From: Nakazawaea peltata | Lineage: Eukaryota > Ascomycota > Pichiomycetes > Alaninales > Pachysolenaceae | Reading direction: 5' to 3' | Assembly: GCA_001599355.1 (NCBI GenBank) | Contig: BCGQ01000004.1 | Span: 875,249-939,248 of the forward strand | Length of the DNA stretch: 64,000 nt | In this document: positions 1 to 64,000 of the stretch, one piece after another | Position numbering within the stretch: the first letter of the stretch is position 1 | Layout: every line of letters starts with the position of its first letter | Made by a program: the position numbers and the translations under genes | The notes under the pieces: model-generated | Databases searched by the model: none | What the model was told of the DNA's origin: nothing | What the model saw: only the letters and a program-made list of their open reading frames with translations

Positions 1-429
1 GAGTTGAATTTCCAATTGCAATCTCTTCTTGAAGAGGCTGTGAAGAAGTCAGTGGATGTGTCTATCCTAAATATTGGCGAGCTTAATGAGGAACAATTCC
101 TTTCACAGAGATCACAGCTGAAGGAGTTTGTAGGTGAATTCCTGGCCAACGTTCTTGGATTTACTGTTGAAATCGAAGAGTCAGAACACTCTCATGGTTT
201 CAAATTCTCTATTTCTAAACAAAATACCCCTCTTTGTCATATCAATTTCATCCATACTCATGCTCCATCTTCCCTGGAACAACTTGTCCGCGATTTTGCA
301 GAGCTCTACCAAACTACTAAGACAATAAGTATTGTCCATTTGCCAACTGGCTCATCCCCAAATGCATTATTGGATTTGGGATCCAAATTATCCAATTTCG
401 ATATCAAATCGATCTACAAAAATGTATAG
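1..429 (+). CDS. C-terminal part of a Vik1/Cik1-like kinesin-14 accessory protein (5' end outside window)
   Basis: The reading frame is open from the first base, so only the last 142 codons are present. The N-terminal part is outside the window. The visible part starts with a short helical stretch and then alternates strands and helices. Its end (KTISIVHLPT followed by LLDLGSKLSNF) resembles the last strand and helix of a kinesin motor fold (the ISP-x-N-x-ETL-x-SLRFA region) without a nucleotide site. That is what Vik1/Cik1, the catalytically dead Kar3 partners, carry. Position supports this: in S. cerevisiae VIK1 lies beside HFI1, BBP1 and CLN2 in the same relative orientation. Kar3-Vik1/Cik1 acts at spindle poles and microtubule minus ends. 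The call rests mainly on synteny plus a weak structural resemblance. Confidence 0.5.
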   Translation, partial: ELNFQLQSLLEEAVKKSVDVSILNIGELNEEQFLSQRSQLKEFVGEFLANVLGFTVEIEESEHSHGFKFSISKQNTPLCHINFIHTHAPSSLEQLVRDFAELYQTTKTISIVHLPTGSSPNALLDLGSKLSNFDIKSIYKNV

Positions 430-450
430 CAAGTCTTTATTAAAATACAA

Positions 451-1962
451 TTAGCTTGAAAGTAAGATGTCTTTGAGTAATGAACGGAGTTCTGATCTAG
501 TTCCGAATTCACTATTAGTTGACTCATTTGATAATGCAGTTGACAGGGTCAGGGTCAGAGACAGTGGCAGCGACAGACCTTGAGTTTGAGGCAGAGCTAC
601 TGGCAGAGTCAGCAGAGTCAGCACAGTCGACAGTTGACCTGACGTAGCTGGAGATTGAACTGAATTCTGTGTGGTAGATGATGGTGATCCAGAAGGAATA
701 ACACCATTCACTGGTTCCTCCTTCGCCTTGACAATCACTTCTTCCTTATCCCATTTCTCAGCCAGTTTCAAATCATATGTCAACTCATCATCTGTATCAT
801 CGTCATTTCTCAAAAGAGAATGAGATAACCTGAGAAGTGGACCTCCATAATCAATGATCAGTGGCTGCTGTTGAAGTGTATCAAACACATCTTCCAATGT
901 AACATGAATTTTCTTTTTCTTTCGAGGTCTTTCCACCGGTTTGGAAGAAGATCCCGTACTATTATTACGAGCCATGGTTTCATACAATTCATCAGAGGCA
1001 TATAAATGCTCTCTATAATTGACCACATCGACTATCGACTCCATAACAGATTTCAAATGTGTTTCTAAACCCAAGGACATGATTTTCATGACATTATCAT
1101 TGGCCCCGCCAGTTAATCCATGCTCTCTCATGATTTGGGTCATCTTAACCTTGAGCGTATCAAGCTCTGGCATCTCATAACTTTCCAGAGCATTCAAAGT
1201 CGATATACCTTGGACAATTTCATGGGTCCACAAAGCAGTATTATTGACTCTTGAATCATTCGATGGAGTCTGAGATGATGAATCACCTTTCACTCCATTC
1301 AGAGATACAGGAGATCCTTGTGATCCCTTAGAAATCAGCGGTACCTTAGGTAATAACTCTTGTCTAGTCATAACTAAAGAAGACGTCACCATTTGTTTCT
1401 TTCCTGAATCTCTCTGTAAATTCTTTAATCTACGTCTTTCTCTAGGAGGTAACAGCATAATATCCTTCTTGATCTTCTCATATTGAGAAGAAGTCTTTCT
1501 CTTTTGTTTCTTAGACAGAGGTCCACCAAATCCGACAGCCGATACTCCTGCTGTAGGACTATCTCTCAAGGCGTTAGCCAAATTCAGTAACAATAACTGA
1601 TTATGCATTCTAGTGGTCAATTTATCCTGTAATACAACAGCCAATTCATCACTTAACTCCTGCCTCGACAACTTCCCCAACAAAAACAAACATAATGCAC
1701 TTTGATATCGATCCCAATTCTCACCTAACCTCTGTTGGAATTCTACTACTAATTTTTCTAATTCGATTCTTCTACTATTACCCTCTGAGTTGGATCCGGC
1801 GCCCCCAGATGCTCCATTCGTACCTTTCACTATTCCATTAGCACTGCTATGCATTCTGGGTACCGATGACAGTACACTACTATTACCACTACTCAGTGGA
1901 GGCCGCCCAACTCTCCCATGAGATTCCAGCGCGCTCCCAGCGGTAGATACAGAAGGTGCCAT
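451..1962 (-). CDS. HFI1: SAGA complex adaptor subunit Hfi1/Ada1
   Basis: 503-residue nuclear protein. The SAGA-Tad1 region is recognisable around residues 69-135 (LEKLVVEFQQRLGENW, then a stretch with GKLSRQELSDEL and HNQLLLLNLANALRD). It is followed by basic tracts (SKKQKRK, RPRKKKKIH) that can serve as nuclear localisation signals, and by a histone-fold-like segment. Hfi1 scaffolds the SAGA coactivator and is needed for its integrity and TBP recruitment. The tail at about residues 430-480 carries a run of twelve CTG codons. Under the code inferred for this organism it is an Ala/Thr/Ser/Pro-rich linker and not a leucine-rich segment. Its 3' end faces the Vik1-like gene with only 21 bp between the stops. 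It is followed upstream by BBP1 on the same strand, as in S. cerevisiae. Confidence 0.88.
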   Translation of the reverse strand: MAPSVSTAGSALESHGRVGRPPLSSGNSSVLSSVPRMHSSANGIVKGTNGASGGAGSNSEGNSRRIELEKLVVEFQQRLGENWDRYQSALCLFLLGKLSRQELSDELAVVLQDKLTTRMHNQLLLLNLANALRDSPTAGVSAVGFGGPLSKKQKRKTSSQYEKIKKDIMLLPPRERRRLKNLQRDSGKKQMVTSSLVMTRQELLPKVPLISKGSQGSPVSLNGVKGDSSSQTPSNDSRVNNTALWTHEIVQGISTLNALESYEMPELDTLKVKMTQIMREHGLTGGANDNVMKIMSLGLETHLKSVMESIVDVVNYREHLYASDELYETMARNNSTGSSSKPVERPRKKKKIHVTLEDVFDTLQQQPLIIDYGGPLLRLSHSLLRNDDDTDDELTYDLKLAEKWDKEEVIVKAKEEPVNGVIPSGSPSSTTQNSVQSPATSGQLSTVLTLLTLPVALPQTQGLSLPLSLTLTLSTALSNESTNSEFGTRSELRSLLKDILLSS

Positions 1963-2179
1963 ACTATCAAAAACCCCAGTACTCTATAGAAACAGGTCCA
2001 AAAAACGGTGATTACTATTACCAATACCTCTTAAACTTCGATCAACGTTTCAAATCAATGGATTAGATCCGATCTCACCAGCTATCTCCCCTTGTTTCAA
2101 CCTCACTCTCCTTCCATCAGCGCTAAATTCGCTAAGTTTTTATTTTTTTTTCCAGGGAAAAACTTTTACGCGGGAAAGA

Positions 2180-2223
2180 TACATCGTTACACCAAACAGG
2201 ACAAAGTTACATCGTTACACCAA
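2180..2223. repeat. Two copies of a 16-bp direct repeat in the HFI1 promoter
   Basis: The 16-mer TACATCGTTACACCAA occurs at 2180-2195 and again at 2208-2223 (28 bp period). It lies in the 289-bp space between the HFI1 start (1962) and the BBP1 stop (2252), about 220-260 bp upstream of the HFI1 ATG. Next to it is ACGCGGGAAA (about 2168-2177), which resembles an Mbp1/E2F-type core. The repeat could be a paired factor site or a slippage duplication; the sequence alone does not decide. Confidence 0.5.
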
Positions 2224-2251
2224 TCAGAATCCGGGGTAAGTAATATTACAG

Positions 2252-3772
2252 TTATTTATTGGGGGAAGCGAAGATGGCGGAGAGATCAGAATCTAGACGA
2301 GAGCGGGCAGAGGTTCGAGGATTGGAACGCGAGTGAGAAATCGGACTGTTCTCATTATTAATAAGCCTCGAAGTGACCCTATAATCAGAATTGAGTCCCG
2401 TTAAATCTTCGTTATTATTGAGGATTGAAGAGATGTCTGAGAGTGAGAAATCGGCTGACGAGGTTGTCGGTTTCTTAGTGGGGGAGTTGAGAATTGAGGA
2501 TCTGAATGATGAAGGACGTAGTACTGAAACTGGGGTCTCATGGAATGACCGAGGTCTGGAATTTTCCGATGACGATTTATTTCTTAAAGCGTACCTTGAA
2601 GAACCAGATGATCTTTCTAATTCCAGGATTCGTTTCTCCTTTTCCTGTAACAATTCATGTTGTCTACGCAATTCCGATTGCAAATCGAATATCTCTCCTT
2701 TCAATTTGGTCGTTTGAGATTTGAAAGATTCATTCAGTTGTGTGATTTGTAATTCCAACATCTCATTCTTCCTTACAAGTACAGATTTGTCTTCTCCAGT
2801 GGAATGTTTCTTCAGACGTTCTAAATCTTTAGTTAAAAGTTCATTAGTCGTTTTAAGACGTAAGTTTTGATTCTTGTATTCCAAAATAGTGGTTTTCAAG
2901 TCATCTCTTTGCTCAGAAAGTCTCTTCATATCTTGCTGGAGTTCTATCACAAGTTTACGCTGTTGATCCAATTGAGATCGTGTGATTTCAAGCTCGCTTT
3001 TCAAGTTCTTTGGTTCCAAGGTATCTTTGGATTTCTGATGATCCTCGTATTTCTTCAATTCTTCTTTCAATGATCTATACTTGACAAGAAGTCTTCTAAA
3101 TCCTTCATAAACTTGCCTTGAAGTTTCCAATTCTTTTGCAAGTTCTTTCTTCAACTTGATAAATTCAGATGTTTGATCACGTCTATTTACCTTCTCATAT
3201 TGTTGAATAGTGAGTAATTCCTCTAAAAACCGATTGGTCTCTGAAGTTTGAGTTAAAAATTTGTTCAAAATCTCCCGATCATCCAACTGATCTTCATTAA
3301 TCTTATAATTTCTGGGTATGTATGGTGTCTCAAATCTATCCGGATACGTTCCTGGGAGTTGAGACTCATTAAGGTCCTTTGTGAGCTTTCTTATACTGTT
3401 CAATGTTTCCTCAATCTCTGGATCAGAATCGTGTCGGAGTGAGTCGGTGAAGTTGACTCTTTTAACAGCGCCGTCGTCGTCTGTGTCTCTTTGGGAGCCT
3501 AAAAACGATTGAAATGTCCTCATTGACTGATTTAATGGTTCATAATAAGTCGATACCTCTTCCTCTGGAGATTCAATCGAAGCGCCGTGAGGTACATACT
3601 CGGTATCCCCTCCTCCAAACAAACTGGTAAACGCTCTAGAAAAGATATTATTTTGGACGGGAGTTGGTGGGACCAACCGATCACTTGCCACCGAATGAAC
3701 GGTACTATTACGCGTCATATCGTCTCCTTCTCGTCCCAGACCGCTATTTCTTCTATATATTGGCCATACCAT
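2252..3772 (-). CDS. BBP1: Spindle pole body component Bbp1 (Mps2-binding)
   Basis: 506 residues. After a low-complexity N-terminus comes a conserved block with LPGTYPDRFETPYIPRNY, matching the IPGKFPSPLTKR region of S. cerevisiae Bbp1. It is followed by a long coiled coil (about residues 165-400). Within it, KKELAKELETSRQVYEGF and KYRSLKEELKKYE line up with the yeast AELVNELKKSKTLFENYY/KYKSLKKVL segment. The C-terminus is Ser/Arg-rich and disordered. Bbp1 binds Mps2 and Spc29 and helps insert the duplicated spindle pole body into the nuclear envelope. The neighbours HFI1 and the G1 cyclin repeat the S. cerevisiae HFI1-BBP1-CLN2 order and orientation, which supports orthology. The protein is about 120 residues longer than the S. 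cerevisiae one, mostly in the disordered ends. Confidence 0.78.
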   Translation of the reverse strand: MVWPIYRRNSGLGREGDDMTRNSTVHSVASDRLVPPTPVQNNIFSRAFTSLFGGGDTEYVPHGASIESPEEEVSTYYEPLNQSMRTFQSFLGSQRDTDDDGAVKRVNFTDSLRHDSDPEIEETLNSIRKLTKDLNESQLPGTYPDRFETPYIPRNYKINEDQLDDREILNKFLTQTSETNRFLEELLTIQQYEKVNRRDQTSEFIKLKKELAKELETSRQVYEGFRRLLVKYRSLKEELKKYEDHQKSKDTLEPKNLKSELEITRSQLDQQRKLVIELQQDMKRLSEQRDDLKTTILEYKNQNLRLKTTNELLTKDLERLKKHSTGEDKSVLVRKNEMLELQITQLNESFKSQTTKLKGEIFDLQSELRRQHELLQEKEKRILELERSSGSSRYALRNKSSSENSRPRSFHETPVSVLRPSSFRSSILNSPTKKPTTSSADFSLSDISSILNNNEDLTGLNSDYRVTSRLINNENSPISHSRSNPRTSARSRLDSDLSAIFASPNK

Positions 3773-5426
3773 GGGTGATTTACTGTCCTTAACCTGATGA
3801 GTTAGACTTATTAAAATGCTTGCACGTCTTCAATTGAGAATTCATTTTGAGCCGCGTCTGGGGAATTACCGGAAAGGGAAATGTGGAGATAATTTCCTGA
3901 TATGGAAGTGAATCAGAGTTGAATTTAGTGGGATAGACAAACTGAAGGATCGGAGGAGTTACAATTAGATTAAACGAAAGAATTGAAGATCTTCAAAGAA
4001 TGTCGGATCATTGAAGATCTTGTAGTGAAGTTATTTGACATGAAATTGTGACATGGAATCAAACAACTAGAAATGAACTGATTATAAAGAATTGGCTACC
4101 TCATAAATCAACCACCTCTAACCATCGATGGCTTGTGCAATTAATGCACTCTGTTTTCTACGCAAATGTTCTCTTGAGGCTATATATAGCATCCCGCACC
4201 AACTCTAATTGTCTCTCCGGTTATATCTCCGCATCTGGAGAAAATGCGAAGGGATTTGTTTGTTTGTTTTTGTTTTTCTGAAAAAAAAATTCAAGCACAG
4301 ACACCAAAATTTTAAGGGAGGAAAAAAGACTCACTAAGCGAAACATTACGCAGAGAAACATTGCTCAATTGGGAAGAGGTACCACCCAATCGGGAGGGAT
4401 CTGTGGATGATGAAATTGTCTGATCTACCTCACCTCGAGGTCCCGCCAAGTTTGTGTGAGTGAACTCTAGTCACCTCATATTCTCATGTCTAACATTTGA
4501 TCCACCCTCACGCCGTGTATACCTTCCATCACCGCGACACGAATTTCCCAACCTTAATCGACGTAATATCTTGAACCTTTTTTTCTTCATAAAACCCGAG
4601 CGCTTCCAGAAGCCCAGACCTCGAATGAGTGCGATTTTTCTCTCTATATCGCGCCTGCGCGCGCTCCTTCCTGACCATCCCTCATACTAAAAAGGTTAAG
4701 ATGTAAACAGAGGAATCGTTTAGTTGCAGCGAGGTTCACCCCTTCGTGCATTAACCCCTTACTAAAATTTGGTGGGTCGGTGCAGTATATGCAAGATCAC
4801 CTATTCAATTCTCAACAATACTGCAGAGCTTTAAGATGAATTTCCGCTGCCTACAACACTAAAACTGGGCCATACTGGACGCGGCCCACTCCCACCGCAT
4901 ACTTTGCTACTACACTTCAACACGAACCGTGCATAAGTGTTTGGTGAAATGGGGGTCTTCCCATATGCACTCTCCAGTCATCTACATGGGTCTTCTCTTT
5001 AAACCGTTCCTTTTTATTGTTTCGAGGCGCTACGACTTTTGACTGACAAAATAAGGGGGGGGGGATCCTCGAACTTTTTAGGGGCTAGTGCCTACTGTAT
5101 TTATTTTTCAAGTATATATTTTGATAAAATCCAGTTCACTTCTAAATCTTCTTTCGGATTAGCACTTGTCTGAGTTTAAAACAACTAGACATATTTGTTT
5201 TGAACTGTCAACCATATCATCTCAGACATAAATACACCCAGTGCCACAGTATATTTATATATATATTGACATTTCACTTTCGGTTCAGTGCCTTTACTTA
5301 TTTCATTGGCACCACTACATAAGCGCATTCCAACTTCTGTTAGTCCTTTAACAGATACAGTCATTCATTCAATTCCATTCATTCATTTCATTCACTCATT
5401 TTTCATATTAACTTTCATATATCACA
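3773..5426. promoter_or_regulatory. 1.65-kb divergent region between BBP1 and the G1 cyclin gene
   Basis: No supportable coding sequence. It holds TATA-like elements at about 4181-4188 and 5250-5268 (the second about 160 bp upstream of the cyclin ATG), a G10 tract at 5055-5064, a CG-rich patch at 4651-4664, and two TTGAAGATCTT copies near 3984-4020. A CATT-rich leader follows at about 5362-5405. CACGAAT (about 4537), CACGAAC (about 4921) and AGCGAAA (about 4337) resemble SCB elements, but none is a perfect CACGAAA/CGCGAAA. Its length fits the complex promoters of yeast G1 cyclins; a long 5' leader or a non-coding transcript cannot be excluded. Confidence 0.5.
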
Positions 5427-6665
5427 ATGACATACGAAAAGCTTAAGGCGACCTATCCACCTCAGAAACAATACCCAAATCTGTTGGCTGCCCATGAGAT
5501 TCAATCTCACAGATCTCAGATTCAAGACTATTATAGAGAAATCAGCATCAATTGCTTTGAGCTCAGTGACAAATACAAGCCAGATCTTGCATTGATTCAA
5601 CAACAACCATACTTAACAAAAGATTATCGTGGTCCATTGTTGGATTTCCTCTTCAAGGTCAGTCGCAGAACTAGAGTATGCCCAGGAACATTTTATAGAA
5701 GTGTTAGGTTACTTGATAGATATTGTTCAAAGAGAATTGTGTTGTTGGAACAACTGCAGTTAGTTGCTACAACATGTCTTTGGCTTGTGCTGAAAACTGA
5801 CGGAGGATGTAGTCATTGCCAACCTTCTTTGGGAGCTCGTTTCGTCGGTCCTACCGTACGTGCCAGAATTCCAAGATTGTCCGATTTATGCCAATTATGT
5901 GGTCCTACATGTTCCTACGATGAAGGTATGTTTGTCCAGATGGAAAGACATATATTGGACACTTTAGACTGGGCTGTCACCGAGCCTAACATTTATGAAT
6001 GGTGCTTCAACTGTGAAGAGAATAATACCATGACATCGACATTCCTCAGCCAAAAACAAAAGCAACTGATCCTCTTAAAACAATTTTTGATCGACTGTTC
6101 TTTGTACGGTGACTCGTTGGTCTCGCTGCACCCTCTGGAGGTTGCTGCAAGTATCAACGATGTGTTCCAAGCATTACAATCTAGATTAGCACCATCATTA
6201 TTATTGCAGAAATTTTCCCGTGATTCCGATAGCCTGCCTTCGAGATTGGTTTTACCTTCGGTGAACTCAGATATCACCGAGAAATTACTTTACAATATTA
6301 ATAGGGCATCTGAACTGCTTGTTTCTCTGTATTCCGAGTTGACCTCGTCCGAGTACATCCGCAACAACATTCAAGAATCTTACTACTACTTGGTATCGCT
6401 CCAAAAATCCAAAAAGAGACTGTTCTCCGACACTTCTGTGTCATCGGTCTCGACTACAGGTGGAGTTACCACTGCGTACTCTGACGATGACGATTTCTCC
6501 GATACAGATTCGTTATTCGAGTATATTGTTGCTAAACATGGGAACGGGACAATAATCGGAGCAGCCACCAGTGTCAGTGGCTCCAATACTCCATCCCCTC
6601 TACCTAGTCCCGATAAAGTGCTCTTTGACCAGGCAAGAAAACCTGCAAGAAGGACCTACCTTTAA
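5427..6665 (+). CDS. CLN2: G1 cyclin (Cln1/Cln2 type)
   Basis: 412 residues. The N-terminal cyclin box contains LLDFLFKVSRRTRVCPGTF, the KT-DGGC segment, VRARIPRLSDL and MFVQMERHILDTLDWAVTEPN. These follow S. cerevisiae Cln1/Cln2 (KTWGGC...RARIPRLSEL...FIQMERHILDTLNW) closely. The C-terminus is acidic and Ser-rich (AYSDDDDFSDTDS), like the PEST tails that direct SCF-mediated turnover. It activates Cdk1 at Start, in the nucleus and cytoplasm. Two CTG codons (in EQ-CTG-QLVAT and V-CTG-KTDGG) fall on alanines of Cln2. An unusual feature is a CxxC pair at residues 128-131 and 155-158 plus Cys162, flanking the conserved RARIPRL element. Flanking genes BBP1 and ROT1 correspond to neighbours of CLN2 and CLN1 respectively. 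Confidence 0.92.
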   Translation: MTYEKLKATYPPQKQYPNLLAAHEIQSHRSQIQDYYREISINCFELSDKYKPDLALIQQQPYLTKDYRGPLLDFLFKVSRRTRVCPGTFYRSVRLLDRYCSKRIVLLEQLQLVATTCLWLVLKTDGGCSHCQPSLGARFVGPTVRARIPRLSDLCQLCGPTCSYDEGMFVQMERHILDTLDWAVTEPNIYEWCFNCEENNTMTSTFLSQKQKQLILLKQFLIDCSLYGDSLVSLHPLEVAASINDVFQALQSRLAPSLLLQKFSRDSDSLPSRLVLPSVNSDITEKLLYNINRASELLVSLYSELTSSEYIRNNIQESYYYLVSLQKSKKRLFSDTSVSSVSTTGGVTTAYSDDDDFSDTDSLFEYIVAKHGNGTIIGAATSVSGSNTPSPLPSPDKVLFDQARKPARRTYL

Positions 6666-7359
6666 TGCGCGATCGTAACCCTCCCTCGAAAGGGGGTGCG
6701 CGAGCGAGCGCAAACAAACACCATCTGCATCGTTACTGTTTTGAAAAAGGGGGTTTTCGCCCTTTTTTCGTAAACTGCTGATGAAGCATTATTTAACGAG
6801 ACTTTCCGAGTATCTATTTACATAAACAAGCCTGAGTTCAGGTTATAATGGCAGATCATGAGACATTGAGACTTTGTATGAGTAGAGAGTAGTTTGAGAT
6901 TTTAGCTCGAGATTTTCGTTCGGAGATTAGTAGTCTTAGATTGGTTTGTAGTTGGTGTTGGTTTGTTTACGTAGGCAGTGCAATTTTTGGTGTCAAATGC
7001 ACGACAGAAAATTTTTTCTATGGATGGGCTAATTTCAGTACTAGTGCAATGACGTAAGCAAGAGGGGGATGGAGAAAAAAATAGAGAGGGTGTTTAGTCT
7101 TGAAATCAGAATATGAAAAATCCTATTACTCCTCTCTCACTAAGTTCCCCATTAGTACTCCCTGGCTTCTTTTCTACTACTTACCTCAGTCCTTCTGCTC
7201 CTCCCTGCTCCTCCTTCCCCCCTTCCCTCCTTCTGTCTTACCCTTGCTCATTTCTCTTATTTTGCTCTGCATTTCTCTCCCTAGCGCAGAATTGAAAGGA
7301 TTTCCCAATAAAAAAATACCTTTTAGTTATATTAATTTTGATCTTGGTAGGTTGGACAA
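6666..7359. promoter_or_regulatory. Cyclin 3' region and ROT1 promoter
   Basis: A 694-bp spacer with no gene. It contains an A/G-T/C hairpin about 80 bp after the cyclin stop (listed separately) and a GC-rich patch with CGCGAGCGAGCGC near 6698. A strongly pyrimidine-rich tract runs along the ROT1 coding strand (about 7127-7285). Open frames over the tract are composition artefacts. Confidence 0.45.
6743..6769. other. Perfect inverted repeat / hairpin downstream of the cyclin gene
   Basis: GAAAAAGGG (6743-6751) is followed by an 8-nt loop and CCCTTTTTTC (6760-6769). This gives a nine-pair stem with one extra T. It lies 78 bp past the cyclin stop, so in RNA it would sit in the 3' UTR or just beyond the poly(A) site. 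Possible roles are 3'-end formation or mRNA stability; nothing in the sequence distinguishes these. Confidence 0.45.
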
Positions 7360-8106
7360 ATGCATCTTCTAAATATTATTGTATCGCTCGCTGTATTGGC
7401 TACTCACGCGGTAGCTGAAGACTATACACTTGAAGGAACATGGTCTTCCAAGTCAAACACCGTGTTCACCGGACCAGGCTTCTTTGATCCTATTGACGAG
7501 TTGTTGATTGAACCGCTGTTACCAGGGATTTCTTATTCTTTTACAAGTGATGGATATTATGAGGAACTGATTTATCAAGTTGATGCCAATTCGAGAAATC
7601 ATTCATGTCCTTCCCTGGTTTTGATTTATCAACATGGAACATACGAGGTTTTAAGTAATGGGTCTCTTTCATTGGAGCCATTTGAAGTGGATGGAAGACA
7701 ATTATTGAGTGCTCCATGCAGTGATGGTGGTGTTTCTGAATACACACGCTATTCTCAGGCTGAGCTTTTCAAGAGTTACGAGTTGTCTGTGGATGCTTAT
7801 CATGGTCGTTATAAATTACAATTATATGCTTGGGATGGAGCTAAAAAGCAACCTTTATACTTGGCTTATAGACCACCTATGATGTTACCAACGATTACTT
7901 TGAATCCTACTGATGCAGCTGAGGCTACTGCTACAGATGTATCGAATGCCAAATTGAAGAGAAGTGTTTCAGATAGAGTTAAGAGAGGTTTGGAGAATCA
8001 ATATAAGACTAATGCTGTTAGAAAGCAAAAGTTTGATTATGCATTCTGGCAAACACTTTCTATTCTGTCGATTGTTATTGGAGCTGTTTTATTTGTTGCA
8101 TGTTAA
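7360..8106 (+). CDS. ROT1: ER membrane chaperone-like protein Rot1
   Basis: 248 residues, matching the 256 of S. cerevisiae Rot1. It has a cleavable signal peptide (residues 1-19, ending AVA), then the diagnostic start of the family (LEGTWSSKSNTVFTGPGFFDP), which is nearly invariant in fungi. A luminal domain with N-glycosylation sequons follows (NHS, NGS), and the protein ends in a single transmembrane segment (about 226-247). Rot1 is an essential ER protein needed for cell-wall beta-1,6-glucan and for folding and O-glycosylation of secretory proteins. The run of conserved Rot1 motifs makes the identity secure. In S. cerevisiae ROT1 also follows a G1 cyclin gene (CLN1). Confidence 0.94.
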   Translation: MHLLNIIVSLAVLATHAVAEDYTLEGTWSSKSNTVFTGPGFFDPIDELLIEPLLPGISYSFTSDGYYEELIYQVDANSRNHSCPSLVLIYQHGTYEVLSNGSLSLEPFEVDGRQLLSAPCSDGGVSEYTRYSQAELFKSYELSVDAYHGRYKLQLYAWDGAKKQPLYLAYRPPMMLPTITLNPTDAAEATATDVSNAKLKRSVSDRVKRGLENQYKTNAVRKQKFDYAFWQTLSILSIVIGAVLFVAC

Positions 8107-8545
8107 AAATATACCACAGACAACAGTGGATACTGTCTCTTACCTTTATCACTTATTACACCTCCATGCATCGGTGGCTTCAAGCACAACAATAGACCTA
8201 TTATGGTTCCACCTGCTTCAATATTTACATATATAAATACTTAACATTGCTTCACGATTATCTGCTGATACCTTTGGTGTGTAGTTTGCGAGAGGGCCGA
8301 TACCAGCACTGGCCGTACCAGTGCCAGTGCCAGGCCCGTCCAGGCCAGGCCAGTGCAGGCAAGTCCAGGCCGCTAGTGACAGCCCCAGTATTACTATTTA
8401 TAGATTTCTCATTATTTCTCCTTCAAGTAATTACCCAATCAGGAATCCATCCACCCCAACTTTCTCACTAAAGAGGCAAAACATCAAATTTAACCGCCCT
8501 TCAAATCAATTACTCACCCGCCACACCTCATCAACAATATCAAAA
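8107..8545. promoter_or_regulatory. ROT1 terminator / VPS27 promoter with GC-rich repeats
   Basis: A 439-bp spacer. A TATA-like element lies at about 8226-8240. Positions 8301-8373 hold a compact set of imperfect repeats of CCAG(G/T)(G/C)C, clearly richer in GC than the surroundings. A frame open through this region in phase with VPS27 has no ATG before 8546, so the coding start is placed there. Confidence 0.45.
8301..8373. repeat. Short imperfect CCAGGCC/CCAGTGCC tandem repeats
   Basis: Within 73 bp the heptamers CCAGTGC, CCAGGCC and GCAGGC recur about nine times on the + strand. They lie about 170-245 bp upstream of the VPS27 ATG. This is low-complexity, GC-rich DNA that could bind a zinc-finger factor or represent replication slippage. 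Confidence 0.5.
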
Positions 8546-10567
8546 ATGTCGTGGTTCGGATCCTCATCCATCCCAATTGACGACAAAGTCGCCGAAGCCT
8601 CCTCAGAACTGATCCCAAATGGTGACATCGACCTTCTCAAACTGTTAGAAATCAGTGATATGATTAGGTCCAAACAGACCTCGGCTAAGGATGCCATGAG
8701 GTCATTGAAGAAGCGCTTCTTCGCCTTCTCGAAAAATCCAAATGTCCAGCATTCGGTTTTGAAGTTGGTCGATTTCTGTGTCAAGAATGGCGGTGTTCAT
8801 TTCGTCGTGGAAATCAGCTCAAAGGAGTTCTTAGATCCATTAGTGGCTTTATTGCATAATAAGTCGATCAATTCAGAGTTATCTACGTATATATTGGAGT
8901 TAATCCAGACCTGGTCTTTGCTTTTCAGTAAACGCCCGGAATTAGCATATATCACCACTGTTTATAACAAGCTTTCCAGTGAGAAATTCGAGTTCCCTTC
9001 TATTTATAATGCCGAGTTTAGTGACTCTTTTTTGGAGAGTAATGTTGCACCTGAATGGGTCGATTCCGATGCCTGTATGATTTGCTCTAATGCTTTTACA
9101 ATGATCAATAGAAAACATCATTGTAGATCATGTGGAGGGGTCTTTTGTGGTACTCATCTGTCTAATTATCTGCCACTTCCAGAATTTGGTATTACAATCC
9201 CTGTTAGATTATGTGACAATTGTTATGATGAATCTAAACACAAACATTCTCGTTCCACACATGGAAAGAAACATTCAAAGAAGAGTTCTAAGAGTGCAAA
9301 TATCCCTACAAATGATGAAGATGAAGATTTAAAAAGAGCTATTGAATTGTCATTGAAAGAAAGTGGTGTATCTGTGCCACCTTCTGGACCTTCTAATGTT
9401 CCTCAGCCTCTTGAACATGCTGGTGGTGATACACCTGTAGGAGAAGATGAAGATGAAGATATGAGAAGAGCAATTGAAGCTAGTTTAAGAGATTTGAAAG
9501 TTAGTGAACCAACTCAAGAAGAGGAGAATCCTTACTCTCAATTCATGCCAAGTGAGATGAAACTGTATCAACCTCCAAGTCAATCATATCCTCAAGTTCC
9601 TCAGACGCAACAAACTCCTACTCAAACACTGAGCCCTCAAGTTGGCTTGTCCAAACAAGAACAAGATGATATAAATCTCTTTGGAACTTTGATCGACCGT
9701 TATCAAACTGGAACTGTACAGAATAATGTTTATCAAGATGAACAAATTCAAACTTTGCATCAAAATGTCATGTCACTTCGACCAAAACTTAACAGAGAGA
9801 TTCAAGATTCGAGTAGTAAATACGACCAGTTCACTGAGATGCATTCTAAGATAGGTACGATTATGAGGTTATACGATGGAATTTTACAAGCGCATATGAA
9901 TTCTATGTACCAGCAGCAGCAGTATCAACCACCAGTTCAACAACAGTATCCACAACAGTATCCGCAACAGAATCCCTCGCAACAGTATCCACAGCAATAT
10001 GCTCCTCAGCAACCAACTGTGCCACAAAGTCAGTATCCAGTTCAACAAGGTCAGTATCCAACTCAGTATCCAGTTCAGCAACAGACTCAGTATCCGGCTC
10101 AATATCCAACACTGGACTCTGGTGCTCCAGCAACTCAAGTTTCCACACCACAATTAAGTCATCTGGCAGTATCTCAACCAGTATCTCAACTAGTATCTCA
10201 GCCGGTATCACCTGAACAAAATCCTTTGAAACCTGTTATTGATTCTCTGCCATCATTTGATATTCCATCTTATCCACCTGTTGAAAGTGAGCCACAATAT
10301 GAGTCGCAGGGAGAGCCAAAAGGTGAGCCACTGAGTCAACCGGAAACTCAACCAGAGGCTCAGCCTCAAACTCAGCCACAGAGTCAACAACCTCAATCAC
10401 CAGCTGTACCTTCTGCTCAATATCTGAGTCCAACTCAACTGGGTCCAACCCCACTGGGCCCATCCCTGCCCCTTCGATACGATTTCCCAGAAATTCCTCA
10501 ACTCCCCGAGTTCCCTTCTTCTCAACCTACTAAACTCCAAGAAGAAGCCCCATTAATAGATTTATAA
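8546..10567 (+). CDS. VPS27: ESCRT-0 subunit Vps27 (VHS-FYVE-UIM)
   Basis: 673 residues from the first in-frame ATG (MSWFGSSS). Domains in order: VHS (about 10-150); FYVE zinc finger (about 171-235) with the RKHHCRSCGG PI3P-binding signature and the full set of Cys; two ubiquitin-interacting motifs (DEDLKRAIELSLKESG and DEDMRRAIEASLRDLK); a helical Hse1-binding core (about 385-450); and a long Gln/Pro/Tyr-rich tail. The protein ends in a clathrin box, LIDL. Vps27 with Hse1 sorts ubiquitinated cargo on endosomes. The tail contains P-S-CTG-P at 10460-10471. With CUG as alanine this is PSAP, the classic ESCRT-I (Vps23) binding motif, which a standard translation hides. It converges with the MATE gene, with 22 bp between the stops. 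Confidence 0.96.
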   Translation: MSWFGSSSIPIDDKVAEASSELIPNGDIDLLKLLEISDMIRSKQTSAKDAMRSLKKRFFAFSKNPNVQHSVLKLVDFCVKNGGVHFVVEISSKEFLDPLVALLHNKSINSELSTYILELIQTWSLLFSKRPELAYITTVYNKLSSEKFEFPSIYNAEFSDSFLESNVAPEWVDSDACMICSNAFTMINRKHHCRSCGGVFCGTHLSNYLPLPEFGITIPVRLCDNCYDESKHKHSRSTHGKKHSKKSSKSANIPTNDEDEDLKRAIELSLKESGVSVPPSGPSNVPQPLEHAGGDTPVGEDEDEDMRRAIEASLRDLKVSEPTQEEENPYSQFMPSEMKLYQPPSQSYPQVPQTQQTPTQTLSPQVGLSKQEQDDINLFGTLIDRYQTGTVQNNVYQDEQIQTLHQNVMSLRPKLNREIQDSSSKYDQFTEMHSKIGTIMRLYDGILQAHMNSMYQQQQYQPPVQQQYPQQYPQQNPSQQYPQQYAPQQPTVPQSQYPVQQGQYPTQYPVQQQTQYPAQYPTLDSGAPATQVSTPQLSHLAVSQPVSQLVSQPVSPEQNPLKPVIDSLPSFDIPSYPPVESEPQYESQGEPKGEPLSQPETQPEAQPQTQPQSQQPQSPAVPSAQYLSPTQLGPTPLGPSLPLRYDFPEIPQLPEFPSSQPTKLQEEAPLIDL

Positions 10568-10589
10568 TATGTATTAAATATACAGTCAA

Positions 10590-12386
10590 TCAACTTATAT
10601 CCGTCCTTGAAGCCACCGGCGATAAAATATGCTCACTTGTAGGTCTATCTAAAAGCAGTGCCTTCCTACTCAGCTCTATAATCAGATCCCAATCCGAGTT
10701 CATTACAAAGAATCCTTGTAAAACACTGGTGAAGAACAAGGCAATAACCATCCCAATCCACAAGCCGTACAATTCGTAACCCAAATTGAAACCAAGAACA
10801 AACCCAACTGGTAACAGAAGACAATAATAAGAGAAGAGGTTCAAATAACCCCCAATTTTTTGTCTTCCTTGGCCTCTGAGCAGTCCAGCAGTGATACAAT
10901 TCAAACAGTCATTGATTTGATATACAGCTCCAATGATAAGAACCTTGCCTGCTAAATCGATGACGTCGTCTTCAGACGAGAACAACAGGGCAATTCTGTA
11001 TCTGAAGGTCATGATGACAGTCGCATTGAATAATCCCATCACTACAGAACATAACAGGGCAGTTTTGGTAGCCGTTACAGCAGATGATTTGGAAGCAGAA
11101 CCAATATACCATGCGATTCTTGTAGAAGAAGCAATCCCAACGGCAAATGGAATCTGATAAAGTAAGACACATGTTGTTGAAACCACAGATTGCAGCAGTA
11201 AGGTGATAGTTCCGAACTTTGAGGCAGCAAATGTGATAATTTCAAAGGCAAGCCATTCCAGTTCTACCATTAATACACCTGGTAATGCTAAATCTAACAT
11301 GACAGACCAATTTCTGAACAGATCACGACCAAAACCACACCAACATTGATGACCATTAATGAAATAAATATACAGAATCAAGATGAGAGCCATAATCCAA
11401 TTGGTGATAGAGACGGCAATAGGAGCTCCGACGAAACCTAACCCAAATCTCTTGTCCCATACAAGGAAATAATTCAAGAATATGTTCAATGGAGCACATA
11501 AAATCAATACATAAGTGGACAGTTCGAAGATCCCCTGCAGTTGTAAGAAATGTTTACCATCTTCAAAGACAATGAAGGCAGGGAGACCAATAAATAACAC
11601 CTTCAAATAGCTGGAGGCCAAACGAGCCAACTCCAGTTCTCCAACTAAGAATAACAAGATGGACTCTGAAAACACCACCCATACGAGACCAATTGGAATC
11701 AATAATAAAAGTAAGAAGAAAGTACATCTAAGGAAATGAACTCCCACCATACGCAAATCACCACGACCATACGATTGAGGACATAAAGTATCCAACAGGG
11801 TTGCAGAGCCTTGAATTAACAGGTATGCAGACACATTCAGAGTCATCGACAGTAAAGATACGGCAGCTAATTCTGTGCTTCCCAACTGACCCACACTGAA
11901 AACTGAAGCAACAGTTAATGAGTATTGTAAGAGGAAAGTTATGACCAATGGGACACTATATTGGATCAATTTCTTTGTCTCAGCTTTATAAGTGGTTTCG
12001 AAATGTTCATTATCCAGCAGTCCCGGTTTCTTGTTATTACTGGTGAATGAATTACGACGACTTGCAATAAATGACAGGATCTCTCCCTCCGTTATAATGG
12101 CACCATAAGTTGGAGGAATCAGAGGGACTGTGGCCGACGAGTTGGTAGGGTACAATTGAGGTGAAAATGGAACTCCCTCCTCAATAGCCGAGTCATTCAT
12201 ACGACTATGTAACAGTTGAGTCTCCTCATGAGATTCCATTGATGAACGTCGATGAGACGAATATGATCTTAATAACTGAGTGGCATTTTCACTATGATCG
12301 AAGATAGATGATCTTCTAGCAGTAGTTGGAGATGACGAAAGCAACAGCTGATACAGCTGTGCCTGCTCTTCCTCGTCGACTCTCAT
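10590..12386 (-). CDS. ERC1: MATE-family transporter, Erc1/YDR338C type
   Basis: 598 residues from the ATG at 12386. A farther in-frame ATG at 12512 would add 42 residues, but it overlaps a CACGTG element and does not resemble the family. The N-terminal ~130 residues are Ser-rich and cytosolic. They are followed by twelve predicted membrane helices in two MATE repeats, with family signatures TELAAVSL, ATLLDTLCPQSYGRGD, FLQ-x-QGIFE and GLLRGQGRQKIGG. MATE proteins are H+ or Na+ coupled exporters of organic cations; S. cerevisiae Erc1 gives ethionine resistance. CTG codons in SL-CTG-SMT and LQ-CTG-QG align with alanine in YDR338C. Either of the two yeast MATE paralogues could be the closest relative, so the symbol is tentative. 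Confidence 0.8.
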   Translation of the reverse strand: MRVDEEEQAQLYQLLLSSSPTTARRSSIFDHSENATQLLRSYSSHRRSSMESHEETQLLHSRMNDSAIEEGVPFSPQLYPTNSSATVPLIPPTYGAIITEGEILSFIASRRNSFTSNNKKPGLLDNEHFETTYKAETKKLIQYSVPLVITFLLQYSLTVASVFSVGQLGSTELAAVSLLSMTLNVSAYLLIQGSATLLDTLCPQSYGRGDLRMVGVHFLRCTFFLLLLLIPIGLVWVVFSESILLFLVGELELARLASSYLKVLFIGLPAFIVFEDGKHFLQLQGIFELSTYVLILCAPLNIFLNYFLVWDKRFGLGFVGAPIAVSITNWIMALILILYIYFINGHQCWCGFGRDLFRNWSVMLDLALPGVLMVELEWLAFEIITFAASKFGTITLLLQSVVSTTCVLLYQIPFAVGIASSTRIAWYIGSASKSSAVTATKTALLCSVVMGLFNATVIMTFRYRIALLFSSEDDVIDLAGKVLIIGAVYQINDCLNCITAGLLRGQGRQKIGGYLNLFSYYCLLLPVGFVLGFNLGYELYGLWIGMVIALFFTSVLQGFFVMNSDWDLIIELSRKALLLDRPTSEHILSPVASRTDIS

Positions 12387-12512
12387 CTTTAATCTACAAC
12401 CTCCCCAACATTTCAACCCTTCAAAGTGACTTTTTAATACACCGCGCGTGGGAGGATCGAAAAGGCTGCGGAAGCAACCGAGCGATAAGCGAAAAAATTT
12501 GGACGTTATCAT

Positions 12513-12518
12513 CACGTG
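12513..12518. promoter_or_regulatory. CACGTG element upstream of the MATE gene
   Basis: TCACGTGAC at about 12512-12520 lies 127 bp upstream of the preferred MATE start and just after the RAD14 stop (12540, same strand). It fits a Cbf1/Pho4/Tye7-type bHLH site. Cbf1 regulates sulfur amino-acid genes in yeasts, which would suit an Erc1-like transporter; that link is inference. Confidence 0.4.
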
Positions 12519-12539
12519 ACTTATACAAGGAGGGATCGA

Positions 12540-13615
12540 TCAGATCATGAATTGCTCGATCTCCATTCCACAATCTATACAACGTTTTTTGACCATCCCG
12601 TCGTCCAGTCCTGGAATCTGAACCGGAGCAGACCATTTATGTTCATGTTGATCATCTAATCCTTTACGTAATTTCCTAGTATATTCTTCGGCTCTTGTTC
12701 TTTTCCTCATCTCTTTAAGCTTAGTTTCGAATTTTTTATCACGACGTTTAACTCTCATCTCTTCTCTACGTTGCCATTCTTTGTCGAGACCTTCTTCGCC
12801 ACCCCATTTCTTGAACAGAAACTCTTCTACTTGGTACCTTAGGAACAACTGCATACGCGAATATGTACCCGAATAAGGGTTGGGTTTCTCTAGACGCTTT
12901 AAAAGCTTAGTGTCCCGAAGCTCGGGATCTGTAAGGAAGTAATCTTCTCGACATTCAGTCTTGGTAAGAAGTGAGTATTTCTCTGGTTTCTCTTCTTTAC
13001 ATCTTTTACATACTCGGCATCCAAATATAGTGAGTAATTGAACGTCTACATCGATAGAATTACACTCAAAACACTTGGGCATCTGAGAAATATCCAGAGG
13101 AGGAAGAGGATCAGAGATGAGTTTCTTCTTCTGTTCCTCTTTCCACTCTTCTAATGACATACTGGCTTTATCCTTGAGATTGGGATCATCGCTAATGAAC
13201 CCTCCAAGTGTATCTTTCATCGTAGAAAAGTCATAATCGATGTAATCTGATTTCCTTAACGATGGTGGCGTGTATTGATTGCCTCTATTTTGACCTTGGG
13301 TAGCTTTCTCTATACTGAACCCATTTCGTACCTTATTAGATGAAGCGTCACGAAGATTCTGTCTTAAATCACGTTGTCTTTCCAACAGTTTCAGTCTATT
13401 TCTTGCAATCAGTGCCTTTTGCTCCGCTGTGAGCTGTATTTGAGGTCTATTGCTTTGTTCACGACCTGGGTTATTGTCGCCACCCCCAGCTCCTGCTCTT
13501 TTGAGTCTTTCTAGAGCTCTTTTTCTGTTGGCTTCCTGTAACCGTGTTAGTATACGCATTGTCTGCGGGATTTGCGCGGTCTACTTACAATTCGACGCTG
13601 TACTTCGTCACTCAT
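12540..13615 (-). CDS. RAD14: Nucleotide-excision-repair damage-recognition protein Rad14 (XPA), one intron
   Basis: Two exons: 13615-13589 (nine codons, MSDEVQRRI) and 13535-12540, giving 340 residues. After splicing the N-terminus reads RRI-EANRKRALERLKRAG, matching LEANRKLAIERLRKRG of S. cerevisiae. This both proves the intron and sets the start. The XPA zinc finger is C-x2-C-x17-C-x2-C (CFEC...CKRC). It is followed by the near-invariant blocks LLTKTECREDYFLTDPEL, RLEKPNPYSGTYSRMQLF and FKKWGGEEGLDKEWQRREE. Rad14 binds damaged DNA and RPA and scaffolds TFIIH and Rad1-Rad10 in the nucleus. The C-terminus adds a second Cys pair (CIDCG). The gene precedes the MATE gene on the same strand. Confidence 0.95.
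13536..13588 (-). other. RAD14 intron (53 nt)
   Basis: On the minus strand it has a GTAAGT donor at 13588-13583, TACTAAC branch site at 13552-13546 and acceptor TTACAG ending at 13536. The branch A lies 11 nt from the acceptor. It is phase 0. Removing it restores the conserved Rad14 N-terminus. Confidence 0.93.
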
Positions 13616-13880
13616 TGGCTCTTGTCTAAGGGGATTAGATGAATATGAGAATTTTTTCGAGATGAGCTTGCTTTAAATAAAAGATGAGCTGTGGAGGGGG
13701 AGGGGGATGGGGAGGAACTGAAGTAAGATAACTGAGGGGGGACAATAAGGGGACAACAAGGGGTCCGCATAGGGGCAACTAAGAGAATACAAGACAAGAA
13801 TACACAACCTACATCAATTTTATAATAATATCGAATAAGAATATTACACATTCTACTTGTCTGTACGCAACCAGTGCGAT

Positions 13881-14900
13881 TTAAAATGCATCCATCGTAT
13901 AGTCATGTTCAATACCAGGGGTAACACTAGAGATGAATTTCAAGAATATGATAAGGTATTGATCGACTCTGATAACTGGCAGAGAATCACCTTCATTTGT
14001 ATCTGGCAGTTGAGTAACATTTTCCCATTCTTCATCGTCTTCCTCACCATCACCTTTCAGTTCGGAATCGGCGATTCCTAATTTGGAGATACCCTCTGTG
14101 ATAGTATGCAGTTTCTGCTGTTGCTCCTGTTTACGTCTCTGCGCAATAGCAGCTCTATTCATCAATACTTTCATAACAGTAGCATGTTTACAAGGATGGA
14201 TCGATACCGATGTGGTATTAGATAAGAATGGCAGTTTCTCAATAGTTACAGTCTTATGACGATAATCTGGAACAATATCCTCAAACATAGCAGATGGAGA
14301 CAATGGAGTACCATTCGAATTGAAACCAACCAAATACATCTTTGGTACTCTATATGACGTGGAATAAGTGATGTATAAATCGTAAGATCTCTTATTAATG
14401 TTTCTGTCCTTTGGTGTAGCGGAAGAAGTTTTAACTGGATCATCACCTTCAGCAGTATCATCAATCAAATCATCAATATCCTCATACTCTTCCTCTTCTT
14501 CCGAACTTATTTCTTTCACCGAAGATGCTAATCTCTCCAGTCTTTCGACGGTGGCGGCCAGTCTGTTTGTGGCGGTAGCAGGGGTAGTCCAACCTTCCTC
14601 ATCCTCAGCATCTTCATCCACATACTCGGCAGCAGCTCCAGCCTCCAGCTCATAATACGACTCTGCACGAATATACGATGGAACATGTCTGGTTACCAAT
14701 ACTTGTTTGTCGTCAGGAAGAAAGTCACGCTTCTTATGAGCAGGCGCTGGCGCCCATTGCCAGGTGGGGAATTTGTACACTAAATAATCACCAGCTTGTA
14801 TAAATTCTTCAGGTGTAATTTCACCAGTTTCTCTGAAAGTGGATTTGTGAGAAACCGGAGTCAAGTACTCCCTCCAAGAGCTGAAAGTAGATCTAATCAT
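13881..14900 (-). CDS. ATG3: Autophagy E2-like enzyme Atg3
   Basis: 339 residues. The start is the ATG giving MIRSTFSSWREYLTPVSHKS, as in other fungi. Signatures include TPEEFIQAGDYLVYKFPTWQW near the N-terminus, an acidic flexible insert (about 95-160), YDLYITYSTSYRVPKMYL, and the catalytic HPCKHA motif with Cys237 (S. cerevisiae Cys234). The C-terminus is LKFISSVTPGIEHDYTMDAF. Atg3 receives Atg8 from Atg7 and transfers it to phosphatidylethanolamine for autophagosome growth. It is divergent from LRO1, an arrangement shared with S. cerevisiae (YNR007C-YNR008W as I recall). Confidence 0.96.
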   Translation of the reverse strand: MIRSTFSSWREYLTPVSHKSTFRETGEITPEEFIQAGDYLVYKFPTWQWAPAPAHKKRDFLPDDKQVLVTRHVPSYIRAESYYELEAGAAAEYVDEDAEDEEGWTTPATATNRLAATVERLERLASSVKEISSEEEEEYEDIDDLIDDTAEGDDPVKTSSATPKDRNINKRSYDLYITYSTSYRVPKMYLVGFNSNGTPLSPSAMFEDIVPDYRHKTVTIEKLPFLSNTTSVSIHPCKHATVMKVLMNRAAIAQRRKQEQQQKLHTITEGISKLGIADSELKGDGEEDDEEWENVTQLPDTNEGDSLPVIRVDQYLIIFLKFISSVTPGIEHDYTMDAF

Positions 14901-15510
14901 ATCTGTCAATATGAGGAACAGTATAATTAAAGGAGAGATTAGGAATTATTTTTGTGTGGATTGCGCGATGAAGCACATGCCTAAAAGAGCGAATGGCGAT
15001 GAGTAGTTTAGGGAGGGAGAGAAAATAACGAGCAGAGAAGGGAAGCAGAGGAAAAATAGAAAAATAGGAATTGCATAGCGAGAAACGCTAAGAGGAAGAG
15101 AAAAAGAAGAGAAAAAGAAGAGGAAGAGGAAAAACTACCACTAAATCGTAAAAGGCTCCGATTAATTGTTAATCCGAAGGTTCGACGGTCAGTAACTAAC
15201 CTCCTGTTGTGGCATCTTCAAATTCTTCACCTCATATGTCTGTACTTCCCACTCCATCTCCATCTCCTGCTTCTTGCTCCCTCTCAAGTAATTTCTTCCC
15301 CTCCCCTCCCATCCAATCATAAACCGCCGATCTTCTACCCGAGCTTCCGTTTCCGCTTGGAATTTCTTCTCCTAATAAACCTGCCGCATCTCTGCAGCTT
15401 TCAAAACCAGGAAAATCACAATCTGCAGAATTTCACTATTTATAACGGGTGCCCATCCGGTTTCGATTCATAGCAATCCATCTTGATTAAACAAACGATT
15501 TGTCGGCGGA
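14901..15510. promoter_or_regulatory. ATG3-LRO1 divergent promoter with a long purine tract
   Basis: A 610-bp bidirectional promoter. Positions about 15001-15136 are almost purely A/G on the + strand (runs such as AAAAAGAAGAGGAAGAGG). This is followed by a C/T-rich stretch up to the LRO1 start. Such tracts disfavour nucleosomes and could act as a GAGA/poly(dA:dT)-type element for both genes. No coding sequence is supported. Confidence 0.45.
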
Positions 15511-17484
15511 ATGTCGGTTAAACATAGAAAAAACGCGAAAGTGGTCGAGACCGAACCTTCAGAAGGTTCTGCAATCACTTCTTCTTCAAAAACTTCGAAA
15601 GCCAGTGAAGTCATCGACACATTAGAGACTAAAGTTATAGAATTAGAACTGGAAACCCACTCAGATGACAAACACAAGAAAGAGAAGCACCTGAAGGCTG
15701 ATAAGAAATCATTCTGGAAATCTAGACGGTTAGTATTCATTATTGGTGCTGCCTTTGGTTTGGTTATTGCCGTTTACGCTGGTATAAGTCATTCGCAAAA
15801 CGACTTATTCCAGGACTTTGACTTCGATTCCTTGGTTACTTTTGACTTTGATACTGTTTCCAATTACTTTGAGGATTGGAAACTTCCTTCCAATTTACAA
15901 GGTTTGATTCAAAATGCTGCCCAAGGTGAACGTTTAAGAGATCCTACCGAGTCTTTCGCCGTAGGTAAATACTTGAAAGAAGAACAAAACATCACCGTCA
16001 AGTATCCTGTAATTATGGTTCCTGGTGTTATTAGTACTGGTTTAGAGTCTTGGTCGTTAGAAGGTACCGACGATTGCCCATCGGAACCTCATTTCAGAAA
16101 GAGATTGTGGGGTTCTTTCTATATGATGAGAACCATGGTCTTAGATAAGGCATGTTGGTTGAAACATGTCATGTTAGACCCGGCTACCGGATTGGACCCT
16201 CCTGGAATTCAATTGAGGGCCCTGCAAGGTTTTGAGCTGCTGGATTTCTTCATGGCAGGTTACTGGATCTGGAACAAAATCTTACAGAACTTGGCTGTCA
16301 TCGGTTACAATCCTAACAACATGTTGAGTGCTTCTTATGATTGGAGATTGTCTTATTTAGATTTAGAACGTAGAGATGCGTATTTCAGTAAATTAAAGTT
16401 CCAGATTGAACTCACTAAACAACAAACCGGCGAGAAGAGTGTTCTCTTTGGTCATTCTATGGGGTCTCAAGTTATCTATTACTTCATGAAATGGGTAGAA
16501 GCTGAGGGAGAACATTACGGTAATGGTGGACCAAGCTGGGTCAACGATCATATTGCTCTGTTTGTAGATATTTCAGGATCCATGTTAGGTACTCCTAAAC
16601 TGATTCCTCTGTTGTTGTCTGGAGAGATGAAGGACACTGTCCAATTGAATCTGCTTCTGATTCAAGGTTTAGAGAAGTTCTTCTCTCGTAGAGAAAGAGT
16701 CGATATGTTGAGAAGTTTCGGAGGTATTGCCAGTATGATTCCAAAAGGTGGAGATTTATTATGGGGAGATTTCTCTGGTGCTCCAGATGATAATATACAA
16801 AACACCACTAACTACGACAACCAAACTTATGGTAAATTCATCAGATTCGACAACAAGGTTGGAACATTCTCCTCCAAAGATCTTACCGTTGCCGAATCGA
16901 TCAATTTCTTATTAGATCAATCTGAGCCTTGGTTCAAAGATAGAACTTTGGAGCATTATTCGTTTGGTATTACCACCGATCCCGAACAGTTAGCTTTAAA
17001 TAATCATGACCACAACAAATGGGTCAACCCATTGGAAGCAGCTTTACCTAACCTGCCAGATTTAAAGATATATTGTTTCTACGGTATTGGAAACCCAACA
17101 GAAAGAGCTTATCACTACAGAGAGGAAGTGGACAAAGAGATCACGAAATTGAACGTGACTATCCAGTCACAAGGAGAACAACCAGTCTTATTATCAGATG
17201 GAGATGGAACAGTATCCTTAATGACGCACGCCATGTGTCATAAATGGAAAGAAGAAGGAACCGTCTACAACCCTGGAGGTGCCCAAGTCAAAGTAGTGGA
17301 AATCAAACATGAGCCTGATAGATTCGATATTAGAGGTGGGCTGAAGACAGCAGAACATGTCGATATTTTAGGATCACTGGAGTTAAACGAATTGCTCTTA
17401 AAAGTCAGTGCAGGTCATGGTGATGATATCGAAGAAAGAATCATCAGTGGTTTGGATGACATAGTTAAGAACCTCAATTTCTAA
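15511..17484 (+). CDS. LRO1: Phospholipid:diacylglycerol acyltransferase Lro1
   Basis: 657 residues against 661 in S. cerevisiae. A basic, acidic-flanked cytosolic N-terminus precedes one transmembrane helix (about 72-92), and a large ER-luminal alpha/beta hydrolase of the LCAT family follows. The lid/oxyanion region has VPGVISTGLESW. The nucleophile elbow is GHSMGS (Ser316), the acid lies in DGDGTVS (Asp565) and the His in AEHVD (His616). The enzyme moves an acyl chain from phospholipid to diacylglycerol to make triacylglycerol for lipid droplets. CTG codons at 16222, 16600, 16609, 17341 and 17377 all align with alanine in S. cerevisiae Lro1 (for example RA-A-QGFE, PK-A-VP-A-LISGE, GS-A-ELN), which is key evidence for CUG-Ala decoding. 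Confidence 0.97.
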   Translation: MSVKHRKNAKVVETEPSEGSAITSSSKTSKASEVIDTLETKVIELELETHSDDKHKKEKHLKADKKSFWKSRRLVFIIGAAFGLVIAVYAGISHSQNDLFQDFDFDSLVTFDFDTVSNYFEDWKLPSNLQGLIQNAAQGERLRDPTESFAVGKYLKEEQNITVKYPVIMVPGVISTGLESWSLEGTDDCPSEPHFRKRLWGSFYMMRTMVLDKACWLKHVMLDPATGLDPPGIQLRALQGFELLDFFMAGYWIWNKILQNLAVIGYNPNNMLSASYDWRLSYLDLERRDAYFSKLKFQIELTKQQTGEKSVLFGHSMGSQVIYYFMKWVEAEGEHYGNGGPSWVNDHIALFVDISGSMLGTPKLIPLLLSGEMKDTVQLNLLLIQGLEKFFSRRERVDMLRSFGGIASMIPKGGDLLWGDFSGAPDDNIQNTTNYDNQTYGKFIRFDNKVGTFSSKDLTVAESINFLLDQSEPWFKDRTLEHYSFGITTDPEQLALNNHDHNKWVNPLEAALPNLPDLKIYCFYGIGNPTERAYHYREEVDKEITKLNVTIQSQGEQPVLLSDGDGTVSLMTHAMCHKWKEEGTVYNPGGAQVKVVEIKHEPDRFDIRGGLKTAEHVDILGSLELNELLLKVSAGHGDDIEERIISGLDDIVKNLNF

Positions 17485-17882
17485 TAAATTTCGCTTCCCC
17501 CCGTGTAAATCAGATACCCGTCCTATGTATTTTTCAGGCCCGGTGCGCTTTTCGCGTATGCGCGCATCGCGCTCCTTCCCAAAACAGAAAAACGTAAACA
17601 TCCCAGGGCGCGTATCTCCTCGCTAAGTGTTTTGATTTTCACTAAAACAGAAGGCCCTTTGCTTTGTTAGGCATGCAGATTAGAGCGTGTAAATGACGCC
17701 TGATCTTGTTTACATATTGGGGAGCATCTTGGGTCTAGCGAGGGATCTGACTAGGAAACAACAAAACAAAACTCACAAAGTTACCAATTTTGCAATCACA
17801 GTATATTAGACTATAGATCAGCTAGTGTTTTGGGTACCCAAGTTTGTCTCAATCATCATCATCACCATTTCCATTACCCCAA
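17485..17882. promoter_or_regulatory. LRO1 3' region and NRM1 promoter with an SCB/MCB element
   Basis: A 398-bp spacer. ACGCGAAAA reads on the minus strand at 17549-17557 (TTTTCGCGT on +), about 325 bp upstream of the first ATG. It contains a perfect SCB (CGCGAAA) fused to an MCB core (ACGCG). GCGCGTA near 17610 is a second partial MCB. S. cerevisiae NRM1 is itself an MBF target, so this fits feedback control. The neighbouring CGCGCTCCTTCC string also occurs in the cyclin upstream region near 4660. Confidence 0.5.
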
Positions 17883-18995
17883 ATGTCTGTCACATCCACC
17901 AACACCGCGGCTGTACCTACCAGGATCCTGCTTCAACCGATTGGTCACTCTATTTTGAACTCGAGACAACCCTTCAATCCTTCCAGTTTCAAGCCGCTCA
18001 TTCATAGCACACCTCTGTTGAAGAGATCTATCACATTTGATGCCTCTAAATTGCCTTCTTCAAAGAAGGCTAAGAAGAGTACTAGCACTTTCTTACCAAG
18101 TCCTGTGAGTCGGCCTGCTTCTGCTAACAATAGTTCATCTCATGAGACTGATTTCCACACTTCATCAACCACTCTGCAACAGATCAAGTTGTTAAAGGCT
18201 CGTTTACAGTTGGCTTATTATAAGGTTAAGGTTAAGAAGGTTACTACTTCTGCTAAAGATCTTGTCGAGTCATTTAAAACTGAACAAACAAGAAGCTTTG
18301 CTGCTTTGCTGAAGAAGAACCATCCACCAATGCGTTCTTTCCAGAATCCTAATGGCCTGATTCAAAAGACTCCAAAGGCTAAGAGAACTACATCTGATCT
18401 TTTAGCTGCTTCTACTCCTATCCCGGTATCACTGATCAAGTCAACTGGAAACCCAAATAAGCTTCATTTCAGTAAATCTGTCAGTTTCAGCATTAGTCTG
18501 AGTACTCAAAAACATCAGACTCTGCTGCTGGCTGCTTCTACTTCTTCTTTCAAGGGATTTCCTTTCTTACCACTGGTTACACAAGAATTATATACTTCAT
18601 CGTCACCTTCTAGGTTTGCTACTTCACTGGCTACCAACAACCGGAATTCGACTTCTTCAAAGAAGAGATCTTTGAAAGCTCCTGAACTCCCAAAGAAGAA
18701 GAGAAATGCCGTAAAATTACCTTCTCTTCAAGAAGTCAGTTTAACTACGTCCACTCCATTGCCAGTTATGAAACAAATGTCGAAAACCTCCAGTACTCAA
18801 GCACCAGGATCGTTACTCTCTGTTCCATCATCCAAGGACTCCCTCCTTACTCCGATCAGACATAAATCGTCCAATAACTCACATGGCGATGACTCTACTC
18901 AATTAATGTCGAGTCCTTCAAAATTAATGACGACTCCATCATCTATGGGAGCTGCTAAGTCCCTTTTACAGTTGGCTTTTGTCAACAAGGAATGA
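17883..18995 (+). CDS. NRM1: G1/S transcriptional corepressor of the Nrm1/Whi5 family
   Basis: 370 residues from the first ATG. The only ordered part is the GTB motif (about residues 97-120: LLKARLQLAYYKVKV), the short segment by which Whi5 and Nrm1 bind Swi6 in SBF/MBF. The rest is Ser/Thr/Lys-rich and disordered with several S/T-P sites (SPSK, TPIR) typical of Cdk targets. These proteins repress SBF/MBF genes, Whi5 before Start and Nrm1 at exit from G1. In non-duplicated yeasts one gene covers both. Synteny (next to LRO1 and ATG3) favours the Nrm1 side. With a Cln1/2-type cyclin 11 kb away, the window carries both an activator and a repressor of Start. Confidence 0.82.
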   Translation: MSVTSTNTAAVPTRILLQPIGHSILNSRQPFNPSSFKPLIHSTPLLKRSITFDASKLPSSKKAKKSTSTFLPSPVSRPASANNSSSHETDFHTSSTTLQQIKLLKARLQLAYYKVKVKKVTTSAKDLVESFKTEQTRSFAALLKKNHPPMRSFQNPNGLIQKTPKAKRTTSDLLAASTPIPVSLIKSTGNPNKLHFSKSVSFSISLSTQKHQTLLLAASTSSFKGFPFLPLVTQELYTSSSPSRFATSLATNNRNSTSSKKRSLKAPELPKKKRNAVKLPSLQEVSLTTSTPLPVMKQMSKTSSTQAPGSLLSVPSSKDSLLTPIRHKSSNNSHGDDSTQLMSSPSKLMTTPSSMGAAKSLLQLAFVNKE

Positions 18996-19102
18996 TACTA
19001 CGATATCTTTGCATCCAAAACGAAAAATCTTGCACCTAAAACTGGTGTATTCTATATAATTTGTATCACCACTAATAATAATTTATGTTAATGAGATGTT
19101 TT

Positions 19103-20134
19103 TTAGTCTAATTTAGGTTTCTGAGGAGCCTTGGGTTTCCAGAACGATTCCAGAATAATACCTCCAAATACCATACCGACACCGGCCCATTGTTTCCAAT
19201 TCAAAGCATGTCCAAAAAGAATCACACTCACCAACATTGAGAACATCTTTCTTGTCACGGTCACGGTCACTAAAACTATACTATCGAATTTCTCTAAAGT
19301 GATGAAGATGAAGATCTGACCGATCGAACCGAAAATTCCAAACATTAATACATTATAAAGCAGCTCAGGGTACTGAGAAACGAATTCAAGAGCGTATGAG
19401 ATCTGGTTTGTCATTGTACAACAATAACCAAGGGTGAAAATACAGTTGAAGAAGTTTAACCCTGCCATTAAATGGGCGCCTGTGATCTTTTCCGATCTGT
19501 TACTATTCGATTTGAATAATTGATCCTGCATAGAATTAGTTAAACCATCTAAGAACATAGAGACAATCAAAAATCCTAAACCGATCGATAAACTACCCTC
19601 AGTAGCAGAACTCTTAGATCCTCCTCCTGATTTACATATGGTGAAAATACACACCCCCAATGTGATGGCACTGACTACGACATATTTATATAATGGGAAC
19701 CGTTTTCCAAAGATTAAGAACTGAACCATCATAACAGGGATCAATTTACAACTTTTGGCCAACAAATAAATGAGATAATTGACATGTTGTAACGACTGGA
19801 TTCCAACTGGGGACAGAATACTTTGAGTAAGACTGATGACGGTGAAATATTTCAATAATGTAGTGTCCATTTGGTTTCCCTCTGCCTTTCTAGTGAAAAT
19901 ATCCCAAGGAGTTGTCAATCTACCCAACTTAATCGAAAGGTATATCGACCCCACCACCGAAGCAAAGAACGATTGTATACTGTTAACTACCAAGGGCAGT
20001 TTAAAGACTTGATCCTGCAAGGGTCCATAGCCTGTAGATGAGATTTTCTCTTGTAAAACTCCCCATGTGATGAACGACACGTATATACCAGCTACACAAG
20101 CCAATAATATCACGGGAGATCCACCTTTACCCAT
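19103..20134 (-). CDS. HUT1: ER UDP-galactose transporter homologue Hut1
   Basis: 343 residues from the ATG giving MGKGGSP. It is a nucleotide-sugar transporter with 8-10 hydrophobic helices. Family signatures are YVSFITWGVLQEKIS near the N-terminus, LTQSILSPVGIQSLQHVNY, LAKSCKLIPVMMVQ, FLDGLTNSMQDQLF and VTVTRKMFSMLVSVILFGH. It has the usual length for Hut1/SLC35B1. The family works in the ER membrane, supplying UDP-sugars to, or exchanging nucleotides across, the ER. It is divergent from MDJ2. The 3' end lies about 107 bp from the NRM1 stop (convergent). Confidence 0.93.
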   Translation of the reverse strand: MGKGGSPVILLACVAGIYVSFITWGVLQEKISSTGYGPLQDQVFKLPLVVNSIQSFFASVVGSIYLSIKLGRLTTPWDIFTRKAEGNQMDTTLLKYFTVISLTQSILSPVGIQSLQHVNYLIYLLAKSCKLIPVMMVQFLIFGKRFPLYKYVVVSAITLGVCIFTICKSGGGSKSSATEGSLSIGLGFLIVSMFLDGLTNSMQDQLFKSNSNRSEKITGAHLMAGLNFFNCIFTLGYCCTMTNQISYALEFVSQYPELLYNVLMFGIFGSIGQIFIFITLEKFDSIVLVTVTVTRKMFSMLVSVILFGHALNWKQWAGVGMVFGGIILESFWKPKAPQKPKLD

Positions 20135-20411
20135 TTTCAATCTACCGATCTTTAAAGCTTCACTTTACCCTTGGCTTAAACTCTGCTTAACCTCTGCCAA
20201 ACTGAGCTTAAAATGCGCTCTATTTTTCGCTGGCATTTTTTCGCTAGCACCGAGGAATCTTCCGAGGGCTCATCCAGATGAGGTGGCTCCTTTTGCTCAG
20301 ACTTTACGAATTTTGATTATGAGGTTAATCAGAGTTGAGGGTGGCCAGAAACAAAGAGGAGGATGAAACAAGACGACTGAAAGAGGTAAAGTTTGGGTGA
20401 AACGTGTTCTA
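20135..20411. promoter_or_regulatory. HUT1-MDJ2 bidirectional promoter
   Basis: A 277-bp divergent promoter. GGAATCTTCC at 20254-20263 is a two-unit nGAAnnTTCn heat-shock-type element. That would suit a J-protein gene (MDJ2), but two units alone are weak evidence. Repeated CTTAAACTCTGCTTAACCTC-like words lie just upstream of HUT1. Confidence 0.3.
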
Positions 20412-20873
20412 ATGGTGAGTATGGTGTTATGAGATATGATAGAGCGATACTAACTGAGTTAGGTGCTACCGATAATAATAGGAGTTGGGGTGACGGTGGG
20501 GTTACTCACGTTGAAATCTGGAATCAAGACGATGAGTAGATATAGAGCATTGACGCCGCTGATGATATTCGCATTAAATGGGATAAAACCACAGGTACAA
20601 AGAGATAGAGATCCAAAATTTAATGATCTAGCATTGAAATTTCGGAATTATCCAGGAGGGTTCCAACAAAAGATGACCGAGAATGAACTGCTAATGATCC
20701 TTGATATTAATCAAGATGAGATTGTACATTTGACACCTGAACTTCTCAAGAAGAAGCATCGTAAATGTATGTTAATTAATCATCCTGACAAAGGGGGTAG
20801 TCCATATATGCTGATGAAGATCAATCAGGCGAAGGATATATTATCTAGTAGTTATCTCTTTCAGAAGAGGTAA
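20412..20873 (+). CDS. MDJ2: Mitochondrial J-protein Mdj2 (intron directly after the ATG)
   Basis: Exon 1 is only the ATG (20412-20414) and exon 2 is 20463-20873; the product is 137 residues. Spliced, the protein starts MVLPIIIGVGVTVGLLTLKSG, essentially the S. cerevisiae Mdj2 N-terminus (MVLPIIIGLGVTMVALSVKSG), which fixes the splice. There is one membrane helix at the N-terminus, then YPGGFQQKMTENE and a C-terminal J-domain with KKKHRKCMLINHPDKGGSPYM (HPD motif intact). It is an inner-membrane cochaperone of the import motor Hsp70 (Ssc1), related to Pam18. Two CTG codons (ENE-CTG-LMI, PYM-CTG-MK) align with alanine in S. cerevisiae. Confidence 0.93.
20415..20462 (+). other. MDJ2 intron (48 nt)
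   Basis: Donor GTGAGT at 20415, TACTAAC at 20448-20454 and acceptor TAG ending at 20462, with the branch A nine nt from the end. It sits between ATG and the second codon. Its length is a multiple of three, but retention gives a stop after five further codons (TGA), so unspliced RNA cannot make the protein. Confidence 0.93.
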
Positions 20874-20967
20874 TGTTTATGATCTCTGAGCTGAGCTCTG
20901 CTAAATTGTTATATAGTACATTAAGCTTAATCACGACACTCTAATTATTTATTGAAGATATTTGTAG

Positions 20968-21294
20968 TTATTTAGGAACAGCTGGTGGAGGAGGAGGTGG
21001 CACAGAGCCTGAATAAGCTGGCGATGGCAGCTCAATAGAAGAAGAAGAAGCTGCTCTTGACAACAGCATATCAGCAAGCATAGTATGTGACAGAACTCTT
21101 CTACGACGACTCTTACTACTCAACGAAGAGGAGGAAGAATTTTTAGTCAAACTGTCCAACAGTGGGATGTCGTTCCAGCCGGCCATGGCCCCACCATTTT
21201 GAGCAGATTGAATTCTTGGCTTTGACGCACTCAGATCTGGCTGAGAATCGGCTCCACGAGGCAGCATAGGTGGTGGTGGTGCAACTGATGACAT
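20968..21294 (-). CDS. Small proline/serine-rich protein of unknown function
   Basis: 108 residues starting MSSVAPPPPMLPRG and ending SGSVPPPPPPAVPK. Between the polyproline ends lie a GWNDIPLLDS motif, similar to the GWNDPP-type motif of Sec31 and SRA1-like proteins, a Ser-rich patch, a basic RRRR cluster and a short helix (SHTMLADMLL). No enzymatic domain is visible. Polyproline runs could bind SH3, WW or profilin. It sits between MDJ2 (convergent, about 95 bp away) and ENV7. I do not recognise an S. cerevisiae orthologue. It may be a real small gene, since the frame is not a shadow of another and the biased composition ends exactly with the frame. Confidence 0.55.
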   Translation of the reverse strand: MSSVAPPPPMLPRGADSQPDLSASKPRIQSAQNGGAMAGWNDIPLLDSLTKNSSSSSLSSKSRRRRVLSHTMLADMLLSRAASSSSIELPSPAYSGSVPPPPPPAVPK

Positions 21295-21763
21295 TAGGAT
21301 GTGTATATGGATTCAGTGGATGTGTTGGAGCGATGGTGTCACCAAGATGAAATGAAATCAACAATAAGATTTTTGAAGGGAGAAAAAATGATAGCGAGGC
21401 AGGGAAGGAAAAAGAAATTTGAAGGGGGATTTTTTTGGGGCGGATTTTTGGGGAGACTCTGAGGGAGACTCAAATTTGGGGGTGAAACAAAGCTATATAA
21501 GGAGATATTTTGGAGGAGATATTTGGAGGAGCTAGTTATGGAGGGAGTAGTTATCGATTCCGACTCTTTGAAATGAAATCCACCCACCCAAAGTTCTCAC
21601 TCTCTGACCCTCCAACCCTCCCATCCTTCCCCATACAAAAATCCTAATGCGTGTCATTAACCAAATCTGCACGTGATTTTTCTCATTTACAAAATCTTAA
21701 AAGGGGTCAATTACAGGGACACAATAAGGGAGACAATAATATCAATCATAGTTATACATCTAT
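21295..21763. promoter_or_regulatory. Spacer between the small proline-rich gene and ENV7
   Basis: 469 bp. It holds a TATATAAGG element (about 21493), a direct repeat of GGAGATATTT (about 21500-21525) and G-rich runs. A CACGTG at 21670-21675 sits about 90 bp beyond the ENV7 stop. No coding sequence is supported. Confidence 0.4.
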
Positions 21764-22918
21764 TTAACTACCTTGAAGTTGTAACAGAGCCAGTAATACT
21801 TTCTCTACCGCAGGTCTGTCAACTGGATCTAAAACAAGGCACATCTCAATCAACCCCTTTATATCATCACTGTAGAATGTATCATTAGGTGGGAATGAAT
21901 ATTTACCACTACTGATCAGTAAGGTCATATTGGCACCACTTTGTTGTTCCTCCCTTTCAAATGGAGACATCCCGTATAATAATGCGTATAAAGTGCACCC
22001 CAACGACCAAATATCTATTTTTTCATCCAATTGAGCCCCCGGATTAATATCCATCAATTCCGGGGCTCGATAAGGTAAAGTACAATGTTCCTCAGCAAGT
22101 TCTTGCATAGTCACCAGTTGAGCCCTATTCTTAATGGAAACATGAGCTTTTGCGCACGATCCCAAATCACATAACACAGGTAATCCATCTTTAGAGAGCA
22201 TGACATTAGCAGGTTTCAAGTCTCTGTGCGCAAAGGGCACCGAGGTGCCTAATTCGGTCAGGTCCTGATTGGCAAAATCATCATCTTCATCGTAATCACT
22301 AGGAATTCCTGTACCCCCAGATGTTGTACTCATACTATCTAACAAAATTTGAGTCTCTTCGTTGTTATCATCATCGATTGCCTCACTATTGATCGGGGAA
22401 TGAGCAGAGTTATAAATGTCCTGAGTTAAAGTCATTGAATTACGTTGTTGTTGTGATGAATTCACATGGTGTCTATGCATCGATTGTAATCCTCTACAGA
22501 TTCCAATGAAGATCCTTAACAGTTCCAGTTCTTCAATTCTAGTCCCTTCCAACACATTACGTGTAATTATATCCTGTAATGATCCAGAGTCGAAGTATGG
22601 AAGTAATATGTATACTGTTTTAGACCCGTCTGGTTCTTGTACAATGCTAGAATCGATTGCTCGTATAATATAAGGCGATTTGAACTCTTTGTAACTATCC
22701 ACCTCTTTCATCGCAAGTTTAAGACTCTCATTTCCAAATGGGCACCTGATCTTCTTCATAGCATACCGTGCCCCGTTCGACAGCTCCACCAAATACACAT
22801 AACTGAAACCTCCTTCACCCAACAACTTGAGTATCTTGAATACTGACTTGTTAATCCTAAGCTCCGGTGAGCTTTGACAAGGAAAACATTGGCTGATCAA
22901 ATCAAAAATGGCCGACAT
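21764..22918 (-). CDS. ENV7: Vacuolar-membrane protein kinase Env7 (STK16/NAK family)
   Basis: 384 residues from the ATG giving MSAIFDLISQCFPCQ. The N-terminal Cys pair fits the palmitoylated anchor of Env7/STK16. The kinase domain has a glycine loop GEGGFSYVY, Lys in YAMKKI, catalytic loop HRDLKPANV and DLG in place of DFG (CDLGSC), as is normal in this family. The activation segment ends CTLPYRAPELMD, and SLGCTLYALLYGMSPFE follows. An insert of about 70 residues rich in Ser/Asp lies between the alpha-D/E region and the catalytic loop. Env7 negatively regulates vacuole fusion. ENV7-RVB2-VMA11-NSL1 occurs in this order and orientation in S. cerevisiae (YPL236C-YPL233W as I recall). Confidence 0.92.
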   Translation of the reverse strand: MSAIFDLISQCFPCQSSPELRINKSVFKILKLLGEGGFSYVYLVELSNGARYAMKKIRCPFGNESLKLAMKEVDSYKEFKSPYIIRAIDSSIVQEPDGSKTVYILLPYFDSGSLQDIITRNVLEGTRIEELELLRIFIGICRGLQSMHRHHVNSSQQQRNSMTLTQDIYNSAHSPINSEAIDDDNNEETQILLDSMSTTSGGTGIPSDYDEDDDFANQDLTELGTSVPFAHRDLKPANVMLSKDGLPVLCDLGSCAKAHVSIKNRAQLVTMQELAEEHCTLPYRAPELMDINPGAQLDEKIDIWSLGCTLYALLYGMSPFEREEQQSGANMTLLISSGKYSFPPNDTFYSDDIKGLIEMCLVLDPVDRPAVEKVLLALLQLQGS

Positions 22919-23171
22919 CTCAATCTCCCAATTCAACACTCTTGTTGTCACTCAATGTATTACCTTTCTCCCCCGGTCTCATATTTAATCCGAAATTTGC
23001 CCTGCCGTGCTCAGTTGCCCTTCAGGCTCCCAGACTCCACACCAGTTTTGCCCCTTCAAACATCATTACACCAAAATGAAATCGAAGTAAAAATTTTAAA
23101 GAGAAAAAAACAAAATTCGATTCGATTTGGCGCTTATTGAGAGACGATAGAGGTAGAAAGACAGGGCGTTA

Positions 23172-23177
23172 ACGCGT
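23172..23177. promoter_or_regulatory. MCB-like ACGCGT in the RVB2 leader
   Basis: A perfect palindromic ACGCGT only 12 nt upstream of the RVB2 ATG. This is unusually close for an activating site, so it may lie in the transcribed leader and have no regulatory role. Confidence 0.25.
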
Positions 23178-23188
23178 AATACATCAAA

Positions 23189-24648
<1,460 letters not shown>

Positions 24649-24705
24649 ATTAAAAATTTAATGTATTTTAGAGATCTTTTAAGTGTATATATATTGTAGT
24701 AGGGA

Positions 24706-25253
24706 TCATCCACTTCCCTTGGTGTTCAAAATCAATGCAATAATCATTCCGTACAACCCCAATACTTCGGCAAAAATCAAAATCAACACGATACCTACAA
24801 ATAATCTTGGTTGGTGCATGAATTGACGAACACCTTCATCTCCTACGATACCAATAGCATAACCTGAGGACAAACAGGCGAATCCAACACTTAAACCACA
24901 AGCTAAATGCATGAATCCATGGAAAAGAGAGTAATTGTCATCTGGGGTCAAATCTCCAGCGATTAACACACTAACAACTAAGCCGTAAACAGATAAAATA
25001 CCACTCATGACGACAGGAATTAAGGATCTCATGATCAATTCAGGTTTGAAGGTACCAATACCAGCAATACCAATACCGGATTTCAGGGTTCCAATGGCAG
25101 CTCCACCACAACTCAAGATCATGGCAGAAGCACAACCAGCAAACCCAAGAAATGGTGCAAAGTTTGGAGCGTACTCGCTTCCAAGTTCGGACCTAAAACA
25201 GGTGTTAGTATATCAATCCATCGGTAGGTGGTCTATAATGGGGGTACATACAT
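24706..25253 (-). CDS. VMA11: V-ATPase proteolipid subunit c' (Vma11); intron splits the start codon
   Basis: Exon 1 contributes only AT (25253-25252) and exon 2 is 25192-24706, giving 162 residues. The joined start AT|G TCC gives [20 protein letters not shown], matching the N-termini of Vma11 and Vma3. Four transmembrane helices carry [26 protein letters not shown] and the last helix [13 protein letters not shown] with the essential proton-carrying Glu. It ends LILNTKGSG, as in Vma11 (LNTRGSE) and unlike Vma3. It is part of the c-ring of vacuolar H+-ATPase. CTG at 25086-25084 (GT-CTG-KSG) falls on the alanine of GTAKSG. Divergent from NSL1, convergent with RVB2. Confidence 0.95.
25193..25251 (-). 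other. VMA11 intron (59 nt) inside the ATG
   Basis: On the minus strand the donor GTATGT begins at 25251, TACTAAC is at 25210-25204 and the acceptor TTTTAG ends at 25193, with the branch A 12 nt from the end. The G of the unspliced ATG is the first base of the intron; after splicing, the G of the start codon comes from exon 2. Confidence 0.92.
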
Positions 25254-25554
25254 TGTGAATCTCTAATTTGTATCAAAACACCAAGCTTCCCAAACTTAAT
25301 CCTTCTATCAAATCCAGTTCATTTCAGTCCAACAGCCTTTTTCTCTGCTGTTTAGGCCGTAGGAAGCAGCTTATTGACACGGTGGAGGGGAGAGGCAGAA
25401 TGGCAGAGAAAGATAGAGAAGAAAAGGGGAGCGAATTATGAATTCCTGAAATGGATTGTTCCCAATTAGGAAATAACACATTTGTATACAAAATCAAAAC
25501 AAACATCATTTAGATGATTGTTTACACAAAGTGATGAAGACTTGATTGTTGAAG
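25254..25554. promoter_or_regulatory. VMA11-NSL1 bidirectional promoter
   Basis: 301 bp with a purine-rich stretch (about 25383-25432) and otherwise A/T-rich sequence. No recognisable conserved site and no coding sequence. Confidence 0.35.
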
Positions 25555-26241
25555 ATGTCTGAAGCATTACATGAGAAGATGCAGCTTGCTGCTGAAGATG
25601 TCAAGTATTTACAGAAAATATTCTTAGAGAAAGCCCATGAGAAACTCCGATTGAACTTGCCCTCTTCCTCTCAGGACACCAAGGATCCGTTAACTATGAA
25701 GATTATTGATATGATTGAGGAATTTGTATATACGATATTTGAGATGTCGAGGCATTCTTTAACTGTTGACGGGAATGACGTTGGTAAAGATAATACACTC
25801 AATGAGATTCTTAGTGAACCAAAGCAACGTAAGCATATTATACAGTGTTCTTGGTGTTATGATGTAATACTAACTATAATCTTAGTGATGGAGCCATTTG
25901 ATCCGGAATTGAACCAAAAACTTCGGAGTTTATATCAGGAGGTTGAAAAAGAGACTTTGGAATTGACTACACTAAGACGAACTTTACCAGAACAACTGCA
26001 GAAAGAGTTCGCTGACTCCCTTGATACCGAGTTAGATCTGGAATTGAATAATTTGGAATCCCTGCTGAATCAACATCAGGACACCACCGATACTGATCTG
26101 TTTGTTCCTAGACTTGAAAGTTTGAATAACGACTATACAGAAGCATTAAAACAACTCAACCATTTAAAGAATATGCTTCCAGCTCAAAGCAGTGAAGTTG
26201 ACAAATTAAAGGAAATTGCAGAGTTTATCAAGGACATCTAA
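25555..26241 (+). CDS. NSL1: MIND/Mis12 kinetochore complex subunit Nsl1
   Basis: 228 residues (S. cerevisiae 216). The ATG gives MSEALHEKMQ. The protein is mostly helical. The central block VMEPFDPELNQKLRSLYQEVEKETLELTTLRRTLP aligns with MEPFDLDLNEQVRKMYQEWEDETVKVAQLRQTGP of yeast Nsl1, an unmistakable match. The C-terminal coiled coil (DYTEALKQLNHLKNMLP, then EVDKLKEIAEFI) corresponds to yeast DYVASLNELYQTQQDLP. Nsl1 links inner kinetochore to Ndc80 and Spc105. Its position beside VMA11 and RVB2 is as in S. cerevisiae. Confidence 0.9.
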   Translation: MSEALHEKMQLAAEDVKYLQKIFLEKAHEKLRLNLPSSSQDTKDPLTMKIIDMIEEFVYTIFEMSRHSLTVDGNDVGKDNTLNEILSEPKQRKHIIQCSWCYDVILTIILVMEPFDPELNQKLRSLYQEVEKETLELTTLRRTLPEQLQKEFADSLDTELDLELNNLESLLNQHQDTTDTDLFVPRLESLNNDYTEALKQLNHLKNMLPAQSSEVDKLKEIAEFIKDI

Positions 26242-26462
26242 CCCCCTCTAATGTATATTATAATGAACCTACTAACGTTTTTCGTAATCTGCTTTCGTGT
26301 AGTAACGTTTTTCTTATCATCGGGTATTTCTGCGCTTGTAACCGAGTGGAAGCTTAAATTTCGTAAATCCTCAGCATACGGCACCCGTATCTCTGCATCG
26401 GAATATATATGCAGCGGGAGGTCCGGCGAGTTGTTCAATTCCTGACTGAACACCAGCTAAAC

Positions 26463-27701
26463 ATGTCCCCTATTGCTCAAGACTCTTATGAGTCTCGTCT
26501 TGATAAACTTTTGGAAGATGTCCCACTTGCCGACACCCATAATGATTTCCCATACTTATTAAGATTCCAATTACACAATGAGATTCACAGCCCTAACAAT
26601 GACTTCAGTTTCGAAGGTGAGTTGACCAGTCACACCTCTTTGAAGAAGATGAGAAAGGGTAAGATGGGATTACAATTCTTCAGTGTGTTCATCGAGAACA
26701 AAGGACCTTCACCTTACTACCAAGATTTCAACTTGGTCAACAGTGCTGTTAGAGACACTATGGAACAGATCGATGTTACTAAGAGATTGTGTGCTGAATA
26801 TTCGAATGACTTGGAGTTTGTCAGAAGTGCAGATGAACTGATGCTGCTGTATAAGAAGGGGAAGATTGCCATCACTATGGGAGTTGAAGGTTTACATCAA
26901 ATCGATTTATCTCTTGGTGTTGTCAGATTGTACCATGAATTGGGTTGTAGATACATCACATTGACCCATAACTGTGATAACCCATTTGCTACTGCTCTGT
27001 CTTCAGTCACTGGTGGTTTACCAGATAAGGGATTGACCGAGTTAGGTAAGAGATGTGTCTTGGAAATGAACAGATTGGGTATGATTGTAGACTTATCTCA
27101 TGTCAGTTACAACACTATGAAGGAAGCTTTGGAATGTACTAAATCTCCAGTTATGTTCTCCCATTCTTCTGCCTGGGAATGTACTAATCATGCCAGAAAC
27201 GTCAAGGATGATATTTTATTGATGTTAAAGGAGAATGACGGTGTTTGTAGTGTCAATTTCTGTCCTCTGTTCATCACTAAGGATTTCTCCACCAATGAAG
27301 CCACCATTGATGATGCTGTCGACCATATTTTACATATTGTTAAAGTTACTGGTGGTTGGAGACATGTTGGTTTCGGATCTGATTTCGATGGTATTCCTCT
27401 GGGTCCAAAGGGTTTGGAAGATGTCTCAAAGTATCCTGATTTGATCTATAAATTGATGGAAAATGGAGCTACCGATGAAGACATTGCTCTGCTTCTGGGA
27501 GGTAATATCATGAGAGTCTGGAAAGCCAATGAAGTCAAGGCTGCTGAATTACAGGCTGAAATGGGTCCCAAAGGAATTGTTGAAGATAATTGGGAGGGAA
27601 GAAAATGGCCATTCAGTGAATATTGTCTCAAATTTGCCGATCTTTACGAGGGTTCTAAGGATGTTCACAAGGAGACCAATGTATACACTAAGAAACCATA
27701 A
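26463..27701 (+). CDS. Peptidase family M19 (renal/membrane dipeptidase-like)
   Basis: 412 residues from the ATG giving MSPIAQDSY. An ATG 54 bp upstream (26409) is in frame but lies in a TATATAT element that looks like the promoter. All M19 dinuclear zinc ligands are visible: DTHND near residue 24, the bridging Glu in MGVEGLHQ, His in FSHSSAWECTNHARNV (two His) and Asp in GFGSDFDGI. There is no signal peptide or GPI signal, so it is probably cytosolic, hydrolysing dipeptides. S. cerevisiae has no clear orthologue, although the family is common in other fungi. Codon use looks like that of the neighbours, and there is no sign of recent transfer. Confidence 0.88.
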   Translation: MSPIAQDSYESRLDKLLEDVPLADTHNDFPYLLRFQLHNEIHSPNNDFSFEGELTSHTSLKKMRKGKMGLQFFSVFIENKGPSPYYQDFNLVNSAVRDTMEQIDVTKRLCAEYSNDLEFVRSADELMLLYKKGKIAITMGVEGLHQIDLSLGVVRLYHELGCRYITLTHNCDNPFATALSSVTGGLPDKGLTELGKRCVLEMNRLGMIVDLSHVSYNTMKEALECTKSPVMFSHSSAWECTNHARNVKDDILLMLKENDGVCSVNFCPLFITKDFSTNEATIDDAVDHILHIVKVTGGWRHVGFGSDFDGIPLGPKGLEDVSKYPDLIYKLMENGATDEDIALLLGGNIMRVWKANEVKAAELQAEMGPKGIVEDNWEGRKWPFSEYCLKFADLYEGSKDVHKETNVYTKKP

Positions 27702-27973
27702 ATAATAAATGATTTTTGGGATAAATGTAGAGAATAGTGTAGAGAATAGTGTAGAGGCCGGCATGCCACTTCCTACTTCCACCCCCTCCCTGTCTCCCTT
27801 TGTCCGTCCCTCCCTCCTTCATTGTGCCCTCCCCTTTCTTCCCCTCCAGTCTGCCCTCCCCCCTCTGTCCCTCCCCTTTAGGCCCGCGCACCTCGAGATT
27901 TGACAAGAAAAATATTGCCCATTTTAAACGGTGTTGTTTACTTGATACGAGAGAGGCAGTAAAGAAACGAAGA
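27702..27973. promoter_or_regulatory. Spacer with tandem repeat and pyrimidine tract upstream of RBD2
   Basis: The 12-mer GTAGAGAATAGT is repeated in tandem at about 27727-27750, just after the dipeptidase gene. A nearly pure C/T tract follows (about 27770-27885) on the RBD2 coding strand. Frames open through the tract are compositional. Confidence 0.45.
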
Positions 27974-28822
27974 ATGCCGCAATCTGCTACATTCTCGATC
28001 ATCCAGCAGTATGTTCATCTCTTGAAGAACTACGTACCGCTTTTAGATGACTACCCACCACTGTTCACCACAGGTTATATCCTGTTCTCAACTTTGATCT
28101 ATATCCTGTCCTTCTTTATTGACATCAATGAGAAGATCGCATTAAGTCCATGGTCCATCTTTAAGTTGGATTTGAACAGAGTTTCCATGTATCCGTTGGG
28201 TCATTTGTCATTTTTCCATCTTTTCTTCAACATGTTTTCGATTCTGGTCCCTCTTCTGCAATTTGAGAAGGAGAATGGAACCGTACACTGTGGGATCGTA
28301 TTGAACACATTGGCTACTGCCGTTGCAATTCCTTATTCGCTTTTAGGGATTATGTTGTATCCAAATACTCAGGTCATTGGAGCTAGTGCTTGGGTATTTG
28401 CATTCTCAGCTTATGAGCTGCATAGACAAAGTTTGATCAAACCTAAGATCACTATCACTTCGACGGTTCTGATCCCAACCATTTACTCACCATTTGTCTT
28501 CTTGATTCTTTGCTCGGTATTACTGCCTGGGTCTTCATTTGTCGGTCATTTGTTCGGTATATTAGCAGGATATCTGTTGAGTTTCGGGTACTTGGCAAAA
28601 TTAGTCGAGCCTCCTTCTAAAGTTGTACAATATATCGAGTCCAAACTTGATTTTCTCATCAACTTGATCCCTTCACAGTTCAAATACTACAGAGAGATCG
28701 AATGTAAACTGTTAAGAGATGAGAAACTGAAGACTAGCAATATCACTGCCGTTGATAACATGGTTTTACCTACGCACACTACCAAATTCACTGGACAAGG
28801 TCATGTTTTGGGCACGCAATAA
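27974..28822 (+). CDS. RBD2: Rhomboid-family intramembrane serine protease Rbd2
   Basis: 282 residues (S. cerevisiae 262). The ATG gives MPQSATFSII. There are about six membrane helices. The catalytic serine lies in GASAWVF, and the His in GHLFGILAGY on the last core helix. The upstream L1-type segment YPLGHLSFFHLFFNMFSI has the HxxxN-like loop of rhomboids. The hydrophilic C-terminal tail (about residues 215-282) is cytosolic. Rbd2 is a Golgi rhomboid; in fission yeast it cleaves SREBP with Cdc48, in budding yeast it affects phosphoinositide and actin regulation. Same strand as the M19 gene and INP1. Confidence 0.9.
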   Translation: MPQSATFSIIQQYVHLLKNYVPLLDDYPPLFTTGYILFSTLIYILSFFIDINEKIALSPWSIFKLDLNRVSMYPLGHLSFFHLFFNMFSILVPLLQFEKENGTVHCGIVLNTLATAVAIPYSLLGIMLYPNTQVIGASAWVFAFSAYELHRQSLIKPKITITSTVLIPTIYSPFVFLILCSVLLPGSSFVGHLFGILAGYLLSFGYLAKLVEPPSKVVQYIESKLDFLINLIPSQFKYYREIECKLLRDEKLKTSNITAVDNMVLPTHTTKFTGQGHVLGTQ

Positions 28823-29492
28823 TTTATATACATTGAATACATACCATAAAGTGGACGCATAATTTTGATTGATTAAATGATAATTGGGGTATGATAATTG
28901 GGGTGGGTGGACACTATAGGGGGTTGGTGGGGTTGGAGTAGATGAGTGATGAATCATAAGACATCGCATCAAACTTCTCAATGTCATGACAATAGAAATA
29001 TCACTACATCGTATCATCACACTCCTTTATTCCGTATCCCGTTTACCCTTCACCCCCACCCCCTCATACACCATCCCATCATCCTCACCCCCTTTACCCT
29101 TTACTCCTTCACCCCTTACCCTTAAAATCAATTTTCCCTCTTCTACCCCCTTTGTAACCAATTTTCCTCCACCCCCTTTACAATTCCCTTGCTTTTCCTT
29201 CTGCCCCTTTTGAGTCTCCCTTTATAATTTTCCACTCCTTTACAGTTTTCCATTCCTTTACAGTCGATTGCGCTTTCTCTCTTTTCCTCCCATCCCCATC
29301 ATCATCCCCTTGATCTGCCCATTCTTTCTCCCCTTTTTTCTCTCCCCTCCTCTACCTGTCCCTCCCTTCCCCCCTGCGCTTCCCTCTGCGCTACCGCTCG
29401 CGCGTACGAAAAATCAAAACAAATAAAAATTCCAACCCAAATCAAAACAAGAGTCACTGAGCACCTTCGCACCTTCGCACCTTCGAGCTGAT
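28823..29492. promoter_or_regulatory. RBD2-INP1 spacer with a 370-bp polypyrimidine tract
   Basis: 670 bp without a gene. From about 29030 to 29400 the + strand is overwhelmingly C and T (short words such as CACCCC, TTTACC, CCCTTT). It ends in a CG-rich CTCGCGCGTACG near 29397. Directly before the INP1 ATG the 8-mer GCACCTTC is repeated three times (29461-29484). Confidence 0.5.
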
Positions 29493-30770
29493 ATGAGTGA
29501 AAGCAAACTAACTCTTCAGCCGACTCCTGAGTTGAATCTCAGAACTTCCCGCCAATCATTGAGACCCATTCCAGGCGCCGGTACCAAGAGTATATCCCCT
29601 AGAAGGCGTATCCTACAGAATATGAAGAAGAAACAAGCGCCGATACCGCTGCTAGAACCCGTCCAACAGACATCTTCCGGGACTAAGGAATCGTTTGGTT
29701 CACGTTTGAATAAGAAATTGAGTTTAAAGAGACGAAGTCTGGGGTCATCCACTAAAAAAGCTGCTTCTAAATCAACCCCTAAGACTGAATTGCTGCCACT
29801 GCCAGCGATCCAAAAGAGTTCAGTTGCATCCGTGCTGTCAACTGTGTCTCTTGTGCCAGAGTCAGTACCTGATGAGCCCAAATACACTTTATTCGAATAC
29901 CCAAAGGCCAGAATCGCCTCTGCTACAGGCATCAGAGACCTTGCAGACCCTTCAGTAGATTCAGTTATTGGACATGGAAGATTCCAGATCTACCGGATCC
30001 AAACAGTTCATTATATACAATGTGGAACGGTGATACACCCGTTGCTTAGGAAACTGAAGGTTCTCCGGATTTCCCAGGACAATTTCGTCCTCCCACTCTC
30101 TAATCCTGAACGGTATTGGCTCATTTCTTTAGACAGAGATCTGTCAGAACTGCTGGAGGATTTGTCCCATCTCTTACACAAGGTGTGTGCCTTTAAGAAT
30201 TTATACGTTGGACTGCGTGATTATTCCGATTTACTAGATGATGAAGAAGCTCAAGAGACTGTTCTCCTGTCTTCATCTACCTTAACTGGTATTGAAAGAA
30301 GGAATAGTGTGTCCTCTCTGGATACTGATATTGCTTGTTTGGATACTAATGAATGGCATGATCTATCAGATGAATCATCATTGGATCTCGAGTTAGATGC
30401 CTTTGCTGAGACTCTTAATCTGACAAATGTCGAGATCCCATCCCATGTGAAGTCGGACTTCACTCCTACCACGATATCATTGCATCAAAAACCTAGTTTT
30501 GACACATTATTTTCTAAACTGCAAACAGAACTCAGTTGGATGGGTGTAGATGACTATGAAGAATCGGACGAAACAGCTAGACAAATCACCACTAACGCTA
30601 TTTTATTCAAGAATTTGAATAAACTCAGAGAAATGCCCCCAACTGAAAAGTTACTTAAAATAAGTCAACTGGAATTAGTAAAAGAAAACATACAAGAGGA
30701 ATCAACACCTGACGAGACAGAAGCAGATCAAACCTCAACCACGATAATCGGAAGGATTTTGGGCTGGTAA
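29493..30770 (+). CDS. INP1: Peroxisome inheritance factor Inp1
   Basis: 425 residues (S. cerevisiae 420). A basic, disordered N-terminus (ISPRRRILQ, KKLSLKRRS) precedes the conserved PH-like core. There TLFEYPKARI, GRFQIYRIQ, GTVIHPLLRKLKVLRI and PLSNPERYW line up with GPIEIYQI, GDIVHPVLPKLQITRL and FYNPERYWEI of yeast Inp1. The C-terminal half is acidic, with a Leu-rich helix near the end. Inp1 tethers peroxisomes to the mother-cell cortex by binding Pex3 and the plasma membrane. It converges with TOM40, an adjacency also found in S. cerevisiae (YMR203W-YMR204C as I recall). Confidence 0.88.
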   Translation: MSESKLTLQPTPELNLRTSRQSLRPIPGAGTKSISPRRRILQNMKKKQAPIPLLEPVQQTSSGTKESFGSRLNKKLSLKRRSLGSSTKKAASKSTPKTELLPLPAIQKSSVASVLSTVSLVPESVPDEPKYTLFEYPKARIASATGIRDLADPSVDSVIGHGRFQIYRIQTVHYIQCGTVIHPLLRKLKVLRISQDNFVLPLSNPERYWLISLDRDLSELLEDLSHLLHKVCAFKNLYVGLRDYSDLLDDEEAQETVLLSSSTLTGIERRNSVSSLDTDIACLDTNEWHDLSDESSLDLELDAFAETLNLTNVEIPSHVKSDFTPTTISLHQKPSFDTLFSKLQTELSWMGVDDYEESDETARQITTNAILFKNLNKLREMPPTEKLLKISQLELVKENIQEESTPDETEADQTSTTIIGRILGW

Positions 30771-30909
30771 CCAAGTTAATGACTGGATGACTATTTAAAA
30801 ATTTGTATACTATAAAGAGATCAAAACTACGACATATTTTCATCAGGCAATCGTAACTGCTATTTAATAAATGGGAAACACAATATAAAAAGTAGAACTA
30901 ACAAAGTTT

Positions 30910-32079
30910 TTACATAACTGGAGCACCTGGAGCACCTGGGACTGGGTTACCGTTGGCGTCGATCAAACCTTGTTGCATCATCAATAATTGTTCACTACCG
31001 GCAGTTTCGAATTGCAAACCCAAACCTAACTTGGAGGAGTTTTTGAATTGGTTGATTTCACCAGAGAACAAGATAGAGACGGTTGGCAAGACTCTCTTCT
31101 CTAAGAAACAAGCAACCTTACCGGTGGAATCTAATTGACCTCTGAAGACGGATTGTCTGAATTCGTATTTGGCACCGAGAGTGGTGACACCTTCGAAGAC
31201 TGGTCGGTAACCAATGGCCATACCTTGAGCGTTGGTGACTGGCTTAATGGACAGTTGGACTTGAGTTTCTAAACCGGCTTCGACTTCCTTGGAGACCTTT
31301 CTCCAGAAAGAGGCGATCAAGGCACCTTGAGCTTGGACTTGAGCGGAAGCGATCCAGTTACCGTTACTGTTATAACGACCGACATAAGAGACAGCGGCAT
31401 CCAGAGGGAAACCTGGTTGCAGCAGAGAATAAACGGTCTCTAAACCAACGGCCAATTTTGGAGTGATACTTTGTAAGATGGAAGCAACGGCGACACCGGT
31501 GAATTCACCATCCAAGAAAGATGGGTTCAAAGTCTTCAAGTTGATGGAGTAATCGAAACCTTGGTAATCTTGTTCCAATTGGCACATTGGTTGCTGGTCC
31601 TTGGATAATTGCAAAGTAACCTTAGAAGTGTTGTATTTGTTCCACATGTAGTTCAATCTACCGGAGAGACTGAATTCGTTGTCCAAGTTACCTTGGATGA
31701 ACATGTTGTCAGTAGCGAACAAGGCACTGAACAGGTATGGAGGCAACTGTTGGGATCCGATACTCAAAGAATGGGAAGTTTGGAACAGTGGAGACATGGA
31801 GAACAGTTTGTTCAAGTCAGCCTTCAAACCAGTGAAGAAGTATTGGTTCAAAAAGACATCTCTGGAAACCTCCTTGTTCAAGTTCTCGATAGTACCTGGG
31901 TTCTCCAAATTCAATGAAGCTCTATGTTCCAGTACAGTGGTGTAGACATTATTCAAATAGTAGTAAAGTGGGTTGGACGACCAGAAACCGTTGGCTTGAG
32001 GTCTTTCAACGTTGACACCTGGTAAGGTTGGGATGTTCAATTTGGAGTAATCTCCTAATGGGATCTGTTGAGTGGACAT
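30910..32079 (-). CDS. TOM40: Mitochondrial outer-membrane translocase channel Tom40
   Basis: 389 residues (S. cerevisiae 387). The ATG gives MSTQQIPLGDYSKLNIPT. It has an N-terminal helix region with FWSSNPLYYYLNNVYTTV, then the 19-strand porin-3 barrel with typical blocks DVFLNQYFFTGLKADLNK, FATDNMFIQGNLDNEFSL, SLDGEFTGV-type turns and VGLETVYSLL. A Pro/Gly-rich C-terminus follows (NGNPVPGAPGAP). Tom40 forms the import pore of the TOM complex. Codons are strongly biased to the optimal set (TTG, GAC, AAC, TTC), fitting high expression. Confidence 0.96.
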   Translation of the reverse strand: MSTQQIPLGDYSKLNIPTLPGVNVERPQANGFWSSNPLYYYLNNVYTTVLEHRASLNLENPGTIENLNKEVSRDVFLNQYFFTGLKADLNKLFSMSPLFQTSHSLSIGSQQLPPYLFSALFATDNMFIQGNLDNEFSLSGRLNYMWNKYNTSKVTLQLSKDQQPMCQLEQDYQGFDYSINLKTLNPSFLDGEFTGVAVASILQSITPKLAVGLETVYSLLQPGFPLDAAVSYVGRYNSNGNWIASAQVQAQGALIASFWRKVSKEVEAGLETQVQLSIKPVTNAQGMAIGYRPVFEGVTTLGAKYEFRQSVFRGQLDSTGKVACFLEKRVLPTVSILFSGEINQFKNSSKLGLGLQFETAGSEQLLMMQQGLIDANGNPVPGAPGAPVM

Positions 32080-32383
32080 AATCAAGACTCAAAATAATAT
32101 ATACACGGCGCTGATTACGGTAATCCCTTGGCTTAATTTACGAATCTCCAACAGATTTCAGTGGTTTTTTGCCCTTCTTTGCGCGCTAAAGGCAAGAGCG
32201 AGTTGTTGAAAATTTTTTCAGTAAAAGTCGGGATTACCGGATTTGGAATTGGGGGTGCACGACCGGGTGGTGGATGTGGGGAGGAGGGATGTGGAGAGTT
32301 GGCTGGGAGGTGATGAGGCGGATAGTAGGGATGTGATGAGGGAGATTGGAAGTGGAAGGTTGAAAGGTGGAGGTCTATTATCA
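32080..32383. promoter_or_regulatory. TOM40 promoter and MED9 3' flank
   Basis: A 304-bp spacer. An A/T-rich ATATATAC element is near the TOM40 start (about 32095). A GC-rich patch with GCGCGCTAAAGGC lies near 32180, and a G-rich, T-poor stretch spans about 32250-32360. No coding sequence is supported. Confidence 0.35.
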
Positions 32384-32960
32384 TTATACAGTCATTTCAA
32401 CATCTTTTTCAGCTTGAGTTTCCTCATTAGAGGTCTCTTCACCAAACCTTTCAAGTACTGAGCTCTTAAAATTCTTTAATAATTCTCTGTTTAAAGTTAG
32501 TAAGCTATTCGGTATGTGGGGAAATGAAGTTCGACTTACTGTTTTCTACTGCATTTCTCAATCATCTCGTTTATGTGGTTCAATTTTTCTTCATTGGACT
32601 CGTTTAAACCGTCAATACTGTTGAATAACGATTTCAATTTATTAATACGTAATCTTAACCTTCCAGCCTGTTAATATAGGTGTTAGTAATATTTCAATGT
32701 GGAGCGATTGACCTGAATATACTTACTGCATTATCGAAATCACGTGGAGATATCTTCCCAACTCGCACATTCTCAATCAAATCAAATAATATCGGTATAA
32801 TTTGAATTGTCTCGATGTCTTTGAGAGCCAGCTCAGACTTGACTATACTATTAAGAAGAGTATCATGTTGTTTTTGTAAGGAGGGTGTCGAACTCCTTTG
32901 ACCACTCTGCAAATGGTTTAACTGTGTAGTAGATCTTGCAATGGATGATTGAGATATCAT
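32384..32960 (-). CDS. CSE2: Mediator middle-module subunit Med9/Cse2, three exons
   Basis: Exons 32960-32727, 32667-32540 and 32486-32384 join to 154 residues (S. cerevisiae Cse2 149). The ATG gives MISQSSIARS. The conserved Med9 fold is assembled only after splicing: exon 1 ends PRDFDNA, exon 2 continues AGRLRLRINKLKSLF and runs through the helix LNESNEEKLNHINEMIEKC, and exon 3 continues the helix (QELLKNFKSSVLERF) to an acidic end. Both introns have perfect donor and branch signals. Med9 binds Med4/Med7 and regulates the Mediator-polymerase contact. In S. cerevisiae CSE2 is near NRM1 and URK1, both also in this window. Confidence 0.87.
32487..32539 (-). other. MED9 intron 2 (53 nt)
   Basis: Donor GTAAGT from 32539, TACTAAC at 32502-32496 and acceptor ACAG ending at 32487, branch A ten nt from the end. 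It interrupts a codon after its second base (CA|A). Splicing joins the helix KCSRK-Q-ELLKNF in one frame. Confidence 0.9.
32668..32726 (-). other. MED9 intron 1 (59 nt)
   Basis: Donor GTAAGT from 32726, TACTAAC at 32688-32682 and acceptor CAG ending at 32668, branch A 15 nt from the end. It is phase 0, between DNA and AGRLRLR. Read-through would end the protein within the intron. Confidence 0.92.
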
Positions 32961-33054
32961 GGCTATGCTTACTGACACTGGTCGTTTGTAACTCTGGTCG
33001 TTTGTATCGTATTGTCGCTCGTAACTTCGCCTTCAGTCTGGTTCTCCTAATTTC

Positions 33055-33122
33055 TCGTTTATAAATTTTCTTAACGAAGCGTGAAAAAAAATCAAAACCA
33101 AAACAAAGAAAATCGTCGTATA
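33055..33122 (+). promoter_or_regulatory. Two sterol-regulatory-element-like sites upstream of ERG2
   Basis: TCGTTTA at 33055-33061 and TCGTATA at 33116-33122. The latter is the exact core bound by the zinc-cluster factors Upc2/Ecm22 in ascomycete yeasts, and it overlaps the TATATAAA box at 33119-33126. They lie 51-118 bp upstream of the ERG2 ATG. Additional TCGTTTG/TCGTATT words occur at 32982-33012. Sterol-responsive control of ERG2 is the natural reading. Confidence 0.5.
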
Positions 33123-33172
33123 TAAAGTTGGAAAGACCCCCTTTTGAGAGAAGATTGAAGTTAGAAGAAGAA

Positions 33173-33835
33173 ATGAAGGGATTTATTTACTTATTGGGAA
33201 GTTTATACCTTATCTTCCAGCTGTTTGACTGGCTGTTCTATAATTGGTTGCCTAGCAACTATGTGTTCGACAAAGAGAAGTTACAAGAAATCTCTCAAAA
33301 AGTGATCTCGGAACACGCAGGTAAAGAACAAAATGTGACGGCTCTCTTTGAGGATCTCGCTTTGGAATTGAAGAAAGAATATGGAGATTTGGTCAATGAC
33401 TTCAACACTGATGACTGGTTCTATAACAATGCTGGTGGTGCCATGGGAACTATGTTCATTTTACATGCTTCGATCTCTGAGTACGTGATCTTTTTCGGAA
33501 CTGCCGTAGGTACCGAGGGACACAGTGGTATTCATTTTGCTGATGATTATTTCACCATTTTACAAGGAAAGCAATATGCAGCTGGACCATCTTCATTCGA
33601 ACCAGAAGTTTATTTGCCAGGAGATCAACATCATATGATTAAGGGATACTCTAAACAATATGCTATGCCATCCGAATCGTTCCTGTTGGAATTAGCTCAA
33701 GGATGGATTCCACTGATGTTACCATTTGGCTTACTTGACTGTATCTTTTCGACTTGGGATTTCCCAACTTTCCTGAGAACTGCTTACTTTACCGGGCTTG
33801 ATATGGGTAAGAACTTGTTAAAGGGTAAGTTCTAA
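33173..33835 (+). CDS. ERG2: C-8 sterol isomerase Erg2
   Basis: 220 residues (S. cerevisiae 222), start [12 protein letters not shown]. One N-terminal membrane helix precedes the sigma-1/ERG2 cupin-like fold, with near-invariant blocks [40 protein letters not shown], the acidic ligand residue in EVYLPGD, and LELAQGWIP near the membrane-facing end. It converts fecosterol to episterol in the ER during ergosterol synthesis. CTG at 33683 (SF-CTG-LELAQ) matches the alanine of SFALELAQ in yeast. It is divergent from MED9, sharing a 212-bp promoter with a clear TATA box and SRE-like elements. Confidence 0.97.
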
Positions 33836-34572
33836 TAAAGTGAGCAGATTACGAAATATTCCAATAAAATAGACTATTTTAGACTAAAGTGTAGACAATA
33901 TGGGGAATAAAGTTTGTAGATGAAGTGTGTGTATCTTAAGCACCTTGGCATGAAATCTTGGTATTATATTTTCTCCTCCATCTCGTCTCTCTCCCATCTC
34001 ACAATCTCATCTCACCATCTCACCATCTCACCATCTCACCATCTCACCATCTCGCATCTCCTACCAACCTCATTTTTCCCTGACTACTCCCCAACTGTAC
34101 ATGGACACCACACCACCTGCAAGCAAATGTATAGGATGATTTGTGCGCAGTGAAAATTCGGGACTAGTAGCCGGGCCGAAAATGGCAGGTGAGGGAACCC
34201 ATTAACCTCCATATTATTCTATCACTGTGATCCTACCTAATCCTTCATAATCCTACCTCTCTCAACTGCTCTCTTATCCTATCACTTCCATCACTACTGC
34301 CTTCCCGCTAGCCCTTAACTCCCCTCTCTCTTCTATCTGTCTCTTCTATCTCTCTCATCCCCTCCGCATTTCCCCCCTCCCGATGTCATCTGATGCTCCC
34401 ACGCAGCAAATTTTTCCTTCCCAAAAGAGCCAACCTTCCCTCCTCCTGCCCAAGCGCATCTCCAGACTCTCAATTGGAGATGCCAATTGGATTCGACTCC
34501 TCACTTATATAAATCGTATTGGTACTGAACTATCCACACCGCTGTTTCACATCAGAAAACAAATCACTTGCA
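33836..34572. promoter_or_regulatory. ERG2-PFK2 spacer with microsatellite and PFK2 promoter
   Basis: 737 bp. It includes five tandem 8-mers (listed separately), a pyrimidine-rich tract (about 34235-34385) and TATATAA at 34506-34512, 61 bp before the PFK2 ATG. No gene supported. Confidence 0.45.
34011..34050. repeat. Minisatellite of five perfect CTCACCAT units
   Basis: Five uninterrupted copies of an 8-bp unit, with degenerate CATCTC/CTCGCAT copies on both sides (about 33980-34060). Intergenic, so it does not need to keep a reading frame; copy number is probably variable between strains. Confidence 0.85.
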
Positions 34573-37380
34573 ATGGTAGACTCATCTGTACCTTTGGTCA
34601 ATGGAACTTCGTTCTGTACATTATACGCCCATGACCAGGTGTCGTTTGATAATGCCTTAAAATTTTATACTGAATTGATTGGATTGGAGTCGAAGACCGA
34701 GTCACCGGACTCGCTCTTGTTATATGAGACCAAGTCTTTGGATACGACCTCGTTGAAATTGAAAATCGACTCCTCAAGAGCAATCACCGCCGACCGTATT
34801 AGCAAAAATATCAAGCATTTACAACTGGTTGCTAAGCTTCAAGATTGGAGATCGATTCAATACACTTTGAGTTTCAAGTCGCTGAATTTGCTGACTCTTA
34901 TTGCCAAATTGAAATCCTCCGGCAATCTTTACCAAGTCACTCCTAACGAATTGACCCCTATTGAGGTCTACACTATCGACCCATTAGGGACATTGATTGG
35001 ATTTACCGCCCATGACAATGCCTTTGGAGTTAACCTGTTGAACCGTGGTACTTTGTTGGACCAATTAGACGATCTGAAGGCAATTGAAGCTACTGCTGAC
35101 CCGGAAGTATCCGTCTCGGAACACCTTACCTCCACTGAGAAGAGAAACATCGCCGTGATGACCTCCGGTGGTGATGCCCCAGGTATGAACGCCAACGTCA
35201 GAGCCATCGTCAGAACCGCCATCTATAGAGGCTGTAGACTGTTTGCTATTTATGAAGGTTACGAAGGTTTGGTCAGTGGTGGTGATTATATCAAGGAGAT
35301 GCACTGGCAAGACGTTAGAGGTTGGCTTGTAGAAGGTGGTACCAACATTGGAACTCTGAGAAACAAGGAGTTTAGAACATGGGAAGGTAGATTAAAAGGT
35401 TGTAAGAACTTGATTGTAGCTGGTATCGATGCTTTGATTGTATGTGGAGGTGATGGTTCGTTGACTGGAGCTGATTTATTCAGAAATGACTGGCCTGCTT
35501 TGATCAAGGAGTTGCTTGACAAGGGAGAGATCACTGAGCAACAATACAAGAAACATCAACATTTGAATATTTGTGGTACTGTTGGGTCAATTGATAATGA
35601 TATGTCTTCTACCGATGCCACTATTGGTGCCTACTCGTCTTTGGAGAGAATTTGTCAGGCCATTGATTACATTGATGCTACAGCCAATTCTCATTCTAGA
35701 CTGTTCGTTGTCGAAGTCATGGGAAGACATTGTGGTTGGTTAGCTTTAATGGCAGGTATTCTGACCAGTGCTGATTACATTTTGATTCCAGAGAAGCCTG
35801 CCTCTAATCAGGAATGGCAAGATCAGATGTGCAAAATTGTCTCTCAACATAGATCTAAGGGTAAGAGAAAGACTATTGTTATTGTAGCTGAAGGAGCCAT
35901 TACTAGTGACTTGAAGCCGATCACTTCTAAAGAGGTCAAAGATGTTCTTGTAGACAGATTAGGTCTTGATACTAGAATCACTACTTTGGGTCATGTCCAA
36001 AGAGGAGGTACTGCTGTTGCTTACGATAGAATCTTGGCTACTTTACAAGGTGTCGAGCTGGTTAAAGCTGTATTGGAATGTACTCCTGAGACTCCTTCTC
36101 CTATGATTGCTATTGATGAGAATAAGATTGTAAGACGTGGATTAATGGATGCTGTTAAGTTGACTAAATCTGTACTGGAGCTGATCGAAAGTAAAGATTT
36201 CGCTAAAGCTATGAGTCTTAGAGATTCGGAATTTGTCGAGCATTTGAAGAATTTCATCGCTATAAACTCTGCTAACCATAATGAGCCAACATTACCATTG
36301 GAAAAACGTAAGAGAATCGCCATTATTAACGTTGGAGCCCCAGCTGGAGGAATGAATAGTGCTGTTTATTCCATGGCCACCTATTGTATGTCTCGTGGTC
36401 ATATTCCTTACCTGATTCACAATGGTTTCAGTGGATTGGCCAGACATGAAAGTGTACGTACTATGGACTGGTTAGAAATTGAAGGTTGGAATTCTCTTGG
36501 TGGATCCGAAATCGGTACTAATAGAACTTTACCTGAAGAGGCCGATATTGGTTTGATTGCCTATTACTTCCAGAAGTACCAATTCGATGGTTTAATCATC
36601 GTTGGTGGATTCGAACTGTTTGTTTCATTGGAACAATTACAAAGACTGCGTTCTTCTTTCCCTCTGTTCAGAATTCCAATGGTTTTGATTCCTGCTACCA
36701 TCTCCAATAATGTCCCAGGAACTGAGTATTCTCTTGGAAGTGATACCTGTTTGAACTCCTTGATGAACTACTGTGATGTGGTCAAGCAGAGTGCTGCTGC
36801 TACTAGAGATAGAGTATTTGTGGTTGAAGTTCAAGGTGGAAACTCCGGTTACATTGCAACTTACCTGCAATTGGTCAGTGGACTGCAACTGTCATATGTT
36901 CCAGAGGAAGGAATCTCGCTCAAACAATTGGAAATGGATATCAATTCTTTGAGAGAATCGTTTGCTCATGATGAAGGTATCAGTAAATCTGGTAAGTTGC
37001 TTATCAAATCTGAGAATCTGTCCAAGGTGATGACCTCTGAAGTTATTTCTGAGATCATTCTTGAGGAAGCCAATGGTAGATTTGACTCTAAGACTGCCAT
37101 TCCAGGTCATGTTCAACAAGGTGGTATTCCATCTCCAATGGACAGAACTCGTGCAGCCAGATTCACTGTCAAGGCTGTAGAATTCATTGAGGAAAATCCA
37201 TTCCAACATGGCAAGCATACTGCTGTCGTCTTGGGTATTGCCAGTAACCGTTTGCAATTCACTCCAGTGAGGGAATTGTATGACTTCCAGACATTGTTGA
37301 AGAAGAGAATGAGAAAGGAGGTTTTCTGGAATGATGTTAGAGATATTGCTGATATTCTTGTTGGAAGAACTAAGATCTAG
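34573..37380 (+). CDS. PFK2: 6-phosphofructokinase beta subunit Pfk2
   Basis: 935 residues (S. cerevisiae Pfk2 959). The ATG gives MVDSSVPLVNGTSF, matching yeast VNGTSYCTV. An N-terminal glyoxalase-like domain (about 1-185) typical of fungal PFK precedes two tandem PFK halves. The catalytic half has MTSGGDAPGMNANVRA, GGDGS and GSIDNDM (Asp base). The regulatory half has GAPAGGMNSAVY and the fructose-2,6-bisphosphate-type site. It phosphorylates fructose-6-phosphate in glycolysis, with Pfk1 in a hetero-octamer. CTG codons at 35761, 36058, 36616 and 36664, plus two in V-CTG-E-CTG-IES near 36175, all align with alanine in yeast Pfk2. Confidence 0.96.
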   Translation: MVDSSVPLVNGTSFCTLYAHDQVSFDNALKFYTELIGLESKTESPDSLLLYETKSLDTTSLKLKIDSSRAITADRISKNIKHLQLVAKLQDWRSIQYTLSFKSLNLLTLIAKLKSSGNLYQVTPNELTPIEVYTIDPLGTLIGFTAHDNAFGVNLLNRGTLLDQLDDLKAIEATADPEVSVSEHLTSTEKRNIAVMTSGGDAPGMNANVRAIVRTAIYRGCRLFAIYEGYEGLVSGGDYIKEMHWQDVRGWLVEGGTNIGTLRNKEFRTWEGRLKGCKNLIVAGIDALIVCGGDGSLTGADLFRNDWPALIKELLDKGEITEQQYKKHQHLNICGTVGSIDNDMSSTDATIGAYSSLERICQAIDYIDATANSHSRLFVVEVMGRHCGWLALMAGILTSADYILIPEKPASNQEWQDQMCKIVSQHRSKGKRKTIVIVAEGAITSDLKPITSKEVKDVLVDRLGLDTRITTLGHVQRGGTAVAYDRILATLQGVELVKAVLECTPETPSPMIAIDENKIVRRGLMDAVKLTKSVLELIESKDFAKAMSLRDSEFVEHLKNFIAINSANHNEPTLPLEKRKRIAIINVGAPAGGMNSAVYSMATYCMSRGHIPYLIHNGFSGLARHESVRTMDWLEIEGWNSLGGSEIGTNRTLPEEADIGLIAYYFQKYQFDGLIIVGGFELFVSLEQLQRLRSSFPLFRIPMVLIPATISNNVPGTEYSLGSDTCLNSLMNYCDVVKQSAAATRDRVFVVEVQGGNSGYIATYLQLVSGLQLSYVPEEGISLKQLEMDINSLRESFAHDEGISKSGKLLIKSENLSKVMTSEVISEIILEEANGRFDSKTAIPGHVQQGGIPSPMDRTRAARFTVKAVEFIEENPFQHGKHTAVVLGIASNRLQFTPVRELYDFQTLLKKRMRKEVFWNDVRDIADILVGRTKI

Positions 37381-38269
37381 TGTCTATTTATGTATCGTAT
37401 GAATATTTTATTGTTGCTATAAAGTGTGTAGTGTGTAGATGGGTAGATCAGGTGGGGTACACAAGAGGGGTACACCAAGAGGGGAACGTAGATGGTGTTA
37501 CGATGTTGAAAGGTGTTGGTGTTATGATGTTAATAGGTTACTTTCTTAAGCTGTTATGCAGAGATAAATAGAATTAAGAACTACTCTGAGACCAGTGAAA
37601 ATGGTCTATAAAAATCTTTCCTCTTCCTTGGTGATCATGGGAATTATCCTTTTTGAGAAGTAGTTCAATAAACTATATATAAATTATATATGCCTTAAAG
37701 ATGATTTGATATATTAGGGATAATTTTTCTTATATATAGTTAATTAATTTAGAGGATTTTGATCTAGTGGAAGTAAATTAGGCCAGCTAAGTTAGAGTGG
37801 TTGCATTGGATGACACTATACTACTGCTGAGTAATAAGGTACCTTAAAATCCATGTTCATCCGTTCCACATATCCCCTGTATAATTTGTTCGATTGAGGG
37901 CAGTTAAAATTAGTGCGCAGATTTTCAATTAGAAAAGGGGTGAAGGAGAAAAAAATAGGGAAAAGGGGGTCGGAAAGGCTCTTCGGGAGAAGGGGCTAAG
38001 CGCAGGGGCAAAGATAAGAGTGAGGTAAGATGAAGAGGATATGACCGGAAAATAGATGTGATGGAAGGAAAGTGTGATAAAGTCTGCTTTGGGTACTAAC
38101 CAGGTTATGAGATGAATCCCAGCAGTAGCTAAGCGTTACTCTCTTAGCTCCCCCCCCCCCTCCGTATACGATTAAAGCTCAATTACATCTACGAATAAAC
38201 ACAATTTATTTGCTTTAAAAATACATCAATCACAGTGTATTAAACTAAATAAACATCCCGCGCAGCTAA
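37381..38269. other. 889-bp gap between convergent PFK2 and HIR3
   Basis: Long for a convergent gap in this compact window. It contains GGGGTACAC/AAGAGG repeats (about 37452-37485), a six-pair hairpin AGACCA/TGGTCT (37589-37607), AT-rich TATATATAAATTATATATG (about 37672-37691), and a C11 tract at 38150-38160. No coding frame with conserved features and no tRNA or recognisable snoRNA boxes were seen. An unannotated non-coding RNA is possible but not supported. Confidence 0.4.
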
Positions 38270-41200
38270 TCAATCTATTTCTATCACATCATCATCGAAT
38301 GATTTGCGCGGCGTGTGGAACTGTTCGTCATCTGAGACTTCGACTACTTGATCGTCTTGTTTTTGCTTCTTCTCACCACCTTCATCTAACGAATCGGTTC
38401 TTCTCTTTTTACGGGGTGTTTGAGGGATAGTTGACAGGTCAAGAGAGTTAATGGTGAGATCCGAATGAGATTGAGAAGAGTTTTGATCAGGGTTGACAGC
38501 TTCTTCGACTGGGATCTTGGTTTCAGTGGGTTCATCATCGGGAATCAGATGAGTATTGGTTTGAGGTTCAGCCACAATTTCAACTTCATCGTTTTCGGTA
38601 TTATCGATTTCTGTGACTTCTTTAACCTCCTCCAAATTGTCAATGTCCTCAACTTGCTCAGTTTTGTCATCCTTCTCGAGCATCTCAACATTCTCAGTCT
38701 TGACAACCTCCGCGTCCTCCTCAACCCCACCACACTTTTCAGCCTGATCATTCTCAGCTTTATCAACTTTATCAACTTCATTCTTCACTTCACCCCCCTC
38801 TTTACCTACGCTAACCTCACTCATATCATATACCAACAGCTTCTCAGGCATCTTAGTGAACTTCAACCCCTTGATCATTTCCAGAATATCCCTCTTCGCA
38901 AGCTTCGACTTGACTGAAGCATCTGTCTGCACAACCTCTTCTTTATTCGTATCGAGCAATTCGGTATAGATAGATAACATCTTCAAGTAGAGACAGTAGC
39001 TAGTATCGTCCACAAGAGCAGTTTGGGAGAATCCATTGGACATTCTTTTAATCTCAAAGAAATCCACAAATAAATAGAACAAGTTCTGATGCTTCTCATC
39101 ATCAAAATGACTACCTCTCAGATTGAGATACTCATTCATTTCCTTGGCCTTTTGCATGAATTGAGAATACGGGATAGTCAAGATAGCCTTCTCACTGTAA
39201 TTGTCTTCTACTCCAGCGTATTGCCTTACAAGACTACATACCTTAGTGGTGGCATGACCCCAAGCTTTCAAGAGATGAACAATACTGGCACCATACCGAC
39301 GTAATTTCTTACTAAGCAGCATCAATGAAGTCAAGTCTCGAGCACTATAAAGAACATCAATGGAGAAGCTGACATATTGATAATTATAACTGAAATGCTT
39401 TCCTGGACGTTCATATTCGGGTTTCCAAATGGTGACCAAGTTTTTGACGTTAGTTTTCAAGTTGATCATGTTTAACATCTCCGATTTGGCAGCCTCTACA
39501 TCTCCTAAGACATCGTAGTATATACGAGCAATTCTATAGTGAGGTTTATGATGCCAGTTCTTTTTATCTGTAGCAAGGACCAGTTTCAAACAAGATATGA
39601 GCACAACAGCGAGCTCTTTAAGGTCTGTAGGGTTACATTCATCTTCACGAAGTTTGAACATTTCATCTGCCAATAAATATTCACGGGCCTTAGGGATAGT
39701 CAATTTATCCAGACGAACAAGTTTGAGAATCATAGAGCTGAGCAAATAATGTGGCTCTAAAGTTGGATCAGAGTGATTACCAGAGAATTTGGCCATTTTA
39801 CATGCCTCTAAAACAGTTTCCATAATAATCTCCGGATCTCCATTCATCTTATGTTCGATCTTAGCGAGGTAGTAATAATTAATCCAATCCTTCTCATCCA
39901 GTTTCACGGCCAGACGGAAACTTGTTCTCAACAATTTCAAGAGGACTTTGTCTGGGACATTATTACTGATCACACCTTCTACGATTTTAGTTCTTTGTTT
40001 TACGAATTTCGGTTTACCATTGACTCCGAAACATAACTTGGACATGGGTTCCATGCTCAGGTTGTAGAGTTCTTTACCGAAAGAAGACCATATTTGAGAA
40101 GCAAACAGATCGAATCGGGACTTATCTTCGGTTCTAGCATAAGTATTGATCGTCATTAAGTAACAAAGTAAAGATTTCTTCTGCAATAAAGCTGTAGTCT
40201 CTTTCTTATCTTCATTAGTAAGCTTATCAGAAGTCCAGATCAAATCATCTTCTACAAGATATCCATAAGCTTGACCTAATAAGAACCAACTTTCGAGTCT
40301 GCCACTACCACAGGCCAAATCTTGTTTGAACATCTTAATTACAAAATCTAGTTCGGAGATTCTACTTTGCATGGATCTCTTTCTCATTTTGAAGAGATTC
40401 AATGCGTTTAATCCTTGCAAGAAATAGAGTCCATTGTCTACAGCCACCTGGACATCCACCTTATTAGGTCTGAGTTGCAAGTCGTACAACCCATAGAAGG
40501 TCTCTCTCATTAATTTGGTTGTCAAAAGAGTATTATCGAGGTAGTCGTCTAACAAAGCTGAACATCTGATCACACTTTCATCATGCTCATCGGGATCTCC
40601 TATAGCCTCATAAATAGAATCCAATAACAGCTTTATATCCGACCGGATATTGTTCACCATAGGATTTCTCTTCTTGAAGCAAATGGGAATCACATACTTG
40701 GATATATCAAGGGCGTTCAGTTTAGTGAAAGTAATACCTTGAGTACCATGATCCTGAGGAGTGAACCCGTCTACAGTTAATTGAAGTTTATATCTACAGT
40801 TAATTAATTGGAGGATATCCTCTTCCGACTCAATCCAGCCAAGGTTGATCAAAGTGTCTTGAGATAATTTCAAGAAAGCTCCATCTCCAGCTTCACAGAA
40901 TCCTCTTTTACCCAATTGCTCATGGAAATAATAGAGAAGTTCGTTAATATAGGCAGGTTTCTTCTCTGACAATCCATGTTCTAGGTAGATGAAGAATAGA
41001 ACAAAGGTATTAGCTGTGATATCTTTAAGTTTAGAGAAAGACTTTTGAGACCGTTTCAGAATTGAAATTTTAGTGCCTGATTCGGCTGCAATGGCTTCAT
41101 GAAGACAGAAGATATAAGAAAGACTCAAGAAATGAGCTAATTTGGGTAAAATTGAGGTCAAATCGGTATTTGGATCCAACTTCCACCCATTTTTAGATAA

Positions 41201-43750
41201 TACACCCACATAATTTCCTACAAACTCCCCCATAAATGCATATATACGAACTAATTCTTGGACTCTGGTCACCTCCTCTGGTCCATTCAGTCTCATAGAA
41301 TCGTATAAAAGCTCAAGAACATATTGAGCCGCAGAAATATACTTAGTATACATATTATTATCGGAGTAAAATTCGAGTAATACTTGGAATAATCTCAACT
41401 TCAATTCCAAGGTGGAAGATGCCACGAATTCTTTCATATCTTGCTCTTCCTGCGTGTTAAATCCACCATTTGGTAATAAAATGCTCTCCAAGAGATCCAT
41501 ATTACCCCTCTGATCTGTTTCTTGGTCGTCTTTGAAGATATCTGAGAATGTGGTGAGGATTTTCAACTTGGAGAGTTGGATCGAGACACTCTCAAAAGTC
41601 AATTTCTTGAGATAATGGTAATTAGGGAAGGAGATCTCGAGTTTCTCCATCTGGTCATTATTTAATAACGTTGTCAAACGCAGTTTAATATGGGATTTCT
41701 CAAGATCAGAAATATCTTGTAAATGTTGTAAATAAATTAAGTCAGCCCACTCGAATCTCAGTCTCAATGCGAACTCTGCATTTGGAGACGAGTAGAATAA
41801 GTCGTCTAATAACGATCTCCATCTCTCTATTTTTTGAGTTAAGATACGTTTCTGGACCAAGGACTCAGAGGAGGAATTTTTACTACTGTCTTGAGATTTA
41901 CTCAGCTCCAAGTCCAGATAAATTCCAATAAAAGAATCGACAAGAATCTCAAATATGGATAAAACAACTCCGAGCTGATTAGGGTCCATGGAATCACGAA
42001 TAATACTATACAAAGAAATGTCTGAGCAGTTTAAGAAATGCTTGATCTCGGTAAAGGTGTCACTTCCAAGCTTATAATCTATCATTAGACATTTGGAGTT
42101 ATTATATTGGAAGAGATGTTGTAAAATCTTGATTCTCACCTGGAAGAAATGGAGGGGAGTCGAACTTAACTCGGTGAGTAAGTTTGAGAAATCCAATTGG
42201 TCCATTTCTGGAGTTTCTTCGGGGCTTATCTCTGATAAAATATCGGCATTTAAGATTTCCATGATCCCCAAAGTTTTCTTGGAATTATTTACATTGACTA
42301 CGAGTAATTCTGATTTCTGAGGGGTCCACGACTGGAGCAGGTCTACGAAATCAGATAATTGGGTATCTATAGAGGAGTCCCTGTTCGTTTTATCGGCTTT
42401 GATGAGGGAGGTAAGGTCGGGAATTTGGAATTTTCCCGGGAAAACTTCGAGATATCGATTTAACACGGTGATAAATGTCGATTCTGCTGTGAAATCGAGG
42501 TCTTTTATAGTTGTAGTTTCTTCAGTAGTTGAAGTCAGGTGTAAACGTCTACTTGTTCTTTTACGTTCGAATTCTTTTTGTTTAAGGTCATCAGGTTGGG
42601 TCAGGGAAGGCAGGTCAGTCAGATCAGTCAGATCAGTCAGAGGAGGCAACTCTTCCGACTCAGCCAGTTCAACTGGCTCAGCAGAGTCCTCCTGCTCTTC
42701 ATGCTCTATCAGCCCTACTCCCAGTTCATTTTCTCCAGATTCTAAATCATCCTCCCCCAGATCAACCTCCATCAGTGGTTCACTTACTTCTGTTTTACCC
42801 TCAGATTGAGGAAGAACTACCTCTACGATCTCAAGTGGCTCCTCAGTAGAATAATAATGATCATAGAACCTCTTAAGTTTCCATTTAGGTCTAGGAAGCG
42901 AGCCCAGAACTTCACTCACTACATTTGAGATCCCAATTGCACCCGGTGTATATTTACTGAAATCAATCTGGATCGACTTGGGTACTCGGAGGTTATTTTC
43001 TTGGTTTTGAATGATCTCATCTTTAAGAGGTTGAAGAAAACTGAGATCTGTTTGAGGCACAACGTTAGAGTTCCCTTTATCTGAGAATTTCATCGTATCT
43101 ATGTGGTTTCTATTCATAAAAGTGTCTGGGTTCAGCGAGACCGATTGGAAATCTCCTAATTCATTGAGGAGATCTTGATACCGATTAAGAAAGACATTGA
43201 AGGCAGCTGATATCCGGTTACGCCTTATCACCAACAAGCTGGACTCAGATCCCATGGAGACATCACATTTCATCAACTCATATTCAAGTATAAATCTTTT
43301 GAGTCTTTGGTTGCCGAAGAAATGAAAGAAATCATAGACAAGAGCGACCAATTTGTTGTCTGGTTCACCAAAGAGGAAAGCAGTGATCAAATCCTCGAGA
43401 CAGGAGGTCAGATCGTCATAGAGATCATCGAGGTCAGTCTCGTCAGCGTTCTTCTCATCTTGTCTACGTACCTCATCACTTAACATCTTCTCATATTTGA
43501 GAAAGCCCCGGTTCCGGTAGCACAAGTATCTTAAATGACTAACAGTGGCAGTCGACGGGGAAAAGTCACTAATGACATCAATTTTGAAGAGTTTGGTGTA
43601 GGTATCGAAGGCATTGTCGTAGTCCTTGTCCTTCTGCTGATTTAACAGGATTTTGAACAATTTGAGACTCTCCTCGACTTGTAATTCCCTTGTATGTTCT
43701 TCCAAGTCAGATTCATCATCACTGACATTGATTGCCGAGAATTTGGGCAT
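38270..43750 (-). CDS. HIR3: HIR histone-chaperone complex subunit Hir3 (CABIN1-like)
   Basis: 1826 residues from the ATG giving MPKFSAINVSDDESD. The N-terminus matches yeast Hir3: EEHTRELQVEESLKLFK and LRYLCYRNRGFLKYE against EEHSRELQIEQSF and LRYLCYRNRGMYY. The bulk is alpha-helical, TPR-like. It has two acidic segments: residues about 310-385, with repeats of LTDLTDLTDLPSLT, and a very acidic C-terminal tail (about 1640-1826) with a basic NLS (PRKKRRT). With Hir1, Hir2 and Hpc2 it deposits H3/H4 and represses histone genes outside S phase. HIR3 and IPA1 are divergent here and neighbours in S. cerevisiae as well. Confidence 0.93.
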   Translation of the reverse strand: MPKFSAINVSDDESDLEEHTRELQVEESLKLFKILLNQQKDKDYDNAFDTYTKLFKIDVISDFSPSTATVSHLRYLCYRNRGFLKYEKMLSDEVRRQDEKNADETDLDDLYDDLTSCLEDLITAFLFGEPDNKLVALVYDFFHFFGNQRLKRFILEYELMKCDVSMGSESSLLVIRRNRISAAFNVFLNRYQDLLNELGDFQSVSLNPDTFMNRNHIDTMKFSDKGNSNVVPQTDLSFLQPLKDEIIQNQENNLRVPKSIQIDFSKYTPGAIGISNVVSEVLGSLPRPKWKLKRFYDHYYSTEEPLEIVEVVLPQSEGKTEVSEPLMEVDLGEDDLESGENELGVGLIEHEEQEDSAEPVELAESEELPPLTDLTDLTDLPSLTQPDDLKQKEFERKRTSRRLHLTSTTEETTTIKDLDFTAESTFITVLNRYLEVFPGKFQIPDLTSLIKADKTNRDSSIDTQLSDFVDLLQSWTPQKSELLVVNVNNSKKTLGIMEILNADILSEISPEETPEMDQLDFSNLLTELSSTPLHFFQVRIKILQHLFQYNNSKCLMIDYKLGSDTFTEIKHFLNCSDISLYSIIRDSMDPNQLGVVLSIFEILVDSFIGIYLDLELSKSQDSSKNSSSESLVQKRILTQKIERWRSLLDDLFYSSPNAEFALRLRFEWADLIYLQHLQDISDLEKSHIKLRLTTLLNNDQMEKLEISFPNYHYLKKLTFESVSIQLSKLKILTTFSDIFKDDQETDQRGNMDLLESILLPNGGFNTQEEQDMKEFVASSTLELKLRLFQVLLEFYSDNNMYTKYISAAQYVLELLYDSMRLNGPEEVTRVQELVRIYAFMGEFVGNYVGVLSKNGWKLDPNTDLTSILPKLAHFLSLSYIFCLHEAIAAESGTKISILKRSQKSFSKLKDITANTFVLFFIYLEHGLSEKKPAYINELLYYFHEQLGKRGFCEAGDGAFLKLSQDTLINLGWIESEEDILQLINCRYKLQLTVDGFTPQDHGTQGITFTKLNALDISKYVIPICFKKRNPMVNNIRSDIKLLLDSIYEAIGDPDEHDESVIRCSALLDDYLDNTLLTTKLMRETFYGLYDLQLRPNKVDVQVAVDNGLYFLQGLNALNLFKMRKRSMQSRISELDFVIKMFKQDLACGSGRLESWFLLGQAYGYLVEDDLIWTSDKLTNEDKKETTALLQKKSLLCYLMTINTYARTEDKSRFDLFASQIWSSFGKELYNLSMEPMSKLCFGVNGKPKFVKQRTKIVEGVISNNVPDKVLLKLLRTSFRLAVKLDEKDWINYYYLAKIEHKMNGDPEIIMETVLEACKMAKFSGNHSDPTLEPHYLLSSMILKLVRLDKLTIPKAREYLLADEMFKLREDECNPTDLKELAVVLISCLKLVLATDKKNWHHKPHYRIARIYYDVLGDVEAAKSEMLNMINLKTNVKNLVTIWKPEYERPGKHFSYNYQYVSFSIDVLYSARDLTSLMLLSKKLRRYGASIVHLLKAWGHATTKVCSLVRQYAGVEDNYSEKAILTIPYSQFMQKAKEMNEYLNLRGSHFDDEKHQNLFYLFVDFFEIKRMSNGFSQTALVDDTSYCLYLKMLSIYTELLDTNKEEVVQTDASVKSKLAKRDILEMIKGLKFTKMPEKLLVYDMSEVSVGKEGGEVKNEVDKVDKAENDQAEKCGGVEEDAEVVKTENVEMLEKDDKTEQVEDIDNLEEVKEVTEIDNTENDEVEIVAEPQTNTHLIPDDEPTETKIPVEEAVNPDQNSSQSHSDLTINSLDLSTIPQTPRKKRRTDSLDEGGEKKQKQDDQVVEVSDDEQFHTPRKSFDDDVIEID

Positions 43751-43910
43751 GATGGGCAATCAATGGGCAAATAAGGTCAGGGATCCTTTAGTTGTGGTGT
43801 CTTGTTGTAGTGAAGTCGAGACAGTTTTCAAGATCGCGTCACTAATTCGTAATTCGCTTCGAGGTCGGGTCTTGGGGTAGATGATTTTTTCAGAATTCTG
43901 AAGCCAGGAG

Positions 43911-44981
43911 ATGATCAACGGATCTGTATTGGAAGCAGTAAGAATGGTTGACTATGTATGTGAATACTTGCCCCGGATCGGAGCGATGAATTTGGTTCTT
44001 GAGGCAGGTCCAGGGCAACTGTCAGTCAAAAGGATCTTGCCCTCACTGACGTCACTGCGCACTGTCACGGTTGAGTTAAGCGATGGGGTCATAAAGGAGG
44101 TTGTGCTACCGAGAGAGATAGGGGCAGGGGGCAAACTTGGGGGTACACCACAGATCGAGCGGGGAACGAATGGGGCAAGCATATGCAGTTTGCGGTTAAT
44201 GACAACTGGGCAGACCGAAGAGGAGAAGGAACTGTCATCGCCTATGAATTACCGAAGCGTTTGGGACAAAAAGGAGCTAGGGGCAGATCTTACACGGATG
44301 ACTTTGAGTTGTAAAGCATGTGGGCAAACGTTAATTAGAGGTCTGGATGTTACTGGTGGAGTATTTGACCTGCCTTCTGAAACATGGGCAGAAATGATGG
44401 ATTTTTGGCATTGTCATAAACCTCCAAGTGGTGTCACCGATCAAATCAAAATGCGTTATAACGAATTGAAACCCGGGAAAGGGGCACTTGTCCTTGGGCA
44501 TAATTATGTGATGGTGAATTCAGGAGATTTCGGGGCAATTGAGGGCAACGAATGTGGGTCCTGTGGAGTTTCTCTCGGCACAGAGTCTGCTAACCGAACT
44601 ATTCGCATCAATAAATGGTGCCTTAAAAGGGAAGACGAGTCATTATTCCTTCCTTATTATTATGCTATGTACATTATATTGGAGAACATCAACTTCAATG
44701 CTTCTAGATTCTATAACTTTGTCGATGAGGAGGATGAGTCGAGATCGGTGGTCATTTGGGTCTTCAATTTCGGGTTCAGCATCACCACTGCCAATACTCC
44801 TCCTAAGGACAATTGCTTGAAAATTATGTATTATGAAGGACATGAAGACAAGTTTGAGGACTTGACTATCCCAAGTCCTGTATTTGATGACTTACTTAGA
44901 CAACTACATTACTCTAATAGTGAGATTTGTTCGTCGATGCTGAAAATGCAACAATGGAATACTGCTTATTTATATATTTAA
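43911..44981 (+). CDS. IPA1: Ipa1/UBE3D-type HECT_2 protein
   Basis: 356 residues from the ATG at 43911. A second ATG at 43944 (MVDYVCEYLPRIG) is an equally plausible start. Family marks are the N-terminal strand region, a first Cys pair (CKACGQTL), the diagnostic PSETWAEMMDFWHCHKP (compare PSENW...WCCHP in human UBE3D) and a second Cys pair (CGSCG) that together bind zinc. A C-terminal domain with VVIWVFNFGFSIT follows. In yeast Ipa1 is essential and needed for mRNA 3'-end processing; UBE3D stabilises CPSF73. Its last 12 bp overlap the end of PPX1 on the other strand. Confidence 0.85.
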   Translation: MINGSVLEAVRMVDYVCEYLPRIGAMNLVLEAGPGQLSVKRILPSLTSLRTVTVELSDGVIKEVVLPREIGAGGKLGGTPQIERGTNGASICSLRLMTTGQTEEEKELSSPMNYRSVWDKKELGADLTRMTLSCKACGQTLIRGLDVTGGVFDLPSETWAEMMDFWHCHKPPSGVTDQIKMRYNELKPGKGALVLGHNYVMVNSGDFGAIEGNECGSCGVSLGTESANRTIRINKWCLKREDESLFLPYYYAMYIILENINFNASRFYNFVDEEDESRSVVIWVFNFGFSITTANTPPKDNCLKIMYYEGHEDKFEDLTIPSPVFDDLLRQLHYSNSEICSSMLKMQQWNTAYLYI

Positions 44982-46037
44982 AAGTGACTTGACTAATGGG
45001 AAGACTTGTTTACGACTGGACTTGAGATCCAATTGATTGTAGATTGTTAAATCATTGATGGAGAAGTCTGTTTTGAGATTCAATTTCTCGATAAGTTGAG
45101 GGAGGATTGAGGAGACGGAGGGATCAGTGGAATACAAACTCAATTGTCTTGTGAATTGGGAATTTTCATTCTCAAAAGATGACATTAGGACCAAACCGTT
45201 CAAAGAATGGTTGGTGACATATTTTTCAACCTCTTCAATGAACAGTGACTCACTGGAACTGTTATTTTTCAATATAAAATCAATCGACTTAGCCAATGAA
45301 CTGAATCCAACCTTCTTTCCCTCTAATTCCAACACTTTATAGTCCTTCAGAAGTAAATCGTAAACAGATAATCCATCTATATTCAATTTCCACTCTCTAA
45401 TTTCAGTATAATAAGACTGGAAATTGATGAGATTAGGTCCCATGATCTCATTGATCAATGCTACTGCTTCAAGATCTGGAGATTCGACCTTCTGAGTCAT
45501 GTTGGTGGTGTCAGCGAGAATCGAAGATAAGATCAATTCACAAATAGGTGGCATAATCTCTTGTACTTTGTCCAACGACTTAACCTTTTCGTACCAATAA
45601 TTGAAAACTAATGAAGAGCAACTTCCACAGCTTCTGATGATCCGCGGATCAGCATTGAGACTCTTCTTCTCGTCAACATGATGATCAATAATCTGTTCTA
45701 CAGTGAATGAAGCAAGGGATTGGTTCTGGATTGAGTTATGATCAACCAATACCAAGCCCAAATGTTGGCTCAACTTTGGAATATCCTCTTTGAAACATAA
45801 GTCTGAGCCTGTGATCCCAAATCGACTCAATACATACACCACGTCCTTTCTCAAACTCAACTCATCGCTGGCAATATCGAGGTACGGATGGCTTACGGGA
45901 GCGCCATGGACAGCATTCAAAAAGTATGAGTAACAAATGGAGCTTACGACAGAATCTAAGTCGCAAGACGAATTTCCAGCCACTAACAACCTCAGGGTCT
46001 CTCGGTTTAACTTACTAAGAAACGTTGTTCTTAACAT
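44970..46037 (-). CDS. PPX1: Exopolyphosphatase Ppx1 (DHH family)
   Basis: 355 residues from the ATG giving MLRTTFLSKLNRET. An upstream extension of the frame is Ser/Pro-rich and looks non-coding. DHH-DHHA2 motifs: I, GNSSCDLDSVVSS; II, VLVDHN; III, IIDHHVDEKK; IV, SILADTTNMT, giving the Mn-binding Asp/His set. It removes terminal phosphate from inorganic polyphosphate in cytosol and mitochondrial matrix. The C-terminal DHHA2 domain is intact. Slightly shorter than S. cerevisiae Ppx1 (397). Its coding 3' end overlaps that of IPA1 (44970-44981). Confidence 0.92.
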   Translation of the reverse strand: MLRTTFLSKLNRETLRLLVAGNSSCDLDSVVSSICYSYFLNAVHGAPVSHPYLDIASDELSLRKDVVYVLSRFGITGSDLCFKEDIPKLSQHLGLVLVDHNSIQNQSLASFTVEQIIDHHVDEKKSLNADPRIIRSCGSCSSLVFNYWYEKVKSLDKVQEIMPPICELILSSILADTTNMTQKVESPDLEAVALINEIMGPNLINFQSYYTEIREWKLNIDGLSVYDLLLKDYKVLELEGKKVGFSSLAKSIDFILKNNSSSESLFIEEVEKYVTNHSLNGLVLMSSFENENSQFTRQLSLYSTDPSVSSILPQLIEKLNLKTDFSINDLTIYNQLDLKSSRKQVFPLVKSLLNI

Positions 46038-46566
46038 GATGGAGCCTTTTTGGGTGAGAGAATAAAGAGACTTGGAGTGTGCCCGAAATTTATCCTGATT
46101 TGGAAATGAGACAGGGAAAAATTTAGGGGCAGATGAAGATGAAGAGAGGGGGGGAGGGTAGGGGAGGAATAGGAGAGGGAAACAAGTGGAGGAAGAGCCA
46201 GAGGTCAGAGAACTGGACGGACATATGAGCAGGAGCACTCAAGTACCATCTACGAAGCCACTACGATTTCCTCCGATTTCTTTTTAAGCCACCCAACCAT
46301 TCCCTCCAAACCACCCCCATATTTCTGCCCTCTTCTGCTCACTTAGCCCTTTTTCACACCTCATTTTTTGCCCCGATCGGGATCCCTTTTTTAGACCCTT
46401 ACCAAAATTGGGGGTGATTTTTGACTGATCTGGGAACAATGTCTGAACACGTTATGGTGCATACCTGGCAGAAGCGAATGTGTTGGCCATTGTATTGAAA
46501 TATATATTATAGTGAAATCCTAGGTGTTTCGAGAAAACTCAACCTTATCAAAGCTCCTTGGGTACC
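46038..46566. promoter_or_regulatory. PPX1 / GT15 gene divergent promoter
   Basis: 529 bp. A C/T-rich stretch at about 46260-46345, the palindrome CCCGATCGGG at 46372-46381 and an A/T-rich ATATATATTATAG at about 46499 (65 bp before the GT15 start). No coding sequence is supported. Confidence 0.4.
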
Positions 46567-48231
46567 ATGACAATTCTCATCGAACTCATCTTAATCCTGC
46601 TGGCAGGTGCCACCACGAGGGTCACCAAGGTCAGGTCTATCATCCATGCACTTGTGCTCAAGGCCAGAACGAATCAGAAGAAGTCGGTGAGAATGGCTAT
46701 TATGGCAGTTTCTGCTTTCTGTGTTCTCAATCTCCTCCATCTCATAGGTTCTAGATACTCTCCGAGTTATTCCAATGCTCTGGGTAGATTCTCGTATCTG
46801 CTCCCAACTAGTTCTTACATGTATGAAAGATTCAGCTTTAGGGGAGAGCTTCCAGATGGATATACAGAAGAAACTGCTAGCATCTGGGCAGAGGAAGTGT
46901 ACCAAAACCAGCTTGATAATCCAGTCTCAGACACGCTTATCTATAGAAAGTGGCAGTACGGCAGCAGGAGAAGAGAAGATGCTGTCATCGTGGTCCAGAT
47001 GATCAACCTGGATAATGACTATGTCATTCAAACCCTTACTGATGTGGAACAGGAGTTCAATAGAAAGTTCAAGTATCCTATTGTCATTCTCAACGCCGAC
47101 CGGGAATACAGCCAGAGCTTTGTTGATACCGTACAAGGTCTCTTCCCTTCGAGAGATATCTCATTTGAAATCATTCCTCTCGAAGGTTTGGCCAAACCAG
47201 AGACTATAAGTGAATCTAGAGAACGTAGAGAAAACAGAAAATTGAGAAAGGACGGTTTGGTTCCTCTGATCAATTTGGGATTGCTGAAGAGCTGGAACAG
47301 ATACAATTCCAAAGAGATCTTCTTCCACCCTCTGCTCGAGAATTACAGGTACATGATGAAGCTTGATGCCGGAGTCAGATTCAACAAGAAGCTTCGTTAC
47401 GATGCATTTCAATTTATGGCGGACAATGAGAAGACATTTGGGTTTTTCTCTGCTGGCTACGAATACGACCCAATGACCGTTGAGAATTTGTTGCCTACCC
47501 TGTTGAAGTATTTCACTGAGGACTACAACAGTGGCGAAATTCACGAGAAGAACTCCCTGGGATTCTTGATGGAGAATATTTTGAGTGGAAACAAGAACAA
47601 AAGAGCCAACGGCTATTCTACATGCCACTTTATGACGGATTTTGAGGTCCTCGATATGGATTTCTTCAGATCCAGGAAGTACCAAATGTTCTTTCTATTT
47701 TTGGATGCAAGCGGAGGATTTTACTACGACAGGTGGTCCGACAGTGCCGTTCACACCATGGCATTGACATTTTTAGAAGACAAGAGAAAGCTTCATTGGT
47801 TCAAAGACATAGGGATCACACATCAACCATTTGTGAACTGTCCAAAAACGTCGGCAAGATGTGATCACTTTGTCTTCAGCACTGATACAGATTTCCAAAA
47901 TTTGAACTGTATTCCTCAATGGCTTGAATGGGGTAAGAAAGATCCTAATGATGATGCTCTGGATCTCAAGCGAAGGAAAGACCACGAGCAGAGACAACTG
48001 CAAGCCGAACTGAAATTACAAGAACAGAGAAAGAAGGAACTGGATGAAGCAAACAAGCTGCTGATCCTGAGAGAAGAGGAACGTATCAAACTGCAAGAAG
48101 AGGCCCTGGCTGAGGCCAAGAAACAAGAGGAAGAGACAGGAAATCTGCCACTGGACCAGGAAGCTCCTGAAGCTGAGGTTCTTGAACCAGCCCTGGAACC
48201 AGCTCAAGAGAACAGTGAACAGAAAGCTTAA
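46567..48231 (+). CDS. Divergent Kre2/Mnt1 (GT15) mannosyltransferase-like protein with Ala-rich charged tail
   Basis: 554 residues. A type II anchor (about residues 43-61, MAIMAVSAFCVLN) follows a basic N-terminus. The GT15 core is clear (YPIVILNADREYS, STCHFMTDFEVLDMDFFR, GGFYYDRWSDSAVHTMAL, LHWFKDIGITHQPF...NCP). However, the nucleotide/metal segment, FEPGTNYFCDIDYDVF in the next gene, is here KLDAGVRFNKKLRYDAF, so the EP and CD residues are replaced. CHFWSNFEI is also changed to CHFMTDFEV. Residues 458-554 form an extra charged helix (KRRKDHEQRQ...EEERIK) in which ten or more 'Leu' are CTG codons, hence alanines. It may be an inactive or altered paralogue acting as a partner of the adjacent enzyme; that is inference. 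Confidence 0.8.
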   Translation: MTILIELILILLAGATTRVTKVRSIIHALVLKARTNQKKSVRMAIMAVSAFCVLNLLHLIGSRYSPSYSNALGRFSYLLPTSSYMYERFSFRGELPDGYTEETASIWAEEVYQNQLDNPVSDTLIYRKWQYGSRRREDAVIVVQMINLDNDYVIQTLTDVEQEFNRKFKYPIVILNADREYSQSFVDTVQGLFPSRDISFEIIPLEGLAKPETISESRERRENRKLRKDGLVPLINLGLLKSWNRYNSKEIFFHPLLENYRYMMKLDAGVRFNKKLRYDAFQFMADNEKTFGFFSAGYEYDPMTVENLLPTLLKYFTEDYNSGEIHEKNSLGFLMENILSGNKNKRANGYSTCHFMTDFEVLDMDFFRSRKYQMFFLFLDASGGFYYDRWSDSAVHTMALTFLEDKRKLHWFKDIGITHQPFVNCPKTSARCDHFVFSTDTDFQNLNCIPQWLEWGKKDPNDDALDLKRRKDHEQRQLQAELKLQEQRKKELDEANKLLILREEERIKLQEEALAEAKKQEEETGNLPLDQEAPEAEVLEPALEPAQENSEQKA

Positions 48232-48869
48232 GGCAACTAGCCACTTGTTCAGCATCGATCTACATTTTCAATATTACATCCAATTAATTGATCTTAAAAT
48301 CACCCCCAATTTGTAGAACATCATAACACCAAAATGCATGCGCTATCTCCTCCTTAGTCAAAAGTTCAAATGGACAGGATCTGTAAGGTACAGAAGAAAC
48401 AAGAAGCGAGAGGGGATTTAAAGTACAAAGGCTGGTGGGGCACTTGAGGACCTCTGATCACAACATTAGCTCTTCGGACACGTCTATACCCATTCCTCTC
48501 GGCTTATATCCCCCCCTTGTAGTTAATTTCATCTAAGCCTTGTATAAACAATATTTCCCCATTGGGCAATATGTACCCAATTAGGAAATCATTCTCCTGT
48601 AAACCTTGTTCTCTCGACCTCGAGTCAATTTGCTGTTCCTTAGGTGCATTGTTGGTGAAATTTGAAGGTGAACACTCGAAGAGAGGGCCAGGGAAGTTCA
48701 ATTTGAAGATATATAGTCACCTGAAGGTATATTAGTTATTGGCGATTTGTTAAATTCTTGGGAAATCTTGAACCTCACTCATTTGAGCCCATACCATCGC
48801 ATCTGGGGACCTCATCGCATGATTTAGACAGATCAATACAGATTATACAAGTCAAGAGAATACGCCAGG
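48232..48869. promoter_or_regulatory. Spacer between the two tandem GT15 genes
   Basis: 638 bp. A 65-codon minus-strand frame (48504-48701) lacks an ATG and has no intron signals to supply one, so it is not called. A TATA-like ATATATAG occurs near 48709. No other structure seen. Confidence 0.4.
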
Positions 48870-50237
48870 ATGATTAAAGTGACTAAAAGATTCAGAAAGA
48901 CATTGATATATACCACTGTTGTATGTGTGGTAGTGCTATCACTGCATTTCCTCGCTAGTAATTTCTCAGCAGGATACCATAAGCAAATTGGTGAGATGAC
49001 AGGGGTCATTGGGGGTTCAGAAGAGGTGGCTATGTCGGGGAAACCGAAAACTCTTGCTGATCTCAAGTTTACTGGATCCCCACCAACTCCAGATCTGACT
49101 AAACAAGATGTGGTTAAATGGAATAGACTGTTATACGACTCATACATTAGTCAAGAAATCACAGAACCAAAAGTGAAAAATTTAGTGAGACCTCCAGTGG
49201 ATCCACGACAATATGACCGCGCTAATGCCACGTTGGTTATTTTGGTTAGAAATAAGGAACTCAGTGCTGTCAGGAATACTATCGTCCAAATCGAATCCAA
49301 ATTTAATAACAAATACTACTATCCATATGTGTTTTTGAACGATGACAATTTCTCAAGGAAATTCAAGAGAGAGATCACAAAATTACTCCCATATAGAGAG
49401 ATTTATTTCGAGCAAATCAAGCCAGAAGTTTGGGATAGACCTAAGTCAATTGATAGACAGAAGGAAAGGAAGGGAACTGACTACTTAAAGAAGGAGAAAA
49501 TCGGATATGCTGGAGTGTTGAGTTACCATAATATGTGTAGATTTTATTCAGGAGCTTTCTTTGACCAACCTGCGTTGAAGAAATTCAAATGGTACTGGAG
49601 ATTTGAGCCAGGAACCAACTATTTCTGTGATATTGATTATGATGTATTCAAATTTATGGAGGACAATGATAAGACCTATGGGTTCGTCATGCTGTTATAT
49701 GATTCTCATCAGAGTTTGAAGTCGTTCTGGACTACGACATTGGAATTTTTAAAGAAGTTCCCCCAATATTTACATCCTAATGCGGCTACCAACTTTTTAA
49801 CTGAGAATATGATGAATCCAGAGAAACCAGAACTCACCCAAGGATACTCGACATGCCATTTCTGGTCGAATTTCGAAATTGGAAATATGGACTTTTTTAG
49901 GGGTGAAGCGTATCAAAAATGGTTCAAATATTTAGATGACACAGGGGGATTTTATTATGAAAGATGGGGAGATCTGCCTGTACATTCGGTTGGATTATCA
50001 CTCTTCGAAGACAAATCCAAAATCCATTGGTTCCGTGATATCGGTTACGAACATTCCCCCTACACCCTTTGTCCAAACTCCCCCAAATGCTCCACAAGGG
50101 GGGCTAAGGATCCTAAAGATAACACTAGAACACAATGTGTGCTCGGAAAGTTCAGTTTCCCTAAACTTGACGATCAGAACTGTGTTCCCAACTGGATTCG
50201 ATACGAAATGGATGATGACGCCAAGAATATGTACTAA
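48870..50237 (+). CDS. Alpha-1,2-mannosyltransferase of the Kre2/Ktr family (GT15)
   Basis: 455 residues with a short cytosolic N-terminus (MIKVTKRFRK), a signal anchor (about 11-31), a stem and a complete GT15 catalytic domain. It shows NATLVILVRNKEL, YPYVFLNDD, YHNMCRFYSGAFF, WRFEPGTNYFCDIDYDVF (metal/GDP-mannose region), YSTCHFWSNFEIGNMDFFR, GGFYYERWGDLPVHSVGL and IGYEHSPYTLCP. These enzymes add alpha-1,2-mannose to O- and N-linked glycans in the Golgi. It lies head-to-tail 638 bp after the divergent paralogue, suggesting a tandem duplication. Which KTR it is orthologous to cannot be decided here. Confidence 0.94.
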   Translation: MIKVTKRFRKTLIYTTVVCVVVLSLHFLASNFSAGYHKQIGEMTGVIGGSEEVAMSGKPKTLADLKFTGSPPTPDLTKQDVVKWNRLLYDSYISQEITEPKVKNLVRPPVDPRQYDRANATLVILVRNKELSAVRNTIVQIESKFNNKYYYPYVFLNDDNFSRKFKREITKLLPYREIYFEQIKPEVWDRPKSIDRQKERKGTDYLKKEKIGYAGVLSYHNMCRFYSGAFFDQPALKKFKWYWRFEPGTNYFCDIDYDVFKFMEDNDKTYGFVMLLYDSHQSLKSFWTTTLEFLKKFPQYLHPNAATNFLTENMMNPEKPELTQGYSTCHFWSNFEIGNMDFFRGEAYQKWFKYLDDTGGFYYERWGDLPVHSVGLSLFEDKSKIHWFRDIGYEHSPYTLCPNSPKCSTRGAKDPKDNTRTQCVLGKFSFPKLDDQNCVPNWIRYEMDDDAKNMY

Positions 50238-50436
50238 ACACCAATACCATACCAACTCCATCTCAATACCTTCGTAGAAATAGTCGTGTACCACTCAAAA
50301 TTTAAGCGAAGCCGGAAACGGCGTCGCATATTTCCCAATCGGGAATTCAACGAAAAATCTCCCAACGGTCAAATTCTCACTTAAAAATCTCTTCAACAGG
50401 GGTAATCCACAGGGTGTAGAACCATACGAAATCATC

Positions 50437-51528
50437 ATGTCCAAGTCTGTTAACGTTGCTATCATCGGTACCGGTGTCGTCGGTGCCGAATTGGTCAACC
50501 AATTGAAAGGATTACAATCCAAGTCAACTTCCATCGCCTACAACGTGATCTTGATCGCCAAATCTTCAAAGACTCTTTCCAACGAGGGTAAGCCATTGGA
50601 CTTGTCGTCATGGACTTCTCAATTGGAGCTGGCTACTGGTCCAGCTTTCAGTAATGAGAAGTTATTGGAGTTCTTGACCCTGTCCAAGAAGCCTACCATC
50701 TTGATTGACAACACCTCCAACGAGAAGTTGGCCTCGTTCTATCCAACTTTGATCCAGAACGGAATCTCTATTGCTACCCCAAATAAGAAGGCCTTCTCGT
50801 CTGATTTGAAGACCTGGAATGCTATTTGGGAAGCTTCTGCTGCTCCAGGTGGTGGTTTGGTATACCACGAGGCCACTGTCGGTGCTGGTTTGCCTATCTT
50901 GGGTACCCTCAATGACATGACTGGAACTGGTGACAAGATCGTCAAAGTCGAGGGAATCTTCTCTGGATCTTTGTCCTACATTTTCAACAACTTCTCCACT
51001 TTGGAGAAGAACAGCTTAAAGTTCTCTGACATTGTCAAGCAAGCCAAGGAGTTGGGTTATTTGGAACCTGATCCAAGAGATGACTTGAACGGTATGGATT
51101 TCGCTAGAAAAGTCACTATCTTAGCTAGACTCTCCGGATTGGAGATCGAGTCTCCAAGTTCCTTCTCTGTTAAATCTTTAGTTCCTTCTGCTTTGGAATC
51201 TTTGGCCACTGGTCTGGAGTTCATGGAGAAATTGCCTGAATACGACGCTGAGATGGACGCTCTCAAAGAATCTGCTGCTCTGGAAGGTAAAGTATTAAGA
51301 TTCGTAGGTGTAGTTGATATTTTAAATAAGGAAGTGGGTGTTAAAATCGAGAAGTACGATGGTTCTCATCCATTCGCCGCTTTGAAGGGATCTACCAACG
51401 TCATTTCTATCCAATCCGAAAGATACGACATTCCAATGGTCATTTCTGGAGCTGGAGCTGGAGCTGCCGTCACTGCTGCCGGTGTTTTGGCCGATGCCAT
51501 CAAGATTGCTCAAAGAATTGCCAACTAA
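50437..51528 (+). CDS. HOM6: Homoserine dehydrogenase Hom6
   Basis: 363 residues (S. cerevisiae 359). NAD(P)-binding GTGVVGAEL at the N-terminus, the DNTSNE segment, catalytic Lys in TPNKKAFS, HEATVGAGLPI, GIFSGSLSYIFN and the homoserine-binding ELGYLEPDPRDDLNGMDFARK. The C-terminal VVISGAGAGAAVTAAGVLAD is near-invariant. It reduces aspartate semialdehyde to homoserine for threonine and methionine synthesis. Strong codon bias suggests high expression. A CTG in TG-CTG-EFMEK corresponds to the alanine of KSADEF in yeast. It converges with IML1, stops 26 bp apart. No perfect Gcn4 site (TGACTC) was seen in its 199-bp upstream region. Confidence 0.97.
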   Translation: MSKSVNVAIIGTGVVGAELVNQLKGLQSKSTSIAYNVILIAKSSKTLSNEGKPLDLSSWTSQLELATGPAFSNEKLLEFLTLSKKPTILIDNTSNEKLASFYPTLIQNGISIATPNKKAFSSDLKTWNAIWEASAAPGGGLVYHEATVGAGLPILGTLNDMTGTGDKIVKVEGIFSGSLSYIFNNFSTLEKNSLKFSDIVKQAKELGYLEPDPRDDLNGMDFARKVTILARLSGLEIESPSSFSVKSLVPSALESLATGLEFMEKLPEYDAEMDALKESAALEGKVLRFVGVVDILNKEVGVKIEKYDGSHPFAALKGSTNVISIQSERYDIPMVISGAGAGAAVTAAGVLADAIKIAQRIAN

Positions 51529-51554
51529 ACTACATATTTAAGTAATATACACAT

Positions 51555-54500
51555 TTATTTCTCTACTTCGTATGCTAATGCCTCATCAATATCTCTCCTA
51601 ACTTCCCATCTGGCCTTGGCTTCTCTGAAGACTGCCCTCAATTTAGAAGCATCTTTACAAGTCTGTCTGAAGACCAACATCACCTTTTGGGAGTTTAATA
51701 GCTTGTTAGTCCGTTTCAGAGCCAGCTTCAGCGTGGCCAGGACATTCACCTTGGCTATATGGATGTTATTAGGAGCTAAGAAAAGGTCTCCGGTATCTTT
51801 AATCTCTGCTATATAAGCACCAGTCTTATGGATATACTGGGCATGTTTAAAGGTAGGTTTACCCCAACTGTAACTGATCTGGATATCTTGAGGATCTCCA
51901 AAGACAACAGCAGCTCTGTTATCCAACAAGAACCCAGACTGTTCAAGAAGGAATATATGGTAGAAGAATTTACTCTCGGAGAGGATAGTATGGTTATTAT
52001 CACCCTCACAGAATTCCGGATCGGTCCAAGGGTCTAAAGCAAGCTTGATATCGACAAAAGAATGGAATGGGTTCTTTTGTGGTACGGTTACGAGTTCATT
52101 CCAAGGGATTTCTACTAATTTTAATCCGTATCTCTCACAAAGTCTGGTCCAACTGCTGATAGTATCGTCTATTAACCTTGGAGTAGTAGTCAACCATTCT
52201 AGACGGATATGGAAACAGTGTTCAAGGTTATGGACACGATCATAATGGACGGTGATCAACTCAGGTTTGTACGATTTATGAGTAGGATCGACATCGAATA
52301 TGACACTTCTACTTAAGATGACCTTTTTGGATTCTGGGGAAGATTCGGTGGTCTTACTGATAGCACTATTGGTATCAGGTTGCAGAGGAGTAACTGGAGA
52401 CTCATGCGAGACTTGAGGAAGGATAGCTGGGGATGTAGAGGACCCTTCAGTCTTTTTAATTGCCCCTAAAACATACTCGTTATTTAATTTATAGAAGTAA
52501 TGTCCATCTAAGAAACTGTGCCTGTTTTCAACATGAGTAAAGAGACCTTCCTCCATCAATTTATTACCAAATACTACGGCCTCTTCTTTACTCATGATCT
52601 CGTCGAAATGCTTGACCATCCAATTTACAAACTCCAAACCAAGGAAACAGTTTTGGTGAGTCTTCCAATGCCATCTTCTATCTACAAAGTTTATACCAGA
52701 GTTAGGGTTCTGTAATAAGGCCAGAAGTTGGGTCAATTTGATGTCATAACTCAAATGAAGAGAATCTCCATCGACGAACAATGAGTCTTTGGAGAAGTAG
52801 TCGAGAACCGAGCCTGACAGTTCTCTCAAGAACTTGAATAAACTTCCAGTGTAGAAACTAATCTCTGGAGTAAGCTCTTCTTTTTTACCTTTACGTCTTA
52901 TATCTTCTGGGGATCTATAACGACCTTTATATATGGTGGAGATCAACTTCCGTAAGCCTTCTAAGCGGATTTCCTCGGTATTCAACTTCTCGTTGGGGTT
53001 CTGGGGCCCGAAACTGAACGAATTCTCACTCAATTCCCCAGGTAAAATTACAAATTTAATACGGAATTTAGTGTTTTCGGAGATCGTGTCGTCGTATCCA
53101 GCCAACATTTGGTCGAAATGGTTCCAATTATACTTCTCTGGATAGTTAGCCAAGGCGTTGATCTCGGTACTACAATACTCGTCATCATATCTAGTACGAA
53201 TTTTAGGGAAATACTCGATATTTTCGTCGTATCCACTTGTCAAAGAAGCCATTTGAGATCTTTTGTAGATTTGGACGTTGATATTGTTGTTATAGTCGAT
53301 ACATAGTCTATGAATTTCGTCGTCAAATGACATATAGATTCTAGAACCTTCATAGTGTTTACTGTTAGAGATAGAAGATACGAGTAAATTGGAATCACCC
53401 CCCGGTTTCCGCTTATTTTCGATTTTCTTGATCTTGTCTCCTACTACGATTTGGAACCCAAGGGTTAACCGGAGATAGACCATTTCTCTGAACAAGTCGG
53501 CACTGGTGATCAAGTCATGGAATCCTCCAGTATTGAGAATGATATCGTACAATTTAAAGGTGAAATTCGTTTGGAAATCGGTCGGGAAATGGGTGGTTGT
53601 GATAGGAAGAGCTGCTGGAGATGAGAGAGAAGTCCATTTGATAGCTCTTCTTTTCACATTTTTAGGGAATACGTTCTTCCAACGACCAGTGATCAAGGAA
53701 CCTACAGCAGAAGCGTCTATCATTTGAGAAGGGTTCAGAATATTAGTCCACATCAGATTTGAAGTGGAGTTTGGGGGTTTCTGAGAGGGTGTGGCCTTTC
53801 TATTGGATGATGACTTGGATTCCAACCGTTGTTTCTCTTTCAGAAGCATCACCATATTCTCAGAAGAGAGAGATTTGTTGAGTCTAGAAGGTGATGATGA
53901 CATATATCGACTTTCAAGTGAAGAAGAAGGAGATTGGTCGGCCTGAAGGGGTTTTGTAGGTGAAATTATCGGTGGAATTGGGTTAAGACGGGTAGGACGC
54001 TGGATATTTATGGATTTAGTTGGGGATTTTACGATTACTGGAGTTGGCTGGGCTGTTTCCAAAGCTCCAGATGCTGAAATTGATCTTAATCCGGGAATCA
54101 GAGCTGAAGAAGATTTTAAGAACTTAGGAAGTTCCAGCAGCAGATTCAAAAATGAGCCATTTGAAGGTTTCTTCTGTAAATTCAATAAAGAAGTGAACAG
54201 AGAGACATTTGAACGGGATGAAGTCACTCCTACAGCATTATCTTGACTCATTTTAGCATCAGTGACTTGTTTCTCAGTGGAAACAGGTTTAAATACTTCG
54301 AGAGAGTCCATAGATTCTTTAGAAATGGCTTGTTTTAATGATATTTCAGATGATTTTGAAGAATGTGATTCCAATGGAGGACGTAAAAGAGTTGGAGGAG
54401 CATCGAAAACGGTCGAGTCAACATTAGACTTGAATACATTACTGTCATAATCGGAAATTGCTTCAAGAAAGCTGTGATATTTCTTGGGCAGACCCAAATT

Positions 54501-56186
54501 CGAGATTTTGACTTCATTTAAATCGTTCTCCATGACTCCCATCATCTGAATCTCATAGATTTTACATCTGGGTAACCATTGATTGATACTCAGGTTCGAA
54601 TCACTCCAAAAAGACACATCAATCCACGAAGGAATGCAATGTTGAGTCCGGAAATTGAAATCTTTGTATCTAAACAACGGAACTACATGTAATGGGGGTC
54701 TACTTAAGCATATAATATCTAAAGCCAGATCAATGGCAAGCATTTTACGAGAGGTTTGAGCCATCAATTTGTAGTCCACGTCGAATAATCCTGTTCCGGG
54801 GGTAATGAGCACAAAATGATTGGTGGTATGACGTAAATCTGGATCTTTGAAATGATTAGTGACTAAAGTGGTGGCTAAATTGACGGCTTCTAACATATTT
54901 CCCTTGACTGCTGGAATGAAATCACCTTCTATATCGCCATCAGCTTTCAACATGATATCTTTCAGGAAATTTGAAAACTCATCTCTTAAACTACTCATAA
55001 TTTTACTCCAAAGTGTGATATTCACTTGGTCTACAACTACTCTATAGTAATCTTTGGTGTCTGAGAGACGTTCTCCGGGTTCTAGATCCTTCCAACGGGT
55101 TGAGGTGAGGTCAATTGATGTGAAAAGAACGATGGTCACCAAATGATGTCGACCAACTTCATGCCATTTCTTGAAAATCTTAGGGAAAAGTGAATTAATC
55201 AACCTATTAAAGATAATCTCCCCACTTTCTTCGAAATCCCACATTTCCTTGGACAATTGGATCATGAAAGTCAATCTAGCACTCTCTGATCTGAAAACAA
55301 TCTTGGTATTCTCGCCAATATACCCACTAAATACTCTTTTACCATCTCTGTAAATGGCATTGACTGAAGATCTGATCATATTGTCGATGAAAGTGATTCT
55401 TTGGGATTTATATACACATCTACCGGCGAGCATCGACTGGAATACCCACATATCTCCTCTCGATATATAGACATCTTTGACATACAATTCGATAAGGTCG
55501 GCCTCGACGTCTTTTTTATTCTTCAATCGTACTAACAGAGGGGCTCTCAGTTTGATATCCATTATAAGTTGTAGATTACTACCTGAAAGGACGGAAATCT
55601 TCAGCAGGACCGAGTGTAGGAGTTGCTGGGGTGGCTGAGTAAGAGATTGAGGCAGATCTGACTCCACTTTAGGTGGGTTTTTCTTCTCATCTTCAGGGAG
55701 ATTATGGACGACAAAATATAATCTTTTTGATGAGCCTTCTAGAAGCTCTATCTCGGCTATATCACCTTCTTTCAGCCCTGGAATCGCCGCGATATCGACA
55801 AGGACATCATGGGTGGAGACACTGGCTTCATGGAACTTAATTGTCAACTGGACTGGCTCATACATTGCCGGTAGCACACGGTCTTCTTCTTGTTGGGAGT
55901 GGTCTTGGGACTGAAAACTTGACTGCAGTACAATTGAACGTGTTGCCGACGACATCATCGAGCTGTTTATACGTAAAGATGGATCGGAAGACACAGATTC
56001 GGATTCATCTTTCAGTCTTTTCCCCACTATCAAGGTGTTACTGTCAATGGTTGGTCTGTTGAAATTCAAAGCCGCTCTTTTTGGACGGGTCATTATGGGG
56101 CCATTTGAGGAATTGGATGGATTTTCGTGGATTTGCCGCTGTAGGGACCTCCCTGGAGTACTGTGATTGCTTGGCATTCGTGACAT
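51555..56186 (-). CDS. IML1: SEACIT/GATOR1 subunit Iml1 (DEPDC5)
   Basis: 1543 residues (S. cerevisiae 1584). The start is the ATG giving MSRMPSNHS. N-terminal beta-rich region with VQLTIKFHE and the conserved DVYISRGDMWVFQ segment, then RDEFSNF and the longin/SHEN-like parts (HHLVTIVLFTSID). A Ser-rich linker follows (about 590-790). A DEP domain lies at about 1158-1235 (WKTHQNCFLGLEFVNWMVKHF, DGHYFYKL), and the C-terminal domain has LEWLTTTPRLIDDTISSW. Iml1 with Npr2/Npr3 is the GAP for the Gtr1 GTPase, restraining TORC1 on the vacuole during amino-acid shortage. It is adjacent to HOM6, as in S. cerevisiae. Confidence 0.94.
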   Translation of the reverse strand: MSRMPSNHSTPGRSLQRQIHENPSNSSNGPIMTRPKRAALNFNRPTIDSNTLIVGKRLKDESESVSSDPSLRINSSMMSSATRSIVLQSSFQSQDHSQQEEDRVLPAMYEPVQLTIKFHEASVSTHDVLVDIAAIPGLKEGDIAEIELLEGSSKRLYFVVHNLPEDEKKNPPKVESDLPQSLTQPPQQLLHSVLLKISVLSGSNLQLIMDIKLRAPLLVRLKNKKDVEADLIELYVKDVYISRGDMWVFQSMLAGRCVYKSQRITFIDNMIRSSVNAIYRDGKRVFSGYIGENTKIVFRSESARLTFMIQLSKEMWDFEESGEIIFNRLINSLFPKIFKKWHEVGRHHLVTIVLFTSIDLTSTRWKDLEPGERLSDTKDYYRVVVDQVNITLWSKIMSSLRDEFSNFLKDIMLKADGDIEGDFIPAVKGNMLEAVNLATTLVTNHFKDPDLRHTTNHFVLITPGTGLFDVDYKLMAQTSRKMLAIDLALDIICLSRPPLHVVPLFRYKDFNFRTQHCIPSWIDVSFWSDSNLSINQWLPRCKIYEIQMMGVMENDLNEVKISNLGLPKKYHSFLEAISDYDSNVFKSNVDSTVFDAPPTLLRPPLESHSSKSSEISLKQAISKESMDSLEVFKPVSTEKQVTDAKMSQDNAVGVTSSRSNVSLFTSLLNLQKKPSNGSFLNLLLELPKFLKSSSALIPGLRSISASGALETAQPTPVIVKSPTKSINIQRPTRLNPIPPIISPTKPLQADQSPSSSLESRYMSSSPSRLNKSLSSENMVMLLKEKQRLESKSSSNRKATPSQKPPNSTSNLMWTNILNPSQMIDASAVGSLITGRWKNVFPKNVKRRAIKWTSLSSPAALPITTTHFPTDFQTNFTFKLYDIILNTGGFHDLITSADLFREMVYLRLTLGFQIVVGDKIKKIENKRKPGGDSNLLVSSISNSKHYEGSRIYMSFDDEIHRLCIDYNNNINVQIYKRSQMASLTSGYDENIEYFPKIRTRYDDEYCSTEINALANYPEKYNWNHFDQMLAGYDDTISENTKFRIKFVILPGELSENSFSFGPQNPNEKLNTEEIRLEGLRKLISTIYKGRYRSPEDIRRKGKKEELTPEISFYTGSLFKFLRELSGSVLDYFSKDSLFVDGDSLHLSYDIKLTQLLALLQNPNSGINFVDRRWHWKTHQNCFLGLEFVNWMVKHFDEIMSKEEAVVFGNKLMEEGLFTHVENRHSFLDGHYFYKLNNEYVLGAIKKTEGSSTSPAILPQVSHESPVTPLQPDTNSAISKTTESSPESKKVILSRSVIFDVDPTHKSYKPELITVHYDRVHNLEHCFHIRLEWLTTTPRLIDDTISSWTRLCERYGLKLVEIPWNELVTVPQKNPFHSFVDIKLALDPWTDPEFCEGDNNHTILSESKFFYHIFLLEQSGFLLDNRAAVVFGDPQDIQISYSWGKPTFKHAQYIHKTGAYIAEIKDTGDLFLAPNNIHIAKVNVLATLKLALKRTNKLLNSQKVMLVFRQTCKDASKLRAVFREAKARWEVRRDIDEALAYEVEK

Positions 56187-56856
56187 GGCGGTGTTGGGGG
56201 NGCCTACCGGATGGTCAATTGATCAGTTTATAACCAGATTATGACTGATAAATTTGAGAAGAAGTATTTCCTTAAGGGGTAGGGAGATGATTACTGGAAT
56301 AGGAAGGTAAAATTGGAAAATTTGATTGAAAATTTGATTTAAAGTTGTGACTACTTGAATTCCTATTAAGGCAATTACCTATCCAGGAAACTGCTTCTCC
56401 ACAAGTTTTGATTTACGATTTGATAAGCGTTGGAGCAGATTTCAAGCGGCTAGGTGGATTTGACAATAGATGAGGTAATTAGTATCAGTAACTATGTAAT
56501 ATCACTGACTATTTAAGTTTAGATGACTAAAAGCCTAGACCCCACAATAGGTGATCTTCAGTTCCCCCCTTGGGTCACGGTGACACTCAGGCAGCAAGCA
56601 CTGCTGATCCTTTTACATTCAAACCATGGATATCAAATTCAATTAAAACTAAATAGACTTCCCCTCAAACCATATGCCACTAAAATGAAATCTGGGCTAT
56701 GCGATGACCGAAACTTTAAATGAACCGTAAGTTTCTCTTACGAGAAAATGCAATTAATTTCGCAAAAAAAAAAAAAGTTATGCAGCTAAGAAAAGATAAA
56801 ATGTGGGGAGATAAAGAATGAAATGGTGTGAAAAAAATAATATGAGCACCGTAACA
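56187..56856. promoter_or_regulatory. IML1 promoter and 3' flank of the unknown gene
   Basis: 670 bp. An undetermined base (n) is at 56201, 15 bp upstream of the IML1 ATG. A hairpin TTTCTC-TTAC-GAGAAA is at 56732-56747, and a poly(A) run of 13 starts at 56763, both just beyond the unknown gene's stop. A 66-codon frame at 56523-56723 has no conserved features. Confidence 0.4.
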
Positions 56857-57657
56857 TCATGACTGTTGAAGAGTGTAGTTGTCTTTGAAAATATCTTCAT
56901 GGTGCGAAGAAGTGGCAGATTTAGGACTTTCCCATTCGACAACTTTAGGAGATTCGAATTTAATGGCACAAGAAGGCCTTCTGTGATGGTGTCTCTCGCA
57001 ACGTTTGGCGTCGGAGTTAATGCTGTAGATGGAGCCGCAGAAAGAGTTTTTCAGAGAAAGCGTAGCGCATGACGACATAGAGCTGGTTTTATGGTGTGTA
57101 GAACTAGACATTTCGAAATCTTCTTCATCTTCTAGAGGAGGAGTTAATGATCCGCGATGATCCTCTTCTTCCAGTGATATGCAGGTATCCAGTAACTGAG
57201 CGTCCCATAAAGTGGAATCTGTGGCGGGGGGTGTCTGGATTTCGTCTTCTTCTTCAATAACTTGATCATTCAAGCTATGGTTTGCTTCATCTTGGTTGTA
57301 ATATTCTAGGAGATCGCGTTTAATTGCCTCAATATATTTGTAATTGTAAACTTCTCTCAAAGACAGCCTACGGCCTGTAGACAGATCAGATGAAGGGGAA
57401 CGTGGAGTACGATAATCAGGACACGACATCGACCTGACTTTGATTGATAGTATTTCATTATTATGACCCAGTGGTGGTTTAAGCATCATCAAACTCCCGG
57501 TAAGTGGCCGCCTGCCTTTACCATGCGCATAATTTGCGTCTGAAAGCTCATTCAATTTGTATGGATGGGTTATATCGTAATGACGCAGCAGACTGGCAGC
57601 ATCATCACCGGAATGAATAATAAGCGAAAACTTTCTGTTTCCTTCTCCCAAAGACAT
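56857..57657 (-). CDS. Uncharacterised protein; positional match to the YNR014W/YMR206W family
   Basis: 266 residues starting MSLGEGNRKFSLIIHSGDDA. The first 70 residues look partly ordered (SLLRHYDITHPYKLNELSD). The rest is acidic and Ser-rich with short basic phospho-type motifs (RSMSCPDYRTPRSPSS, GRRLSLREVYNY), a helix (YKYIEAIKRDLLEYY), and a His/Arg patch (ERHHHRRPS). No known domain is recognised. It is divergent from the PHO91-like gene, itself next to URK1. In S. cerevisiae the gene at this place is YNR014W (paralogue YMR206W), small, of unknown function and reported as cell-cycle and stress regulated, so orthology is suggested by position only. Confidence 0.6.
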   Translation of the reverse strand: MSLGEGNRKFSLIIHSGDDAASLLRHYDITHPYKLNELSDANYAHGKGRRPLTGSLMMLKPPLGHNNEILSIKVRSMSCPDYRTPRSPSSDLSTGRRLSLREVYNYKYIEAIKRDLLEYYNQDEANHSLNDQVIEEEDEIQTPPATDSTLWDAQLLDTCISLEEEDHRGSLTPPLEDEEDFEMSSSTHHKTSSMSSCATLSLKNSFCGSIYSINSDAKRCERHHHRRPSCAIKFESPKVVEWESPKSATSSHHEDIFKDNYTLQQS

Positions 57658-59574
57658 AATGATACTACGGTTATTTTCAAAACCACCCCGGGGTCTACCC
57701 TGTTTAAATAAACCTCCAAGGGGTTAGCTCACTTTTTCGGCTTGCTTAGGCTTTTGCAGTAATTGCGCAGGAATCAGTCAAAAATTTCAAAGTTTATTGT
57801 TACAAAATTATTAGCACACTAAGAGAGATAGAGAAAGGGGAGTTTGCTTCAAGAAATATCCCTTTTTTATTGTTGTTAATTTGCTAAATTGGCAATTGTG
57901 CAGACGGAAAGCCGATGACAGATAAGGTGGAGATAAGTTTGGTGTGGCTGAACAGTTGGAGTTTGATGGGTGGAGATGGATGTGATTAGGTGATATGGTA
58001 GGATAAGAATATGTAGTGAAGCGGGTAACTGGGCCAGTAAGTGACTTCTGAGTGACCCATCTGAGTGACCCTTCTGAAAGATCCCTCTAAGCGATCTCTT
58101 CCCTAATCAGCTCATATTGATAAAGTTGGTAGTTAATGATGCGCGATGCAAATTACGAATTTCTTGTGTTGCTGATTGGTCGAATTTGGAAGCAACGCAA
58201 TATTAAAATTGTGGGAACTATAGAAATCTTGGGGACAATAAAAGGTTCGGTTTGGATTAGGTTTGCTATTGATCTGATTGTGCAAATGATTTTTGGAAAA
58301 AGAAAAACTAGTCATTCTGTTAAGCAAACCCCACTCTGTGTTTAGTTAAGTTTTTTGAGCACGTTGACACGAGGGCCATTTGTTATGCATATTGAGTCGC
58401 GTGCAACATTGAGCGGCTTAAGCAGAGAAAAGGGCAGGTAAAGGTAGCGCATAGCTAAATGGGGCACAAATGTGGAGGGATGATAAGAATAAGGAGAAGC
58501 AACTAGAGCGAGATAGAGTGACTTAGAGTGACTTAGATACCAGATAGATATCAGATTACAATAGGTACCAAATATTGTTGGTATGCTTATCTTTGATAGA
58601 TCAAGTCTGATCAATGTAATACTTTTGTTAATATTTCTTAGGTGTGCATTAATGCATATAAGCGTACATACTTAATCAGAGAAGGTGTGGCATTTATGAT
58701 AGGAAGGGCAGATCGGTGAGGAAGGGAAGATAGAGGTGGGTAGGTATTTGAGGAGAGGGTATGGTGTAGTATTGCTTGTGTCGATTTAGTTTTGGATATA
58801 GTATGACATAGTATCTGATATATCTGATCTACCTGATCTATCTGATCTCCTCTACTATTTTATCTGCCCTATGAAGAGGTAAATTTTGTAAATTTTGAAC
58901 GTCTTTTTTGATCAGATCGGTATAGAAATAGTGTGAGATTGTATAGTACGTATACTGTATGCAGGTGATTTGTATTTGTTTATTGTGATCTATTTCAATG
59001 CCCTAGCGTTTACCACAAAATAACCAATATAGTGACATGACCAATGAATTTTCTAGTGACATGCCCCAAGCTGCTAAACTGTACTTGCCCATAATGTTAA
59101 ATTTTCCTGCCTGCCCAAGATTTTACTGTGCGGTCAAATTTTGAAAGTAAATCTTTAATTTTCATATTCTGCTCATCAAATTACCTCAGCCCAATCAGAT
59201 CCCACAGTACGACTAAACAACCACTTAAACTCAACCTCGCGGGCTCTACTCTTGAATTACTCTTCTCTGCCCATCTGGCTCTCACCAAACTACTTCTTAA
59301 TTCTCATCCCACCCATTTCTCCCAACATTGACCCTAGACCACTCCTCTCCTACTCACTCACCACCTCCCCTTCAGTCGTGCATCTCCGCCCGCGCGCGGG
59401 TGCCCGCGTGCCCACCTGTCGAATTGGGCGGGAAATCTCCTTCCAATCTAAAATTCACTCGGATTATTTATTTAAACTCCTCCCCTTCCCAACCATATCG
59501 GTTGTTGTCTCACCGTGTTTCCATCCAGATCCACTCAAGGAACAGAGAATATCGAACTACAAGTTATAGACGCA
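57658..59574. promoter_or_regulatory. 1.9-kb divergent region, unknown gene / PHO91-like gene
   Basis: The largest gene-free stretch. Items seen: repeats of CTGAGTGACCC (about 58040-58075) and GAGTGACTTA (about 58512-58535); CACGTT, a half-strength Pho4-type site, at 58360-58365; a series of TATCTGATC-like words (about 58815-58850); C/T-rich sequence from 59180 on; and a perfect 12-bp palindrome CCCGCGCGCGGG at 59389-59400, followed by GGGCGGGAAA. Short frames here have no conserved content. A non-coding RNA or an extended promoter is possible. Confidence 0.45.
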
Positions 59575-62109
59575 ATGAAATTCTCACATTCCTTGCAGTT
59601 CAACGCCGTCACCGAATGGTCCACGAAGTACATTCTGTACTCGAATTTGAAGAAGCAGATTTACCAGTTACAAAGGGACAATCTCGCCAAAACTTCCACT
59701 TATTATGACACCGAGAACCAGCCGTTGACATCGGTGGGATCTCAGGGTGGAGATTTCGCCGACCCTGTCGAGGTCTTCACTGAGAGTTTGGATAAAGAAT
59801 TGGCCAAGATTGATGAATTTTATACCGACAAAGAGAGGGAGATTTATCAGGAGTTTGAGAAGTTGATCGATGATATCGACCTGTTCGAGCGTAATTATAT
59901 GCATAACAACAATGGTGGCTCGCATTTCAGTGACACTTATAGTTTATCGTCGTCCGATGACTTGTCCTCGAGAAATTCCATACGGAAATTGTTGTCTAAT
60001 ATCTACTCGATTAAGAGTCTGAATGGTGTTGCTAATGAGATTATAGAGGAAGGAGATGTATCAGCTGTTTCTGCTGTCAATGATACCAAGCTGTCGAATC
60101 ATTTCGGTGGGTCTACTGTGGCTGACACAAGTTATATGACTCAGACTGCTGATCTGGATACTTCTCTGATGCCTGAGTCGGAGGATGATCATTTGGAACT
60201 GCATAAAACGTCTGAACATGCTTCGGATGTCTTGTTTGATGAGACTGATTTCAGTCTCAATTTCCTCTCGAAGATCAAATTCTCCACTCAGAAAAGGTTG
60301 GTCGAGTTGTTCGTCCGGTTGAGTGAATTGAAGAGTTTTATCGAGTTGAATAAGATCGGATTCGCTAAGATTTTGAAGAAGTTTGATAAGAGTCTTAATA
60401 CCTCGATCAAGAAGGGTTATTTGGGTAAGTTACCGCTGGAATCATATACATTTCTGCCCGAGACTCTTGATTTGTTGAACAAAAAGATCGATCTGATCAC
60501 TAAGATTTACTCGTTCGTATGTAATTTGAGTGTAGAGGCCTCGAAGAACGAGTTGAGATCCCATTTGAGAGAGCATATCGTATGGGAGAGAAACACCGTT
60601 TGGAGAGATATGATTGGTATTGAGAGGAAATCTCAGCTGCTGAATCCTGATAGAAAGACAGCTGAGGTATTGCAAGAGGTGTCGAATTGGGAGGTGTTTG
60701 TTTCGTTTGTAACTCACCAAAAGTTCATCCAATTTTGGGCCATTTTCGCCTGTTTTGTCTTGTTATTGTTTGTAAGTCCATTCCATGATAGAACTCAGCA
60801 GAGTTGTTTCGCTATATTGATATTTTCGTCATTATTGTGGGCTACTGAGACCATTCCATTGTTCATTACATCATTATTGGTTCCTCTTTTGATTGTGACA
60901 TTAAATGTGATTAAAGACAGTGATGGGAAGGTTCTTAACTCTGAAGAAACTTCTAAATTCATCTTATCAGCTATGTGGAATTCTGTTATTATGTTATTAT
61001 TGGGAGGTTTCACATTGGCTGCTCTGTTATCCAAGTATAACATTGCAAAGATCTTATCTACATGGATTTTATCTAAGGCCGGATTGAATCCTAATGTTAT
61101 TTTATTGACTGTTATGTTTGTGGCACTTTTCACTTCCATGTGGGTATCAAATGTGGCTCTGCCAGTGTTATGTTACTCTATTATCCAACCATTATTGAGA
61201 ACGTTGCCAAAGAACTCCAATTTCAGTAAATCTTTGATATTGGGTATTGCCTTACTGTCGAACATTGGAGGTATGGCATCCCCAATTCTGTCTCCACAGA
61301 ATATCATTGCTATTGAAAGTATGGACCCTGTTCCTTCATGGATTGAATGGTTCATTATTTCATTCCCAGTTTGTGGAGTCAGTTTGGTCATGATCTGGAT
61401 CTTCCTATTGATCACTTTCAAGCCAGAATCCAAGATTAGTATTGTCTCCATCCGTAAAATCGATGAGAGATTTACTATTGTTCAATGGTATGTTTCAGTA
61501 GTATCTGCACTTACTATCATTCTCTGGTGCTTTGCATCCAAATTGTCGGGTATCTTTGGTGAGATGGGTGTCATTGCAATCTTGCCGATCTTCCTGTTTT
61601 ATGCCACAGGTTTACTTCAGACCGAAGATGTCAATAATTATCCTTGGAATATCGTGTTATTGGCTATGGGAGGTCTTTCATTGGGTAAACTGGTCACTTC
61701 TTCCGGTTTATTGGCTACAATCGCTTCTGGAATTCAAAGTCAGATCTCTCATTTGTCCATTTATGAGATCATCTTGGTCTTTGGATTACTTATTTTGGTC
61801 ATGGCTACATTCATTTCCCATACTGTAGCAGCTTTGATCATTATCCCATTGATTAAAGAGATTGGTGAGTCATTACCAGATCCACACCCAAGATTAATGG
61901 TTATGTGTGCTGCCTTATTATGCTCGGCAGCAATGGGATTACCAACTTCTGGATTTCCTAATGTTACAGCCATTTGTATGGTGGATGAAGTTGGAACTCC
62001 ATACTTGACCGTGGGTACTTTTATTACTAGAGGTGTACCAAGTTCGTTGATTGCTTATGGAGTGATCGTTACAGTGGGATATCTTGTGATGAGACTCATT
62101 AGTTTTTAG
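59575..62109 (+). CDS. PHO91: SPX-domain low-affinity phosphate transporter (Pho87/Pho90/Pho91 type)
   Basis: 844 residues from the ATG giving MKFSHSLQFNAVTEW. The SPX domain (1 to about 330) includes WSTKYILYSNLKKQIYQLQ, LNKIGFAKILKKFDKSLNT (inositol-pyrophosphate-binding Lys cluster) and HIVWERNTVWRDM. It is followed by about 12 membrane helices of the Na+/dicarboxylate-sulfate (DASS) family with LLWATETIPLFITSLL, GGFTLAA, MWVSNVA and MGLPTSGFPNVTAI. CTG at 61159, 61255, 61288 and 61690, and in LAA-CTG-LSKY, align with alanines of S. cerevisiae Pho91. The neighbour URK1 and the divergent unknown gene match the PHO91 locus, so Pho91 (vacuolar phosphate export) is preferred over Pho87/90. Confidence 0.88.
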   Translation: MKFSHSLQFNAVTEWSTKYILYSNLKKQIYQLQRDNLAKTSTYYDTENQPLTSVGSQGGDFADPVEVFTESLDKELAKIDEFYTDKEREIYQEFEKLIDDIDLFERNYMHNNNGGSHFSDTYSLSSSDDLSSRNSIRKLLSNIYSIKSLNGVANEIIEEGDVSAVSAVNDTKLSNHFGGSTVADTSYMTQTADLDTSLMPESEDDHLELHKTSEHASDVLFDETDFSLNFLSKIKFSTQKRLVELFVRLSELKSFIELNKIGFAKILKKFDKSLNTSIKKGYLGKLPLESYTFLPETLDLLNKKIDLITKIYSFVCNLSVEASKNELRSHLREHIVWERNTVWRDMIGIERKSQLLNPDRKTAEVLQEVSNWEVFVSFVTHQKFIQFWAIFACFVLLLFVSPFHDRTQQSCFAILIFSSLLWATETIPLFITSLLVPLLIVTLNVIKDSDGKVLNSEETSKFILSAMWNSVIMLLLGGFTLAALLSKYNIAKILSTWILSKAGLNPNVILLTVMFVALFTSMWVSNVALPVLCYSIIQPLLRTLPKNSNFSKSLILGIALLSNIGGMASPILSPQNIIAIESMDPVPSWIEWFIISFPVCGVSLVMIWIFLLITFKPESKISIVSIRKIDERFTIVQWYVSVVSALTIILWCFASKLSGIFGEMGVIAILPIFLFYATGLLQTEDVNNYPWNIVLLAMGGLSLGKLVTSSGLLATIASGIQSQISHLSIYEIILVFGLLILVMATFISHTVAALIIIPLIKEIGESLPDPHPRLMVMCAALLCSAAMGLPTSGFPNVTAICMVDEVGTPYLTVGTFITRGVPSSLIAYGVIVTVGYLVMRLISF

Positions 62110-62205
62110 GATATATAACTAATATATTTACAGTGATTGGTGTAGATGTTTGGTGTTATGATGTAGGTGGTGTCATGATGTATGCGGGTCGTGAGATCGA
62201 GATGT

Positions 62206-62211
62206 CACGTG
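62206..62211. promoter_or_regulatory. CACGTG within a 10-bp palindrome between PHO91-like and URK1
   Basis: GTCACGTGAC at 62204-62213 sits in the 105-bp space between two converging genes, touching the URK1 stop. It is a perfect Cbf1-type site (RTCACRTG). At a 3' end it may bind Cbf1 without acting on either promoter, or act in an antisense transcript. Confidence 0.35.
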
Positions 62212-62214
62212 ACC

Positions 62215-63753
62215 TCAATTGGTACCAAAGTAAACATTATCGATGAATCTAGTTCTAAACCACCAGTCTTGATCATGATGATGAGTTTCCTCTTTCTTCA
62301 AGCTTCCCATCAACCCAGCAACAATTTTAACCGTAGGAAAAGCGTTAAGAATTCTTCTGGCTCCAATCTCGGTAACCAAGTAACTTACAACGACGATATT
62401 TTCAAGTTTGATGCCGTGGTCGAGGAGGATTTGAGTGGCCATAATCAGCAGAGCTCCACTGATGATCTGAGCATCGAAAATAAAGATCTTGGAGTTGTCT
62501 TGGTAGATGGAAGGAGGAAGAGATTCGGTGTGTAATTGGGGTTCACCGGTCATTGAGTCACTTTGAATCAATAACTTTCCAATGGTGACATCCGGCAAGG
62601 TTCTCATAATGGAGTTCATGAAACAGTCACCGGATCTGATGATATTGATCAGTACGATTGGTCCTTGCAGTCTGAGCCCGTCAACTTTATGTCCCAGGGG
62701 GGTTTCTACCGAACAAGGTTGGTAGTCTATTAAATCCAAGGCTGAGGTGATCAACGAGGTAGCTAAACGATCGAAATAGAAGACAAACTCGTCTCTTTTG
62801 GTCTTTCTGTTGAGTAAGATGGTGTTAATTGCTTTGAGTTGGTTGTTTAAGGCAAGTGTTTTGACCCGGGACTCGTCTAAAGGTTTGAAACCCAAGCTTG
62901 CCAAATGTCTTAAATGCTCTCTGGATTTATTGACCAACTGTTTCTGGAGATGCTTGATGATCATATTAATACCGATATGGTTATCTGAGCCTCTTGGGAC
63001 CACTAAATCGGCCTTCTCCATGGTGCGTTTGACGTAGCGATCAGAGTTAGGCTTGACGAACAAATTCCATTGCTTCAATACACCCTCGAAATCACGACCT
63101 CTTTCAATGATGTCTCTATTCAATCTTCTGGCGAGACAAATATCCAAATCAGTGTCTACATAGATCTTTGTATCCATCAAATCGACCAATTTCTGGGGGA
63201 AAAGAGAGTAGATACCTTCGATGATGATCACGTTGGCTCCGTAGACAGTGTAAGTGGCTCCAGTTCTGTTGTGAATGGTGAATGAGTAGATTGGGATCTC
63301 GGTTTTCTTACCTTCCTTCAACGACTTGACACACTCGTAGACCAAATCGAAATCGATCGACAGCGGCTCGTCGAAATCGTATTCGTTTCTGAACAGTTTG
63401 GCTTTGGCAGCCTCGTCTAATGGACGGTAAAAGTTGTCCATGGAGATCAACACAGTCCAAGGTTGGTTAATTTCTTGGATGATTTTGGAGGCCACAGAGG
63501 TTTTACCCGACCCTGAGCAACCAGCAACCCCAATAATGTACGGTTCAGACCACGGTGGGGTGTAATGCAGTTCATTTGAGTCGTCGAGATTGATCAGAGA
63601 CTCGCTGTGGAAGAAAGAATCCGAATTTTGGGGCGTGATTCGTGTACCTTTGCCGTGGTGGATAGAAAAGCTGGCTCTTTTGAGGTCCAGGGATGATGAG
63701 ACGGCTGAGGACATCGCAGACGGAGTCTCAGAAGGAGTGATTGCCGACGACAT
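62215..63753 (-). CDS. URK1: Uridine/cytidine kinase Urk1
   Basis: 512 residues (S. cerevisiae 501). Ser-rich N-terminus, then the kinase domain with P-loop GVAGCSGSGKTS (75-86), SMDNFYRPL, EYDFDEPLSIDFDL and RRLNRDIIERGRD. The C-terminal half (about 300-512) is a UPRTase-like domain (YFDRLATSLITSAL, IVLINIIRSGDCF, FDAQIISGA). Two consecutive CTG codons after SGA would read SGAAAIMA under CUG-Ala, closer to the family's (S/T)G-x-AI-A pattern. It phosphorylates uridine and cytidine in pyrimidine salvage. It converges with the PHO91-like gene, an adjacency conserved in S. cerevisiae. Confidence 0.95.
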   Translation of the reverse strand: MSSAITPSETPSAMSSAVSSSLDLKRASFSIHHGKGTRITPQNSDSFFHSESLINLDDSNELHYTPPWSEPYIIGVAGCSGSGKTSVASKIIQEINQPWTVLISMDNFYRPLDEAAKAKLFRNEYDFDEPLSIDFDLVYECVKSLKEGKKTEIPIYSFTIHNRTGATYTVYGANVIIIEGIYSLFPQKLVDLMDTKIYVDTDLDICLARRLNRDIIERGRDFEGVLKQWNLFVKPNSDRYVKRTMEKADLVVPRGSDNHIGINMIIKHLQKQLVNKSREHLRHLASLGFKPLDESRVKTLALNNQLKAINTILLNRKTKRDEFVFYFDRLATSLITSALDLIDYQPCSVETPLGHKVDGLRLQGPIVLINIIRSGDCFMNSIMRTLPDVTIGKLLIQSDSMTGEPQLHTESLPPSIYQDNSKIFIFDAQIISGALLIMATQILLDHGIKLENIVVVSYLVTEIGARRILNAFPTVKIVAGLMGSLKKEETHHHDQDWWFRTRFIDNVYFGTN

Positions 63754-64000
63754 GGTTGGTTTGAAGGGTGGTGGTCAAGGTGCGGCATCGTGAAGAGGAA
63801 GATTTTTTTGAGATTGAATTTTTTCCTTCGGAGACAGCAGGCGATGGGCGCAGGCGATGGGGAAACTGAAGGGGGGACTGAAGGGAGAAACTGAAGGGGA
63901 GAGAGGGAAATTGGAGGGGTTCAATGGGGGAGGAATCGGTAAACAAGGATGGGATTAGTGGGCTCATGAGGTAGGTAGGAGGGGAGCGGGAGCAGGGATG
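63754..64000. promoter_or_regulatory. URK1 promoter, truncated by window end
   Basis: 247 bp, G-rich on the + strand, with a GCAGGCGATGG duplication (about 63838-63860) and three ACTGAAGGG-type copies (63866-63900). No coding sequence is visible before the window ends. Confidence 0.35.

Follow-up and report, generated by a model that had tools for sequence, protein, structure and literature searches.

Alanine as the reading of CTG codons in a 64,000-nucleotide nuclear window from a CUG-Ala yeast

The question raised by this locus is which amino acid its CTG codons specify. The window, i.e., the whole stretch of 64,000 nucleotides that was analysed, has a G+C content of about 41%. Counted directly, 351 of the 15,824 codons in its open reading frames are CTG (22.2 per 1000), and translation of the genome with the standard table would at this frequency make about 2% of the residues wrong if CTG has another meaning. 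In the initial annotation these codons were taken to stand for alanine, and not for leucine or serine; column statistics, Pfam scores, paralogues within the genome and the CAG tRNA agree with this. The best explanation, to which a probability of about 0.97 is assigned, is that the window belongs to the nuclear genome of a yeast in the CUG-Ala clade (Alaninales, Pachysolenaceae), probably Nakazawaea peltata or a near relative, and that CTG is alanine (NCBI code table 26), by way of a CAG-anticodon tRNA of alanine identity. Nuclear sense-to-sense code changes are very rare. The CUG-Ala code is already known and has been published for exactly this clade; the analysis of this window confirms it cleanly and by an independent route.

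Three genes of the window (PFK2, LRO1 and the MATE transporter) were compared column by column with 120 aligned homologues per gene, a column being called conserved at 80% or more. All CTG codons on conserved columns (27 of 27) fall on alanine, and the same is true of the 13 that lie on columns conserved to at least 95%. None of the 110 conserved leucine columns and none of the 59 conserved serine columns carries CTG; 106 of the leucine columns carry TTG, TTA, CTT or CTC. Were 27 columns picked by chance out of the 1056 conserved ones, of which 94 are alanine, the probability of alanine at every one would be about 10^-30. The best residue over the 55 scored sites (of 59 CTG sites in the three genes) was alanine, 127 natural-log units above serine, the second-best. 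Every other codon that had four or more scored sites, 53 in all, was read as standard. LRO1 and the MATE gene are a favourable choice, because their selection followed the Pfam scoring, in which they had profited most from reading CTG as alanine. PFK2 was picked before Pfam scoring, and all 13 of its conserved CTG sites are alanine when it is taken alone.

When the cut-off is lowered to 70%, the CTG columns are 29 alanine, one leucine, one serine and one cysteine. The leucine column is position 12122 in the MATE gene (76% leucine). The earlier count of about thirty alanine sites with none on an invariant leucine holds. Other CTG codons on columns that are mainly not alanine are found at 11852 (79% serine), 11798 (78% cysteine) and 35074 (50% leucine), with other residues elsewhere; these few cases, together with 12122 and with 61594 (leucine in PHO90), are attributed to normal substitution where conservation is weaker.

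The features are listed in Table 1. All 18 coordinates that had been named individually in LRO1, PFK2, RVB2, the PHO91-like gene, ERG2 and VMA11 proved to be in-frame CTG codons. In LRO1 the five sites (16222, 16600, 16609, 17341 and 17377) are on alanine-majority columns, with 68-93% alanine among 118 sequences; in PFK2 the four sites (35761, 36058, 36616 and 36664) have 69-100% alanine among homologues. The three RVB2 sites (23581, 23593 and 24511) are alanine in the solved yeast RVB2, and the VMA11 codon is the alanine of the motif AIGTAKSG. Two alanine sites had also been announced for the MDJ2-like gene; the two CTG codons located in the present analysis are both alanine in TIM14. For the MATE gene, where two had been announced, six were found. 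Three of the four PHO91-like sites (61159, 61255 and 61690) are alanine in PHO90, which was the one close relative with a solved structure, but 61288 is serine there. The alanine assignment at ERG2 33683 was not confirmed; the residue is methionine in the distant animal sigma-1 receptor, which is uninformative; nor were the two alanine sites claimed for the cyclin, which are leucine and serine in a remote cyclin A (38 bits).

Table 1. Location of the window, of the genes compared and of the CAG tRNA gene. Gene positions are those of the window.
Feature	Coordinates	Strand	Remarks
Window	G000:C4:875249-939248 (= 1..64000)		30 open reading frames
MATE-family transporter (ERC1-like)	10590..12512	-	26 CTG, six on >=80% Ala columns: 11840, 11522, 11261, 11198, 11195, 10817
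LRO1 (phospholipid:diacylglycerol acyltransferase)	15511..17484	+	13 CTG, eight on >=80% Ala columns: 16222, 16237, 16240, 16609, 16657, 17053, 17341, 17377
MDJ2/TIM14-like J-domain protein	20562..20870	+	CTG 20688, 20811
RVB2	23365..24648	+	six CTG: five Ala, one Asp (24388) in S. cerevisiae RVB2
VMA11 (V-ATPase c')	24709..25191	-	interval is the reading-frame stretch searched; CTG 25086-25084
ERG2	33173..33835	+	CTG 33683; solved homologues distant only
PFK2 (6-phosphofructokinase beta)	34573..37380	+	20 in-frame CTG, 13 on >=80% Ala columns, including 35356, 35701, 35761, 36058, 36175, 36181, 36412, 36616, 36883, 37018
PHO90/PHO91-like phosphate transporter	59575..62109	+	18 CTG; six in the transporter domain compared with PHO90 (three Ala, one Ser at 61288, one Val at 61024, one Leu at 61594)
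CAG-anticodon tRNA	G000:C4:81426-81498		73 nt

Fourteen Pfam family scores were obtained in 10 of the 30 window proteins under each reading of CTG. They came to 3700.6 bits for alanine, 3663.8 for serine and 3593.6 for leucine, i.e., alanine leads by 37 bits over serine and by 107 bits over leucine. By family, alanine was the best reading in nine of the 14, serine in three and leucine in one, with one three-way tie. Within the same genome, the paralogues PFK1 and PFK2 could be set against each other at 34 CTG sites; the residue opposite CTG was alanine at 12 of them, again CTG at four and leucine at two.

On these figures the chance that the standard code applies, with CUG as leucine and the pattern a product of chance or selective recall, is close to nil: in its favour, CTG stands once on a column with 76% leucine (12122) and once opposite a leucine of PHO90 (61594), and against it stand the empty set of 110 conserved leucine columns, the deficit in Pfam bits and a leucine-type CAG tRNA that the pattern searches described below did not find. 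A reading of CUG as serine, in the manner of the Ser1 or Ser2 clades, is highly improbable. Serine is second-best in the column test and best in three Pfam families, as is expected because serine often replaces alanine; the 59 conserved serine columns lack CTG, alanine is ahead on both scales, and the CAG tRNA is not of the serine type.

No tRNA gene lies within the 64,000-nucleotide window. Searches for tRNA genes covered the assembly of 11,631,020 bases in 11 contigs. The initial annotation had proposed as a check that a tRNA with a CAG anticodon and a G3:U70 pair be sought, and such a gene was found. It belongs to class I, lacks a long variable arm, and has A73 as well as G37 beside the anticodon. 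Judged from these features of its sequence (G3:U70, A73, class I), the tRNA carries alanine identity. It scored 50.9 bits against the Rfam tRNA model under the sensitive setting only, having been missed by the fast filter at the gathering threshold, and it was not among the tRNAs listed by a genome-wide search in which 63 of 608 candidates were scored. In a BLAST search against its own genome it matched itself only.

Four pattern searches of the genome, one of which listed 100 of 104 places, revealed neither a second nor a leucine-type CAG tRNA; odd or intron-split genes can escape such patterns. Six matches to the leucine-type pattern were read closely and are not tRNAs by ARAGORN or by eye; the remaining matches were assessed by eye. 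Several candidates were rejected. The class II candidate at G000:C6:28385 lies at the start of a protein-coding frame, and ARAGORN with a loosened threshold gave only spurious structures. ARAGORN found no tRNA at four matches that end in CAG plus a purine (C1:1106808, C2:287174, C4:300473 and C6:269439) or at the leucine-type match C5:462588, and two further fetched regions of the genome held none.

Alanyl-tRNA synthetase recognises the acceptor stem, not the anticodon. One full-length gene for this enzyme was observed directly in the genome (975 aa, 719 bits). We infer that the single CAG-anticodon gene, with its identity pair and discriminator, would yield a tRNA that the ordinary synthetase charges with alanine, and that the ancestral leucine tRNA(CAG) would have been lost; CUG would then no longer be read as leucine.

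Decoding could also be ambiguous, mainly as alanine with an appreciable leucine share that comes from mischarging or from a hidden leucine CAG tRNA. G37 in the CAG tRNA points in this direction, since a passage of PMC5951914 holds G37 responsible for 3% leucine mischarging in C. albicans, and for P. tannophilus 10% leucine was once suggested by de novo peptide sequencing, as mentioned in a passage of PMC8645108. The same passage puts alanine in P. tannophilus above 99% and treats the figure of 10% as an error. The 13 CTG columns conserved to at least 95%, all alanine, speak against ambiguity, because frequent leucine at strictly conserved alanine sites would hurt, and the patterns found no leucine CAG tRNA. 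Ambiguous decoding is very unlikely, and decoding as alanine is preferred.

The body of the CAG tRNA is equally close to valine and alanine tRNAs, a less expected point. In a structural alignment 44 of 62 positions are identical to Val(UAC) and 44 of 62 to Ala(AGC); 48 of 73 are shared with S. cerevisiae tRNA-Val(CAC) and 49 of 73 with the genome's own Ala(AGC). In view of this tie no origin is claimed for the tRNA. It is conceivable, though rather doubtful, that it descends from a CAC/UAC-type valine tRNA, or is a mosaic with one, that one or two anticodon changes were needed, and that it turned to alanine on gaining G3:U70. This tentative reading would depart from published accounts, whose alanine source gene implies that three anticodon bases changed. 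Were it true, codon capture would have passed through a switch of acceptor-stem identity, and would have left its mark in the apparent lack of a gene for tRNA-Val(CAC); a pattern search found no such gene (27 matches against 32 for the control, two of them fetched and without a tRNA, 25 judged by eye).

The use of CTG was a further point less expected than the rest. The other alanine codons of the window reading frames are GCT (373), GCC (220), GCA (132) and GCG (33), which gives CTG a share of about 32% of alanine codons, invariant sites included, and CTG is used at highly conserved sites. The case offers two quantitative points on code change, namely the extent to which a captured codon is re-used (about one third of alanine codons) and whether an alanine or a valine tRNA was the capturer.

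Among the matches listed, the closest named relative of PFK2 and LRO1 was Pachysolen tannophilus, with 76% and 73% identity, respectively. The best named match of the MATE protein was Komagataella pastoris, with no Pachysolen among the 120 matches listed. With P. tannophilus as best named match for two of the three proteins, protein similarity places the organism in the Pachysolen/Nakazawaea/Peterozyma clade. The earlier guess of Nakazawaea or Peterozyma rather than P. tannophilus fits the G+C content and the identity of only 76% in PFK2.

Compared with known systems, the window resembles the CUG-Ala code (table 26) known from Pachysolen tannophilus, Nakazawaea and Peterozyma, whose order is named Alaninales at NCBI, in that CTG lies on conserved alanine, the CAG tRNA has alanine identity and two of three proteins have their closest named relative in Pachysolen. 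The pattern searches, for their part, turned up no leucine tRNA(CAG). Within this group it is set apart by a CAG tRNA body that is as valine-like as alanine-like. It also differs from a passage of PMC5951914 on the code-changed clades, in which CUG is described as relatively rare and as avoiding conserved sites, by the share and placement of CTG reported above. With CUG-Ser1 (the Candida albicans clade) it has in common the reassigned codon, the budding yeast host and G37 beside the anticodon, but the residue here is alanine, not serine, and the tRNA, of class I, has no long variable arm. In CUG-Ser2 (Ascoidea/Saccharomycopsis) the same codon is involved, but serine and leucine CAG tRNA genes occur there side by side, whereas here one CAG tRNA was found, of the alanine type.

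The reading of CTG as alanine was examined in PFK2, LRO1 and the MATE transporter gene, three of the 30 ORFs, by masking CTG as X and aligning each protein with 120 listed homologues. PFK2 was picked first; LRO1 and the MATE gene were picked after they had given the largest Pfam gain from CTG as alanine, a favourable choice. The column counts exclude the closest rows of the homologue lists (P0001, P0002, P0121, P0122 and P0241), as it is uncertain under which code these were translated. Scoring was limited to columns with 60 or more sequences, and 55 of the 59 CTG codons in the three genes qualified. The best residue for CTG at these 55 sites was alanine, 127 natural-log units over serine; for each of the other 53 codons that had four or more scored sites, the standard residue came out best. 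Columns conserved to at least 80% numbered 1056 in the three genes (94 Ala, 110 Leu, 59 Ser). All 27 CTG sites on these columns fell on alanine (PFK2 13, LRO1 8, MATE 6), so that CTG occupies 27 of the 94 alanine columns and none of the leucine or serine columns; the probability that 27 random conserved sites would all fall on alanine is about 10^-30. The conserved leucines were carried by TTG, TTA, CTT and CTC in 106 of 110 columns. The initial annotation had claimed that CTG encodes alanine and avoids conserved leucine, and both statements hold in these genes. Lowering the cut-off to 70% placed CTG on 29 Ala, one Leu (12122), one Ser (11852) and one Cys (11798), and at 50% on 33 Ala, two Leu, two Ser and four other columns. 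At 12122, in the MATE gene, the column is 76% Leu and the closest metagenome relative likewise has Leu; this is possibly a relic or a tolerated Leu-to-Ala site.

Pfam scoring under three codes was performed on 10 of the 30 proteins, selected because they match Pfam strongly and are rich in CTG; PFK2, LRO1 and MATE are among them. The 14 family scores summed to 3700.6 bits for alanine, 3663.8 for serine and 3593.6 for leucine; alanine was the best code in nine families, serine in three and leucine in one, with one three-way tie. Comparison of PFK2 with PFK1, located on another contig, needs no outside reference, since both genes belong to one genome. At the 34 aligned positions with CTG in either gene, the partner was Ala in 12, CTG in four, Ser in five, Leu in two and another residue in 11. 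Individual sites were also compared with solved homologues, which carry Ala at five of six CTGs in RVB2 and at the one CTG compared in VMA11; TIM14 carries Ala at both CTGs compared in the MDJ2-like gene. For the PHO91-like gene, PHO90 has Ala at three of the six transporter-domain CTGs and a different residue at the other three. The solved homologues of ERG2 and the cyclin are too distant to inform on their CTGs.

One gene with a CAG anticodon was identified in the genome by ARAGORN and pattern search. ARAGORN labels it Leu, which we take to rest solely on the anticodon. The tRNA is 73 nt long and intronless, and its variable loop of 5 nt makes it class I. Class II is the class of leucine and serine tRNAs, including those read in this genome. 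G3:U70 and A73 are present as in the genome's own alanine tRNAs, which also share the U6.U67 mismatch; this is the CAG tRNA with alanine identity foreseen for this code. It scores 50.9 bits against the Rfam tRNA model at the sensitive setting (gathering score 29); it was missed at the fast setting and is not among the genome-wide tRNA search results, in which 63 of 608 candidates were scored.

Locations of the features discussed (bare positions are window coordinates; G000:C4 is a contig of the assembly; L006, L007 and L075 are other stretches of the same genome)
Feature	Location	Strand	Method
Window	G000:C4:875249-939248
PFK2	34573..37380	+
LRO1	15511..17484	+
MATE transporter	10590..12512	-
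CAG-anticodon tRNA	G000:C4:81426-81498 (= L006:1470-1542)		ARAGORN + pattern search
tRNA-Leu(UAG)	L007:1490-1697	-
tRNA-Val(UAC)	L075:66-139

No second or leucine-type CAG tRNA was found by four patterns, one of them read at 100 of its 104 places. For two of the patterns, matches did not exceed those of the reversed-pattern control (9 vs 9 for one, 104 vs 123 for the other). Six candidates were closely inspected and none is a tRNA; the remaining matches were assessed by eye. The case for absence of a leucine-type CAG tRNA is good, if incomplete. In the ARAGORN drawing, the tRNA-Leu(UAG) gene contains a 120-nt intron, which is long for a tRNA.

With the anticodon and D loop set aside, the CAG tRNA is identical to Val(UAC) at 44 of 62 positions, and to Ala(AGC) at just as many. 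Val(UAC) is closer in the D arm (10/11 vs 8/11) and anticodon arm (9/14 vs 6/14), Ala(AGC) in the acceptor (11/15 vs 9/15), variable loop (5/5 vs 4/5) and T arm (14/17 vs 12/17). The D-arm pattern GTGTAGNGG..ATCAC occurs at six places genome-wide (control 0), namely in the CAG tRNA, four glutamine tRNAs and Val(UAC), and in no alanine tRNA. This Val/Gln-type D arm, together with the tie, raises the question of valine-tRNA ancestry; we consider a valine or mosaic origin unlikely. Val(AAC) was located at five places in the genome and Val(UAC) at one. Three patterns applied to the whole genome found no tRNA-Val(CAC), which is no proof of absence; of the window's codons, 10 per 1000 are GTG. The acceptor stem of the Val(UAC) gene is odd (U3:G70, U5:G68, U6.U67), and the alignment shows T as its discriminator base.

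A single full-length alanyl-tRNA synthetase match of 975 aa was identified, besides one weak partial match below the cut-off. According to PMC5951914, this enzyme and one other synthetase recognise their tRNAs without requiring specific anticodon bases, which makes the presumed mechanism of CUG-Ala decoding straightforward.

The assembly comprises 11,631,020 bases in 11 contigs, with a G+C content of about 41%, and the window contains ordinary budding-yeast genes. The top named matches of PFK2 and LRO1 are from Pachysolen tannophilus (76% and 73% identity), so the source organism is related to, and distinct from, that species. The MATE gene has its top named match in Komagataella pastoris (62% over 76% of the length), with Pachysolen absent among the 120 matches listed. 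Two public PFK2 records look like yeast contamination: P0094, filed under the basidiomycete Cerrena zonata (77% identical over 80%), and P0067, filed under an Asgard archaeon MAG. Among the closest metagenome homologues, Leu stands on conserved alanine columns with CTG in the window at 5 of 13 sites in P0001 (PFK2), 2 of 8 in P0121 (LRO1) and 0 of 6 in P0241 (MATE). Judged from these residues, P0001 and P0121 may be proteins of CUG-Ala yeasts for which the standard table was used in translation.

The CUG-Ala reading of the window is correct and already known. The code is described as discovered in 2016 in P. tannophilus, with Nakazawaea and Peterozyma also in the Ala clade and Pichia assigned to Leu2, a clade that keeps CUG as leucine (PMC5951914); Pachysolen and Nakazawaea species are reported to translate CUG as alanine (PMC8645108), and a codon screen agreed with the known code distribution in 453 of the 462 yeast species covered (PMC8629427). 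The order bears the name Alaninales in the NCBI taxonomy. Anything new is at most the high CTG usage and the Val/Ala-ambiguous tRNA body. CTG accounts for 351 of 15,824 codons in the 30 ORFs (22.2 per 1000) and for 247 of 11,170 in 20 ORFs elsewhere in the genome (22.1 per 1000). Set against 758 GCN codons in the window, it makes up about 32% of the alanine codons and is the second commonest, while GCG is hardly used in both sets. PMC5951914 describes CUG as a relatively rare codon in clades with a changed code, one that tends to avoid well-conserved sites; here, in contrast, it is frequent and stands on more than a quarter of the conserved alanine columns, and that statement does not describe this genome.
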